Shown here: piece by piece, positions 1 through 38,134 of the stretch
Layout of the letters: every line of letters begins with the position of its first letter
How positions within the stretch are numbered: the first letter of the stretch is position 1
Assembly (NCBI GenBank): GCA_017962545.1
Contig: JAGCVD010000032.1
Location: 1 to 38,134 of the forward strand
Length of the DNA stretch: 38,134 bases
Source of the DNA: Bacteroidales bacterium
GTDB lineage: Bacteria; Bacteroidota; Bacteroidia; Bacteroidales; P3
Direction: 5' to 3'
The notes under the pieces: model-generated
The model's input: the letters and a program-made list of their open reading frames with translations, nothing else
What the model was told of the DNA's origin: nothing
Database searches by the model: none
Position numbers and translations under genes: made by a program

Positions 1-31
1 ATGTCTTGTCCGATAGTCAAAACCATTATTT

Positions 32-140
<109 letters not shown>

Positions 141-150
141 TTTTTTATAA

Positions 151-178
151 GGAGTTCCAAACGGGACTCCTTTTTTTG
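151..178 (+). terminator. rRNA operon terminator
   Basis: An 8-bp stem (GGAGTTCC / GGGACTCC, one G-U pair) with a four-base AAAC loop is followed by a run of seven T. It starts 10 bases after the 5S gene and is a standard intrinsic terminator. Confidence 0.9.
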
Positions 179-224
179 TTGTATAGGTTTTGTTGTGTGG
201 GCGGGCATTCATGTCCGCCACCAG

Positions 225-764
225 TTACACGCGGTACCGCCCCGCGTCCCCCTTCTGCCGCAGCCGCCTTCTGCGTTCCCCCGGCGGCATGTCGTACTCG
301 CGGCGGTACGACTGGTTGAGGTTCAGCGGCGAGCCGATGCCGCTCCTCTTCGCCACCTCCGCCAGCGTCATCCGCGTGTACCGCATCAGGTCGTCCGCCA
401 TCCGCATCTGGTACGTCAGGCGGAAATCCTCGCCCGTCATCCCAGTCAGGCAGAACACCAGCCCGTCCAGGTCCTGGTAGCGCAGCCCGCGCTCCTCGCA
501 GAACCGCAGCACCGTCCCCGGCGACCCCGCGTCGAGCCACGCCAGCAGCTCGTCCATCATCCTGATGCCCGACCGCTCCGGCGGCCACTCGATGCTCCGG
601 TAGCGCCCCTCGCCCGTCTGCGGGTCGAACTCGCGCACCTCGCGGAACGGCATCCTGTACAGCCCGTCCAGCGTCAGCTGCGGCTCCCGCTTCAGCGTCC
701 TTATCACCTTCGGCCGCCACCGTTTCAGGTCGCCGTACCATCTGTCCTGCTTCGGTCTTTTCAT
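225..764 (-). CDS. AraC-type helix-turn-helix protein
   Basis: This 179-aa protein has an AraC/XylS-like DNA-binding segment in its last 70 residues: an RMADDLMRYTRMTLAEVAKRSG stretch gives the first helix-turn-helix, and a YRREYDMPPGERRR stretch matches the family signature where FRREFGxSPxxYR is usual. The first 110 residues are basic and show no known effector domain. An upstream in-frame ATG at 869 would place the promoter inside the gene, so the ATG at 764 (MKRPKQDRW) is chosen; it lies 18 bp after a good -7 box. The gene is very rich in G and C compared with its AT-rich neighbours, with many Arg codons, which could mean transfer. It is probably a regulator that may control itself through the palindrome at 802-829. 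Target genes are unknown. Confidence 0.72.
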   Translation of the reverse strand: MKRPKQDRWYGDLKRWRPKVIRTLKREPQLTLDGLYRMPFREVREFDPQTGEGRYRSIEWPPERSGIRMMDELLAWLDAGSPGTVLRFCEERGLRYQDLDGLVFCLTGMTGEDFRLTYQMRMADDLMRYTRMTLAEVAKRSGIGSPLNLNQSYRREYDMPPGERRRRLRQKGDAGRYRV

Positions 765-781
765 CGTCGTCAATTTTTTTG

Positions 782-813
782 CAAAGTTACGAAAGTTGAG
801 CGAAATAGCAAAA
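782..813 (-). promoter_or_regulatory. Promoter of the AraC-type gene
   Basis: Read on the minus strand, TTTTG (809-813) is followed after 19 bp by TAACTTTG (782-789). This fits the Bacteroidetes promoter pattern of TTTG, 19-21 bp, TAnnTTTG. The start codon at 764 is 18 bp downstream. Confidence 0.75.
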
Positions 814-829
814 CTTGTTTTGCTATTTC
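802..829. promoter_or_regulatory. Perfect 28-bp palindrome over the -33 box
   Basis: Two 13-base arms (GAAATAGCAAAAC and its exact complement) are separated by TT. The left arm contains the -33 box of the AraC-type gene. A perfect dyad of this size over a promoter element looks like an operator for a dimeric regulator; the binding protein is not known, and the downstream HTH protein is the nearest candidate. Confidence 0.6.
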
Positions 830-900
830 CGAAATGAAGTAACGTCGGCGTAGCCAAAGATACGCCCAAATTTCCATCCGGCCAAATCTTTTTTCGCCGA

Positions 901-1055
901 AATATTCTCCAACAAAATATAGGGAAAATATCTGTGCATCAAGATATATTCCGTATAAATATATGGAGAACCTCGCATAATAATAATAATAATATTCTCC
1001 ATATAAATATCGGGAGAATATTGCACAATTACAATATTCTCCCGCTAAATAATAG
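901..1055. repeat. Four-unit AT-rich hairpin repeat
   Basis: Four imperfect copies start at about 901, 944, 991 and 1033, 42-47 bp apart. Each has the plan AATATTCTCC, 11-12 AT-rich bases, then GGGAGAATAT or a variant. Copy 3 is exact: 991-1000 pairs with 1013-1022 as a 10-bp stem. Copy 2 is followed by an (AAT)n run at about 977-991. The stretch lies in the 417-bp gap between the AraC-type gene and the next gene; 1070-1181 shows nothing more. A minus-strand reading gives a Tyr-rich frame with a 14-15 residue period, but I do not think it is a gene. Confidence 0.65.
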
Positions 1056-1181
1056 GAGTATAAAACCACCTATTTCACCCCCGATTCAAACCCGCTTCAT
1101 GCTTCCGCAAAGCAACATGATAAATCATCAGTGCAATTCCTTCGAATTGTACTGCAGCACATCTTCTATCTATTCTTGTTA

Positions 1182-1868
1182 TTATCTGTAATTAAATGGC
1201 GAAAGATTAACAAAGTCCGAACAGCCGTTCTGTTCCATGAAGTAATCAATAATATCACTTCTGTCATAATCGCCAAACGGAGGGAAATATTGATATTTGC
1301 CGTTTATCATTCCATATTCGTCAAACATTATGAAATTCAATCCCGACCGTAGTCCCTCGCTTGCGTCGGAGACAGCGACGATTTTCTCACTTCCGTCATT
1401 CCCTCTAACTCCAATGAGATGCTCGTCCCTACTGCACTCGTATTTCACGGTACCGAAGCCACTATAAATCTTCTGCGGAAATTCATCAATCAGCACAATG
1501 CATTCTCCTTGTTTAACCGCTTGTGGAAGATATGTTGAGTATAGTTGAATCAAATAGATGAATGTAACTATTCCCAAAAAGAAAGGTATGTGACGCAGTA
1601 AACTTGTTTGTAGCATGCGTTTGCGATAACTTTTTTCCTCCATAATGCGAGATTTTAGCCGTGCCAAAATAAGCGATGCTATCACACCGATAAGGAATAT
1701 CACCATGAACCCTATAAGCCATTTATGCAACATTTCTATGGCAATAGCGACACTGCCTTTTATCCATATCAAGAATATCAGCACACGTTTGCTAATCAAT
1801 ACGAGAAGGATTGCCACTGCTGCCAGTATGGCAAACAACACTGCAGACTTCTTTTTTTCCATTTTCAT
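1182..1868 (-). CDS. Membrane protein of unknown function
   Basis: I do not recognise this 228-aa protein. It has three likely membrane segments: about residues 8-24, 48-70 and 92-110, with a Lys/Arg-rich loop before the third. The remaining 115 residues form a soluble tail with no Cys pairs that suggest zinc binding. The tail contains a KYECSRDEHLIGV stretch and an acidic, aromatic-rich end (FGDYDRSDIIDYFMEQN). The gene is AT-rich and so differs clearly from the GC-rich AraC-type gene downstream. Two start codons are possible, ATG at 1868 and ATG at 1862; no strong ribosome site decides between them. It begins 34 bp after the terminator-like hairpin of the candidate RNA, in the same direction, so read-through from that promoter is possible. 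Confidence 0.72.
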   Translation of the reverse strand: MKMEKKKSAVLFAILAAVAILLVLISKRVLIFLIWIKGSVAIAIEMLHKWLIGFMVIFLIGVIASLILARLKSRIMEEKSYRKRMLQTSLLRHIPFFLGIVTFIYLIQLYSTYLPQAVKQGECIVLIDEFPQKIYSGFGTVKYECSRDEHLIGVRGNDGSEKIVAVSDASEGLRSGLNFIMFDEYGMINGKYQYFPPFGDYDRSDIIDYFMEQNGCSDFVNLSPFNYR

Positions 1869-1901
1869 TCTCTATTTCATTTTTGCCCGTGCCTTAGCAA
1901 T

Positions 1902-1933
1902 AAATAAAAACAAAGCGTGGCACCGTATACCAC
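1902..1933 (-). terminator. Terminator-like hairpin of the candidate RNA
   Basis: On the minus strand GTGG at 1933 pairs with CCAC at 1917, extended by A-T and G-U pairs to about seven, and is followed by the T-rich run GCTTTGTTTTTATTT. The stem is modest, so termination may be partial. Confidence 0.5.
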
Positions 1934-2093
1934 TTCTTTGAATAGAGGCCGTAGGAATTGCCATTGTGAGAAGAAGGGAGAACAGTCCACGCTAATACAC
2001 GCGAACCGTCATACTCATCTGCTCACTTAATAGAAATTTCCTACGTTCCTATTCGCAGTCGGGCATAACGCTTCGACGATTTCCTGCTGAAAT
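1903..2093 (-). ncRNA. Candidate 6S-like regulatory RNA
   Basis: This stretch has no open frame but has its own promoter and a terminator-like end, giving a transcript of about 190 nt. It folds as a long rod: GAATAG (2054-2049) pairs with CTATTC (1945-1940), then an internal loop, then GTAGGAAATT (2044-2035) pairs with AATTCCTAC (1959-1951) with one bulge, then GTGAG pairs with CTCAC further in, closing a large central bubble and an end hairpin. A long hairpin with an open centre and about 190 nt is the known plan of 6S RNA, which binds RNA polymerase holoenzyme. Calling it 6S is inference; another small RNA or a leader for the gene at 1868 is possible. Confidence 0.5.
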
Positions 2094-2099
2094 CGAATG

Positions 2100-2131
2100 C
2101 AAAAGTACGAAGATTATTCGAATTGACCAAA
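2100..2131 (-). promoter_or_regulatory. Promoter of the candidate RNA
   Basis: Minus strand: TTTG (2128-2131), 20 bp, TACTTTTG (2100-2107). Both boxes match the Bacteroidetes pattern. No coding frame starts within 200 bp, which supports an RNA gene. Confidence 0.65.
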
Positions 2132-2181
2132 AATAATTTCCTTCGATGGAAATAACCAAGCGTAGGAAAGCGAGATTTTGA

Positions 2182-2205
2182 ACTGTCACACTGTCACACC
2201 GTCAC
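2182..2205. repeat. Three tandem octamers
   Basis: ACTGTCAC, ACTGTCAC and ACCGTCAC follow one another without gaps. They lie between the candidate RNA promoter and the lepA upstream region. Confidence 0.8.
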
Positions 2206-2254
2206 AGGAAAAGTTTTTTTTCAGAAGAATTCGTAAACCGCAATGCACTCGCCG

Positions 2255-2262
2255 TATCTTTG
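2255..2262 (+). promoter_or_regulatory. Distal lepA promoter, -7 box
   Basis: TATCTTTG matches the -7 pattern exactly. No clear TTTG is found 19-21 bp upstream (only TTCG nearby). If used, the lepA transcript would have a leader of about 235 nt carrying the 11-bp repeats. Confidence 0.4.
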
Positions 2263-2318
2263 CGGCGTGATTCCGACGTTACAAGAGCTATTTGAAACGA
2301 CTGATAAACAATACATTT

Positions 2319-2351
2319 GACCGACCTTCGACCGACCTTCGACCGACCCTC
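2319..2351. repeat. Three 11-bp direct repeats upstream of lepA
   Basis: GACCGACCTTC occurs twice at 2319 and 2330, and GACCGACCCTC at 2341, without gaps. The minus strand reads GAAGGTCGGTC. The region 1934-2504 has no gene that I can support apart from the candidate RNA, so the repeat is intergenic. Confidence 0.85.
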
Positions 2352-2491
2352 GCCCCGATTTTTTGCTGAAATGCGGATAAAATAAGGCTGGAACGCCGAT
2401 GGAGGATTCGGCGAGGAACCCAAGGATGTCCTTTTTGTTTGCGGCATTTTATTTTATGCTTCCGCACCTCTTCTGTGTTGAAAAAAATGTG

Positions 2492-2499
2492 TATCTTTG
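2492..2499 (+). promoter_or_regulatory. Proximal lepA promoter, -7 box
   Basis: TATCTTTG ends five bases before the lepA ATG. Transcription from this box would begin at or next to the start codon, giving a leaderless mRNA. The -33 box is not convincing. Confidence 0.45.
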
Positions 2500-2504
2500 C
2501 ACCG

Positions 2505-4307
2505 ATGAAAAATATCCGCAACTTTTGTATAATTGCTCATATTGACCACGGTAAGAGCACGTTGGCCGACCGCCTGCTGGAGGTGACAAACACCGTCTCG
2601 CAGCGCGAAATGCAGGACCAGGTGCTCGACGACATGGAGTTGGAGAAGGAGCGCGGCATCACTATCAAGAGCCACGCCATACAGATGAACTATTCGAGGT
2701 CGGAGGTCGGAGGTCGGAGGTCAGAGTATATACTGAACCTTATCGACACACCGGGGCACGTGGACTTCAGCTATGAGGTGAGTCGCGCCATCGCGGCCTG
2801 CGAGGGAGCTCTGCTGGTGGTCGACGCCACACAGGGTATACAGGCCCAGACGATAAGCAACCTTTATCTGGCGCTGGAGAACGACCTTGAGATTATCCCG
2901 GTGATGAACAAGATTGACCTCGACAGCGCGATGCCGGAAGAGGTAGCCGACGAGATTGTCGACCTGCTGGGCTGCAAGCACGAGGACATCCTGCGCTGCT
3001 CGGCGAAGACAGGTATGGGTGTACCCGAGATACTCGACGCCATCGTCGACCGCATCCCCGCCCCCGAGGGCGACCCTAATGCGCCCCTTCAGGCCCTCGT
3101 CTTCGACTCGGTGTTCAACCCGTTCCGCGGTATCATCAGCTACTTCCGCATCATGAACGGCACGCTGAAGACGGGCGACCACGTGAAGTTCTACAGCACA
3201 GGCAAGGAGTACGACGCCGACGAGGTGGGCGTGCTGCGCCTGAACATGGAGCCCTGCAAGGAGCTCTCGGCCGGCAATGTGGGATATATCATCAGCGGCA
3301 TCAAGAGCAGCAAGGAGGTGCGCGTGGGCGACACCATCACGCATGTCGACGCTCCCTGCGAGAAGCCCATCGAGGGCTTCGAGGCCGTGAAGCCGATGGT
3401 CTTCGCGGGCGTCTATCCCGTCGACACCGACGACTACGAGGAGCTGCGCGCCAGCATAGAGAAGCTGCAGCTCAACGACGCCAGCCTCACCTTTGAACCG
3501 GAAAGTTCATTGGCGCTGGGCTTCGGCTTCCGCTGCGGATTCCTCGGCCTGCTACACATGGAGATTGTGCAGGAGCGCCTCACGCGCGAGTTCAACATGG
3601 ATGTCATCACCACGGTGCCCAACGTGCAGTACAAGGTGAAACTCACCAACGGCAGCGAGATCGACGTCTACAATCCCTCGGGCATGCCCGAACCCAACAA
3701 TATCGCGGAGGTCTACGAGCCTTACATCCACGCGCAGATTATCACCAAAGCCGACTTCATCGGGCCTGTGATAAAACTCTGCATGGACAAGCGTGGCCAA
3801 CTGAAGAACCAGAACTACCTCACCACCGACCGCATCGAGATTACTTTCGACTTGCCGCTGGGCGAGGTGGTGTTCGACTTCTACGACAAGCTGAAGAGCA
3901 TCTCGAAGGGCTACGCCTCGTTCGACTACTATGTGAACGGCTACCAGCCCTCGAAGCTGGTGAAGCTGGAGATACTGCTCAACGGCGACCCTGTGGATGC
4001 CCTCAGCACGCTGACCTATGTCGACAACGCCTATCCCATCGGCCGCAAGATGTGCGAGAAACTGAAAGACCTCATCCCGCGTCAGCAGTTCGATGTAGCC
4101 ATCCAGGCCGCCATCGGCAGCAAGATTATTGCTCGCGAGACGGTGCGTCAGGTGCGCAAGGATGTGACGGCCAAGTGCTACGGTGGCGACATCACGCGTA
4201 AGCGCAAGCTGTTGGAGAAGCAGAAAGAGGGTAAGAAACGCATGCGCCAGGTGGGCAACGTCGAGGTGCCGCAGAGCGCCTTCCTGGCAGTCTTGAAATT
4301 GGATTAA
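2505..4307 (+). CDS. lepA: Elongation factor 4 (LepA)
   Basis: This 600-aa translational GTPase works on the ribosome; family members back-translocate or rescue stalled elongation complexes. The protein shows the P-loop AHIDHGKST (residues 11-19), the [13 protein letters not shown] switch I region, DTPGHVDF (81-88) and NKID, then the EF-G-like domains and the LepA C-terminal end with [15 protein letters not shown] and [16 protein letters not shown]. The start is ATG 2505 because the family begins [19 protein letters not shown]; the frame is open further upstream but lacks similarity. An oddity is residues 64-74 ([11 protein letters not shown]), coded by four GAGGTCG-type heptamers (2696-2723), where relatives carry a shorter loop before the conserved [11 protein letters not shown] lipoprotein gene follows after 22 bp and probably shares the transcript. 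Confidence 0.97.
2696..2723 (+). repeat. Heptamer array inside lepA
   Basis: Three copies of GAGGTCG and one GAGGTCA in a row, in frame within lepA. The same heptamer forms the array at 6230-6257. Confidence 0.9.
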
Positions 4308-4329
4308 TCATTAAAAAACAGTTATAGTT

Positions 4330-4836
4330 ATGAAGAACATGTTCAAGTATCTGGCCGTGATGGCCATAAGTGTTTCCCTCGTAGGTCTGGTGGCATGCGA
4401 GCCCGAGCCTACCACTCCCGAGGACGCCTATTCGTTCCAATATATGGGGAGTACTCTCGAGCCGAACCAGACCGTCACATACAGCCCTTCGATGACTGAT
4501 ATAGCGCAGGACTGGGCCACCACGACCGACTTCTTTGTGGTGAACAATACCGATGCCGACCTGCAGAGTGTGCTGAAGGTGGAGAAGGTGTCGGGTAGCG
4601 CGGAGGCCAACACAATAATGTTCTGCTTCGGCGAAGAGTGCATGACTGCCACTTGCCCGTGGACTTCCGATCCATTGACGATAGTGCCCGGTGTGAACGA
4701 AAATTTGCCGTTGCACGTGCAGTATTCCCCCAGCAGTATAAACATCGAGACGGTTTACCGCATCACTATTGGCAAAGGCACCTCGTTGGAGAGCCCCCGG
4801 TCGGTGCTGCTCAAATTGGGCGGTCTGATAGAATAG
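4330..4836 (+). CDS. Small lipoprotein of unknown function
   Basis: This 168-aa protein starts with a lipoprotein signal peptide: a basic start, a hydrophobic core and the lipobox LVAC, so Cys23 is the likely lipidated residue. The next residues (EPEPTTPED) are acidic, which in this phylum often goes with surface or outer-membrane sorting. The mature part is rich in Thr, Ser and beta-type sequence (QTVTYSP, DFFVVNNTD, VYRITIGKG) and looks like one immunoglobulin-type beta sandwich. It has three more Cys, two of them in the stretch MFCFGEECMTATCP, which could form disulphides in the periplasm. I do not recognise a named family. It follows lepA by 22 bp. Its stop codon is one base from the stop of the converging flippase gene, leaving no room for a terminator. 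Confidence 0.8.
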   Translation: MKNMFKYLAVMAISVSLVGLVACEPEPTTPEDAYSFQYMGSTLEPNQTVTYSPSMTDIAQDWATTTDFFVVNNTDADLQSVLKVEKVSGSAEANTIMFCFGEECMTATCPWTSDPLTIVPGVNENLPLHVQYSPSSINIETVYRITIGKGTSLESPRSVLLKLGGLIE

Positions 4837-4837
4837 A

Positions 4838-6094
4838 TTATTCTTTGAGTGTGCGCTCGTAGCGATACACTTGCCAAAGGTACCATATCAGCAGGGACGC
4901 TGCCACCAGAGCCCCTGCTGTTGCATATAGACGTATGGCCAGCAGGAAGTCGGCGGCATGGATGCCCAGAGCGATGGCTGCCCCCCGGAGCGCCAGCAGC
5001 ACCAGGTAGAATCCGAACTCTGTTCGCTGGGTGGAGAAGACGTTGCTGATGAACATCAGGGAGGTGGAGCTCAGCATCAAGAACACCCAAGGCAGCATCG
5101 CCTGTACATAGATGCCACAGCCTGCCCAGCGGCCGCCGAAGCAGAAGGCGAAGACGGGCTCGGCGACGAACCAGGCCAGCACAAACAATGGGATTGCGAT
5201 GGCGTTAAGGATGAGCAGGAAGCGCGTAATCAGCCGGCTGACACTCTGCCGTTGGCGCACGGCTTCGGCGGTGCGGGCGTAGAGAACTTGCTCGAAGGCC
5301 ACGTTGAGAATGTTGATGGGGCGGAAAGTGAAGGTCAGCGCCAAAGCGAAGAGACCCACGTCGGCGCGGTCGAAATAGAGCGCCAGCCAGAGGAAAGGCA
5401 GGTTGGACGAGAAACTATTGACGAAGTCCTTGGTGGCCACATAGCGCGGGTAGTTGCGATGCTTGCGGGCTACGGATTTCAGTTCGGTATTTGGAATTCG
5501 GAGTTCGGAGTTTTTGGGATACCTTAACCGATATACCAAGTTTCCTATGGCGCGGCCAGCCACGGTGCCGATGGGCATTCCGGCTTGCAGGACACCCAGC
5601 AGACCCAGCGCTATCTTGATGACGGCTCCCGATGCAGCATTGACGGTCTCCGAGGTGGCCATAGTGCCATAGCGGTGGGCGCGGTTGAACAGGAAGCTAT
5701 ATACGCGTGAGGTGCCGCAGAAGAACACCATGGGAGGGATGAGCAGCACAATCCAGCCCAACTCGTCGAAGTTGCCAGGCAGGGCGCCTGTGAGCCACAA
5801 TACCAAGGCGATGGTAAGTAACGCGGTCGATACGATGGCGTTGAGCCTCAGCGTGAAATGCGCCATAGCGGAAGCCTCACGGTCGCTGTCGGCCACCACG
5901 ATAGCCAGTTCATATTTACACGTGCTGAGGATGATAAGCACCTCGATATAGGAGTAGAAGATGGAGTAGAGACCATAGTCTTCGGTGGAGAAGATGCGGG
6001 TCAGGGCGAAGTAGGCCACCAGACTGATAATCTGTGCCAATATGTTGCCGCTCAGCAACGTGCTCATCTCGCGGATAATGGTTTTCTGCTTCAT
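4838..6094 (-). CDS. Polysaccharide flippase (Wzx/MATE-like)
   Basis: This 418-aa protein is a multi-pass membrane protein of the polysaccharide biosynthesis export family (Wzx type), which moves lipid-linked sugar units across the inner membrane. The N-terminus (EMSTLLSGNILAQIISLVAYFALTRIFSTEDYGLYSIF) is the typical first pair of helices of the family, with RxFSxxDYGLYS after helix 1. About 10-12 hydrophobic segments run to the C-terminus. Around residues 192-205 (KNSELRIPNTELKS) there is a hydrophilic stretch coded by a heptamer array (5481-5515), in a loop between helices. Its ATG overlaps the TGA of the VWA-like gene by four bases, so the two are translated together. No glycosyltransferases are near, which is unusual for a flippase gene. 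Confidence 0.88.
   Translation of the reverse strand: MKQKTIIREMSTLLSGNILAQIISLVAYFALTRIFSTEDYGLYSIFYSYIEVLIILSTCKYELAIVVADSDREASAMAHFTLRLNAIVSTALLTIALVLWLTGALPGNFDELGWIVLLIPPMVFFCGTSRVYSFLFNRAHRYGTMATSETVNAASGAVIKIALGLLGVLQAGMPIGTVAGRAIGNLVYRLRYPKNSELRIPNTELKSVARKHRNYPRYVATKDFVNSFSSNLPFLWLALYFDRADVGLFALALTFTFRPINILNVAFEQVLYARTAEAVRQRQSVSRLITRFLLILNAIAIPLFVLAWFVAEPVFAFCFGGRWAGCGIYVQAMLPWVFLMLSSTSLMFISNVFSTQRTEFGFYLVLLALRGAAIALGIHAADFLLAIRLYATAGALVAASLLIWYLWQVYRYERTLKE
5481..5515. repeat. Heptamer array inside the flippase gene
   Basis: Five units on the plus strand: AGTTCGG, TATTTGG, AATTCGG, AGTTCGG, AGTTTTT. The units are degenerate but keep the 7-bp period. Confidence 0.75.
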
Positions 6095-8064
6095 AGTTCG
6101 CCGAGGTATTTACGTATTACCCACTCTGCCGCCAAGAGCAGGAGGATGAGCGCCAGGATGAGCGGCAGCCTCAAGAACTCGGCATAGCGAGTGTGGGTGT
6201 AGATGGTGGGTTTAAGGGTTTTGAGCAGCGAGGTGAGAGGTCGGAGGTCGGAGGCTGAGTATAGGGTTCCGCCGGTGAGAGTGCTCAAGGTGGCCAGCAA
6301 GGTGTGGTCGGCACCGAGCCGTTGTTGTTCAAGGTTCATGGCTTCGACGGCGAAAGTTCCTTCGGCCGTCTGGCCGTTGGCGGTGGCGCGGTAATGGTAA
6401 AGACCTTCGTCAAGTGGCGGCAAGGTTAGGCTGTAGCCGCCGGCGTCGCGCCGGAAGGTGTAGTCGGCACCCTCAACGGTAAGGGTGACGTCGGCATTGT
6501 TGACGGCTTCGTAGTTCTCGTTGTAGAGTACGGCACGCAATACGATGGGCTCGCCTTCGGCGTAGGTCCGCTCGGCCTCCACCTGCAGCCGGTTGCGGTC
6601 GATCTGCATGGCGGTGAAGGAGACCAGCTGTCCGACAAGATGGTCCACGTGGTTGTGGCTTTCATGGCTCTGCCAGTCGGCCAGCCGCCAGTGCCATAGA
6701 CCTTCACCCCATATCCAGGCGCGGCGTTGTTCTCCTTGTGCTGTGGCGGCGACGAGAGGTTGGCGGGTGTCGATGTTGCCCAGCCGGGCGGAGAAGAGTG
6801 TCTGAATGTCGGCTGTGAGTCGAGCCTCGCCAAAAGGTGCCGACAATGGCGGTAGGGCTTCGAGGGCGGTGATGTCGGCCTCGTCGAGGGTGAAAAGGGT
6901 GAAGTCGGTCTGGTGCAGGGCTGTCACCTCGTTGCTGCGCTGCACTTTGGCGACAATCTCCATGCCGCTGTGCAGGGCATTGAAGCGCGCTAGGTCGGTC
7001 TGCAGACCGACGATGGAGATTGTCGGCAACGCATTGGCGTAGGCCACCGAGGGGTGGTTGCGCGAGGGCAGGTTGTGAAGCACCGCCATGCTGACATCGT
7101 CGCCGGCTTTCCACTTGCCACTCTCGGCATCCGCCGCCATGACAACCTCGACGGCGTAGTTGGGATTGCTCTCGATGGCGCCTTTAAGCGCCGCCAGGTC
7201 GGGGTGTGGCGCGTTGGCGAAGAGGACCACCTTGCGGCGCGAGTCGATGACATCGATGTAGACAGATAGGGTATTGTTGCTCAGTGAGGTCTCTCCCGAT
7301 ACTGGCGCCAGACTGATGGTATAACGCTGTAGTCCTGGAGCATCGGCAGGCAACGAGATGGTGTAGGTGGCGCTGAAGTCGTCGTCGTTGTAGGCAACGG
7401 CCTGTGTGTGCAGTAGCTTGCCGTCGTTGTTGTGAATGGAGAGGCGGGTGTTGGCGTCGCGAAGCAGGGTGGCATTGACCGTGACTTCCACGGGGAAGGT
7501 GCTGCTGAGCATGGCGATGCGGTTGCAGCGCAGGTTGGCCAGCCAGGCATCGCGTTGCACCGTGGTGTCGCCGAGGGCGATACAATGGATGTGAAACGAC
7601 AGATGTTCTGCCACCGAGGTGGGGTTGTCGCCTCGGTTGTGCAGGCCGTCGCTGGCCAGCACGAAGGCTGCCACGTCGTCGTTGCGGTAGCGGTCGAGCA
7701 CCGCACCGATGTCGGTCGACCCCTCGGTGCCGAAGGGTACGTAGCTCACACGACAGGATGCTTCAAGGTCGGCGATGAGTTTCTCGAGCGAGAAACTGGA
7801 GTCGGCACTCATCCTCACCGAGCCCGATATGTCCTGCGCCAGCACCACGTGGGGCTTTTGTCGCTCGTTGACGGTCTGCTTCGACATAGGGGCCAACAGC
7901 AGGAAAGCGATGGCGCTCACCGACAGGAAGCGCAGCGCAGCCAGTGCCCACCGCCAGCCACGGCAGAAGGTGTTGCGCCCCGCGAAGTAGAGCACCGTGG
8001 CGTATGCTGCTCCCGCCAGCAGGCAGAACAATACGAAGTACCAAGGATAGTCGGTGAGTATCAA
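6091..8064 (-). CDS. VWA-like inner-membrane protein
   Basis: This 657-aa protein has two N-terminal membrane helices (about 10-27 and 40-58), a large periplasmic part and one C-terminal helix (about 630-648). A von Willebrand A-like fold follows the second helix: DISGS at 78-82 is a DxSxS metal-site motif, and FVLASDGLHNRGDNP supplies the later Asp. The middle has beta-sandwich and glutamine-amidotransferase-like regions as in related membrane VWA proteins; the exact role is unknown. It starts at TTG 8062-8064: the only in-frame ATG comes after both helices, and the upstream gene stops six bases before. Near the C-terminus, a heptamer array (6230-6257) codes for YSASDLRPLTSLL. Two OMP genes lie directly upstream and the flippase gene overlaps downstream. 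Confidence 0.8.
   Translation of the reverse strand: MILTDYPWYFVLFCLLAGAAYATVLYFAGRNTFCRGWRWALAALRFLSVSAIAFLLLAPMSKQTVNERQKPHVVLAQDISGSVRMSADSSFSLEKLIADLEASCRVSYVPFGTEGSTDIGAVLDRYRNDDVAAFVLASDGLHNRGDNPTSVAEHLSFHIHCIALGDTTVQRDAWLANLRCNRIAMLSSTFPVEVTVNATLLRDANTRLSIHNNDGKLLHTQAVAYNDDDFSATYTISLPADAPGLQRYTISLAPVSGETSLSNNTLSVYIDVIDSRRKVVLFANAPHPDLAALKGAIESNPNYAVEVVMAADAESGKWKAGDDVSMAVLHNLPSRNHPSVAYANALPTISIVGLQTDLARFNALHSGMEIVAKVQRSNEVTALHQTDFTLFTLDEADITALEALPPLSAPFGEARLTADIQTLFSARLGNIDTRQPLVAATAQGEQRRAWIWGEGLWHWRLADWQSHESHNHVDHLVGQLVSFTAMQIDRNRLQVEAERTYAEGEPIVLRAVLYNENYEAVNNADVTLTVEGADYTFRRDAGGYSLTLPPLDEGLYHYRATANGQTAEGTFAVEAMNLEQQRLGADHTLLATLSTLTGGTLYSASDLRPLTSLLKTLKPTIYTHTRYAEFLRLPLILALILLLLAAEWVIRKYLGEL
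6230..6257. repeat. Heptamer array inside the VWA-like gene
   Basis: GAGGTGA, GAGGTCG, GAGGTCG, GAGGCTG on the plus strand, which is antisense to this gene. The heptamer is the same as in lepA. Confidence 0.85.
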
Positions 8065-8070
8065 CCTTCG

Positions 8071-8715
8071 TTATAGTATAGCGTTAAGAATAGGTGTTAA
8101 AGGCAGATCGTAGGAGAGACTGAAACTGGGGCAGAAATACGACTCCGAAGAGTAGTTGTAACCGTGGTCGTGATAATATTTTACTCGTGCGGGGTTCCAA
8201 CCGAAACCGGCGCCAAGGGAGATGCGTTTGTAACAGACGCCGACCTGCATGCTGAAGAAAATGTGGCAAGGCTCTTCGATGTCGACCGATAAGTCCATCT
8301 TATGGTCTATATTTCCGAGATTATAGCCCAACTTAAAGTCGGAGAAGACCGACCAACGGTAGCGCGGTGTGCTGAGGCGAGCCTGAACATATATCGGAAG
8401 AGCACCGTCGGCTTCTATACGTCCGTCATACCAATTACCATCATAATTGCTCTGATAGTAGCCCCAATAATTTTCCTCAAAAGGGTAGTATGCGATACCG
8501 CCGCCCACCATCACATTAGGGGTCAACTGATAGGTGACACCCAAAGCAAGAGGCATGGCGGCTTCGAAATGCAGCATGTAGCCGGTGGGGCGGTACTCGG
8601 GGTCGGAGGAACTGGAGCCGAAGCCGCCCTGCTGGCGGTTGGTGGCACCCACCATCTGTGCCTGTGCACCGAGACTCAGTGCTGCGAGGCACACAATAAT
8701 TACAATACGTTTCAT
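8071..8715 (-). CDS. Outer-membrane beta-barrel-like protein, paralog 1
   Basis: This 214-aa protein has a clear signal peptide (MKRIVIIVCLAALSLGAQAQ) cut after AQA. The mature part is made of short alternating beta strands rich in Tyr, Gly and Ser, and ends in hydrophobic strands, so an outer-membrane barrel is likely. It is a paralog of the gene just upstream (8729-9376): both share AQMVGxTNRQ, DPxYRPTG, LHFEA, TPNVMVG and YRWSVFSDxKLGYNL at the same places. It begins 13 bp after that gene and ends six bases before the TTG start of the VWA-like gene. I do not recognise a named family; export or adhesion roles would be guesswork. Confidence 0.8.
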   Translation of the reverse strand: MKRIVIIVCLAALSLGAQAQMVGATNRQQGGFGSSSSDPEYRPTGYMLHFEAAMPLALGVTYQLTPNVMVGGGIAYYPFEENYWGYYQSNYDGNWYDGRIEADGALPIYVQARLSTPRYRWSVFSDFKLGYNLGNIDHKMDLSVDIEEPCHIFFSMQVGVCYKRISLGAGFGWNPARVKYYHDHGYNYSSESYFCPSFSLSYDLPLTPILNAIL

Positions 8716-8728
8716 TGCTTATACATTT

Positions 8729-9376
8729 TTAGAACATTAATACACGACGTAGGTAGGCTACCGGCAGGTTGTAGGAGAGGCTGAGGCTGAACTCCGTTAA
8801 GTTAACTTTCTCGCGGACACCCTGACTGTTGGTGACAGTAAACACACCTGGAATCAGCAAAGCACCGGCGCCGAGGCTCAGGTTCTTGTAGCCTATACCG
8901 GCCTGCAGTCCTATGTAGATGCGACTGCACTGGGCGCTGTCGGGATAATAGTAGGCCAGGTTGTAGCCCAGCTTGACATCGCTGAACACCGACCATCGGT
9001 AGCCCGGCGTACTGCCGCGCAACTCCAGGAAAGGCCCATTGGGGTTCCCTTCTACCTGGAAATGGTTATAGTCCCAATACCCACCTCCATAGGTATAAGA
9101 AGAATAATGATAAGTTTCAAAGCTAGAATTCTGATAACTGGTATAGTAGTATCCATAACCCGCGCCCACCATCACGTTGGGCGTCACCTGGTAGCCCACG
9201 GCAACAGCCCACGGCGAGCCCGCCTCGAAGTGCAGCACCGCACCCGTGGGACGGTAGACTGGGTCGTTGGTACTAGAAGAGATACTACCGTTCTGGCGGT
9301 TCGTGGAGCCCACCATCTGCGCCTGCGCAGCGGCCAGCGTGGCGACGAGCACTAGCATAAACAGAGCCTTTTTCAT
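8729..9376 (-). CDS. Outer-membrane beta-barrel-like protein, paralog 2
   Basis: This 215-aa secreted protein starts at ATG 9376 (MKKALFMLVLVATLAAAQAQ), which gives a normal signal peptide; an earlier in-frame ATG would place the promoter inside the gene. The mature part resembles the downstream paralog, but has a longer Tyr/Ser/Gly-rich loop (YYYTSYQNSSFETYHYSSYTYGG region, about residues 78-100) in place of the shorter YYPFEENYWGYY loop. Divergence is greatest in loops and least in the strands, as expected for surface loops of a barrel. It is the first gene of a tight four-gene group (OMP, OMP, VWA-like, flippase). Confidence 0.8.
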   Translation of the reverse strand: MKKALFMLVLVATLAAAQAQMVGSTNRQNGSISSSTNDPVYRPTGAVLHFEAGSPWAVAVGYQVTPNVMVGAGYGYYYTSYQNSSFETYHYSSYTYGGGYWDYNHFQVEGNPNGPFLELRGSTPGYRWSVFSDVKLGYNLAYYYPDSAQCSRIYIGLQAGIGYKNLSLGAGALLIPGVFTVTNSQGVREKVNLTEFSLSLSYNLPVAYLRRVLMF

Positions 9377-9401
9377 ATCCAATGAATTAATATTTCCGCT
9401 G

Positions 9402-9409
9402 CAAAAATA
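9402..9409 (-). promoter_or_regulatory. Promoter -7 box of the OMP-VWA-flippase operon
   Basis: TATTTTTG on the minus strand, 25 bp before the start codon. A TTG lies 21 bp upstream. The surrounding TGTATTTTTGCAGCG is repeated at the promoter of the zinc-ribbon gene near 36950. Confidence 0.6.
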
Positions 9410-9446
9410 CATAAAAAAATGGATTCTGCACAATTTTCAATCATTT

Positions 9447-9482
9447 ATCCTCGCATCATCCTCGCATTTTAACATTTCAGAT
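9447..9482. repeat. 36-bp dispersed element, copy 1
   Basis: On the minus strand it reads ATCTGAAATGTTAAAA then two 11-bp direct units (TGCGAGGATGA, TGCGAGGAT). It is 35/36 identical to 32649-32684. It lies between the M16 peptidase gene and the OMP promoter, 37 bp upstream of the -7 box. Confidence 0.88.
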
Positions 9483-9533
9483 GCCTCGGGAATGCGAGTG
9501 TAAAGCCATGGGGATTTTTCTTCCTGTAGGTGG

Positions 9534-10754
9534 TTAGTTTCCGTAAACGAGGGTGGAGAAAAGGCCGGGTCGGAAGCGTTCCTGCGCTACACGCAGCACA
9601 TCGGCGGCGGTGACTTTGAGGATGTCGGCGGTCATCTCTTCGAGGGTGTCGACGCGGTCGAAACTCAGATAGGCCTTGCCGATGGACTGCATCTCGTCCG
9701 AGCCGTCGGCTTGTGCTATGGCCATCTGTGCTGCCATCTGGCCTCGAGCCTGCTTCAGAGTACGCTCGGTCAGCGATGTTGTGGCCAGACGTTCCAGTTC
9801 ATCGTGTATCAGTTGTAATGTGCGCTCCTCGGCATGGCTGTCGACGCCAGCGTAAATGTAGAACAGGCCGGTGTCGCAGTAGGGGACATACTGCGACTCG
9901 ATGGTGTAGCAGAAGCCATGGTGTTCTCGAACCGCCATATTGAGGCGCGAGGTCATGGCCGGTCCGCCCAGGATGTTGTTGATTAGCGTGAAGGCTGTCT
10001 TGTCGGTACTATAGATACTTGGTGCTTCACAGCCCAGCATGATAAGCGTCTGGTGGTTGTGGCGATGCACACGCTGTTCGAAGGTGCGGAACACAGGACG
10101 CACCGTGCGTGGGTTGTCCGACGGGTGGTCGGCATAGCTGCCGAAGTGGCGCTCGCAGAGTTGTACCAAGCGGCCGAAGTCCACATTACCCACCACGCTC
10201 ACCACCATGCGTGACGGTGTGTAGCATTGGCGCAGACGCTCGCGCAAACGCTCCGACGTGAAGTGGCGCACCGTGCGCTTCGAGCCCAATATCTTGTGTG
10301 CGATAGGGTGTCCTTCGTAGACCATCTCCTCGAACTGGTCGCCGATACGCTCGGCAGGGATGTCGTTGTAGGTGTTGATTTCTTCCAGCACCACATCTTT
10401 CTCTTTTTCAATCTCGGTCTCGGGGAAGGTGGAGTGGAAAAGCATGTCGGCGAAGAGCTCGAGACAACGCGGCAGATGTTCGGCCAGCGAGGTAGCGTAA
10501 ACGCAGGTCTCCTCGCGAGTGGTGAAGGCGCTGAGTTCACCTCCCACGCCGTCAATACGGTTCAGGATATGCCATGCACGACGGTGTTCGGTGCCTTTGA
10601 AGAGCGTGTGCTCAATGAAGTGCGCTATGCCTTCATCCTCGCCATGCTCGTCGCGCGACCCCACGTTGATGTACACGCCGGAGTAGACCACCCTAGAGGG
10701 TGTGTGGGAGAGGATTATTCGGATTCCGTTGCTGAGGGTGTGGTATTGGTACAT
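9534..10754 (-). CDS. M16 family zinc peptidase
   Basis: This 406-aa protein belongs to the insulinase/pitrilysin family M16 (processing-peptidase-like, subfamily B size). The inverted zinc motif HFIEH is at residues 45-49, and the third ligand Glu is in VLEEINTYND (about residue 124), 76 residues on as the family requires. RLNMAVREHHGFCYTIESQYVPY in the second half is the usual substrate-binding RxxxREKxGLxYxxxS region. No signal peptide is visible, so it acts in the cytoplasm or is exported by another route. Its start lies 40 bases inside the upstream O-antigen-ligase-like gene, in another frame, so the pair is probably translationally coupled. Downstream is the 157-bp gap with the 36-bp element. 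Confidence 0.93.
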   Translation of the reverse strand: MYQYHTLSNGIRIILSHTPSRVVYSGVYINVGSRDEHGEDEGIAHFIEHTLFKGTEHRRAWHILNRIDGVGGELSAFTTREETCVYATSLAEHLPRCLELFADMLFHSTFPETEIEKEKDVVLEEINTYNDIPAERIGDQFEEMVYEGHPIAHKILGSKRTVRHFTSERLRERLRQCYTPSRMVVSVVGNVDFGRLVQLCERHFGSYADHPSDNPRTVRPVFRTFEQRVHRHNHQTLIMLGCEAPSIYSTDKTAFTLINNILGGPAMTSRLNMAVREHHGFCYTIESQYVPYCDTGLFYIYAGVDSHAEERTLQLIHDELERLATTSLTERTLKQARGQMAAQMAIAQADGSDEMQSIGKAYLSFDRVDTLEEMTADILKVTAADVLRVAQERFRPGLFSTLVYGN

Positions 10755-12277
10755 TGTGATGTTCTAAAGGACAGGAAATAGGTACAGAAGAGGATGCCGG
10801 CAAGGGTGTCGAGGGTGTCCTCGGTGAGGAAGCTGATAAGGACGGTGAGCACCCAGGCAAACATCACGGGAGAGAGGTGCGATGAACGATGAGCGACAAT
10901 AGCTCGGAGGAGGAAGAACAACAGGATGGCGCAACCGAGGATGCCGAAAGCGGCAAGGAAGCCCAGATATTGGCTGTGGGTGCTCTTGCGGGTGTCGGCC
11001 AGGCTGGAGTCCATCTCGGTCAGACGTGCATGGAGGGCATCATCGACATCGCCGGTACCGACGCCGAACCACAGATGGTCGTGCACCACGTCGAGGGTGG
11101 CGCGCCAGAGTTCAAGGCGTTGGATCATGGTGAAGCCTTGGACGGCATGGGTGTGAACGTAGTATTCCCGCTCGAAGAGCATGACATAGACCATCTTGCG
11201 CAGAGGGTTGCCGCCGGCATAGACGGGGTTGGCGATGCCGTGCTCGATATCGTTCACCTGCTTGTCCGTAAGGGCGTTGACCCCAACACTATCCTTGGTG
11301 AGCCCCAGCGCGTTGAGATAGCGTACCAGCGTGGGCTGCAAATTGTAGCCTTCGTCGCCGACGCTGTCATAAGGTACTGAGCTTCGTCGCTGCCATTCCG
11401 CGCGCAATTCGTCGGTACACAGATAGTTGTTGATGTAGTTTCCGTTCTCGATGATGCCGTCACAATAGTGCTCATAAGCCCTGCCTCCCGCGGTGAGGGT
11501 CGGCAACGGTTGACTGGCTTGTGGGATGAGACGGTAATAGGCTTTTACTTCGCGGCCCACAAGGAAAACGACAGCGCCGGCAAGGCAGAACCACAGCACC
11601 ACCAGCGGCCAGCGGTGGCGGTAGTATACCAGCAGGAGCACCAGCGAGACGACCGCCAAGATGCCGAAGGCGGTATAGGAGTGGATGAGCGCCAGGAATA
11701 CCAGCATCCAAAGGGTGAGGAGTATGCGGATGATAAGGATGGCCAGAGGATAGCGACCACTGCCGATAGCCCACTGCCGATAGCCCACTAAAAGATAAAC
11801 CACCATGCAGCAGTTCAGGGCGAAGCGGATGTGGGAGATATAGGGTACGGCGTCACGGTAGGGGAGGTCGGAAATGGTGAGCATGCGCACAAGGGCTATA
11901 ATGCTGACCACCAGAATAGTGGTGATATATGCCCCCAGTATGAGGTGGCGTGCACGGCCTGTGACGGGCTTAGTGGTAAGCACTACCAAGGGCACCACCA
12001 ACATCGGCAGCTTGACTTGCAATACATTGAACCCATGGGTGATGTTAGTGGTCCAGAGCATGCCGACGGTGTAGATGATAGAGAACGCCACGATGGCCTG
12101 CAGCAGGCGGCACTGGCGCGCCATCTGCCATTTCTCGCGCCAGCGGCCCTCAAATAGCCAATTGACCCCCAACAGCACCCACATCAAGTTGGCCGCCCAC
12201 ACCGAGGTGACCATGCAGCCGCCCAACAGCGTCAGCAGCACGAGGTATATTGTCCTATGAGTCTTTCTCCCTAGCAT
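10715..12277 (-). CDS. O-antigen ligase-like membrane protein
   Basis: This 520-aa protein has about ten membrane helices, with a long periplasmic loop between about residues 240 and 440 and two or three helices after it. This is the plan of the O-antigen ligase / Wzy polymerase family (Wzy_C, WaaL), which joins sugar chains to a lipid core or to each other. The family His-rich loop motif is seen in DHLWFGVGTGDVDDAL and THSQYLGFLAAFGILG (the usual HNxYLxxLxExG). A heptamer array (11757-11791) codes for GYRQWAIGSGRYPL between helices. It starts 22 bp after the S41 protease gene. Ligase or polymerase cannot be told apart here. Confidence 0.85.
   Translation of the reverse strand: MLGRKTHRTIYLVLLTLLGGCMVTSVWAANLMWVLLGVNWLFEGRWREKWQMARQCRLLQAIVAFSIIYTVGMLWTTNITHGFNVLQVKLPMLVVPLVVLTTKPVTGRARHLILGAYITTILVVSIIALVRMLTISDLPYRDAVPYISHIRFALNCCMVVYLLVGYRQWAIGSGRYPLAILIIRILLTLWMLVFLALIHSYTAFGILAVVSLVLLLVYYRHRWPLVVLWFCLAGAVVFLVGREVKAYYRLIPQASQPLPTLTAGGRAYEHYCDGIIENGNYINNYLCTDELRAEWQRRSSVPYDSVGDEGYNLQPTLVRYLNALGLTKDSVGVNALTDKQVNDIEHGIANPVYAGGNPLRKMVYVMLFEREYYVHTHAVQGFTMIQRLELWRATLDVVHDHLWFGVGTGDVDDALHARLTEMDSSLADTRKSTHSQYLGFLAAFGILGCAILLFFLLRAIVAHRSSHLSPVMFAWVLTVLISFLTEDTLDTLAGILFCTYFLSFRTSQCTNTTPSATESE
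11757..11791. repeat. Heptamer array inside the ligase-like gene
   Basis: CCACTGC, CGATAGC, CCACTGC, CGATAGC, CCACTAA: two heptamers alternate, making a 14-bp unit repeated two and a half times. Confidence 0.9.
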
Positions 12278-12299
12278 CCTGTTACGTAACTCCGCATTC

Positions 12300-13916
12300 T
12301 TAATTCTTGACTTTTAACTCCTCCACAGCGCGTTGCACCACAGGGTCGCTCTTTAATGAACCTTCGATGCGCCCTTGGTCGTAGTAGTACCGCGAGAGTA
12401 TCTCGGACTTCAGCATCTCGCTGATCTCGTCACGGTGTTTCACCATATCGTCTTCTTTCTCCCGTTCTAGGGTGGCCTCCATGGCCTTGAGTTGTTCCTC
12501 GATGGCACCGTTGTATTTCTCTTCGGTGGATATCTCGCGCAGCTCCTTGATGACACGCTCGGTGACGGTGGAGTAGGTGAGTCCTTTTTCTTTTAGGTAA
12601 CGGCAGAAATCGGCATAGAGGTCGTCGCTGACTTCGAAATCGGTGGCGGCGGCAATAGCCTTGTGGCTGCGGTAATACTGTGTGGCATAGTCGAAGATGA
12701 GGAACTTCTGTGTCAGCGCGATGGCGATGTTCGACATATACTGGGGCTCTATCTCCACGTCGGGTTCTATTCCGAAGCCGTCGTAGACGGTGCGGCCGCT
12801 CTTGGTCTTGAAAGCCGTCTTCAGCGAGTCTGGCACCTTGAGGGCCTTGCCGTTCTCGTCACGGTGGCTGTAGTCGATGGCCTGTATGCAGCGGCCCGAG
12901 GGGATGTAGTATTTGCTGACAGTCACTTTCATCTGGCTGTTATAAGCCATGGGCAGTATGTTCTGCACCAGCCCTTTGCCATAGCTGCGCTGACCTATAA
13001 TAACGGCGCGGTCGAGGTCTTGCAGGCTGCCGCTGACAATCTCGCTGGCCGACGCCGAGCTGCCGTCGATGAGCACCGCCACGGGTATCTCGGTGTCCTC
13101 GGGAGCCATACGGGTGTAGCTCTTGAGGTTCTTTGAGGCCACTTTGCCCTTGGTCTCCACCACCAATGTCCCTTTGGGCACCCAGATGTTGACGATGTCG
13201 ACGGCTTCGTTCATCAATCCGCCGCCGTTGCCACGCAGGTCGAGGATGACGCCTTTCATGGCGGGGTGGTCCTTCTTAAGGTTGACGAAAGCCTCGCGCA
13301 CATGCTTGGCGGCGTCGGAGGTGAACTCGTCGAGTTTGATATAACCCATGTCGCCCACCATGCCGTAGTAGGGCACGTTGGGCAACTTGATTTCACGGCG
13401 TGTGAGGGTGCGGTCGAACTCCTTGCCTTCGCGTTCCAGGCGAAGGGTGACGTTGGTGCCGGCTTGTCCGCGCATGGCGGCGCTGACGTCGGCGGTGGTC
13501 TTGCCACGCGTGCTCTGTCCGTCGACAGCCACGATACGGTCGCCAGCCTTCAGCCCAGCTTCGTCGGCAGGAAGTCCTTTATACGGCTCGCTGATGTACA
13601 CCGAGTCGCCGCGCTGCACGATGAGCGACCCGATGCCGCCGTATTGTCCAAGCAGTTGCATCTTTACGTCCTCCATCTGGCTTTCGGCATAGTAGTTGGT
13701 ATAGGGGTCGAGCGAGGCCAGCATGGCGTCGATGGCCACTTTGATGGTCTTGCCTGGGTCGACGTCGTCGACATAGTTCAGGTTGAGCTGCTTGTAGACA
13801 TTGGAGAAAATCTCTAAGTTTTTGGCGATCTCGAATCCTCGGTCATCGCTCTGTGCCTGCAGGGAGCCGAGAAAGACTAGTAAACCTAGGGAGCCAACTA
13901 AAAATATCTTTTTCAT
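12300..13916 (-). CDS. C-terminal processing peptidase (S41)
   Basis: This 538-aa protein is a tail-specific (CtpA/Prc-like) serine protease of the periplasm. It has a signal peptide (1-22), an N-terminal helical region, a PDZ domain (about 85-165, with GIGSLI and GLKAGDRIVAVDG), and the S41 core with VILDLRGNGGG (about 223-233). The catalytic Ser is Ser289 in GSSASASEI and the Lys is Lys314 in SYGKGLVQ, 25 residues apart as in E. coli Prc; Asp300 fits the third position. The last 130 residues are helical and charged. Its ATG overlaps the stop of the antiporter gene by four bases (ATGA). Family members trim or degrade envelope proteins. Confidence 0.95.
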   Translation of the reverse strand: MKKIFLVGSLGLLVFLGSLQAQSDDRGFEIAKNLEIFSNVYKQLNLNYVDDVDPGKTIKVAIDAMLASLDPYTNYYAESQMEDVKMQLLGQYGGIGSLIVQRGDSVYISEPYKGLPADEAGLKAGDRIVAVDGQSTRGKTTADVSAAMRGQAGTNVTLRLEREGKEFDRTLTRREIKLPNVPYYGMVGDMGYIKLDEFTSDAAKHVREAFVNLKKDHPAMKGVILDLRGNGGGLMNEAVDIVNIWVPKGTLVVETKGKVASKNLKSYTRMAPEDTEIPVAVLIDGSSASASEIVSGSLQDLDRAVIIGQRSYGKGLVQNILPMAYNSQMKVTVSKYYIPSGRCIQAIDYSHRDENGKALKVPDSLKTAFKTKSGRTVYDGFGIEPDVEIEPQYMSNIAIALTQKFLIFDYATQYYRSHKAIAAATDFEVSDDLYADFCRYLKEKGLTYSTVTERVIKELREISTEEKYNGAIEEQLKAMEATLEREKEDDMVKHRDEISEMLKSEILSRYYYDQGRIEGSLKSDPVVQRAVEELKVKN

Positions 13917-16171
13917 ATCTCTATCATTTTCTTTTCAAAGCCGGCGAGGGTGAGCTCGTCGGGGCTGACGAACCACAGCAGGTCGTTGTGTTGGAACACT
14001 GTGTGGCGGTCTGGGTTGACGATACGTCGGCCTCCACGTTCAATGGCAATCACCATGGCATGGTGCTTGGTGGCCAGCGACGAGGTTCCCACAGCTAGGC
14101 CGCACAGCGGGCCGCCGGCCTCCACGTGGTAACGGTACATGTGCATCTCGTGGTCCGAGTGGTCGTGCACCAACAGGTCGGCCTCTTTCTCGATGTCGGC
14201 GCGTATGGCGCTGACCTGCTCCTCGGTACCTATCACCGTCAGCACATCGGCAGGCATCATGATTTCCGTTTTTTCTGGCATGTCGATGATGGTGTCGCCA
14301 CGTTCGATGGTGACGATGTTGGCTCCGTAGCGCTGACGCACGTCGGCCTGCACCAGTGTCTTGCCTGCCAAGGGCGAACTGGGCGTCATGCGCAGTCGCT
14401 CCATGGCGAATTCGTTCTCCATGCCTGCGGGGATGTGGAAGGCCGCCTGTGCCTGGCGCGAGTTGAAGTTCTTGGTAAAACGCTCCTCAATCTGGCTGTA
14501 GAAGCCGTCGGCCTTGCGAGTGAAGAGCACCACAGCCACCACGATGATGGCTATCACCATTAGGAAGCCCGCCGTCACAGCCACATAGCCCGCCACTATC
14601 ATGCCCACAGAGAACAGCGCTACGAAGTAGCGCAGCAACAATATCGGGATGACCACAGCCAAGCTGAAACGATAGGTATCGATCATCTCCCTGATGCGCT
14701 TGCGGCTGACATCCTTCACGGCTACTGCCCACAGGAACGGCGACATCAGTGCCAACGTGCCCAGTAACCCTATCAGGCGGCTCCATATCTGAGGTATATC
14801 CAGGTCGGCGAACAGCCGGTCGAGGAAAGGACGCAGGATGCCGACGCTGAGCAACGACAGCGCCGCCAGGATGGCGCCATACAGCAGCGTGTTGGTCAGC
14901 TGCTTGCGCACGAATTTCCCAATGGTGGCGCGACTGTCGTCGTCGCCGCCGGAATGATTGCTATACTGGCTCAACCGCTGCATCAGCCGCTCGGGTATCT
15001 TGGGCTCCAGCCAGTTGTAGAACGGCGTGGCGCCTTTGATCATATAGGGAGTGACGAAAGTCGTCAGGATGGATACCGACACGATGATGGGGTAGAGGTT
15101 CTCGTTGATGACGCCGAAACTCATGCCCAATCCCGCGATGATGAATGAGAACTCACCAATCTGGCAGAAGCAGAAGCCACTTTGCACAGCCATTTTCAGC
15201 GGCTTGCCGCTGAGCAGCACGCCGATGGTGGCTGCGGTGCTCTTGAAGAGGATGATGCACAGGGCGACAACCACTATCGGCAGCCAGTACTTGACTAGCA
15301 CCTCGGGCTTGATGAGCATACCCACCGACACAAAGAAGACGGCGCCGAAGAGGTTCTTCAGCGGCGTCACCAACCGATGTATCACATCGGCCTCAATGGT
15401 CTCCGCCAGGATGGCGCCCATCACGAAGGCTCCGAGAGCCGTCGAGAAGCCCGCTTTGGCCGCCAGCACTACCATGCCGAAACACAGGCCCACGGCCACC
15501 AGTAGCAGCGTCTCTTCGGTCATATATTTGCGCATCCACCGCAGGAAGGTGGGTATCAGGTAGATGCCGAAGACGAACCACACTATCAGGAAGAACGCAA
15601 GCTTCACCATGCTCATCGCCAGTTCGCCGCCGTTGAAGGTCTTGCTGACGCTTATCGTGCTAAGCACCACCAACAACAGCACGGCTATCAAGTCCTCGAC
15701 CACCAGCACCGCCGTCACCGTCGAGGTGAATTTCTGCTGCTTCAACCTCAAGTCGTCGAAACTCTTGACGATGATGGCCGTCGACGAGATGCTCATCATA
15801 CATCCCAGGAAAATGCAATCCATATCCTTGAAGCCCAACAAATGGCCCGCCACATTGCCGATGAGGAACATGATGGCCAGCTCGGTGAAAGCTGTGATGG
15901 CTCCCGTGGCGCCCACCTTCTTCAACTTCTTGATGCTGAACTCCAAGCCCAAGGCGAACATCAGGAACACGATGCCGATGTCGCTCCACACGTGCACGTC
16001 GGTGGGGTCGGTGATAACGGGGAACCACTTGAAATAGGGGCCTATGAAGAAGCCAGCCAGGATGTATCCCAACACCAGCGGCTGTTTCAGCCATTTGAAC
16101 ACCACCGTAATGACGCCGGCCGTGATGAGTATCAGCGCCAGGTCCATGAACAATGCAGGTAGACTTTCCAT
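13913..16171 (-). CDS. CPA2 cation/proton antiporter with RCK C-domains
   Basis: This 752-aa protein starts with a Na+/H+ exchanger domain (about 1-390, 12-13 helices), with LGYILAGFFIGP, LGLEFS, and the ALGAFVMGAILAET motif of the CPA2/KefB group. A second hydrophobic region with about four helices (430-565) follows. Two RCK/TrkA-C-like domains end the protein: about 590-665 (SSPLAGKTLVQADVR, ADVLTVIG) and 685-750 (LWFVSPDEL). No NAD-binding TrkA-N domain is seen between them, unlike KefB. It lies 17 bp after the lipid kinase gene. It likely exchanges K+ or Na+ for protons; the ion cannot be told. Confidence 0.92.
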   Translation of the reverse strand: MESLPALFMDLALILITAGVITVVFKWLKQPLVLGYILAGFFIGPYFKWFPVITDPTDVHVWSDIGIVFLMFALGLEFSIKKLKKVGATGAITAFTELAIMFLIGNVAGHLLGFKDMDCIFLGCMMSISSTAIIVKSFDDLRLKQQKFTSTVTAVLVVEDLIAVLLLVVLSTISVSKTFNGGELAMSMVKLAFFLIVWFVFGIYLIPTFLRWMRKYMTEETLLLVAVGLCFGMVVLAAKAGFSTALGAFVMGAILAETIEADVIHRLVTPLKNLFGAVFFVSVGMLIKPEVLVKYWLPIVVVALCIILFKSTAATIGVLLSGKPLKMAVQSGFCFCQIGEFSFIIAGLGMSFGVINENLYPIIVSVSILTTFVTPYMIKGATPFYNWLEPKIPERLMQRLSQYSNHSGGDDDSRATIGKFVRKQLTNTLLYGAILAALSLLSVGILRPFLDRLFADLDIPQIWSRLIGLLGTLALMSPFLWAVAVKDVSRKRIREMIDTYRFSLAVVIPILLLRYFVALFSVGMIVAGYVAVTAGFLMVIAIIVVAVVLFTRKADGFYSQIEERFTKNFNSRQAQAAFHIPAGMENEFAMERLRMTPSSPLAGKTLVQADVRQRYGANIVTIERGDTIIDMPEKTEIMMPADVLTVIGTEEQVSAIRADIEKEADLLVHDHSDHEMHMYRYHVEAGGPLCGLAVGTSSLATKHHAMVIAIERGGRRIVNPDRHTVFQHNDLLWFVSPDELTLAGFEKKMIEI

Positions 16172-16188
16172 TCTTTAAAGTTTATGAG

Positions 16189-17088
16189 TTAAACTGGTAC
16201 TATGAAGTTGAGTGCTTGTGGCAGGCATTCTGCCTCGAAGTGGTTGCCCGCAATCAGTTCGCCGTCGACGACGATACTGAACTCGCGGTCGGCCTCGAAG
16301 CACACGCGGCGGCCGCGGCGATAGTGCACCACATCGGCCATCTCGGGGCTTTCCAAGTGCTCGCCCCGTTGATAGAAGCCTATCAGCTTCGCGAAGCGGG
16401 GAATGCTGAGCGAGTCGATGCAGAGTGCCTCCAGCAGGCCGTCGTCGAGCACCGCTCGCGGCGCGCACATATAGCCGCCACCGACATAACGGCCGCAGGC
16501 CGCTGAACCCAGCAGCATATCGCCCTCCTGCCACAACTCGCCGTCCACTAGGATGCGGCAAGGATTGTGGCGCGCATGCAACAGACAATGAACAATGCCG
16601 GTTACGTAGGCTATTCGTCCTCCGATTAGGGGCCATCGGCGCACGCAGCTCATCGTGCGGCACACCTCGGCCTCGAAGCCGTAGTTGAGCACATTAACGC
16701 AGTAGCGCTCGCCCAGACGAATCACATCAACCTTTACCGGCGGCGCCTCGACAAGGGCTTTAATATCGGTAAAATCGACCGACGGCCAATTCTTGATATA
16801 ATCATTTCCGCTGCCGTAAGGGAGGCAGCCCACGGCCACTTCCTGTGCTCCGCTCTCCATCACACCCGACACTACCTCGTTGAGCGTGCCGTCGCCGCCG
16901 CAAGCATAGAAACGCAGCGCCTCACCTTCGCTCTGAAGGCAGCGCTCGGCCACAAACCGCGTTGCGTCGCGCGTTGCCTGGGTGACGTACACTTCGGCGT
17001 CTATAGGTATATCTTTCAGTTGTTCAGTTATGTATGTGCTCCGGTCCTTGCTGCCGGCACGGGGGTTGACCACAAAAATATGCTTCAT
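16189..17088 (-). CDS. Diacylglycerol/lipid kinase (YegS/DgkB-like)
   Basis: This 299-aa protein is of the diacylglycerol kinase catalytic family. It begins KHIFVVNPRAGSK, the family's N-terminal signature; GGDGTLNEV at 64-72 is the nucleotide-binding motif, and VGCLPYGSGNDYIKNW follows as the GTgNDfar equivalent. The C-terminal beta domain ends VVDGELIAG. The start is ATG 17088, with AAGGATT a few bases upstream; an in-frame start further up would run through the intergenic repeats. It phosphorylates a lipid such as diacylglycerol or a sphingoid lipid at the membrane. It heads a likely operon with the antiporter, S41 protease, ligase-like and M16 genes. Confidence 0.93.
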   Translation of the reverse strand: MKHIFVVNPRAGSKDRSTYITEQLKDIPIDAEVYVTQATRDATRFVAERCLQSEGEALRFYACGGDGTLNEVVSGVMESGAQEVAVGCLPYGSGNDYIKNWPSVDFTDIKALVEAPPVKVDVIRLGERYCVNVLNYGFEAEVCRTMSCVRRWPLIGGRIAYVTGIVHCLLHARHNPCRILVDGELWQEGDMLLGSAACGRYVGGGYMCAPRAVLDDGLLEALCIDSLSIPRFAKLIGFYQRGEHLESPEMADVVHYRRGRRVCFEADREFSIVVDGELIAGNHFEAECLPQALNFIVPV

Positions 17089-17175
17089 ACCAATCCTTCT
17101 TCGTACCTCCAATAACGCGCATGGCGGTCGTTTATTGTATGTTTTATAAATAAATTGCAGCCATTTGTCTCCTAC

Positions 17176-17201
17176 CGACCCTCGCCCGACCCTCGCCCGA
17201 C
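17176..17201. repeat. 11-bp direct repeats upstream of the lipid kinase gene
   Basis: CGACCCTCGCC occurs twice, and a third copy begins with CGAC. On the minus strand the core is GGGCGAGGGTC, close to the GCGAGGAT core of the 36-bp element. It lies in the 284-bp divergent gap between the lipid kinase and holB genes. Confidence 0.85.
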
Positions 17202-17344
17202 ATACACTATATAACATCCTGTAAAAGTATGAGTTGTGTGGAATTGCGGTGGAGCTTAAAAAGAGTTAAAATATTTTGGTCTTCGGAAGAAAGTTCCGAG
17301 CGCATATTTAACAATTTTTTTTCGTACATTTTACATTTTATTTG

Positions 17345-17352
17345 TATATTTG
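17345..17352 (+). promoter_or_regulatory. Promoter -7 box of the holB operon
   Basis: TATATTTG, with a T-rich run ending TTTTCG (to 17324) 20 bp upstream. It lies 20 bp before the holB ATG. Confidence 0.65.
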
Positions 17353-17372
17353 CAAGTTAAAACCCATAGAAG

Positions 17373-18413
17373 ATGCAGTTTAAAGATATTGTAGGACAGC
17401 GAGATGTGATAAACCGACTGACGGAAATCATCGACAGCGGGCGCATCAGTCACGCCCAGTTGCTGCTGGGAGCCGGAGAGGACGGCTGTTTGCAGTTGGC
17501 GTTGGCCTACCTGCAGTATCTTTGCTGCGAGCATCGGCAACACAATCACGAGGGCGAGTTGAGGGCCGATTCGTGTGGCGAGTGCCCTAGTTGCAAAAAG
17601 ATAGCTTCGCTGATGCATCCCGATCTGCATCTTTTCTTCCCCACGGCGACAACGACGCGAGTAACGTCGAACCCCAGATGCGAGGACTTCGCGGCCGACT
17701 TCCGCAACTTTGTGTTGGAAAAGAAGGCATTGGGTTCGCTCGACGACTGGTACGCTTACCTGGGTATCGACAACAAGCAAGGCATGTTGCGCGAGGCCGA
17801 TGCGGCGGCCATCGTGCAGAACTTGGCCATGAAGTCGTATGAGGGCGGCTGGAAGATGGTGGTCATCTGGATGCCCGAAAAGATGAACCTCACGGCGGCC
17901 AACGAGTTGTTGAAGTCGCTCGAAGAGCCTTCGGAGGGTTCCATCATCCTGCTGGTGGGCGAGAGCGACGAGCGTCTGCTGCCGACTATCCGTAGCCGTG
18001 TGCAGACTTTGCGGGTGAAGAGCGGGGATCGGAAGGTGGAGAGCAACGAGGAGTTCGCCGGTATGCTGGTGGATTGGCTGCGGTTGCTGTTCAAGTTGAA
18101 AATGAAGGAGCTGAGCGCCCAGGTCGACAAGATGGCCTCCATGGGCCGTGAGCAACAGAAGCAGTTCCTAGGCTATGCGCTGAACGTTATGCGCGATTGT
18201 TTCCTCAAGACCGCCGCAGGGCTGCCGTGCAACCTGAATTCGGGTGACCAGAAATTTGACGCCATGTTCCCCACCATGGTGACTGCTAACAATATAGAGA
18301 TGATTGATGTGGCTTTCAACGACGCCCTTTTCGCCATCGAGCGCAACGCCTATGGCAAGATAGCGCTGATGGAGCTGTCGTTCCGCATCAGCAAGGCATT
18401 AAAGAAACGATAA
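17373..18413 (+). CDS. holB: DNA polymerase III subunit delta'
   Basis: This 346-aa AAA+ clamp-loader subunit begins FKDIVGQRDVINRLTEIIDSGRISHAQLL, as delta' proteins do. The Walker A region (LLLGAGEDGCLQLAL) lacks the GKT sequence, as expected for a subunit that does not hydrolyse ATP. Four Cys (CGECPSC plus an upstream Cys at about residue 50-67) form the usual zinc module. KMNLTAANELLKSLEEP matches the family; the sensor region reads IRSRVQTL where many relatives have SRC. Its end is six bases before ricT. The order holB, PSP1/ricT, gldH, PBP1A is one I know from Bacteroidetes genomes. Confidence 0.93.
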   Translation: MQFKDIVGQRDVINRLTEIIDSGRISHAQLLLGAGEDGCLQLALAYLQYLCCEHRQHNHEGELRADSCGECPSCKKIASLMHPDLHLFFPTATTTRVTSNPRCEDFAADFRNFVLEKKALGSLDDWYAYLGIDNKQGMLREADAAAIVQNLAMKSYEGGWKMVVIWMPEKMNLTAANELLKSLEEPSEGSIILLVGESDERLLPTIRSRVQTLRVKSGDRKVESNEEFAGMLVDWLRLLFKLKMKELSAQVDKMASMGREQQKQFLGYALNVMRDCFLKTAAGLPCNLNSGDQKFDAMFPTMVTANNIEMIDVAFNDALFAIERNAYGKIALMELSFRISKALKKR

Positions 18414-18419
18414 AAACAA

Positions 18420-20018
18420 ATGGAAGAAAACAAAGATAAAGAGCTGGAGAAGCTACCGCAGGAGCCTATCCTCGACAGCGAGGAGACTGTTGCTTCGGCG
18501 GAAGATATAGAGGCTTTCATGCGGGAGCGCCGCAAAGGGCGTGCAGAGAAGAAGACGGTCGTGGAGCGTGAGAACCCTGAAGTGGAAGAGTATATCAGCG
18601 AGGAGAGTTCGCTGGACCCCTACCTGGATCCCGACCCCGAGATACCTTGGGTGAAATATGAAGAGCCCGTGTATTTGAGTCGCGGCTGCCGTCAATGCCC
18701 CAAGAGCTATGTGCCGGTGAATGCCTGCGAGCGCCAGAGTTGCTCGAAGGTGACGGCTACCAACTGGCTGAGCGGCGTGCGTCAGCCCACCGAACGCCCC
18801 TTTGACTGCGTCGAGGTGCGCTTCAAGAACAATCACAAGGACTTCTACCGCCTGCCTGACGGGTTGGAGGTGACGGAAGGCGATGTTGTAGCTGTGGAAG
18901 GCCAGCCAGGGCATGACGTGGGTATTGTCTGCCTCACAGGCGAACTATGCCGCCTGCAGATGCGCAAGCACCGCATCAACCCCGAGTCGGAGAACATCAA
19001 GAAGGTGTTCCGTCGCGCCAAGGAGAACGACATCGAGCGTTGGGCCGCTTCGTTGCGCGAGGAGCATGCCGCGCTGTTGCGCACCCGCCGTATTGTGCTC
19101 GACATGGGGCTTGACATGAAAGTCAACGATGTGGAGTTCCAAGGCGACCACTCGAAGGCCATCTTCTACTATACCGCCGACGAGCGTGTGGACTTCCGCG
19201 AGCTAATCAAGGTGCTCGCCGACGAGTTCCACGTGCGTATCGAGATGAAACAGATAGGTGTGCGCCAGGAGGCTGGCAAGGTGGGAGGCTTGGGTACCTG
19301 CGGCCGCGAGCTGTGCTGCTCGACATGGCTGACGACTTTCAAGAGCGTCACCACCAGCTCAGCCAAGACGCAACAGATTATGCCCAATCCGCAGAAGCTG
19401 GCAGGCCAATGCGGCAAACTGAAGTGCTGTCTCAACTTCGAGTACGAGGTCTATGCCGACGCCTTGAAAAAGTTCCCGCCGGCGGGCCACGCCATACGTT
19501 TCCAAAAAGGGTTGGCGTTGTACAAGAAGACCGATGTGTTCCGCGGCATTATGTGGTACGCCTATGAAGGCGAGAACGAACTCATCGCTCTCAAGGCTGA
19601 GGATGTGAAGAAGATTATGGAGATGAACCGCCAGCAACAGTACCCCGAGCGGCTGGAGGACTACCAGGTGGAGTTGATGTCGACCACGGCGCTGGCTTCG
19701 GAGGCCAACAGCGAAGAGGTGGAGCGCGAGATACAGCGCCTGAGCGAGGGCGGCAACGGTGTTGTGGGACAGGAGGCTGAGGTGAGCGAACGCAAGACGG
19801 AGCGCCGTGGCGACCGTCAACGTCGTGAACCCCGCCGTGAGGGCGGCGCACCTCGTGGCGACCGTCCCAAGGAGCGTCCCCAGGGAGGCGACCGCTCCAA
19901 CCGCGACCGTCAGCAGCAGCCCAAGCGTCAGAATGACAACAATAGCAACAGGCCCCGCCGCGAGGGTGGCGACCGCGAGCGTCGCAGCGGAGGCTCCAAC
20001 AGAGATCGTAGAAACTGA
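18420..20018 (+). CDS. ricT: PSP1/RicT family protein
   Basis: This 532-aa protein has an acidic N-terminal tail (1-75), a Cys-rich region (CRQCPKSYVPVNACERQSC, about 97-115), the PSP1 core (about 200-370) and a basic disordered tail. The core holds LGTCGRELCCSTWLTTFKSV and KLAGQCGKLKCCLNFEYEVY, the hallmark Cys motifs of PSP1/RicT (YaaT). In Bacillus, RicT joins RicA and RicF in an iron-sulphur complex that controls RNase Y; here the function is only inferred. The last 75 residues are rich in Arg, Gly, Asp, Asn and Gln (repeats like RRExGG, GDRxxR), as in RNA-binding RGG tails. Its TGA shares an A with the gldH ATG. Confidence 0.9.
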   Translation: MEENKDKELEKLPQEPILDSEETVASAEDIEAFMRERRKGRAEKKTVVERENPEVEEYISEESSLDPYLDPDPEIPWVKYEEPVYLSRGCRQCPKSYVPVNACERQSCSKVTATNWLSGVRQPTERPFDCVEVRFKNNHKDFYRLPDGLEVTEGDVVAVEGQPGHDVGIVCLTGELCRLQMRKHRINPESENIKKVFRRAKENDIERWAASLREEHAALLRTRRIVLDMGLDMKVNDVEFQGDHSKAIFYYTADERVDFRELIKVLADEFHVRIEMKQIGVRQEAGKVGGLGTCGRELCCSTWLTTFKSVTTSSAKTQQIMPNPQKLAGQCGKLKCCLNFEYEVYADALKKFPPAGHAIRFQKGLALYKKTDVFRGIMWYAYEGENELIALKAEDVKKIMEMNRQQQYPERLEDYQVELMSTTALASEANSEEVEREIQRLSEGGNGVVGQEAEVSERKTERRGDRQRREPRREGGAPRGDRPKERPQGGDRSNRDRQQQPKRQNDNNSNRPRREGGDRERRSGGSNRDRRN

Positions 20019-20488
20019 TGAGAAGACTGCCCTTATATTTGATAGCATTGCTGACTATTGTCAGCCTCACGGCTTGCGACGGCAGCGTGTTCTACGACCG
20101 CCAGCAGACCGTCGACGAGCACGGCTGGCGTCCCGACGAGGCTGTGGCTTTCGACGTTGAGGTGAAGGATACCACCACGGTGTACAACTTCCTCATGGAG
20201 GTGCGTAACAGCATCAGCTATCCCTACGCCAACACTTTCCTCTTCCTCAATACCACCTTTCCCGACGGCAGCATCGCGCAGGACACGCTGGAGTTTCCGC
20301 TGGCCGATGTCTCGGGTCGTTGGCTGGGCAAGCGTGCCGGCCGCTACGTCGACGCTCGCTACTATTTCCGCCGCAATGCTCGCTTCCCGATGACCGGAAC
20401 CTACCGCTTCTCTGTCAGCAACGGCATGCGCGACAGCGCCATCACAGGACTGAAAAACATCGGACTTCGCATAGAGTATTCGGAATAG
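20018..20488 (+). CDS. gldH: GldH-type lipoprotein
   Basis: This 156-aa lipoprotein has the lipobox LTAC with Cys20. The mature part reads VFYDRQQTVDEHGWRPDE, then VYNFLMEVRNSISYPYANTFLFL and TLEFPLADVSGRWLGKR, which match GldH of Bacteroidetes. GldH was found as a gliding-motility lipoprotein in Flavobacterium, but it is also kept in non-gliding species, where its role is unknown; no other gld genes are in this window. It overlaps ricT by one base, and PBP1A starts 13 bp downstream, which suggests a cell-wall-related task. Confidence 0.9.
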   Translation: MRRLPLYLIALLTIVSLTACDGSVFYDRQQTVDEHGWRPDEAVAFDVEVKDTTTVYNFLMEVRNSISYPYANTFLFLNTTFPDGSIAQDTLEFPLADVSGRWLGKRAGRYVDARYYFRRNARFPMTGTYRFSVSNGMRDSAITGLKNIGLRIEYSE

Positions 20489-20501
20489 TCAGGAGTTAAA
20501 T

Positions 20502-22757
20502 TTGAATAAGCCTATGAAAAAGAAATCAAGCGATAAACCCCAATACATCAAGACCATGTGGCTCGTCTTCGGCGGGCTCTGGGTCTTCATCTTTTTGTTC
20601 TTCACCTTGTTGTCACTTGGATGGCTGGGCTTCATGCCCTCATTCGAGGAGTTGGAGAACCCGCGTAGCCTGCAGGCTTCGGAGGTGATTAGCGATGATG
20701 GTGAGGTGCTGGGTTTCATAGGTCTGGAGAACCGTAGCAACGTTACCTACGACCAGATATCGCCCAATCTCATCAACGCCCTTGTCGCCACTGAGGATGT
20801 CCGTTTCTACAAGCATTCAGGTATTGACCGTCGCAGCCTCTTCCGCGTGCTTTTCAAGACCGTCATCGGACGACATGGCTCGTCGGGTGGTGGCAGCACC
20901 ATCACGCAGCAGCTTGCCAAGAACCTCTTCCCTCGCGGCAAACGCTCAAAGATAGGTGTGGTGTTCGTGAAGTTCAAGGAATGGGTTGTGGCTGTCAAAT
21001 TGGAGCACAACTACTCCAAGCAGGAAATACTGGCCATGTACTTCAACACTGTCGACTTCGGAAGTAACGCCTATGGTATCAAGACGGCCAGCAAGACATT
21101 CTTCGACAAGACGCCTGCCGAACTCGACGTCGACGAGGCCGCCCTGCTGGTGGGCCTCCTTAAGGCGCCCTCCTACTACAGCCCCGTGCTCCACCCTGAC
21201 CGGGCGTTGGCACGTCGCAACACCGTGCTCAAGCAGATGAACAAGTACGACTGCCTCAGCGACGAGGACTATGTCATCTATCACGAGAAGCCCATCGACA
21301 TGAGCAACTACTCGCCCCAGAGCCACAACGATGGCCTGGCTACTTACCTGCGCGAGTATCTGCGCACCTATATGAAAGACTGGTGCAAGCATCACCGCAA
21401 GAAAAACGGCGAATACTATGATGTGCATCGCGACGGTCTGAAAATATACACCACTATCGATTCGCGTATGCAGCGTTATGCCGAGCAGGCCGTACGCAAG
21501 CACTTCAGCGAGGAGATACAGCCTGCCTTCGAGCGTGAACTCAAGGCGCGTAATGGCAATCCCTTCTGCGACATCACCAAGGAGCAGCAGGACAAGTTCC
21601 TCACCCAAGCCATGAAGAACAGCGACCGCTATCGCGCCCTCAAGGCTGAGGGGCTCAGCCAGAAGGAAATTCGTGCCAAGTTCGACGAGAAAGTCTCTAT
21701 GCGTGTCTTCAGTTGGAAGGGCAACCGCGACACCGTTATGTCGCCTTGGGATTCGCTGATATACTACAAGAAGTTCCTCAATGCCGGCCTGATGAGTGTT
21801 GAGCCGGGTACAGGCTATGTGCGCGCCTATGTCGGTGGCATCAACTACCGCTACTTCAAGTACGACAATGTGCAGAGTCACCGCCAGGTGGGCTCTACCT
21901 TCAAGCCTTTCGTCTACACCATGGCGTTGCAGGATCTCGGTATGTATCCCTGCACCGAGGTGCCCAATTCGCAGGTCTGCTTCGAGGTGTGGAACGCCCC
22001 CGACTGGTGTCCCAAGAACTCGAGCCATGAACGTGAAGACGAGATGGTGACGCTTAAATGGGCTTTGGCACATTCCATCAACTGGGTGTCGGCCTACCTG
22101 ATGAAGCAGGGCTCGCCAGAGCAAGTCATCAACATCGCCCGCAAGATGGGCGTACGCAGCCCCATCGACGCTGTACCTGCCATCGCCGTGGGTACCCCCG
22201 AGATTACCGTTTATGAGATGGCCGGCGCCATGGCTACCTTCGCCAACAAGGGCGAGTATGTGGAGCCTATCTTCGTCACCCGTATCGAGGACAACAAGGG
22301 CATGGTGCTCGAGCGCTTCACGCCGCAACGCAGCGAGGCCCTCGACGAGCAGACGTCCTACATGATGATTGAGCTGATGAAAGGCGTGGTGCAGAGCGGC
22401 ACAGGTGTGCGCCTCAACTACCGCTACAAGCTCAACGAATATTCTACCGCCATCGCTGGCAAGACGGGTACCACGCAGAACAACTCCGACTGCTGGTTTG
22501 TGGGTATCACACCCAAGCTGGCCACGGCGATATGGACTGGCGGCGAGCTGCGCAGCATTCACTTCCGTAATATGAGCTTCGGACAAGGTGCCGCAATGGC
22601 TTTGCCTATTTTTGCTTACTACATGCAGAAGGTCTACCAGGACCCCGCCATCAAGTTCTACCGCGGTGACTTCGAGCGTCCTTCGATGCCCATTGAGATG
22701 GACTGCGCCAACTTCCAACAGGAGATTGAAAATGAAGGGTTCGACTGGGACTTCTAA
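20502..22757 (+). CDS. mrcA: Penicillin-binding protein 1A
   Basis: This 751-aa class A PBP makes and cross-links peptidoglycan. One membrane helix (about 23-45) is followed by the glycosyltransferase domain: ATEDVRFYKHSGID with catalytic Glu98 and GGGSTITQQLAKNLF at 129-143. The transpeptidase domain has STFK (465-468), SIN (525-527) and KTGTT (654-658). TTG 20502 is used as start because AGGAG lies six bases before it; ATG 20514 (MKKKSSDKPQ) is a real alternative with a loss of only four residues. It lies 13 bp after gldH and overlaps rlmN by 26 bases. Confidence 0.95.
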   Translation: MNKPMKKKSSDKPQYIKTMWLVFGGLWVFIFLFFTLLSLGWLGFMPSFEELENPRSLQASEVISDDGEVLGFIGLENRSNVTYDQISPNLINALVATEDVRFYKHSGIDRRSLFRVLFKTVIGRHGSSGGGSTITQQLAKNLFPRGKRSKIGVVFVKFKEWVVAVKLEHNYSKQEILAMYFNTVDFGSNAYGIKTASKTFFDKTPAELDVDEAALLVGLLKAPSYYSPVLHPDRALARRNTVLKQMNKYDCLSDEDYVIYHEKPIDMSNYSPQSHNDGLATYLREYLRTYMKDWCKHHRKKNGEYYDVHRDGLKIYTTIDSRMQRYAEQAVRKHFSEEIQPAFERELKARNGNPFCDITKEQQDKFLTQAMKNSDRYRALKAEGLSQKEIRAKFDEKVSMRVFSWKGNRDTVMSPWDSLIYYKKFLNAGLMSVEPGTGYVRAYVGGINYRYFKYDNVQSHRQVGSTFKPFVYTMALQDLGMYPCTEVPNSQVCFEVWNAPDWCPKNSSHEREDEMVTLKWALAHSINWVSAYLMKQGSPEQVINIARKMGVRSPIDAVPAIAVGTPEITVYEMAGAMATFANKGEYVEPIFVTRIEDNKGMVLERFTPQRSEALDEQTSYMMIELMKGVVQSGTGVRLNYRYKLNEYSTAIAGKTGTTQNNSDCWFVGITPKLATAIWTGGELRSIHFRNMSFGQGAAMALPIFAYYMQKVYQDPAIKFYRGDFERPSMPIEMDCANFQQEIENEGFDWDF

Positions 22758-23757
22758 CCTCCTCGGCATGACCCTCGCGCAGCTGCAGGAACTCTGCGCT
22801 GCCGAAGGCTTCCCGCGCTTCACGGCCAAGCAAATCTGCGACTGGCTCTACAAGAAACGTGTTGACAGCATCGACGCCATGACCAACCTCTCGCTGGCTC
22901 AGCGGGCGCGTCTGAACGAGGTGGCCCACATCGGCCGCGAGACGCCCGTGCGCTGCCAGGTGAGTAAGGACGGCACCAAGAAGTACCTCTTCCCTGTGTT
23001 TGACGGACACTTCATCGAGGCGGTCTATATTCCCGAAGACGATCGTGCCACGCTGTGCGTCTCCTGTCAGGTGGGCTGTAAGATGGGCTGCCGCTTCTGC
23101 GTCACAGGCCAACAGGGGTTCCACGGGTCGCTTTCTGCTGGCGACATACTTAATCAACTCTTCAGTATTCCCGAATTTGAAACCCTTACCAACGTGGTCT
23201 TCATGGGCATGGGCGAGCCGATGGACAACCTAGACACCGTCCTTGCCGCTACCGAGATAATGACCGCTACATGGGGTCTTGGTTGGAGTCCCAAGCGCAT
23301 CACCGTCAGCACGGTGGGCATCATCCCGGGGCTGAAGCGCTTTCTCGATGAGAGCCAATGTCACCTGGCTGTGAGCCTGCACAACCCCGTGCCGCAGGAG
23401 CGTCTGCAGATGATGCCCGTGCAGAAAGCCTACCCGCTCAACGAGGTGTTGAAACTGCTGCGACAATACGACTGGAGCGGCCAGCGGCGTCTATCGTTCG
23501 AATACACCATGTTCCGTGGACTTAACGATGACCAGGCGCACGCCGCCCAATTGGTGGAAGCCTTGAAAGGTCTCGATTGTCGCGTTAATCTGATACGCTT
23601 CCACGAATCGGAAGAAGCGCCCTATAAGACTTCTATGCCGTCGACCATCGCGGCATTCCAGAGCTACCTGAACAGAAGCGGCGTCATCTGCACGCTCCGC
23701 GCTTCGCGCGGACAGGACATTGACGCCGCCTGTGGCCTCCTGGCCGGTAAAGAGTAA
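22732..23757 (+). CDS. rlmN: 23S rRNA/tRNA adenosine methyltransferase RlmN
   Basis: This 341-342 aa radical SAM enzyme methylates A2503 of 23S rRNA and A37 of some tRNAs. The iron-sulphur motif is C116-KMG-C120-RF-C123, within CQVGCKMGCRFCVTGQQGF. The two extra catalytic Cys are C109 (ATLCVSC) and C335 near the C-terminus. FMGMGEPMDN, KRITVSTVGIIPG and LAVSLHNP are further family motifs. The start is ATG 22732: NLLGMTLAQLQEL then lines up with the family N-terminus. It overlaps the PBP1A gene by 26 bases. Its stop is five bases from the stop of the converging lipoprotein gene. Confidence 0.95.
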   Translation: MKGSTGTSNLLGMTLAQLQELCAAEGFPRFTAKQICDWLYKKRVDSIDAMTNLSLAQRARLNEVAHIGRETPVRCQVSKDGTKKYLFPVFDGHFIEAVYIPEDDRATLCVSCQVGCKMGCRFCVTGQQGFHGSLSAGDILNQLFSIPEFETLTNVVFMGMGEPMDNLDTVLAATEIMTATWGLGWSPKRITVSTVGIIPGLKRFLDESQCHLAVSLHNPVPQERLQMMPVQKAYPLNEVLKLLRQYDWSGQRRLSFEYTMFRGLNDDQAHAAQLVEALKGLDCRVNLIRFHESEEAPYKTSMPSTIAAFQSYLNRSGVICTLRASRGQDIDAACGLLAGKE

Positions 23758-23762
23758 CTATA

Positions 23763-24920
23763 CTATTCCGTGGGCATATTGACGGAAACCTCGTCGTGGT
23801 AGATGGTGGGGAGGCCGTTGCCGAACGTCATGTAGCCACGCAGGAAGTAGGTAGCACCAGGCTGCAGGTTGTTGAGCAGTACAGCCACTGTACGCGACCC
23901 GTCGGAGTTCTCCTCCATGCGCTGTATGGTGGCGTCGGTCTCACCCGTCTCCAGATTGAGAATGTGCTCAAAAGCGTTGTACACGTTGTCCGCAATGGTG
24001 GGGTTGGCATTGGTGCCATACACCACGCCGATACCATTGGGATTGTTGTCGAAGTAGCCTGTAACGGTAACAGAGATAGTGGTGCTGTTGACAGGTATGG
24101 CTGAATTGATATTAATCCAGTTGGTGTCTTGGTCGCCCGGATTGCCGCCAGATTGTGTCCCTAGGGTATGCCAGTCGCCGTAAATAGGATCGCTGTTGGG
24201 TGTGAGTTTCAGCCATGCAACCACATTGTATTGCGTACCTGCATGTAGTCCGCTGATGGTAACTTCGAAGTTGCCGTCCGAATCGGGATAGCCTTTCTCC
24301 ACGTTGTTGCTCATCGTGGGCGCACCGTCGTATGCGGGACACCATGCAATGCCGCAGGTGTAGTCGGGGAATTGCCCCAGATACTGGTCGACACTGCCTG
24401 TGACGTGGGCCGAGACGGTAATCGACGACGATGTGTTCTCGACCATCTCAGGCATGCTGATGCCGAGGTCGCCATGGTCGGGGTCGCCTCCGGGATTGTC
24501 ACCGTTCGCTTTGGTCATATGGAAACGAATGTCGCCAGTGATGTCGTTGCCGTCGAACTCGATGTAGTTGCCGTGGAAGGCGCACTCCGTCGAGGTGATA
24601 GTGTCAATGGTAAAGGAGAACTGGTGCCTGTCAGTAGAAACGTTGATGACGTTGCCATTGATAACCCACGTGAAGTCGTTGTGGTCGGTTTCATCGCCAT
24701 CATCCATCAATCCTTGTCCGTTATCGTAAAAGGACAACTGCATGTTGGGGGGCGTCATGTCCTGTCCATCAACCGACATCATATCAACCTGCCAGGTGCC
24801 TAGGATAAGGGTGCTGTAGTTGTTGTCATTGTTGCCATTGGGACCTACATTCTCGGGGGTGCAGGCGGCAAAGGGCAACATAAGTGCTAATGCACAGAGA
24901 ACTTTCGATAACTTTTTCAT
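23763..24920 (-). CDS. Lipoprotein with lipocalin-like and Fn3-like domains
   Basis: This 385-aa lipoprotein has the lipobox FAAC with Cys20, followed by an Asn/Gly-rich linker. Residues about 36-135 (LGTWQVDMMSVDG, LSFYDNGQGLM, FTWVINGNVINV) look like the lipocalin-like LIGTWxxxxxxxDG domain often found in Bacteroidetes lipoproteins. Two beta-sandwich repeats follow, about 155-255 and 270-383; each ends in a GLxxGTxYxxxAW or LQPGATYFLRGYMT motif, typical of Fn3-like domains. It probably sits on the outer membrane; the ligand is unknown. It has its own promoter and faces rlmN tail to tail. Confidence 0.85.
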   Translation of the reverse strand: MKKLSKVLCALALMLPFAACTPENVGPNGNNDNNYSTLILGTWQVDMMSVDGQDMTPPNMQLSFYDNGQGLMDDGDETDHNDFTWVINGNVINVSTDRHQFSFTIDTITSTECAFHGNYIEFDGNDITGDIRFHMTKANGDNPGGDPDHGDLGISMPEMVENTSSSITVSAHVTGSVDQYLGQFPDYTCGIAWCPAYDGAPTMSNNVEKGYPDSDGNFEVTISGLHAGTQYNVVAWLKLTPNSDPIYGDWHTLGTQSGGNPGDQDTNWININSAIPVNSTTISVTVTGYFDNNPNGIGVVYGTNANPTIADNVYNAFEHILNLETGETDATIQRMEENSDGSRTVAVLLNNLQPGATYFLRGYMTFGNGLPTIYHDEVSVNMPTE

Positions 24921-25044
24921 AATAGATTCATTTAAAATGGTTAAAATATTGAATTATACTATTGTTTTTAAATGTGTAAGTTATTGTAAGTTAATACGGT
25001 ATGTGGGGTATGGCAAATGGGGGTGATAGGTTGGTTTGATAGTG

Positions 25045-25052
25045 CAAATATA
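25045..25052 (-). promoter_or_regulatory. Promoter -7 box of the lipoprotein gene
   Basis: TATATTTG on the minus strand, with TTTTC 19 bp upstream. The leader to the ATG at 24920 would be about 120 nt, which is long; no clear structure is seen in it. The gap 24921-25079 holds no gene. Confidence 0.6.
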
Positions 25053-25079
25053 CGACTTTTTTTTATGGGAAGAAAAAAA

Positions 25080-26213
25080 TCACAATTGTCTGGCGCCGGC
25101 ACCGATGATGACGGGGATGGGCTGGCACTCAACGCCGAAGCGGGCGCGATAGGTCGCCTGTACCTCGGCGAGGAAGGTTTCGTACAGTTCGTTGCGTACG
25201 AGATTGATGGTGCAGCCGCCGAAGCCGCCACCCATCATGCGAGCACCTGTGACGCCCAGCCTGCGGGCTTCGTTGACGAGGAAATCCAACTCGTCACAGC
25301 TCACCTCATAGTCGCGTCTGAGACCCTCATGGGTGAGGTACATCTGGTGTCCCACCGTCTCGTAGTCGCCGCGTCCGAGGGAGTCGCAGACAGACAGCAC
25401 GCGGTCTACCTCGCCCAGCACATAGTAGGCACGTCGGTAATCCTCGCCGCTGAGCTGCGGTTTCAAGGTTTCTAGTTCCTCCCAAGTGCAGTCGCGTAAA
25501 GCCTCGACGCCAGCCAGTGCTGCCACACGCTCGCACGAGGCACGGCGCTCGTTATAGGGCGACCCTACCAGTTCGTGTTTCACGCAACTGTTGACCAATA
25601 GCAGACGATAGCCCTCGGGGTGCCAAGGGAAATATTGGAACTCGCCGCTGCGGCAATCGAGACGCATTAGCGCACCCTCACGGCCGTGCATGGAGGCGAA
25701 CTGGTCCATGATGCCGCATTTTACGCCCACGTATTTGTGCTCCGTAGCCTGTCCAATCTTGGCGAGGGTCATCTTGTCCAGACGGCCGCCAAAGAAGTCG
25801 CACAGCGCATTGGCGAAACAGCACTCCAAAGCCGCCGAAGAGCTCATACCGGCACCCAGTGGCACGTCGCCACCATAAACGGCATCGAACCCTTGTACCA
25901 TTACACCTGCAGCCATTAACTCACGCACCACGCCATAAATGTAACGGAAGTGGGTCACGGCAGGTCCCTCCTCACTCATGATATCAAAGGAGCATTCTTG
26001 CTTCAAGTCGGCGGCATAGAGTCGCACCGTCGGCGAGTTGTTGGGTCGCAGCACAGCGGTGATGCCTTGTGTTACAGCTCCGGGGAAGACGAATCCGCCG
26101 TTGTAGTCGGTGTGCTCGCCGATAAGGTTGATACGCCCGGGGGCGAAGAAAGCAACGCCCTCGCCACCGAAACGGTTGGCAAAGGCTTGTCGCAGGCTAT
26201 CTAGGTCTATCAT
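25080..26213 (-). CDS. galK: Galactokinase
   Basis: This 377-aa GHMP kinase makes galactose 1-phosphate from alpha-D-galactose and ATP. It shows the galactokinase signature GRINLIGEHTDYNGG (about 26-40), the ATP-binding GHMP motif PLGAGMSSSAALE, and the third motif GARMMGGGFGGCTINLV. The length is normal (about 380). Its ATG overlaps the stop of galM by four bases (ATGA), so mutarotase and kinase are coupled: the first gives the alpha anomer that the second uses. galT and galE are not in the window. Confidence 0.97.
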   Translation of the reverse strand: MIDLDSLRQAFANRFGGEGVAFFAPGRINLIGEHTDYNGGFVFPGAVTQGITAVLRPNNSPTVRLYAADLKQECSFDIMSEEGPAVTHFRYIYGVVRELMAAGVMVQGFDAVYGGDVPLGAGMSSSAALECCFANALCDFFGGRLDKMTLAKIGQATEHKYVGVKCGIMDQFASMHGREGALMRLDCRSGEFQYFPWHPEGYRLLLVNSCVKHELVGSPYNERRASCERVAALAGVEALRDCTWEELETLKPQLSGEDYRRAYYVLGEVDRVLSVCDSLGRGDYETVGHQMYLTHEGLRRDYEVSCDELDFLVNEARRLGVTGARMMGGGFGGCTINLVRNELYETFLAEVQATYRARFGVECQPIPVIIGAGARQL

Positions 26214-27202
26214 ATGCTGAATTGGAAAATGGTGGCGCTGTCAAAGGGTTTGTCCGGCGAGAGGTAGCCTGTCGATTCGGGCCAGCGGTGGTTGGGGGAG
26301 TCGGGGTACTGCTGTGTCTCTAGACATACGGCGCTACGCATAGGGTAGCACACGCCACCCTTGCCTTGCACGCCGTTGAGGAAGTTGCCTGTGTAGAGCT
26401 GCATGCCTGGGGCAGTGGTGTAGATGGTCAGCTTAATGCCGGTCAGCGGACTGGTCAGCAACGCTGCCGGATAATCCAAACTAGGCTGGTTAAGAACGTA
26501 GTTGTGGTCGTAGCCATGTCCGATGTGCAGTTGTTCGTCATCGGCATCAATGTCGCGCCCTATGGGTTTGGCGGTACGGAAATCAAAGGGTGTGCCTTCA
26601 ACGGGCTGATGTTTCCTCATAGGAATCATCTCTTTGTTGACGGCTGAGTAACGGTCGGCGTCGATGGCCAGCACATGGTTGTGTATGCTACTACTTAGGT
26701 CGCCATTAAGGTTGAAGTAGCTGTGGTTGGTCATGTTGATGACCGTCAGCTGGTCGGTCTCGGCATGGTAGTCGAAGCGGAGGGCGTCTTTTTCCGAGAG
26801 CGTATAGGTGACAGTCACCTGCACGTTGCCGGGGAAACCCTGGTCGCCGTCGGGACTCACCATGCTTAGAACGAGTCGGTTGTCGGTGGCCTCCACAACA
26901 TCGTATATACTGTACTGCCATCCCCGTGGTCCTCCATGAAGACAGTTGGAACCGTTGTTCTGCGGCAGCTGGATGATGTCCCAATCCAAGGCTATGCGGC
27001 CACCGGCCAAACGGTTGGCATAGCGTCCGATGACGGCGCCGAAATCGGAGAGATGGTTCTCCGGCAGGTAATCTTCGGGGCGGTCAAAGCCCTGCACCAC
27101 ATCGATGCCACCCACTGTCAGGCGCATGATACGGGCGCCCAGATTGGTGATGTCAGCCCGCACGTTGCCGGCCTGCAGCGTGAATACTTGTAACTTTTGC
27201 AT
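26210..27202 (-). CDS. galM: Aldose 1-epimerase (galactose mutarotase)
   Basis: This 330-aa enzyme interconverts the alpha and beta forms of galactose and other aldoses. NHSYFNLNGD (about 158-167) contains the catalytic-region His and HGYDHNYVL another conserved His; GMQLYTGNFLNG and LETQQYPDSPNH contain the conserved C-terminal segment with the catalytic Glu. There is no signal peptide, so it is cytoplasmic. It begins nine bases after the upstream unidentified gene and overlaps galK by four, so three genes form one operon. Confidence 0.95.
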   Translation of the reverse strand: MQKLQVFTLQAGNVRADITNLGARIMRLTVGGIDVVQGFDRPEDYLPENHLSDFGAVIGRYANRLAGGRIALDWDIIQLPQNNGSNCLHGGPRGWQYSIYDVVEATDNRLVLSMVSPDGDQGFPGNVQVTVTYTLSEKDALRFDYHAETDQLTVINMTNHSYFNLNGDLSSSIHNHVLAIDADRYSAVNKEMIPMRKHQPVEGTPFDFRTAKPIGRDIDADDEQLHIGHGYDHNYVLNQPSLDYPAALLTSPLTGIKLTIYTTAPGMQLYTGNFLNGVQGKGGVCYPMRSAVCLETQQYPDSPNHRWPESTGYLSPDKPFDSATIFQFSI

Positions 27203-27211
27203 GGTGTTTGT

Positions 27212-27982
27212 CTATCGTTGGCGTGGAAAATCGGAATGGGCTTTGAGAAAGTCTTGGTAGTCGTGCATGAGGCTGACGTACATCTCCTTGCGGTCATAGA
27301 CGTTGTAGTTGGGATGGTACTGTTTGGCTACCACTACGCCGTCGGAGGGCGAGAACCAGATATGCTCGTTATATTGCTCGAGGTCTTTGTATACGTATTC
27401 CACAAGGAACTTCACCATGACGCCCTGTCCTCCGACACAGAGGATGATGTCGGCGTCGTAGAGCTTCACCTGCTCGGTCAGCAGGTCGGCATAGTCGCGC
27501 AAGTATTTCTGCATGACCAGGTTGCTAGCCGACTTGATGTCGGGCTGCTTCTTGCAGTTGATGCGTGCAATGGGGGCGTTCTCATAGAAGCCCTGCAGGC
27601 GTGTCGCATTGTCAGCCTTGCTGAAGGCCATCACCTTGCGGTCGGGGATGTTCATCAGGCCATAGACCCATAGCTCCAGGTTGGGGAAGAAACGTTGCGC
27701 CGTGCGGCAGGTGAGACGTGGCGATGGCACACGGCCGCTTTCGCCGCGGATGTCCCAGCCGTCGTCCTCGTTGAGTTCCTTGGTCATCACCAGCAGGCGA
27801 AGGCTGGCGTCGCTCCATTGCAGCTCTTCGTCGCCAGGCTTGCAGACCTGGTTGAAGCCGTCAAACCACATATCGCCTCGGTACAGCAGGCCGTCTTTGG
27901 TGATTTCGTCGCTCTCATGGAGTTTTTTGGCGCGCTCGGCCCAACGTGTGAAAAGTTGTTCTTCTTTCTGGTGGTACTTCAT
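27212..27982 (-). CDS. Unidentified cytoplasmic protein in the gal operon
   Basis: This 256-aa soluble protein has no signal peptide and no membrane segment. It contains LRLLVMTKELNEDDGWDIRGE near residue 60, YDADIILCVGGQGVMVKFL near 185, and VVVAKQYHPNYN near 225. The order of a substrate-loop-like region, a hydrophobic strand and a late His-Pro is faintly like uracil-DNA glycosylase-fold proteins, but I cannot confirm it. ATG 27982 is chosen (MKYHQKEEQ) as it lies just after a good promoter; the in-frame ATG at 28012 would start within the -7 box. It is the first gene before galM and galK. A link to galactose use is inferred only from position. Confidence 0.72.
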   Translation of the reverse strand: MKYHQKEEQLFTRWAERAKKLHESDEITKDGLLYRGDMWFDGFNQVCKPGDEELQWSDASLRLLVMTKELNEDDGWDIRGESGRVPSPRLTCRTAQRFFPNLELWVYGLMNIPDRKVMAFSKADNATRLQGFYENAPIARINCKKQPDIKSASNLVMQKYLRDYADLLTEQVKLYDADIILCVGGQGVMVKFLVEYVYKDLEQYNEHIWFSPSDGVVVAKQYHPNYNVYDRKEMYVSLMHDYQDFLKAHSDFPRQR

Positions 27983-28009
27983 GGCAGTAGTGGTGTTGAT
28001 TTGTCGTTG

Positions 28010-28040
28010 CAAAATTACGAATAAAAAAACATTTCTGCAA
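28010..28040 (-). promoter_or_regulatory. Promoter of the gal operon
   Basis: TTG (28038-28040), 20 bp, TAATTTTG (28010-28017) on the minus strand, 27 bp before the start of the first gene. Confidence 0.72.
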
Positions 28041-28058
28041 TAGAAATGGATAATTTAA

Positions 28059-28074
28059 CTATTCTTAAGAATAG
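28059..28074. terminator. Possible weak terminator after comF-like gene
   Basis: CTATTC and GAATAG enclose TTAA; on the minus strand it is followed by the AT-rich TTAAATTATCC, not a full T run. It is the only hairpin between the comF-like stop and the next promoter. Confidence 0.3.
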
Positions 28075-28091
28075 AAGAGGACGTTGGAATA

Positions 28092-28778
28092 TCAGTGGGC
28101 TATGCTGAAGGTGGCGGCGCTGAGGCGGAGTCCAGGGACGGTGAGCAACGCGTCGGCGCAGGCGGTCAGGGTGGCGCCGGTGGTGAGCACATCGTCGACC
28201 AGTAGCACGTGCCGTCCCCTTAGTTGCTCGGGATGGCGTACGTGGAAGGCTCCTTCGACATTGGCGTTGCGGGCGTCGCCCGTCTGCCGGCTTTGTTGGC
28301 GCGTGTAGCGGTGGCGCACGACGGCCGTGATGTTCACCTCGCGTGGCATCACCGCGGCGATACCGCGGCAGAGCAGCTCACTCTGGTTGTAGCCGCGATG
28401 CAGGCGACGCCACCAGTGCAACGGCACGGGCACCAATATGTCGACGTTGTCGAAACGTCCGCTGCGGAGCAGTTCCAGACCCATCTGCCGTCCCATCATC
28501 AGGCAAAGGTCGCTGTTGCCATAGAACTTCATAGCATGTGTCACCTTCTGCACGGTGTTCCCTTTCTGGAAGTGGTAGAGCGACATGGCGGCCTGTAACG
28601 GCAGCCGTGCGCCCAGTTGCCGCTCGGCGGCATTGTCGGCTACGGTGCTGTCGCGGGTCTCGTTGAGCGAGGCTATGCAGTCGAGACATAATAGGCGTTC
28701 TCCCCTCACAAGTGCTTGTCCACAGGCGGCGCAGGTCGATGGGAAGAGGACTTGGAAAATGGCGGCGAAGGGGTTCAT
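28092..28778 (-). CDS. ComF family phosphoribosyltransferase-like protein
   Basis: This 228-aa protein has an N-terminal zinc module, CAAC at 16-19 and CLDC at 31-34, and a C-terminal phosphoribosyltransferase fold with the PRPP-type motif HVLLVDDVLTTGATL. RRLHRGYNQSELL is the family motif in between. ComF proteins are needed for DNA uptake in some bacteria; in Bacteroidetes the role is unproven. The start is ATG 28778 because it overlaps the queA TGA as ATGA; an earlier in-frame ATG at 28802 is less likely. It is the last gene of the lipoprotein-pssA-queA-comF group. Confidence 0.9.
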   Translation of the reverse strand: MNPFAAIFQVLFPSTCAACGQALVRGERLLCLDCIASLNETRDSTVADNAAERQLGARLPLQAAMSLYHFQKGNTVQKVTHAMKFYGNSDLCLMMGRQMGLELLRSGRFDNVDILVPVPLHWWRRLHRGYNQSELLCRGIAAVMPREVNITAVVRHRYTRQQSRQTGDARNANVEGAFHVRHPEQLRGRHVLLVDDVLTTGATLTACADALLTVPGLRLSAATFSIAH

Positions 28779-29986
28779 GGATTGTGTGGCAGGAAGAAGC
28801 AACTGTCACCGTAGCTGAGGAAGCGGAAGCCATGGTCGAGGGCGTAGCGGTAGCAGTCGCGCCAACGGTCGCCTATCAGGGCGCTGACCAGCAGCAGCAG
28901 GGTGCTCTTGGGCTGGTGGAAGTTGGTGATGAGGCCGTCGACGAGGCGGTAGCGGTAGCCGGGGGCTATCATCAGCTGCGTTTCTCCGACCAGCGTGGTG
29001 CTGTGTTGTCGGTCGAGGTGGCGCAGCACGTTGCCGAGAGCCTCGGTACGGCTTAAGGAAGGCAAACTATAGGGGTTCCATTGGCCCACCTGCATCGGAC
29101 TGTCGGGCTGTTCTGCCAGCCGCACACCGTACCAGTAGAGCGATTCGAGTGTGCGTACCGACGTGGTGCCGACGGCCACCAAAGGACGGTCGAGTTGTTG
29201 CAGTTTTTCGATAAGCGTACGTCCGATGACGACGTGCTCGGTGTGCATCTCGTGTTCACCGATGGTGTCGGTGCTGACGGGCTTGAAGGTGCCTGCGCCG
29301 ACATGCAGGGTGACATAGTCGGTCTCGATGCCTTGGTTTTGCAGCTGGCTGATGAGCGCCGGCGTGAAGTGCAGTCCCGCCGTGGGCGCCGCCACGGAGC
29401 CGTCGTAGTGGGCGTAGACCGTTTGGTAGCGGGTAGCGTCGTCGGCCTCGGCCTCACGGCCTAGATAGGGTGGCAGGGGGATGACGCCAGCGGCCTCGAT
29501 GACCTCGGCGAAACTCATACCTCCCGTCCAGCAAAAGTCGACAATCCATGCATTTCCAACAGCCTCGCGTCGCTCAGCAGTAAGGCAGAACTCACCACTT
29601 TCCACTCTCCACATTCCACTTAACGCTCCTTCTTTCCACTTCTTATTGTTGCCGATAAAGCAGATCCAAGAGCAACGCTCGCGTTGCTCGAAGGCTTCCG
29701 AGACCGCCATATTGTAGGGCTCGAGACAGAAGACCTCTATCAGCGCGCCCGTCTCCTTGTGGAACAGCAGGCGGGCATGGATGACTTTGGTGTCGTTGAA
29801 CACCAGCAGGCTTCTCTCGGGCAGCATCGACGGCAGGTCGTAGAAATGATGTTCGGTGATGGTGTCACCTTTCAGGCAGAGTAACTTGGAATGGTCGCGC
29901 TCGGCCAGCGGATAACGGGCGATACGCTCGTTGGGTAGAGGATAGTCGTAGTCCTCAATACGGAGGCGCTTCAGCTCGTCAAGCAT
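28775..29986 (-). CDS. queA: tRNA preQ1(34) S-adenosylmethionine ribosyltransferase-isomerase
   Basis: This 403-aa enzyme makes epoxyqueuosine in tRNA by transferring the ribosyl part of SAM. It begins IEDYDYPLPNERIARYPLAERDHSKLL, and later shows SLLVFNDTKVIHARL, the AAPTAGLHFT motif and VTLHVGAGTFKPV, all typical of QueA. ATG 29986 is chosen: it overlaps the pssA stop by eight bases. The protein is longer than the usual 340-350 residues; part of the extra length is a Trp/Ser/Gly segment, SGMWRVESGEFCL (about 123-135), coded by a heptamer array (29592-29619) after the KKWKEG motif. Confidence 0.95.
   Translation of the reverse strand: MLDELKRLRIEDYDYPLPNERIARYPLAERDHSKLLCLKGDTITEHHFYDLPSMLPERSLLVFNDTKVIHARLLFHKETGALIEVFCLEPYNMAVSEAFEQRERCSWICFIGNNKKWKEGALSGMWRVESGEFCLTAERREAVGNAWIVDFCWTGGMSFAEVIEAAGVIPLPPYLGREAEADDATRYQTVYAHYDGSVAAPTAGLHFTPALISQLQNQGIETDYVTLHVGAGTFKPVSTDTIGEHEMHTEHVVIGRTLIEKLQQLDRPLVAVGTTSVRTLESLYWYGVRLAEQPDSPMQVGQWNPYSLPSLSRTEALGNVLRHLDRQHSTTLVGETQLMIAPGYRYRLVDGLITNFHQPKSTLLLLVSALIGDRWRDCYRYALDHGFRFLSYGDSCFFLPHNP
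29592..29619. repeat. Heptamer array inside queA
   Basis: TCACCAC, TTTCCAC, TCTCCAC, ATTCCAC: four units with the common end CCAC on the plus strand (GTGG on the coding strand). Confidence 0.85.
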
Positions 29987-30674
29987 GCTTCTTCTGGGTG
30001 AACATGGAGAATACAATATACCACAGGATGATGGCTGAGATGGCAATCCAATCGCGCAAGAGAGCAATGATGACGGCACAAACAATGAGGAAGATGTACT
30101 GCACGTTGTTGGTCTTCCATGAAAGGTCCTTGAAGTTGAACTTCAGCGAGAAGAGCGGCAGCTCGGAGACCATCAACACGTCGAGCAGAAGTGAAAGCAA
30201 CACAACCGCAACTGGCCATTGGCCCACGACAATCCCGTAATGGCTTATGGATAGGCCCACCCACACTAAAGCCTGGCTGGGTACTGGCAAGCCGAGGAAA
30301 GAATGGCCTTGGCGAGTGTCGAGGTTGAACTTAGCCAGGCGGTAGGCTGCGAAGAGCGGAATCAGCAGGTAGGAGGCAATCATCCATTGTGAGCCGCTTT
30401 CCAATAACGGATAGTAGGTAATATCAAATAGGATTGCAGCAGGAGCCACTCCGCTTGTAACCACGTCGGCCAGCGAATCCAACTCCTTGCCCATTGGCGA
30501 GGCAACGCCTAACAGACGTGCCGACATACCATCGAAAAAATCGAAGAATATGCCTAAGCAGATGAGAAATGCCGCCTGTCTTGGGAATCCGTAACCAAGT
30601 ACAGCTAAAACAGACAACACTCCGCAAGCGAGGTTGCAGAGTGTTATCATGTTAGGTATTTGCCGCTTAATCAT
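29979..30674 (-). CDS. pssA: CDP-diacylglycerol-serine O-phosphatidyltransferase
   Basis: This 231-aa inner-membrane enzyme makes phosphatidylserine from CDP-diacylglycerol and serine, the first step to phosphatidylethanolamine. The CDP-alcohol phosphatidyltransferase signature is seen as DGMSARLLG, then GKELDSLAD (DGxxAR, G, DxxxD). About six to eight membrane helices follow. The start overlaps the end of the OmpA-like lipoprotein gene by eight bases, and the stop overlaps queA by eight. psd is not in the window. Confidence 0.94.
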   Translation of the reverse strand: MIKRQIPNMITLCNLACGVLSVLAVLGYGFPRQAAFLICLGIFFDFFDGMSARLLGVASPMGKELDSLADVVTSGVAPAAILFDITYYPLLESGSQWMIASYLLIPLFAAYRLAKFNLDTRQGHSFLGLPVPSQALVWVGLSISHYGIVVGQWPVAVVLLSLLLDVLMVSELPLFSLKFNFKDLSWKTNNVQYIFLIVCAVIIALLRDWIAISAIILWYIVFSMFTQKKHA

Positions 30675-32493
30675 TGTAGAGCTTCACGATGAGTTTGAAG
30701 TCGGGGTCGTCCCAATACTCACGGAACTCGGTGTCGATGATGGCTTTGCGCTTGTACTCGTAGTCTTCGTCGATGGAGGCCTTGAGGTTCTTGAAGCAGT
30801 TCTCTCTGTCACCCAGACGTGCGTAGCACACGGCGCGCAGGTAGTTGACATCCTTGTTCTGGTCGAGGCAGCAGTCGAGTGTGCGGATGGCGGTGCCGGT
30901 CTCGTCGTTCATCAGCTGGGCAAAGGCTAGGTTGTAGGTGCAGGGATTGGCCTTGAGGGTCTTCTGGGCATCGTTGTAGTTGCCGCGTTTGAGGTCGAGG
31001 ATGGGGAAGTTGGCGTCGGCATCGGTGCTGCCCTGACGCTTGGCCTCCTCAAAGTAATGCTTGGCCAAAGTATAGTCCTTGCGGCCCAGATAGAGTAGGC
31101 CGGTGTTGTTGAGCACATCGGGGTTGTGGGGGTTGAGGTCGCGGGCCACCTTCAGGTAGCGGTCGGCCTCGTCGTAGTCGTCAAGATAGAAGGCGATGGC
31201 GCCGGCGTTGTTCCAAGCGGCCCACTCCTGCGGGTGGTTCTCGGTGGCCCACTTGTAGTACTTCATTTTGGTGTCGTAGTTGTAATTGATGTAGGCGGTG
31301 TACATTAGCTCGTCGAACGAGAGTTTGGCGGGGTTGATCTGAGCCTGCTTGGCCAACTCGGCGTCGGTCTTGCGGGCTTCGCTGTAGTACAGCGCTATCT
31401 GCGCACGGCGCAGGTTGGGGAAGATGTCGTCGTTGAGCTCGCTGTAGACCTCAGCCATGTTGCGGATCATCTGCTCGCGCTTGACAAGGTTCTGCTGAGT
31501 CTCTACGATGTTCACGATGGCGTGTTTGTCCTGTATCTCCGAGCCTTCCACCATGACCACGAAGTGCACCCAGTCCTCGCCCGAGGCACGGGTGGTAATG
31601 ATCATCTGCTTGCGCTGCTCGTATTTGTAGTATTCCACGTCCTTGGCTTTGGCGCGGCGGGCCATGATGGTCAGCACCTCGTCGAGGATGCGGTTGAGCT
31701 GAGCCGTGGCTACGTCGGCACGGTTCTTTGAGACGCCCACGTTGGCGGTCTCCTCGCCTTCGGGCGAAGCCCAGCCGGTGATGCTGATTTGCTTGGGGAG
31801 TCCCTGCTCCAGCATGACACGTTTCAGGTGCTGCAGCGAGCCCTGGGCGTCGAACTTCTGGTTCATCGAGAAATTCCAGTCGAGTTCCGACGTGCCACCT
31901 TCAAAGTAGATGTCGGCGGTCTCGACAATGCCCTGGGTCTTGTTGTAGTTGATGGGAGAGATGGATATGTTTCCTTTGATGTCAACCCACGACGAGGTGT
32001 TGTTGACACCGTCGGAGAGCATCACGGTATTGAACTCCACGCCTTTGCTGTCGCGCAGCACGTCCTCGGCCACACGGGCGTCCTCATTGGTGTGAGCCGA
32101 CTTGTAGCCCACGGGCGTCAGCGTCACACGGCCTGTCTCCATGCCCGGCTTGAAGTCGAACATGTCGCTGTAGGTGAAGCGGCCACCGTTCTGGTAGTTA
32201 ATGGTGGTGCCGTCGCCGTCGACGTTCTCACCCTTCAGGGTCAAAGGCTCCAGAGGTATGCTGCCGCCTTCCCAGTAGAATATCGGCTGGATGAATACAG
32301 CGCAGTTCTTGTCGAAATACTTCTCAGGCACCGAGCCGGTGAACTTCACCACCACCTTCTCGTCCATGGTCTCCACGGGGTTGGGATTGGCGGCATAGCG
32401 CACGCGCGAACTCGTAGTTTTCATTTTTTTCAGCCCGTTGCAGCCCGTAAGCAGCACGCCGATGAGCAGAAATACCCAAAGTGACTTTCTCAT
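30667..32493 (-). CDS. TPR lipoprotein with OmpA-like region
   Basis: This 608-aa lipoprotein has the lipobox LLTGC (Cys about 18). After a beta-rich N-terminal part, residues about 215-330 (SGTSELDWNFSMNQ-like start, QISITGWASPEGEETANVGVSKNRADVATAQL) resemble an OmpA-type peptidoglycan-binding fold, where ASPEGxxxxNxxLSxxRAxAV is the usual motif. From about 430 to 590 there are tetratricopeptide repeats (WAAWNNAGAIAFYLDDYDEADRYLKVA, PDVLNNTGLLYLGRKDYTLAKHYFEEA). It is likely tethered to the outer membrane and bridges to the cell wall. Its promoter is 89 bp upstream and pssA overlaps its end. Confidence 0.88.
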   Translation of the reverse strand: MRKSLWVFLLIGVLLTGCNGLKKMKTTSSRVRYAANPNPVETMDEKVVVKFTGSVPEKYFDKNCAVFIQPIFYWEGGSIPLEPLTLKGENVDGDGTTINYQNGGRFTYSDMFDFKPGMETGRVTLTPVGYKSAHTNEDARVAEDVLRDSKGVEFNTVMLSDGVNNTSSWVDIKGNISISPINYNKTQGIVETADIYFEGGTSELDWNFSMNQKFDAQGSLQHLKRVMLEQGLPKQISITGWASPEGEETANVGVSKNRADVATAQLNRILDEVLTIMARRAKAKDVEYYKYEQRKQMIITTRASGEDWVHFVVMVEGSEIQDKHAIVNIVETQQNLVKREQMIRNMAEVYSELNDDIFPNLRRAQIALYYSEARKTDAELAKQAQINPAKLSFDELMYTAYINYNYDTKMKYYKWATENHPQEWAAWNNAGAIAFYLDDYDEADRYLKVARDLNPHNPDVLNNTGLLYLGRKDYTLAKHYFEEAKRQGSTDADANFPILDLKRGNYNDAQKTLKANPCTYNLAFAQLMNDETGTAIRTLDCCLDQNKDVNYLRAVCYARLGDRENCFKNLKASIDEDYEYKRKAIIDTEFREYWDDPDFKLIVKLYND

Positions 32494-32581
32494 TTTTATA
32501 TATTCTTTCTTTGTTTATATACGTTGTTATCAACCACTTGCAGGCCTGTGTCGGGCCGTGCAGCGGTATTCTTTCAATCTG

Positions 32582-32611
32582 CAAATATACATTTTTTTTC
32601 GTAATCGGCAA
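32582..32611 (-). promoter_or_regulatory. Promoter of the lipoprotein-pssA-queA-comF operon
   Basis: TTG (32609-32611), 19 bp, TATATTTG (32582-32589) on the minus strand; leader of about 85 nt. Confidence 0.75.
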
Positions 32612-32648
32612 TATTTTTTTTGTCTTCACCCTTCTCTTTTCAGGCATC

Positions 32649-32684
32649 ATCCTCGCACCATCCTCGCATTTTAACATTTCAGAT
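32649..32684. repeat. 36-bp dispersed element, copy 2
   Basis: 35/36 identical to 9447-9482, in the same orientation, with the two 11-bp GCGAGGAT-type units. It lies between the AddB-like gene and the lipoprotein operon promoter, 59 bp upstream of the -7 box. Confidence 0.88.
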
Positions 32685-32710
32685 TCAGGTGGGTCGCTCG
32701 TGGGATATGG

Positions 32711-35518
32711 TCAAGGGTGTTTGGGGCAGAAGGTGCGGACGTCGCAGTAGCGGCAGTGCTCTTTCTTGTTGGTGGCGAGGAAGGGGATGGAGGGGTCCAT
32801 CAGTTCGCGGCAGCGGTCGGTGAGCATGGCGCGGAAGTTGGCAAGCATGGTCGGCGTGATGTCGGCTTGACCGTCCCAAGTGGCGAGACACACGTCGGAC
32901 TGCAGGTTCCGCAAGGGGTAGATGCCTGCAGTCAAACTGTCTGCTGAGGCCCACGAGCCTGACGAGCGAACTGCCAACTGCCAACCGTCTGCATACAATA
33001 AGGCATAGCACATCAGTTGGAACCACTTGCCGGGGACGACGACCTCGCCGTTGCGGTTGGGGGTGCTGCTGTAGGCTATCTCGTTGTCTTGCAGGCTGCC
33101 GGTCTTGTAGTCGATGATGCGTAGACGGCCGTCGAAGCGGTCGATACGGTCGGCCTTGCCCTTGAGGTTGATGCCGTCGCCAAGGTCGAGCGGGCCGAGC
33201 TCTTTCTCGAGACCTACTATCTCGATGGTGTGGCCTTGTTCTATCAAGGTTATCTCTTTCTGCAGCATCCGCTTGAGTTGTGCTTCGGCGACAGCGTGGA
33301 GGTAATGGTTGCGGCCCTCGGCGGTACGTCCGTGTAGGAAGAGGTGTTTGAACTCGCGCTGCATGTACTGGGGCAACTCGTCGAGGGCACGGTGCAGATG
33401 GGCAGCGTCGACGGCACGGCCCAGACAGGGCTCGTAGATGTCGCGGAGCACGTTGTGGATGGCGGTGCCAAGCTGCGAGGCATCGAGGTCTTCCTCGAGG
33501 TCGTTCTCCTGGCTGATGCCGAGCACACGGAGGTAGTAGTAGCGCAGGGGGCACTCAAGGTAGTCGGCGAAGACGGTAGGCGCGAAGCCCCTGTGTGCCA
33601 GCTCACCGAGGCGTTGCATGACAGCGGCGTCTTTGACGCCGACCTCTGGGTCTTTGCCTCCGCCCTCAATGGGCGGCTCGTTGTTGTTGACTACCATGTG
33701 ATGTACTTTGATACCGTAGCGCGGCGCCAACTCGTGCTCCACTTGTCGTATGAAGCGGCTGGGCTCGCCCTTGCCCATGGCCTCGGTCTCCGAGTTGTAG
33801 ACGAGGTACACCTCCTCGGCTCGCAGCAGCAGGTGGTAGAAGTTGTAGGCGTAGACGGCGTCCTTTTCCTGATAGGTGGGCAGTCCGAACTGTCGTTTCA
33901 ACTCGAAGGGTATCAGCGAGCTGTTGCTGCGGCTCGCCGGCAGGATGCCTTCGCCCACCGAGAGGAGTATGACGCGGCGGAAGTCAAGGTTACGGGTCTC
34001 GAGCATACCCATGATTTGCAGTCCCGAGAGAGGCTCGCCGATGAGGGGTATCTGGTGCCGTTGTGCGATGCGGAGGAATATCTTCTCCAGCGTGGCGAGG
34101 TCGGTGATATAGCCGTAGGCCTGCTGCAACTCGCCGAGGTAGTCGAGTACCTCCACTAGGCTGCCTGCGGCCTGCAGTTCTTTCTTGTTGGTCTCCAGTA
34201 TCTTGCTGTCAACGATAGCGGCCACTGTGCGGCGCATCATGGCGAGCCAGGCGTCGACGGTCGTCGGCGTGTCGGGGAAGAGGTCTGCAAGGGTGTCGTT
34301 GCCAAGGAAGGCCAGAATGTCGCTGCCTTTGCAGCGTATGATGTTGCCGTCGTGCAGGAAACGCGAGGTGCGGCGGCGCAGGTCCATGATGCCGAGCAAC
34401 CGCACGATATGGCGGTCGGAGAGCACGGCGAGCAGGTCGCTGTGGTGGAAGCCCCGCTGGTCGGCGTTGCGCCAGAGGGACAACAGGCGACAGGCGAGGA
34501 GGTGCATGCCGGTGTCGCAGAAGGCGAAGCCCAAAGAGATATTGACGTTGTAGTCGCCTTCGGGCAGCGCGCTGAGGCAGGGAAGCATGAGGCTCTCGTC
34601 GGCCAGCACCACGGCGGTGCCCTCCTGCTCGCCCTTGGCGAGCCAGGCGGGATGGTCGCTCAGCAGACGGCCAGCCAGCTTGCATTGCAGCACGTTCTCT
34701 GGACATTCGACGACGGTGATGTGACGGTCGCCTTGGGCAAAGAGCGAGGGGCCTGTGGGCACAATCTCGGGAAACTCCCCGCCGTGTTTGCTCAGGAAAT
34801 GGCCTGCCTCTTGCTCGGGTTGCAGGAAGTAGATGTCGCCGTCGGTGAGCAGATGCCCTACGCCGCGGCGCACATACTCGCCGATAATACGGCGCTCGCA
34901 TTCGCTGAGGGCGTTGAAGCCCACAAAATAGACGGCATCCCAAGGGATGTCCTCCATCGTGGTGATGTGGTCGGCCACCTCACGGTAGGCCATGCCGCTG
35001 TAGGCTTTGCCTTGTGACAGCAGCCGCTCGTGCAGACGGCGGTAGTATTCGTAGAGTGAACGGTAGAAGTGCAGGTAGTCGCGCTGAAAGGGTGTCAGTT
35101 TGGCGTCCTCGATGTCCCACTCGCCGATGGCTTTGAGGTCGTGCAGGTTGCCGAAGAGGTCGGCGGCATCGACGCAGTACTGGTCCAACTCGGAGAAGTC
35201 GCCCATCATCAGGTCGCCGAAAGCAATGAACTCGTCAAAGGTCTTGTATTTCCGGTTGTCGCCCTCCAGCTCGCCATGAATGCTGTAAAGCTCGAAGAGG
35301 AGGAATTCGTTGGGGATAATCTTGAGGCCGCCGAGGTCGGCTACGAGGTCGTCGATGGCCATGGTGCGGGGCAGGAACATGGTACGCCCCAGCGTGGTGA
35401 ACTGCCGCTGGAAGAAGCGCAGCGAGCGACGGTTGTTGAAGACCACCAGCACGCGGTCAGTGTCGCGGGGATGGGCGTCGGCGATGCGGCGCGCTACTTG
35501 ACGGAGGAAGCTGTCCAT
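32711..35518 (-). CDS. AddB-like PD-(D/E)XK nuclease
   Basis: This 935-aa protein resembles AddB (RexB-like) of the AddAB helicase-nuclease that processes broken DNA ends. The N-terminal half is a helicase-like fold; a typical ATP motif is not seen (VLVVFNNRRSLRFFQRQF is at the P-loop place). The nuclease domain is in the last 290 residues: GTAIHNVLRDIYEP, then KGKADRIDRFDGRLRIIDYKTG (about 783-805) with the catalytic Asp and Lys. Cys656 (YLECPLRYYY) and Cys922, Cys925 and Cys931 (HCRYCDVRTFC) form the four-Cys iron-sulphur site. An in-frame heptamer array (32966-32986) codes for WQLAVRS near residue 848. No addA is in the window. Confidence 0.9.
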   Translation of the reverse strand: MDSFLRQVARRIADAHPRDTDRVLVVFNNRRSLRFFQRQFTTLGRTMFLPRTMAIDDLVADLGGLKIIPNEFLLFELYSIHGELEGDNRKYKTFDEFIAFGDLMMGDFSELDQYCVDAADLFGNLHDLKAIGEWDIEDAKLTPFQRDYLHFYRSLYEYYRRLHERLLSQGKAYSGMAYREVADHITTMEDIPWDAVYFVGFNALSECERRIIGEYVRRGVGHLLTDGDIYFLQPEQEAGHFLSKHGGEFPEIVPTGPSLFAQGDRHITVVECPENVLQCKLAGRLLSDHPAWLAKGEQEGTAVVLADESLMLPCLSALPEGDYNVNISLGFAFCDTGMHLLACRLLSLWRNADQRGFHHSDLLAVLSDRHIVRLLGIMDLRRRTSRFLHDGNIIRCKGSDILAFLGNDTLADLFPDTPTTVDAWLAMMRRTVAAIVDSKILETNKKELQAAGSLVEVLDYLGELQQAYGYITDLATLEKIFLRIAQRHQIPLIGEPLSGLQIMGMLETRNLDFRRVILLSVGEGILPASRSNSSLIPFELKRQFGLPTYQEKDAVYAYNFYHLLLRAEEVYLVYNSETEAMGKGEPSRFIRQVEHELAPRYGIKVHHMVVNNNEPPIEGGGKDPEVGVKDAAVMQRLGELAHRGFAPTVFADYLECPLRYYYLRVLGISQENDLEEDLDASQLGTAIHNVLRDIYEPCLGRAVDAAHLHRALDELPQYMQREFKHLFLHGRTAEGRNHYLHAVAEAQLKRMLQKEITLIEQGHTIEIVGLEKELGPLDLGDGINLKGKADRIDRFDGRLRIIDYKTGSLQDNEIAYSSTPNRNGEVVVPGKWFQLMCYALLYADGWQLAVRSSGSWASADSLTAGIYPLRNLQSDVCLATWDGQADITPTMLANFRAMLTDRCRELMDPSIPFLATNKKEHCRYCDVRTFCPKHP
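32966..32986. repeat. Heptamer array inside the AddB-like gene
   Basis: GCGAACT, GCCAACT, GCCAACC on the plus strand: three units, 21 bp. Confidence 0.8.
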
Positions 35519-36222
35519 AGTTGTCTCGCTTGTTCGAGTGTATTTTGTTTGCCTACGTCGAGCCAGTGCTCCTTTGTGCCTGCATGCAGGTAGTAGCTTA
35601 TGCGCTGTCTTTCGCGGCTCAGACGGATATATTCATCCACAATGGAGTAGGGGTGGTCGGCCTCGGTCATCAGCGCCAACAGCTCCGGCGACATCACCGA
35701 GATGCCGCTGAAAGCCACATACCTGGGATAGCTGGATTGCTCTTTAGATGGAATCTTCTCTGCCCGTCCCAGCAGTAGCCCGTCAGGGCTGAACTCCAGC
35801 GGACGATCGGTTTTGCGCTGGCTGACGCAGAGCGTCGCCAGGTTGCCTGCGGCCACATGGTGGCGCTCTACGTCGCTCAGGTCGATGTCCGACAGGATGT
35901 CCACATTGTGTATCAGTATATTCTCGCGGCCCGAGAAGTACGGCGCCGCGTGTTTCAGGCCGCCGCCGGTGTTGAGCAGCAGGACGCGCTCGTCGCTGAT
36001 GTCTATCTTTGCTTGCCATTGATGGCATTCGATAAAGTCGGTGACCTTGTCGGCGAAGTGGTGCACGTTGACGACGATGTGTACGATGCCGGCCTCCTCC
36101 AGACGGCGGATGGCACGTTCCAGCAGCGTGATGCCGCCCACCTCGACCAGCGCCTTCGGCTTGTCATTGGTTTCCGGCCGTAGCCGTGTGCCTAAACCTG
36201 CAGCAAGAATAAATCCTTCCAT
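35494..36222 (-). CDS. Sugar-1-phosphate nucleotidyltransferase (MurU-like)
   Basis: This 242-aa protein has the nucleotidyltransferase signature EGFILAAGLGTRLRPETNDKPKALVEVGG at its start, IHNVDILSDIDL with the metal-binding Asp, and a short C-terminal part without the beta-helix of GlmU. Size and sequence fit the MurU/HddC-type group, which activate sugars such as N-acetylmuramate 1-phosphate or heptose 1-phosphate. ATG 36222 is chosen since AGGAG lies eight bases before it; a GTG at 36231 is possible. It overlaps the AddB-like gene by 25 bases. The sugar cannot be told from the sequence. Confidence 0.88.
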   Translation of the reverse strand: MEGFILAAGLGTRLRPETNDKPKALVEVGGITLLERAIRRLEEAGIVHIVVNVHHFADKVTDFIECHQWQAKIDISDERVLLLNTGGGLKHAAPYFSGRENILIHNVDILSDIDLSDVERHHVAAGNLATLCVSQRKTDRPLEFSPDGLLLGRAEKIPSKEQSSYPRYVAFSGISVMSPELLALMTEADHPYSIVDEYIRLSRERQRISYYLHAGTKEHWLDVGKQNTLEQARQLWTASSVK

Positions 36223-36303
36223 GAGAGCCACTCCTATTTTACTAGTGCAATAACGTAACGTTAAAAGCCGCTGTATATTGCCTCGTTGAAGAATATGACA
36301 CGA

Positions 36304-36906
36304 CTATATTCTGAATGCGATGATGCTTCCTTCTTTGGCGTGCACCTTTACCTTCTCGATTATCTCGACGAGGTGCTCCTCCTTGGGATGACATTTGTCG
36401 AGCAGCGCGAGGGCTTCCTCGAAGCGGCCTCGTTCCCGGCAGTATTCGGCTCTAACGATGTCGTCGATGCCGTCACTGGCTATCAGTTCATCCAGTACAG
36501 CGTCGATATAGCGCTTCTCCTGGTCGGGAACCTCTGTGTCTGCCGAGCCCTCGCGGTTGTAGTTGTCATTATAGCCCCACACCAAAAGCCGGTTCAGTAT
36601 CGCCCTGTTCTCTTGCGACAGATTCTCCCCGAATTGTATCGTCGCCTCCTTCAGTTGTTCATACGTCAGGTTTCCCTTGTTAAACGAGTAGTCCTGCCCC
36701 GATCTTCTCCTCGCCTCCTTCTCAAAATAGTATTTTCCGCAGGCGGGACACCGCTGGATGGGCGACACGCGTGGGAGCATGGGGTATATGCTCTTCAGGT
36801 CCGACCATTGCTGGCCGCCGAAGGTGTTTCCCGACAACAAGGAGAGGACGGCCTTCTCTTCGCCGCAGAACGGGCATTCCAGTAATGTCTCAAAATTAGG
36901 TACCAT
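36304..36906 (-). CDS. Zinc-ribbon protein of unknown function
   Basis: This 200-aa protein has two CxxC knuckles, CPFCG (11-15) and CPACG (53-57), which should bind one zinc ion. The following 140 residues are helical and charged: YEQLKEATIQFGENL, then EKRYIDAVLDELIASDGIDD and RGRFEEALALLDKCHPKEEHLVEIIEKVK, which looks like one or two TPR-like helix pairs. The plan is similar to DUF2225-type proteins of other phyla, though I cannot confirm the family. The gene has a good promoter and is divergent from the SGNH hydrolase gene. The gap of about 80 bp to the nucleotidyltransferase gene has no clear terminator. Confidence 0.8.
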   Translation of the reverse strand: MVPNFETLLECPFCGEEKAVLSLLSGNTFGGQQWSDLKSIYPMLPRVSPIQRCPACGKYYFEKEARRRSGQDYSFNKGNLTYEQLKEATIQFGENLSQENRAILNRLLVWGYNDNYNREGSADTEVPDQEKRYIDAVLDELIASDGIDDIVRAEYCRERGRFEEALALLDKCHPKEEHLVEIIEKVKVHAKEGSIIAFRI

Positions 36907-36948
36907 AATTCAAATTGTTAAGGGAGTGGATGAATTGTATTTTCGCTG

Positions 36949-36980
36949 CAAAAATACACTTTTTTCTGGATATTACAAAA
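36949..36980 (-). promoter_or_regulatory. Promoter of the zinc-ribbon gene
   Basis: TTTTG (36976-36980), 19 bp, TATTTTTG (36949-36956) on the minus strand: the best match in the window. Leader of about 38 nt. Confidence 0.8.
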
Positions 36981-36994
36981 TGATGTGCCAAATA

Positions 36995-37022
36995 TCGCTC
37001 AACTTTCGTATCTTTGCAAAAA
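36995..37022 (+). promoter_or_regulatory. Promoter segment of the SGNH hydrolase gene
   Basis: The -7 box TATCTTTG is at 37009-37016, 14 bp before the ATG. The 28 bases from 36995 are identical to the promoter of the AraC-type gene (776-803, minus strand) at 27 positions. No clear TTTG is found at -33. Confidence 0.7.
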
Positions 37023-37030
37023 TTTTCAAT

Positions 37031-37708
37031 ATGAAGAAAACTGCGTTTATCATCCTCTTTCTCACTATGACGGTTTTTGGTTTTTCACAGGACGACTGGG
37101 CCGGTCTCAGTCGCTACAGGGCCGACAACGGACGTGTCCTCGAAAGCGGCGAGCTCCCCGAGGTGGTGTTTATGGGCAATTCCATCACCGAATACTGGGC
37201 TTACTACCACCCCGATTTCTTCAGCAATCACAATTTCTGCGGCAGGGGTATCGGCGGACAGACCTCGTCGCAGATGCTGGCGCGCTTTACTGCCGATGTT
37301 GTGGGCCTTCATCCCAAGGCGGTGGTCATCATGGCGGGCACCAACGATGTGGCGCACAACGACCATTGGGTGGCCCCCGACAAGGTGGTTGCCAACATCG
37401 TGGCTATGTGTGACATGGCCCGCGCCAACGGCATCGTGCCTATTATCAGTTCTATACCTCCTTGTGCCGGCTTTGTGTGGAATCCGGAAATCAAGGATGC
37501 CGCCCAGACCATCGTCGACATCAACCATCGCTTGAAGGACTACGCCCTCTCCAACAATATCGTGTATGTCGACTATCATACCGCCCTCGCCAACGAACAG
37601 AAGGGCTTCCCCAAAGAGCTCAGCGACGACGGCTGCCACCCCAACGCCGACACCTATTTCATCATGGAGAAGCTGGTGCTGGAGGCGATACGAGAGGCGC
37701 TGCGGTAA
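37031..37708 (+). CDS. Secreted SGNH/GDSL hydrolase
   Basis: This 225-aa protein has a signal peptide (MKKTAFIILFLTMTVFGFSQ, cut near 20). The four SGNH blocks are seen: FMGNSITEYW with the nucleophile Ser, GRGIGGQTSSQML with the oxyanion Gly, MAGTNDVAHN with the Asn, and DDGCHPNADTY with the Asp-His pair. Such enzymes are esterases or lipases, often acting on acetylated sugars; the substrate is unknown. The start ATG 37031 follows a good promoter. It stands alone between a divergent gene and the tmRNA gene, which is on the other strand. Confidence 0.93.
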   Translation: MKKTAFIILFLTMTVFGFSQDDWAGLSRYRADNGRVLESGELPEVVFMGNSITEYWAYYHPDFFSNHNFCGRGIGGQTSSQMLARFTADVVGLHPKAVVIMAGTNDVAHNDHWVAPDKVVANIVAMCDMARANGIVPIISSIPPCAGFVWNPEIKDAAQTIVDINHRLKDYALSNNIVYVDYHTALANEQKGFPKELSDDGCHPNADTYFIMEKLVLEAIREALR

Positions 37709-37800
37709 AATGGAAAAAAGGAGTGAAAGGGGGTGAAAGGACGATACCGTTGGTGGAATAAACCCCGTCCGGACGAGGGTGAGACTCGTATGTGGGCATA

Positions 37801-37828
37801 AAAAAAGAGACTCAATTGAGTCTCTTTT
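37801..37828 (-). terminator. Terminator of tmRNA
   Basis: GAGACTCAA and TTGAGTCTC form a perfect 9-bp dyad, framed by AAAA and TTTT (37803-37828 as a 26-bp palindrome). On the minus strand a run of T follows, so it ends the tmRNA; it could also act on the plus strand for the SGNH hydrolase transcript. Confidence 0.85.
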
Positions 37829-37829
37829 G

Positions 37830-38134
37830 TGGAGCTGGGCGGAGTCGAACCGCCGTCCAAACAGTTAACAGATATGCTTTCTACATGCTTATCCGGTGGT
37901 TGGTTGTCGGGGTGGCTCCGGACATCGGCACCCAAGGCCACCCTTAGCCTCTGAAAACTTCACCGGCGTGTAGAGGTGTCGCACCGGCTATCCCGTCTTT
38001 CCCTGCACCTCCTGGTCAGCAGCCGACGGTCGGGGCGGCTGGGAGATGTCTCGGTCCCGCGCCTTGCGCGGGAATTAAGCCGAACTTACTGTGCTTCGGT
38101 TAGGCAGCGAGAGCGTAGTTGTTTTCGCCAATTA
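37830..38134 (-). tRNA. ssrA: tmRNA (ssrA), 5' end cut by window edge
   Basis: tmRNA frees stalled ribosomes and tags their products for breakdown. On the minus strand the tag frame reads GGC GAA AAC AAC TAC GCT CTC GCT GCC TAA (38129 to 38100), giving GENNYALAA. The 3' part has the T arm GGCGG-TTCGACT-CCGCC and the acceptor strand CAGCTCC near 37831-37853. Pseudoknot-type stems such as CCCGCGC-AAG-GCGCGGG lie between. CCA does not seem to be encoded. The 5' tRNA-like half lies beyond the window, so the gene is partial. It is entered as tRNA type for want of a tmRNA class. Confidence 0.93.

Follow-up and report, generated by a model that had tools for sequence, protein, structure and literature searches.

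Do the short heptanucleotide arrays found inside unrelated protein genes of this Bacteroidales DNA derive from one process working in steps of seven bases, and do they act as phase-variable switches? Both were proposed in a preliminary description of the window, i.e. the whole stretch of 38,134 bp analysed here (G000:C13:1-38134), which had listed 3–5 units of exactly 7 bp in each of six genes. The source genome (G000) comprises 1.95 Mb in 42 contigs, and by lepA it lies closest to metagenome assemblies of Bacteroidales, the top two being from sheep gut. The arrays of the window and the genes that carry them are as follows:

2505..4304, plus strand: lepA (translation elongation factor 4; TIGR01393, 994 bits)
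2696..2726, plus strand: period-7 array GAGGTCG in lepA, 5′ of LIDTPGH (exact at 2696–2722, 27 bp, 3.9 copies)
4838..6094, minus strand: MOP-flippase-like gene (PRK10459, E 1.2e-10, under cut-off)
5481..5515, minus strand: degenerate period-7 array (AACTCCG family) in the flippase-like gene (TRF 5481–5512, 76% matches)
6091..8064, minus strand: putative VWA-like gene (label of the preliminary description; without NCBIfam match)
6230..6257, minus strand: period-7 array CCTCCGA in the VWA-like gene (detected at 6230–6254; exact core 6237–6254, 2.6 copies)
10715..12277, minus strand: putative ligase-like gene (label of the preliminary description; without NCBIfam match)
11757..11791, minus strand: 14-bp-unit array in the ligase-like gene (perfect unit 11757–11789, 2.4 copies; period-14 score 19)
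17325..17340, no strand: period-7 array TACATTT (2.3 copies; outside gene calls; absent from the earlier list)
28778..29986, minus strand: queA (PRK00147, 347 bits, above cut-off)
29590..29620, minus strand: degenerate period-7 array (AGTGGAA/AGTGGAG) in queA (75% matches)
32714..35518, minus strand: AddB-like gene (TIGR03623 and AddB models, both under their cut-offs)
32966..32986, minus strand: period-7 array GTTGGCA / AACTGCC in the AddB-like gene (2.4 copies, core 32969–32985)

Clean 7-bp cores are present in only three of the six named arrays (lepA, VWA-like and addB-like), those of the flippase-like gene and queA being degenerate and that of the ligase-like gene having a 14-bp unit, so that the wording '3–5 units of exactly 7 bp' suits lepA best. 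Arrays in the window are 17–33 bp long and many are degenerate. All six lie within open frames, as had been stated, and their units do differ between genes, yet they share a degenerate consensus (see below). Their proposed placement in surface or loop-like parts may be right, the support for it consisting of the variable or indel positions that they occupy in alignments; structurally solved relatives exist for queA (1yy3, 1wdi and 1vky).

Excess over chance and spread among genomes

Chance arising from base composition was rejected as an explanation. Six period-7 segments in the window scored ≥ 9, whereas 100 order-3 Markov simulations averaged 0.16 such segments and never exceeded 2; the ligase-like array, detected at period 14 only, is outside these six. 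The genome-scale counts that had been suggested as a check gave a strong excess over simulations, with 19 exact period-7 runs in 389 kb of the source genome (mean 0.2, five simulations), 41 in 734 kb (0 in one simulation) and, when mismatches were permitted, 71 arrays in the same 734 kb (0 simulated), this sample being a non-random draw from the 1.95 Mb, largely of contig starts. Period 7 ranked top among periods below 14, the exact runs in the 734 kb numbering 0, 3, 0 and 1 at periods 2–5, 5 at period 6, 13 at 8, 8 at 9, 3 at 10, 7 at 12 and 1 at 13. Periods 11, 15 and 18 were likewise in excess (17, 16 and 16 runs), and the 47 and 17 runs at periods 14 and 21 in part recount period-7 arrays.

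The statement that no heptamer array lies between genes did not hold. It is wrong inside the window itself, since the array at 17325–17340 falls outside gene calls, and when the 734-kb sample was split into coding and other DNA by a simple hexamer-based gene caller, 46 arrays fell in genes and 32 outside, with a per-base density 8.3 times higher outside. The corresponding ratio was 4.9 in congener G012, 14.5 in G002 and 8.8 in G023. Array density being higher outside genes, the genes-only pattern is an accident of this window. The 11-bp period reported between genes, on the other hand, proved both right and general, with one such array in genes and 28 outside in the source sample, and five in genes against 104 outside over five genomes. 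These period-11 arrays are a separate phenomenon, almost purely intergenic, and their length was unchanged at all four places compared between the sister species G027 and G021. In the window they are found at:

2319..2352: period-11 array
9447..9467: period-11 array
17175..17201: period-11 array
32644..32668: period-11 array

Others lie at L092 9623–9673, at L104 19894–19943 and in stretches L208–L217 of G029, a genome that also has 22-bp units. Single genomes use units of this class repeatedly (200 kb of G029 contain AACAATCGAAG 13 times) and the arrays occasionally form inverted pairs; they might serve as sites for regulators or as terminators.

Exact period-7 runs numbered 7 in 200 kb of G012, 53 in 200 kb of G002, 19 in 170 kb of G023 and none in 200 kb of G029, the samples of G012 and G029 being a single contig each. 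These congener counts come from the exact-run scan; the mismatch-tolerant scan took in runs of N (one G002 unit consisted of N). The pattern AACTNNN was matched in 79 of 99 genomes, and inside the genus the matches per genome ranged from 0 to 324. These counts serve only for between-genome spread, as the reversed-pattern control TCAANNN exceeded AACTNNN in many genomes; this control is not neutral, because TCAANNN also occurs within arrays of the CAACTTT type. Both measures range widely and array load is therefore highly variable among congeners. Loss of mutS1 is unsupported as a requirement for arrays: a hit above the family cut-off is present in 53 of the 58 congeners, among them array-rich (G023, G028) and array-poor (G016, G018, G029) ones by AACTNNN count. 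The five assemblies with no mutS1 match above the cut-off (G021, G026, G037, G042 and G054) all have AACTNNN counts well over zero, so such loss may contribute. In a separate observation, G029, whose 200 kb held no period-7 run, gave one MutS-family match vs three in most congeners.

Changing units at the same coding sites

For each gene we compared 30 loci, the source genome included, out of 54 to 58 genomes with matches; the alignment took in every one of the 30 for lepA and queA, and 22 of 30 for the VWA-like, ligase-like and addB-like genes. Arrays (score ≥ 9) were present in 11 of the 30 queA loci, all at residues 155–169, and the units at this one site were of the types AGTGGAA, CGGTGGC, ACTACCA, AATTCTC, CACGATA and AATTCAA. 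Four of the 30 addB-like loci carry four different units at residues 845–863. In lepA, arrays occupied residues 65–76 in three of 30 loci, one unit being common to two of these. The VWA-like gene had eight arrays in three of 30 loci, at four places, of which residues 604–618 were common to all three; at the site used in the window, two congeners hold other units. Five arrays were found in four of 30 ligase-like loci, the heptamer arrays of two congeners lying in adjacent alignment columns, while the flippase array occurred in the window only among the 30 loci compared, at a site that is variable in orthologues. With random placement, the clustering seen was reached in 0 of 200000 trials for queA, and had frequencies of 5e-6 for addB and 7e-5 for lepA, in tests whose midpoints were set by hand and which treat species as independent although they are related. 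A distant Bacteroidales lepA (76% identical; L032 6951–6975) carries another heptamer array, of the AAAGTCG type, at this lepA loop. In one congener, lepA (G030:C151:13369-15225) matched in two pieces inside one 655-residue open frame, which suggests an in-frame insertion near residue 360.

Alignment of orthologues, proposed earlier as a check for insertion, gave a divided answer. There is a net gain over the shortest forms of lepA and addB: the stretch between anchors in lepA is 24–37 amino acids long over 30 loci, the array loci having 9, 9 and 13 residues more than the shortest form, and array loci of the addB-like gene (22 of 30 aligned) have 5 (three loci) or 10 (one locus) more, although loci without arrays vary in length too in both genes. 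No gain was seen in queA, where the anchors lie 41 residues apart in all but one of the 30 loci and 42 apart in that one, with or without arrays, nor at residues 590–632 of the VWA-like protein, which measured 43 in all 22 loci aligned. A queA tree built after masking of the site places G010 next to G012 (support 0.854); their genes are 84–87% identical in the 200 bp on either side, and the site itself holds two unrelated arrays of equal length. The pairs G036/G056 and G022/G009 differ in having an array vs no array in queA. No intermediate between array states was seen at this site among the loci compared. Judged from these alignments, queA is most plainly described as overwritten, not as having gained an insertion. 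A three-protein tree (masked, 22 species) groups G012 with G000, unlike the queA tree, and because of this conflict interspecies recombination may be involved.

Unit sequences and reading frame

When aligned by rotation and strand, the units of 172 arrays gave the consensus RARTKRD, with a score of 661 against 515–542 in 10 letter-permuted controls. Units stop-free on both strands made up 23 of the 47 in-frame units vs 1 of 48 non-coding and opposite-strand units (p 4e-8), a contrast that is confounded because the higher G+C of in-frame units (0.45, against 0.26–0.29 in the other two classes) alone reduces stops. The excess is what a filter on coding sequence would leave, and is partly a matter of base composition. 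Within genes, 29 arrays were in Y-sense and 15 in R-sense, at relative positions in the open frame between 0.07 and 0.90; with both orientations in use, a strand-specific RNA signal was rejected, and stop codons may account for the skew. Certain units recur, such as AACTCCG (6) and ACCTCCG (3) in the source sample, and G002 has an identical 33-bp AATTCTC array at two loci; AAGAATT, AAAATTG and AAAAATG each occur in more than one species. Flanks of same-unit arrays were barely more alike than those of different-unit arrays (similarity 0.408 vs 0.394, p 0.004), and inverted repeats (10 bp, within 25 bp) accompanied 0 of 87 source-sample arrays, with 3 among random stretches; on both grounds a mobile element with its own ends was rejected.

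Classed by the codon scores of their flanks, 44 of 174 arrays from four genomes (G029 has none) have coding flanks on both sides joined by one continuing stop-free frame. Twelve are exceptional, with a stop in frame or a change of frame: 10 of them lie at gene-call junctions, as judged by gene calls and protein ends, and two in ygiQ. The remaining 118 are uninformative on frame, since their flanks look coding on one side alone, on opposite strands or on neither side; the VWA-like and addB-like arrays of the window are among them, and its queA array was under the threshold of that scan.

In the ygiQ gene (radical SAM) of the source genome (L187 12337–14230, in G000:C41) the frame shifts at two arrays, leaving two pieces that match the two halves of TIGR03904. 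The same stretch is in frame in all 29 other congeners measured (30 loci of 51 genomes with a match), including seven of seven copies that bear arrays. The split gene could reflect an off state, gene decay or a mistake in assembly; it demonstrates that loss of frame can accompany arrays, which is a hazard and not evidence of a reversible switch. The same variable stretch of ygiQ in G012 (L387) holds a heptamer array and an in-frame insert, TPDPSPIGEGSG...PLSNRRGTGGEA, that looks like another small dispersed repeat.

The sister species G027 and G021, aligned over some 130 kb, have blocks that are mostly 90–97% identical, the lowest long blocks being at 83–85%. Ten period-7 places were compared between them. 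Four are coding, in long frames, and according to their translations would belong to a secreted LysM-like protein, an M16-peptidase-like protein and, for two of them, a 1007-residue frame; these differed by 0, 0, 0 and 21 bp. At the six remaining places, of which four share a stretch judged non-coding, the differences were 18, 5, 7, 1, 12 and 2 bp. Clean whole-unit differences are thus single cases, one of 7 bp (judged non-coding) and one of 21 bp (coding; three units and seven codons), whereas three places show no difference and five differ by 12, 18, 5, 1 and 2 bp, partly in poorly aligning sequence.

Origin of the arrays and known systems

We lean, with little better than even confidence, towards a genus-wide mutational process in 7-bp steps, consisting of slippage and homogenisation of RARTKRD heptamers filtered by selection in genes. 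The earlier proposal that one process plants or expands heptamers, with selection for frame afterwards, is supported in this by the period-7 excess, the common consensus, the stop-free coding units and the differences of 0, 0, 0 and 21 bp at coding places of the sister pair. Strand slippage would create, lengthen, shorten and homogenise such purine-rich heptamers, both in genes and between them, through transient misalignment and realignment that could also produce the length-neutral overwriting in queA. Mismatch repair ignores large loops, and loops of 7 nt would presumably escape it; the scarcity of 2–5-bp units beside the excess at 6 bp and above fits a repair system that spares large loops. 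The survivors in genes would be stop-free arrays that lie at tolerant sites and alter the net length by a multiple of 3; if survival is confined to such sites, the same ones would be struck repeatedly in different species. Slippage does not say why 7 should be preferred over 6, 8 or 9, and gives no reason for the 0 runs of G029 against the 53 of G002. Replacement of the whole queA site at constant length is not like a simple slippage product, and the recurrence of units inside one genome exceeds what blind slippage should yield; both points count against this reading. So does the sister pair, where a clean whole-unit difference was seen at only two of the ten places and half of them differed by other sizes.

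That recurrence, with the duplicated 33-bp array of G002 and the slightly greater similarity of same-unit flanks, would suit arrays that are copied between places by recombination or templated synthesis, with species-specific dominant units. We regard such dispersal as unlikely, given that the difference in flank similarity is tiny, that the arrays examined lack inverted repeats and that several units occur in more than one species. A selected function, by which the arrays would serve as binding sites or as RNA signals with a seven-base reading step, a role proposed for the TAACTGA repeats of Beggiatoaceae, would accord with the common consensus and the greater density between genes. It appears improbable nevertheless, as purifying selection would likewise give a greater intergenic density, the arrays take both orientations and a wide span of positions in genes, and G029 has none in its 200 kb. 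Of all readings we give least credence to contingency loci, where gain or loss of one 7-bp unit flips a gene on or off by frameshift; phase variation had been offered as a possible function, and this we find very improbable. Seven is indeed not divisible by 3, a 7-bp difference does separate the sister species at one place judged non-coding, and ygiQ of the source genome is out of frame at two arrays where other congeners keep the frame. Random states should, however, leave most arrays out of frame, and 44 are in frame against this one gene; long pure arrays would be expected in place of short and degenerate ones, lepA and queA are housekeeping genes, the sister-pair coding arrays differ by 0, 0, 0 and 21 bp, and the other array-bearing copies of ygiQ are in frame. 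A bolder idea, which we consider improbable, is that an active, heritable activity writes 7-nt units in many species of the genus, is silent in at least one, and rewrites tolerant protein sites length-neutrally with stop-free arrays. If true, it would be a steady source of new peptide sequence from non-triplet repeats.

The genus offers a natural case of tandem units, not a multiple of three, that repeatedly shape ordinary proteins at the same places. It makes testable the origin of bacterial heptamer repeats, the preference for 7 and the extent to which mutational bias rewrites proteins. It also cautions that a non-triplet repeat in a gene need not be a phase switch, and provides in ygiQ one concrete candidate with a lost frame.

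Among known systems, neuO and hmw1A are phase-variable heptanucleotide loci with long variable arrays in surface-related genes. They resemble the present case in having non-triplet tandem units that control coding DNA or lie within it, but the arrays here are short and in frame, and some are in genes that family models assign to housekeeping (lepA, queA). Rickettsia palindromic elements are longer, palindromic repeats accepted in frame inside protein genes; repeated DNA is tolerated in frame in unrelated proteins in both cases, whereas here inverted repeats are absent (0/87) and queA has no net insertion. In the short tandemly repeated repetitive (STRR) sequences of cyanobacteria, several heptamer families are dispersed within one genome, which is also the situation found here.

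Among long repeats, heptanucleotides form the most frequent category in most genomes, and slippage of the polymerase has been put forward as their cause (Mrazek et al. 2007, as reported in PMC4679880 and PMC4692102); heptanucleotides of Calothrix are mentioned as well (PMC4692102). Like these prokaryotic simple sequence repeats, the period-7 arrays occur far above chance genome-wide (41 vs 0 and 71 vs 0 in 734 kb), but 46 of the 78 in the source sample are genic, and congeners differ in unit at the same coding sites. The TAACTGA direct repeats of Beggiatoaceae, Cyanobacteria and five Bacteroidetes are, according to PMC4679880, one fixed heptamer placed mostly just 5′ of start codons, with related heptamers seldom repeated, and were proposed for Beggiatoaceae as binding sites or RNA signals in seven-base steps. 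Common traits are tandem heptamers, mostly in few copies and sporadic across species, whereas many units, both genic and intergenic, are found here. Heptamer arrays inside Bacteroidales genes were not the subject of any paper among the literature matches listed; PMC4679880 does cover TAACTGA in five Bacteroidetes. Heptanucleotide repeats themselves are thus of a known kind, and what appears to be new is that arrays return to the same places in genes while their units differ, without a change of length in queA.
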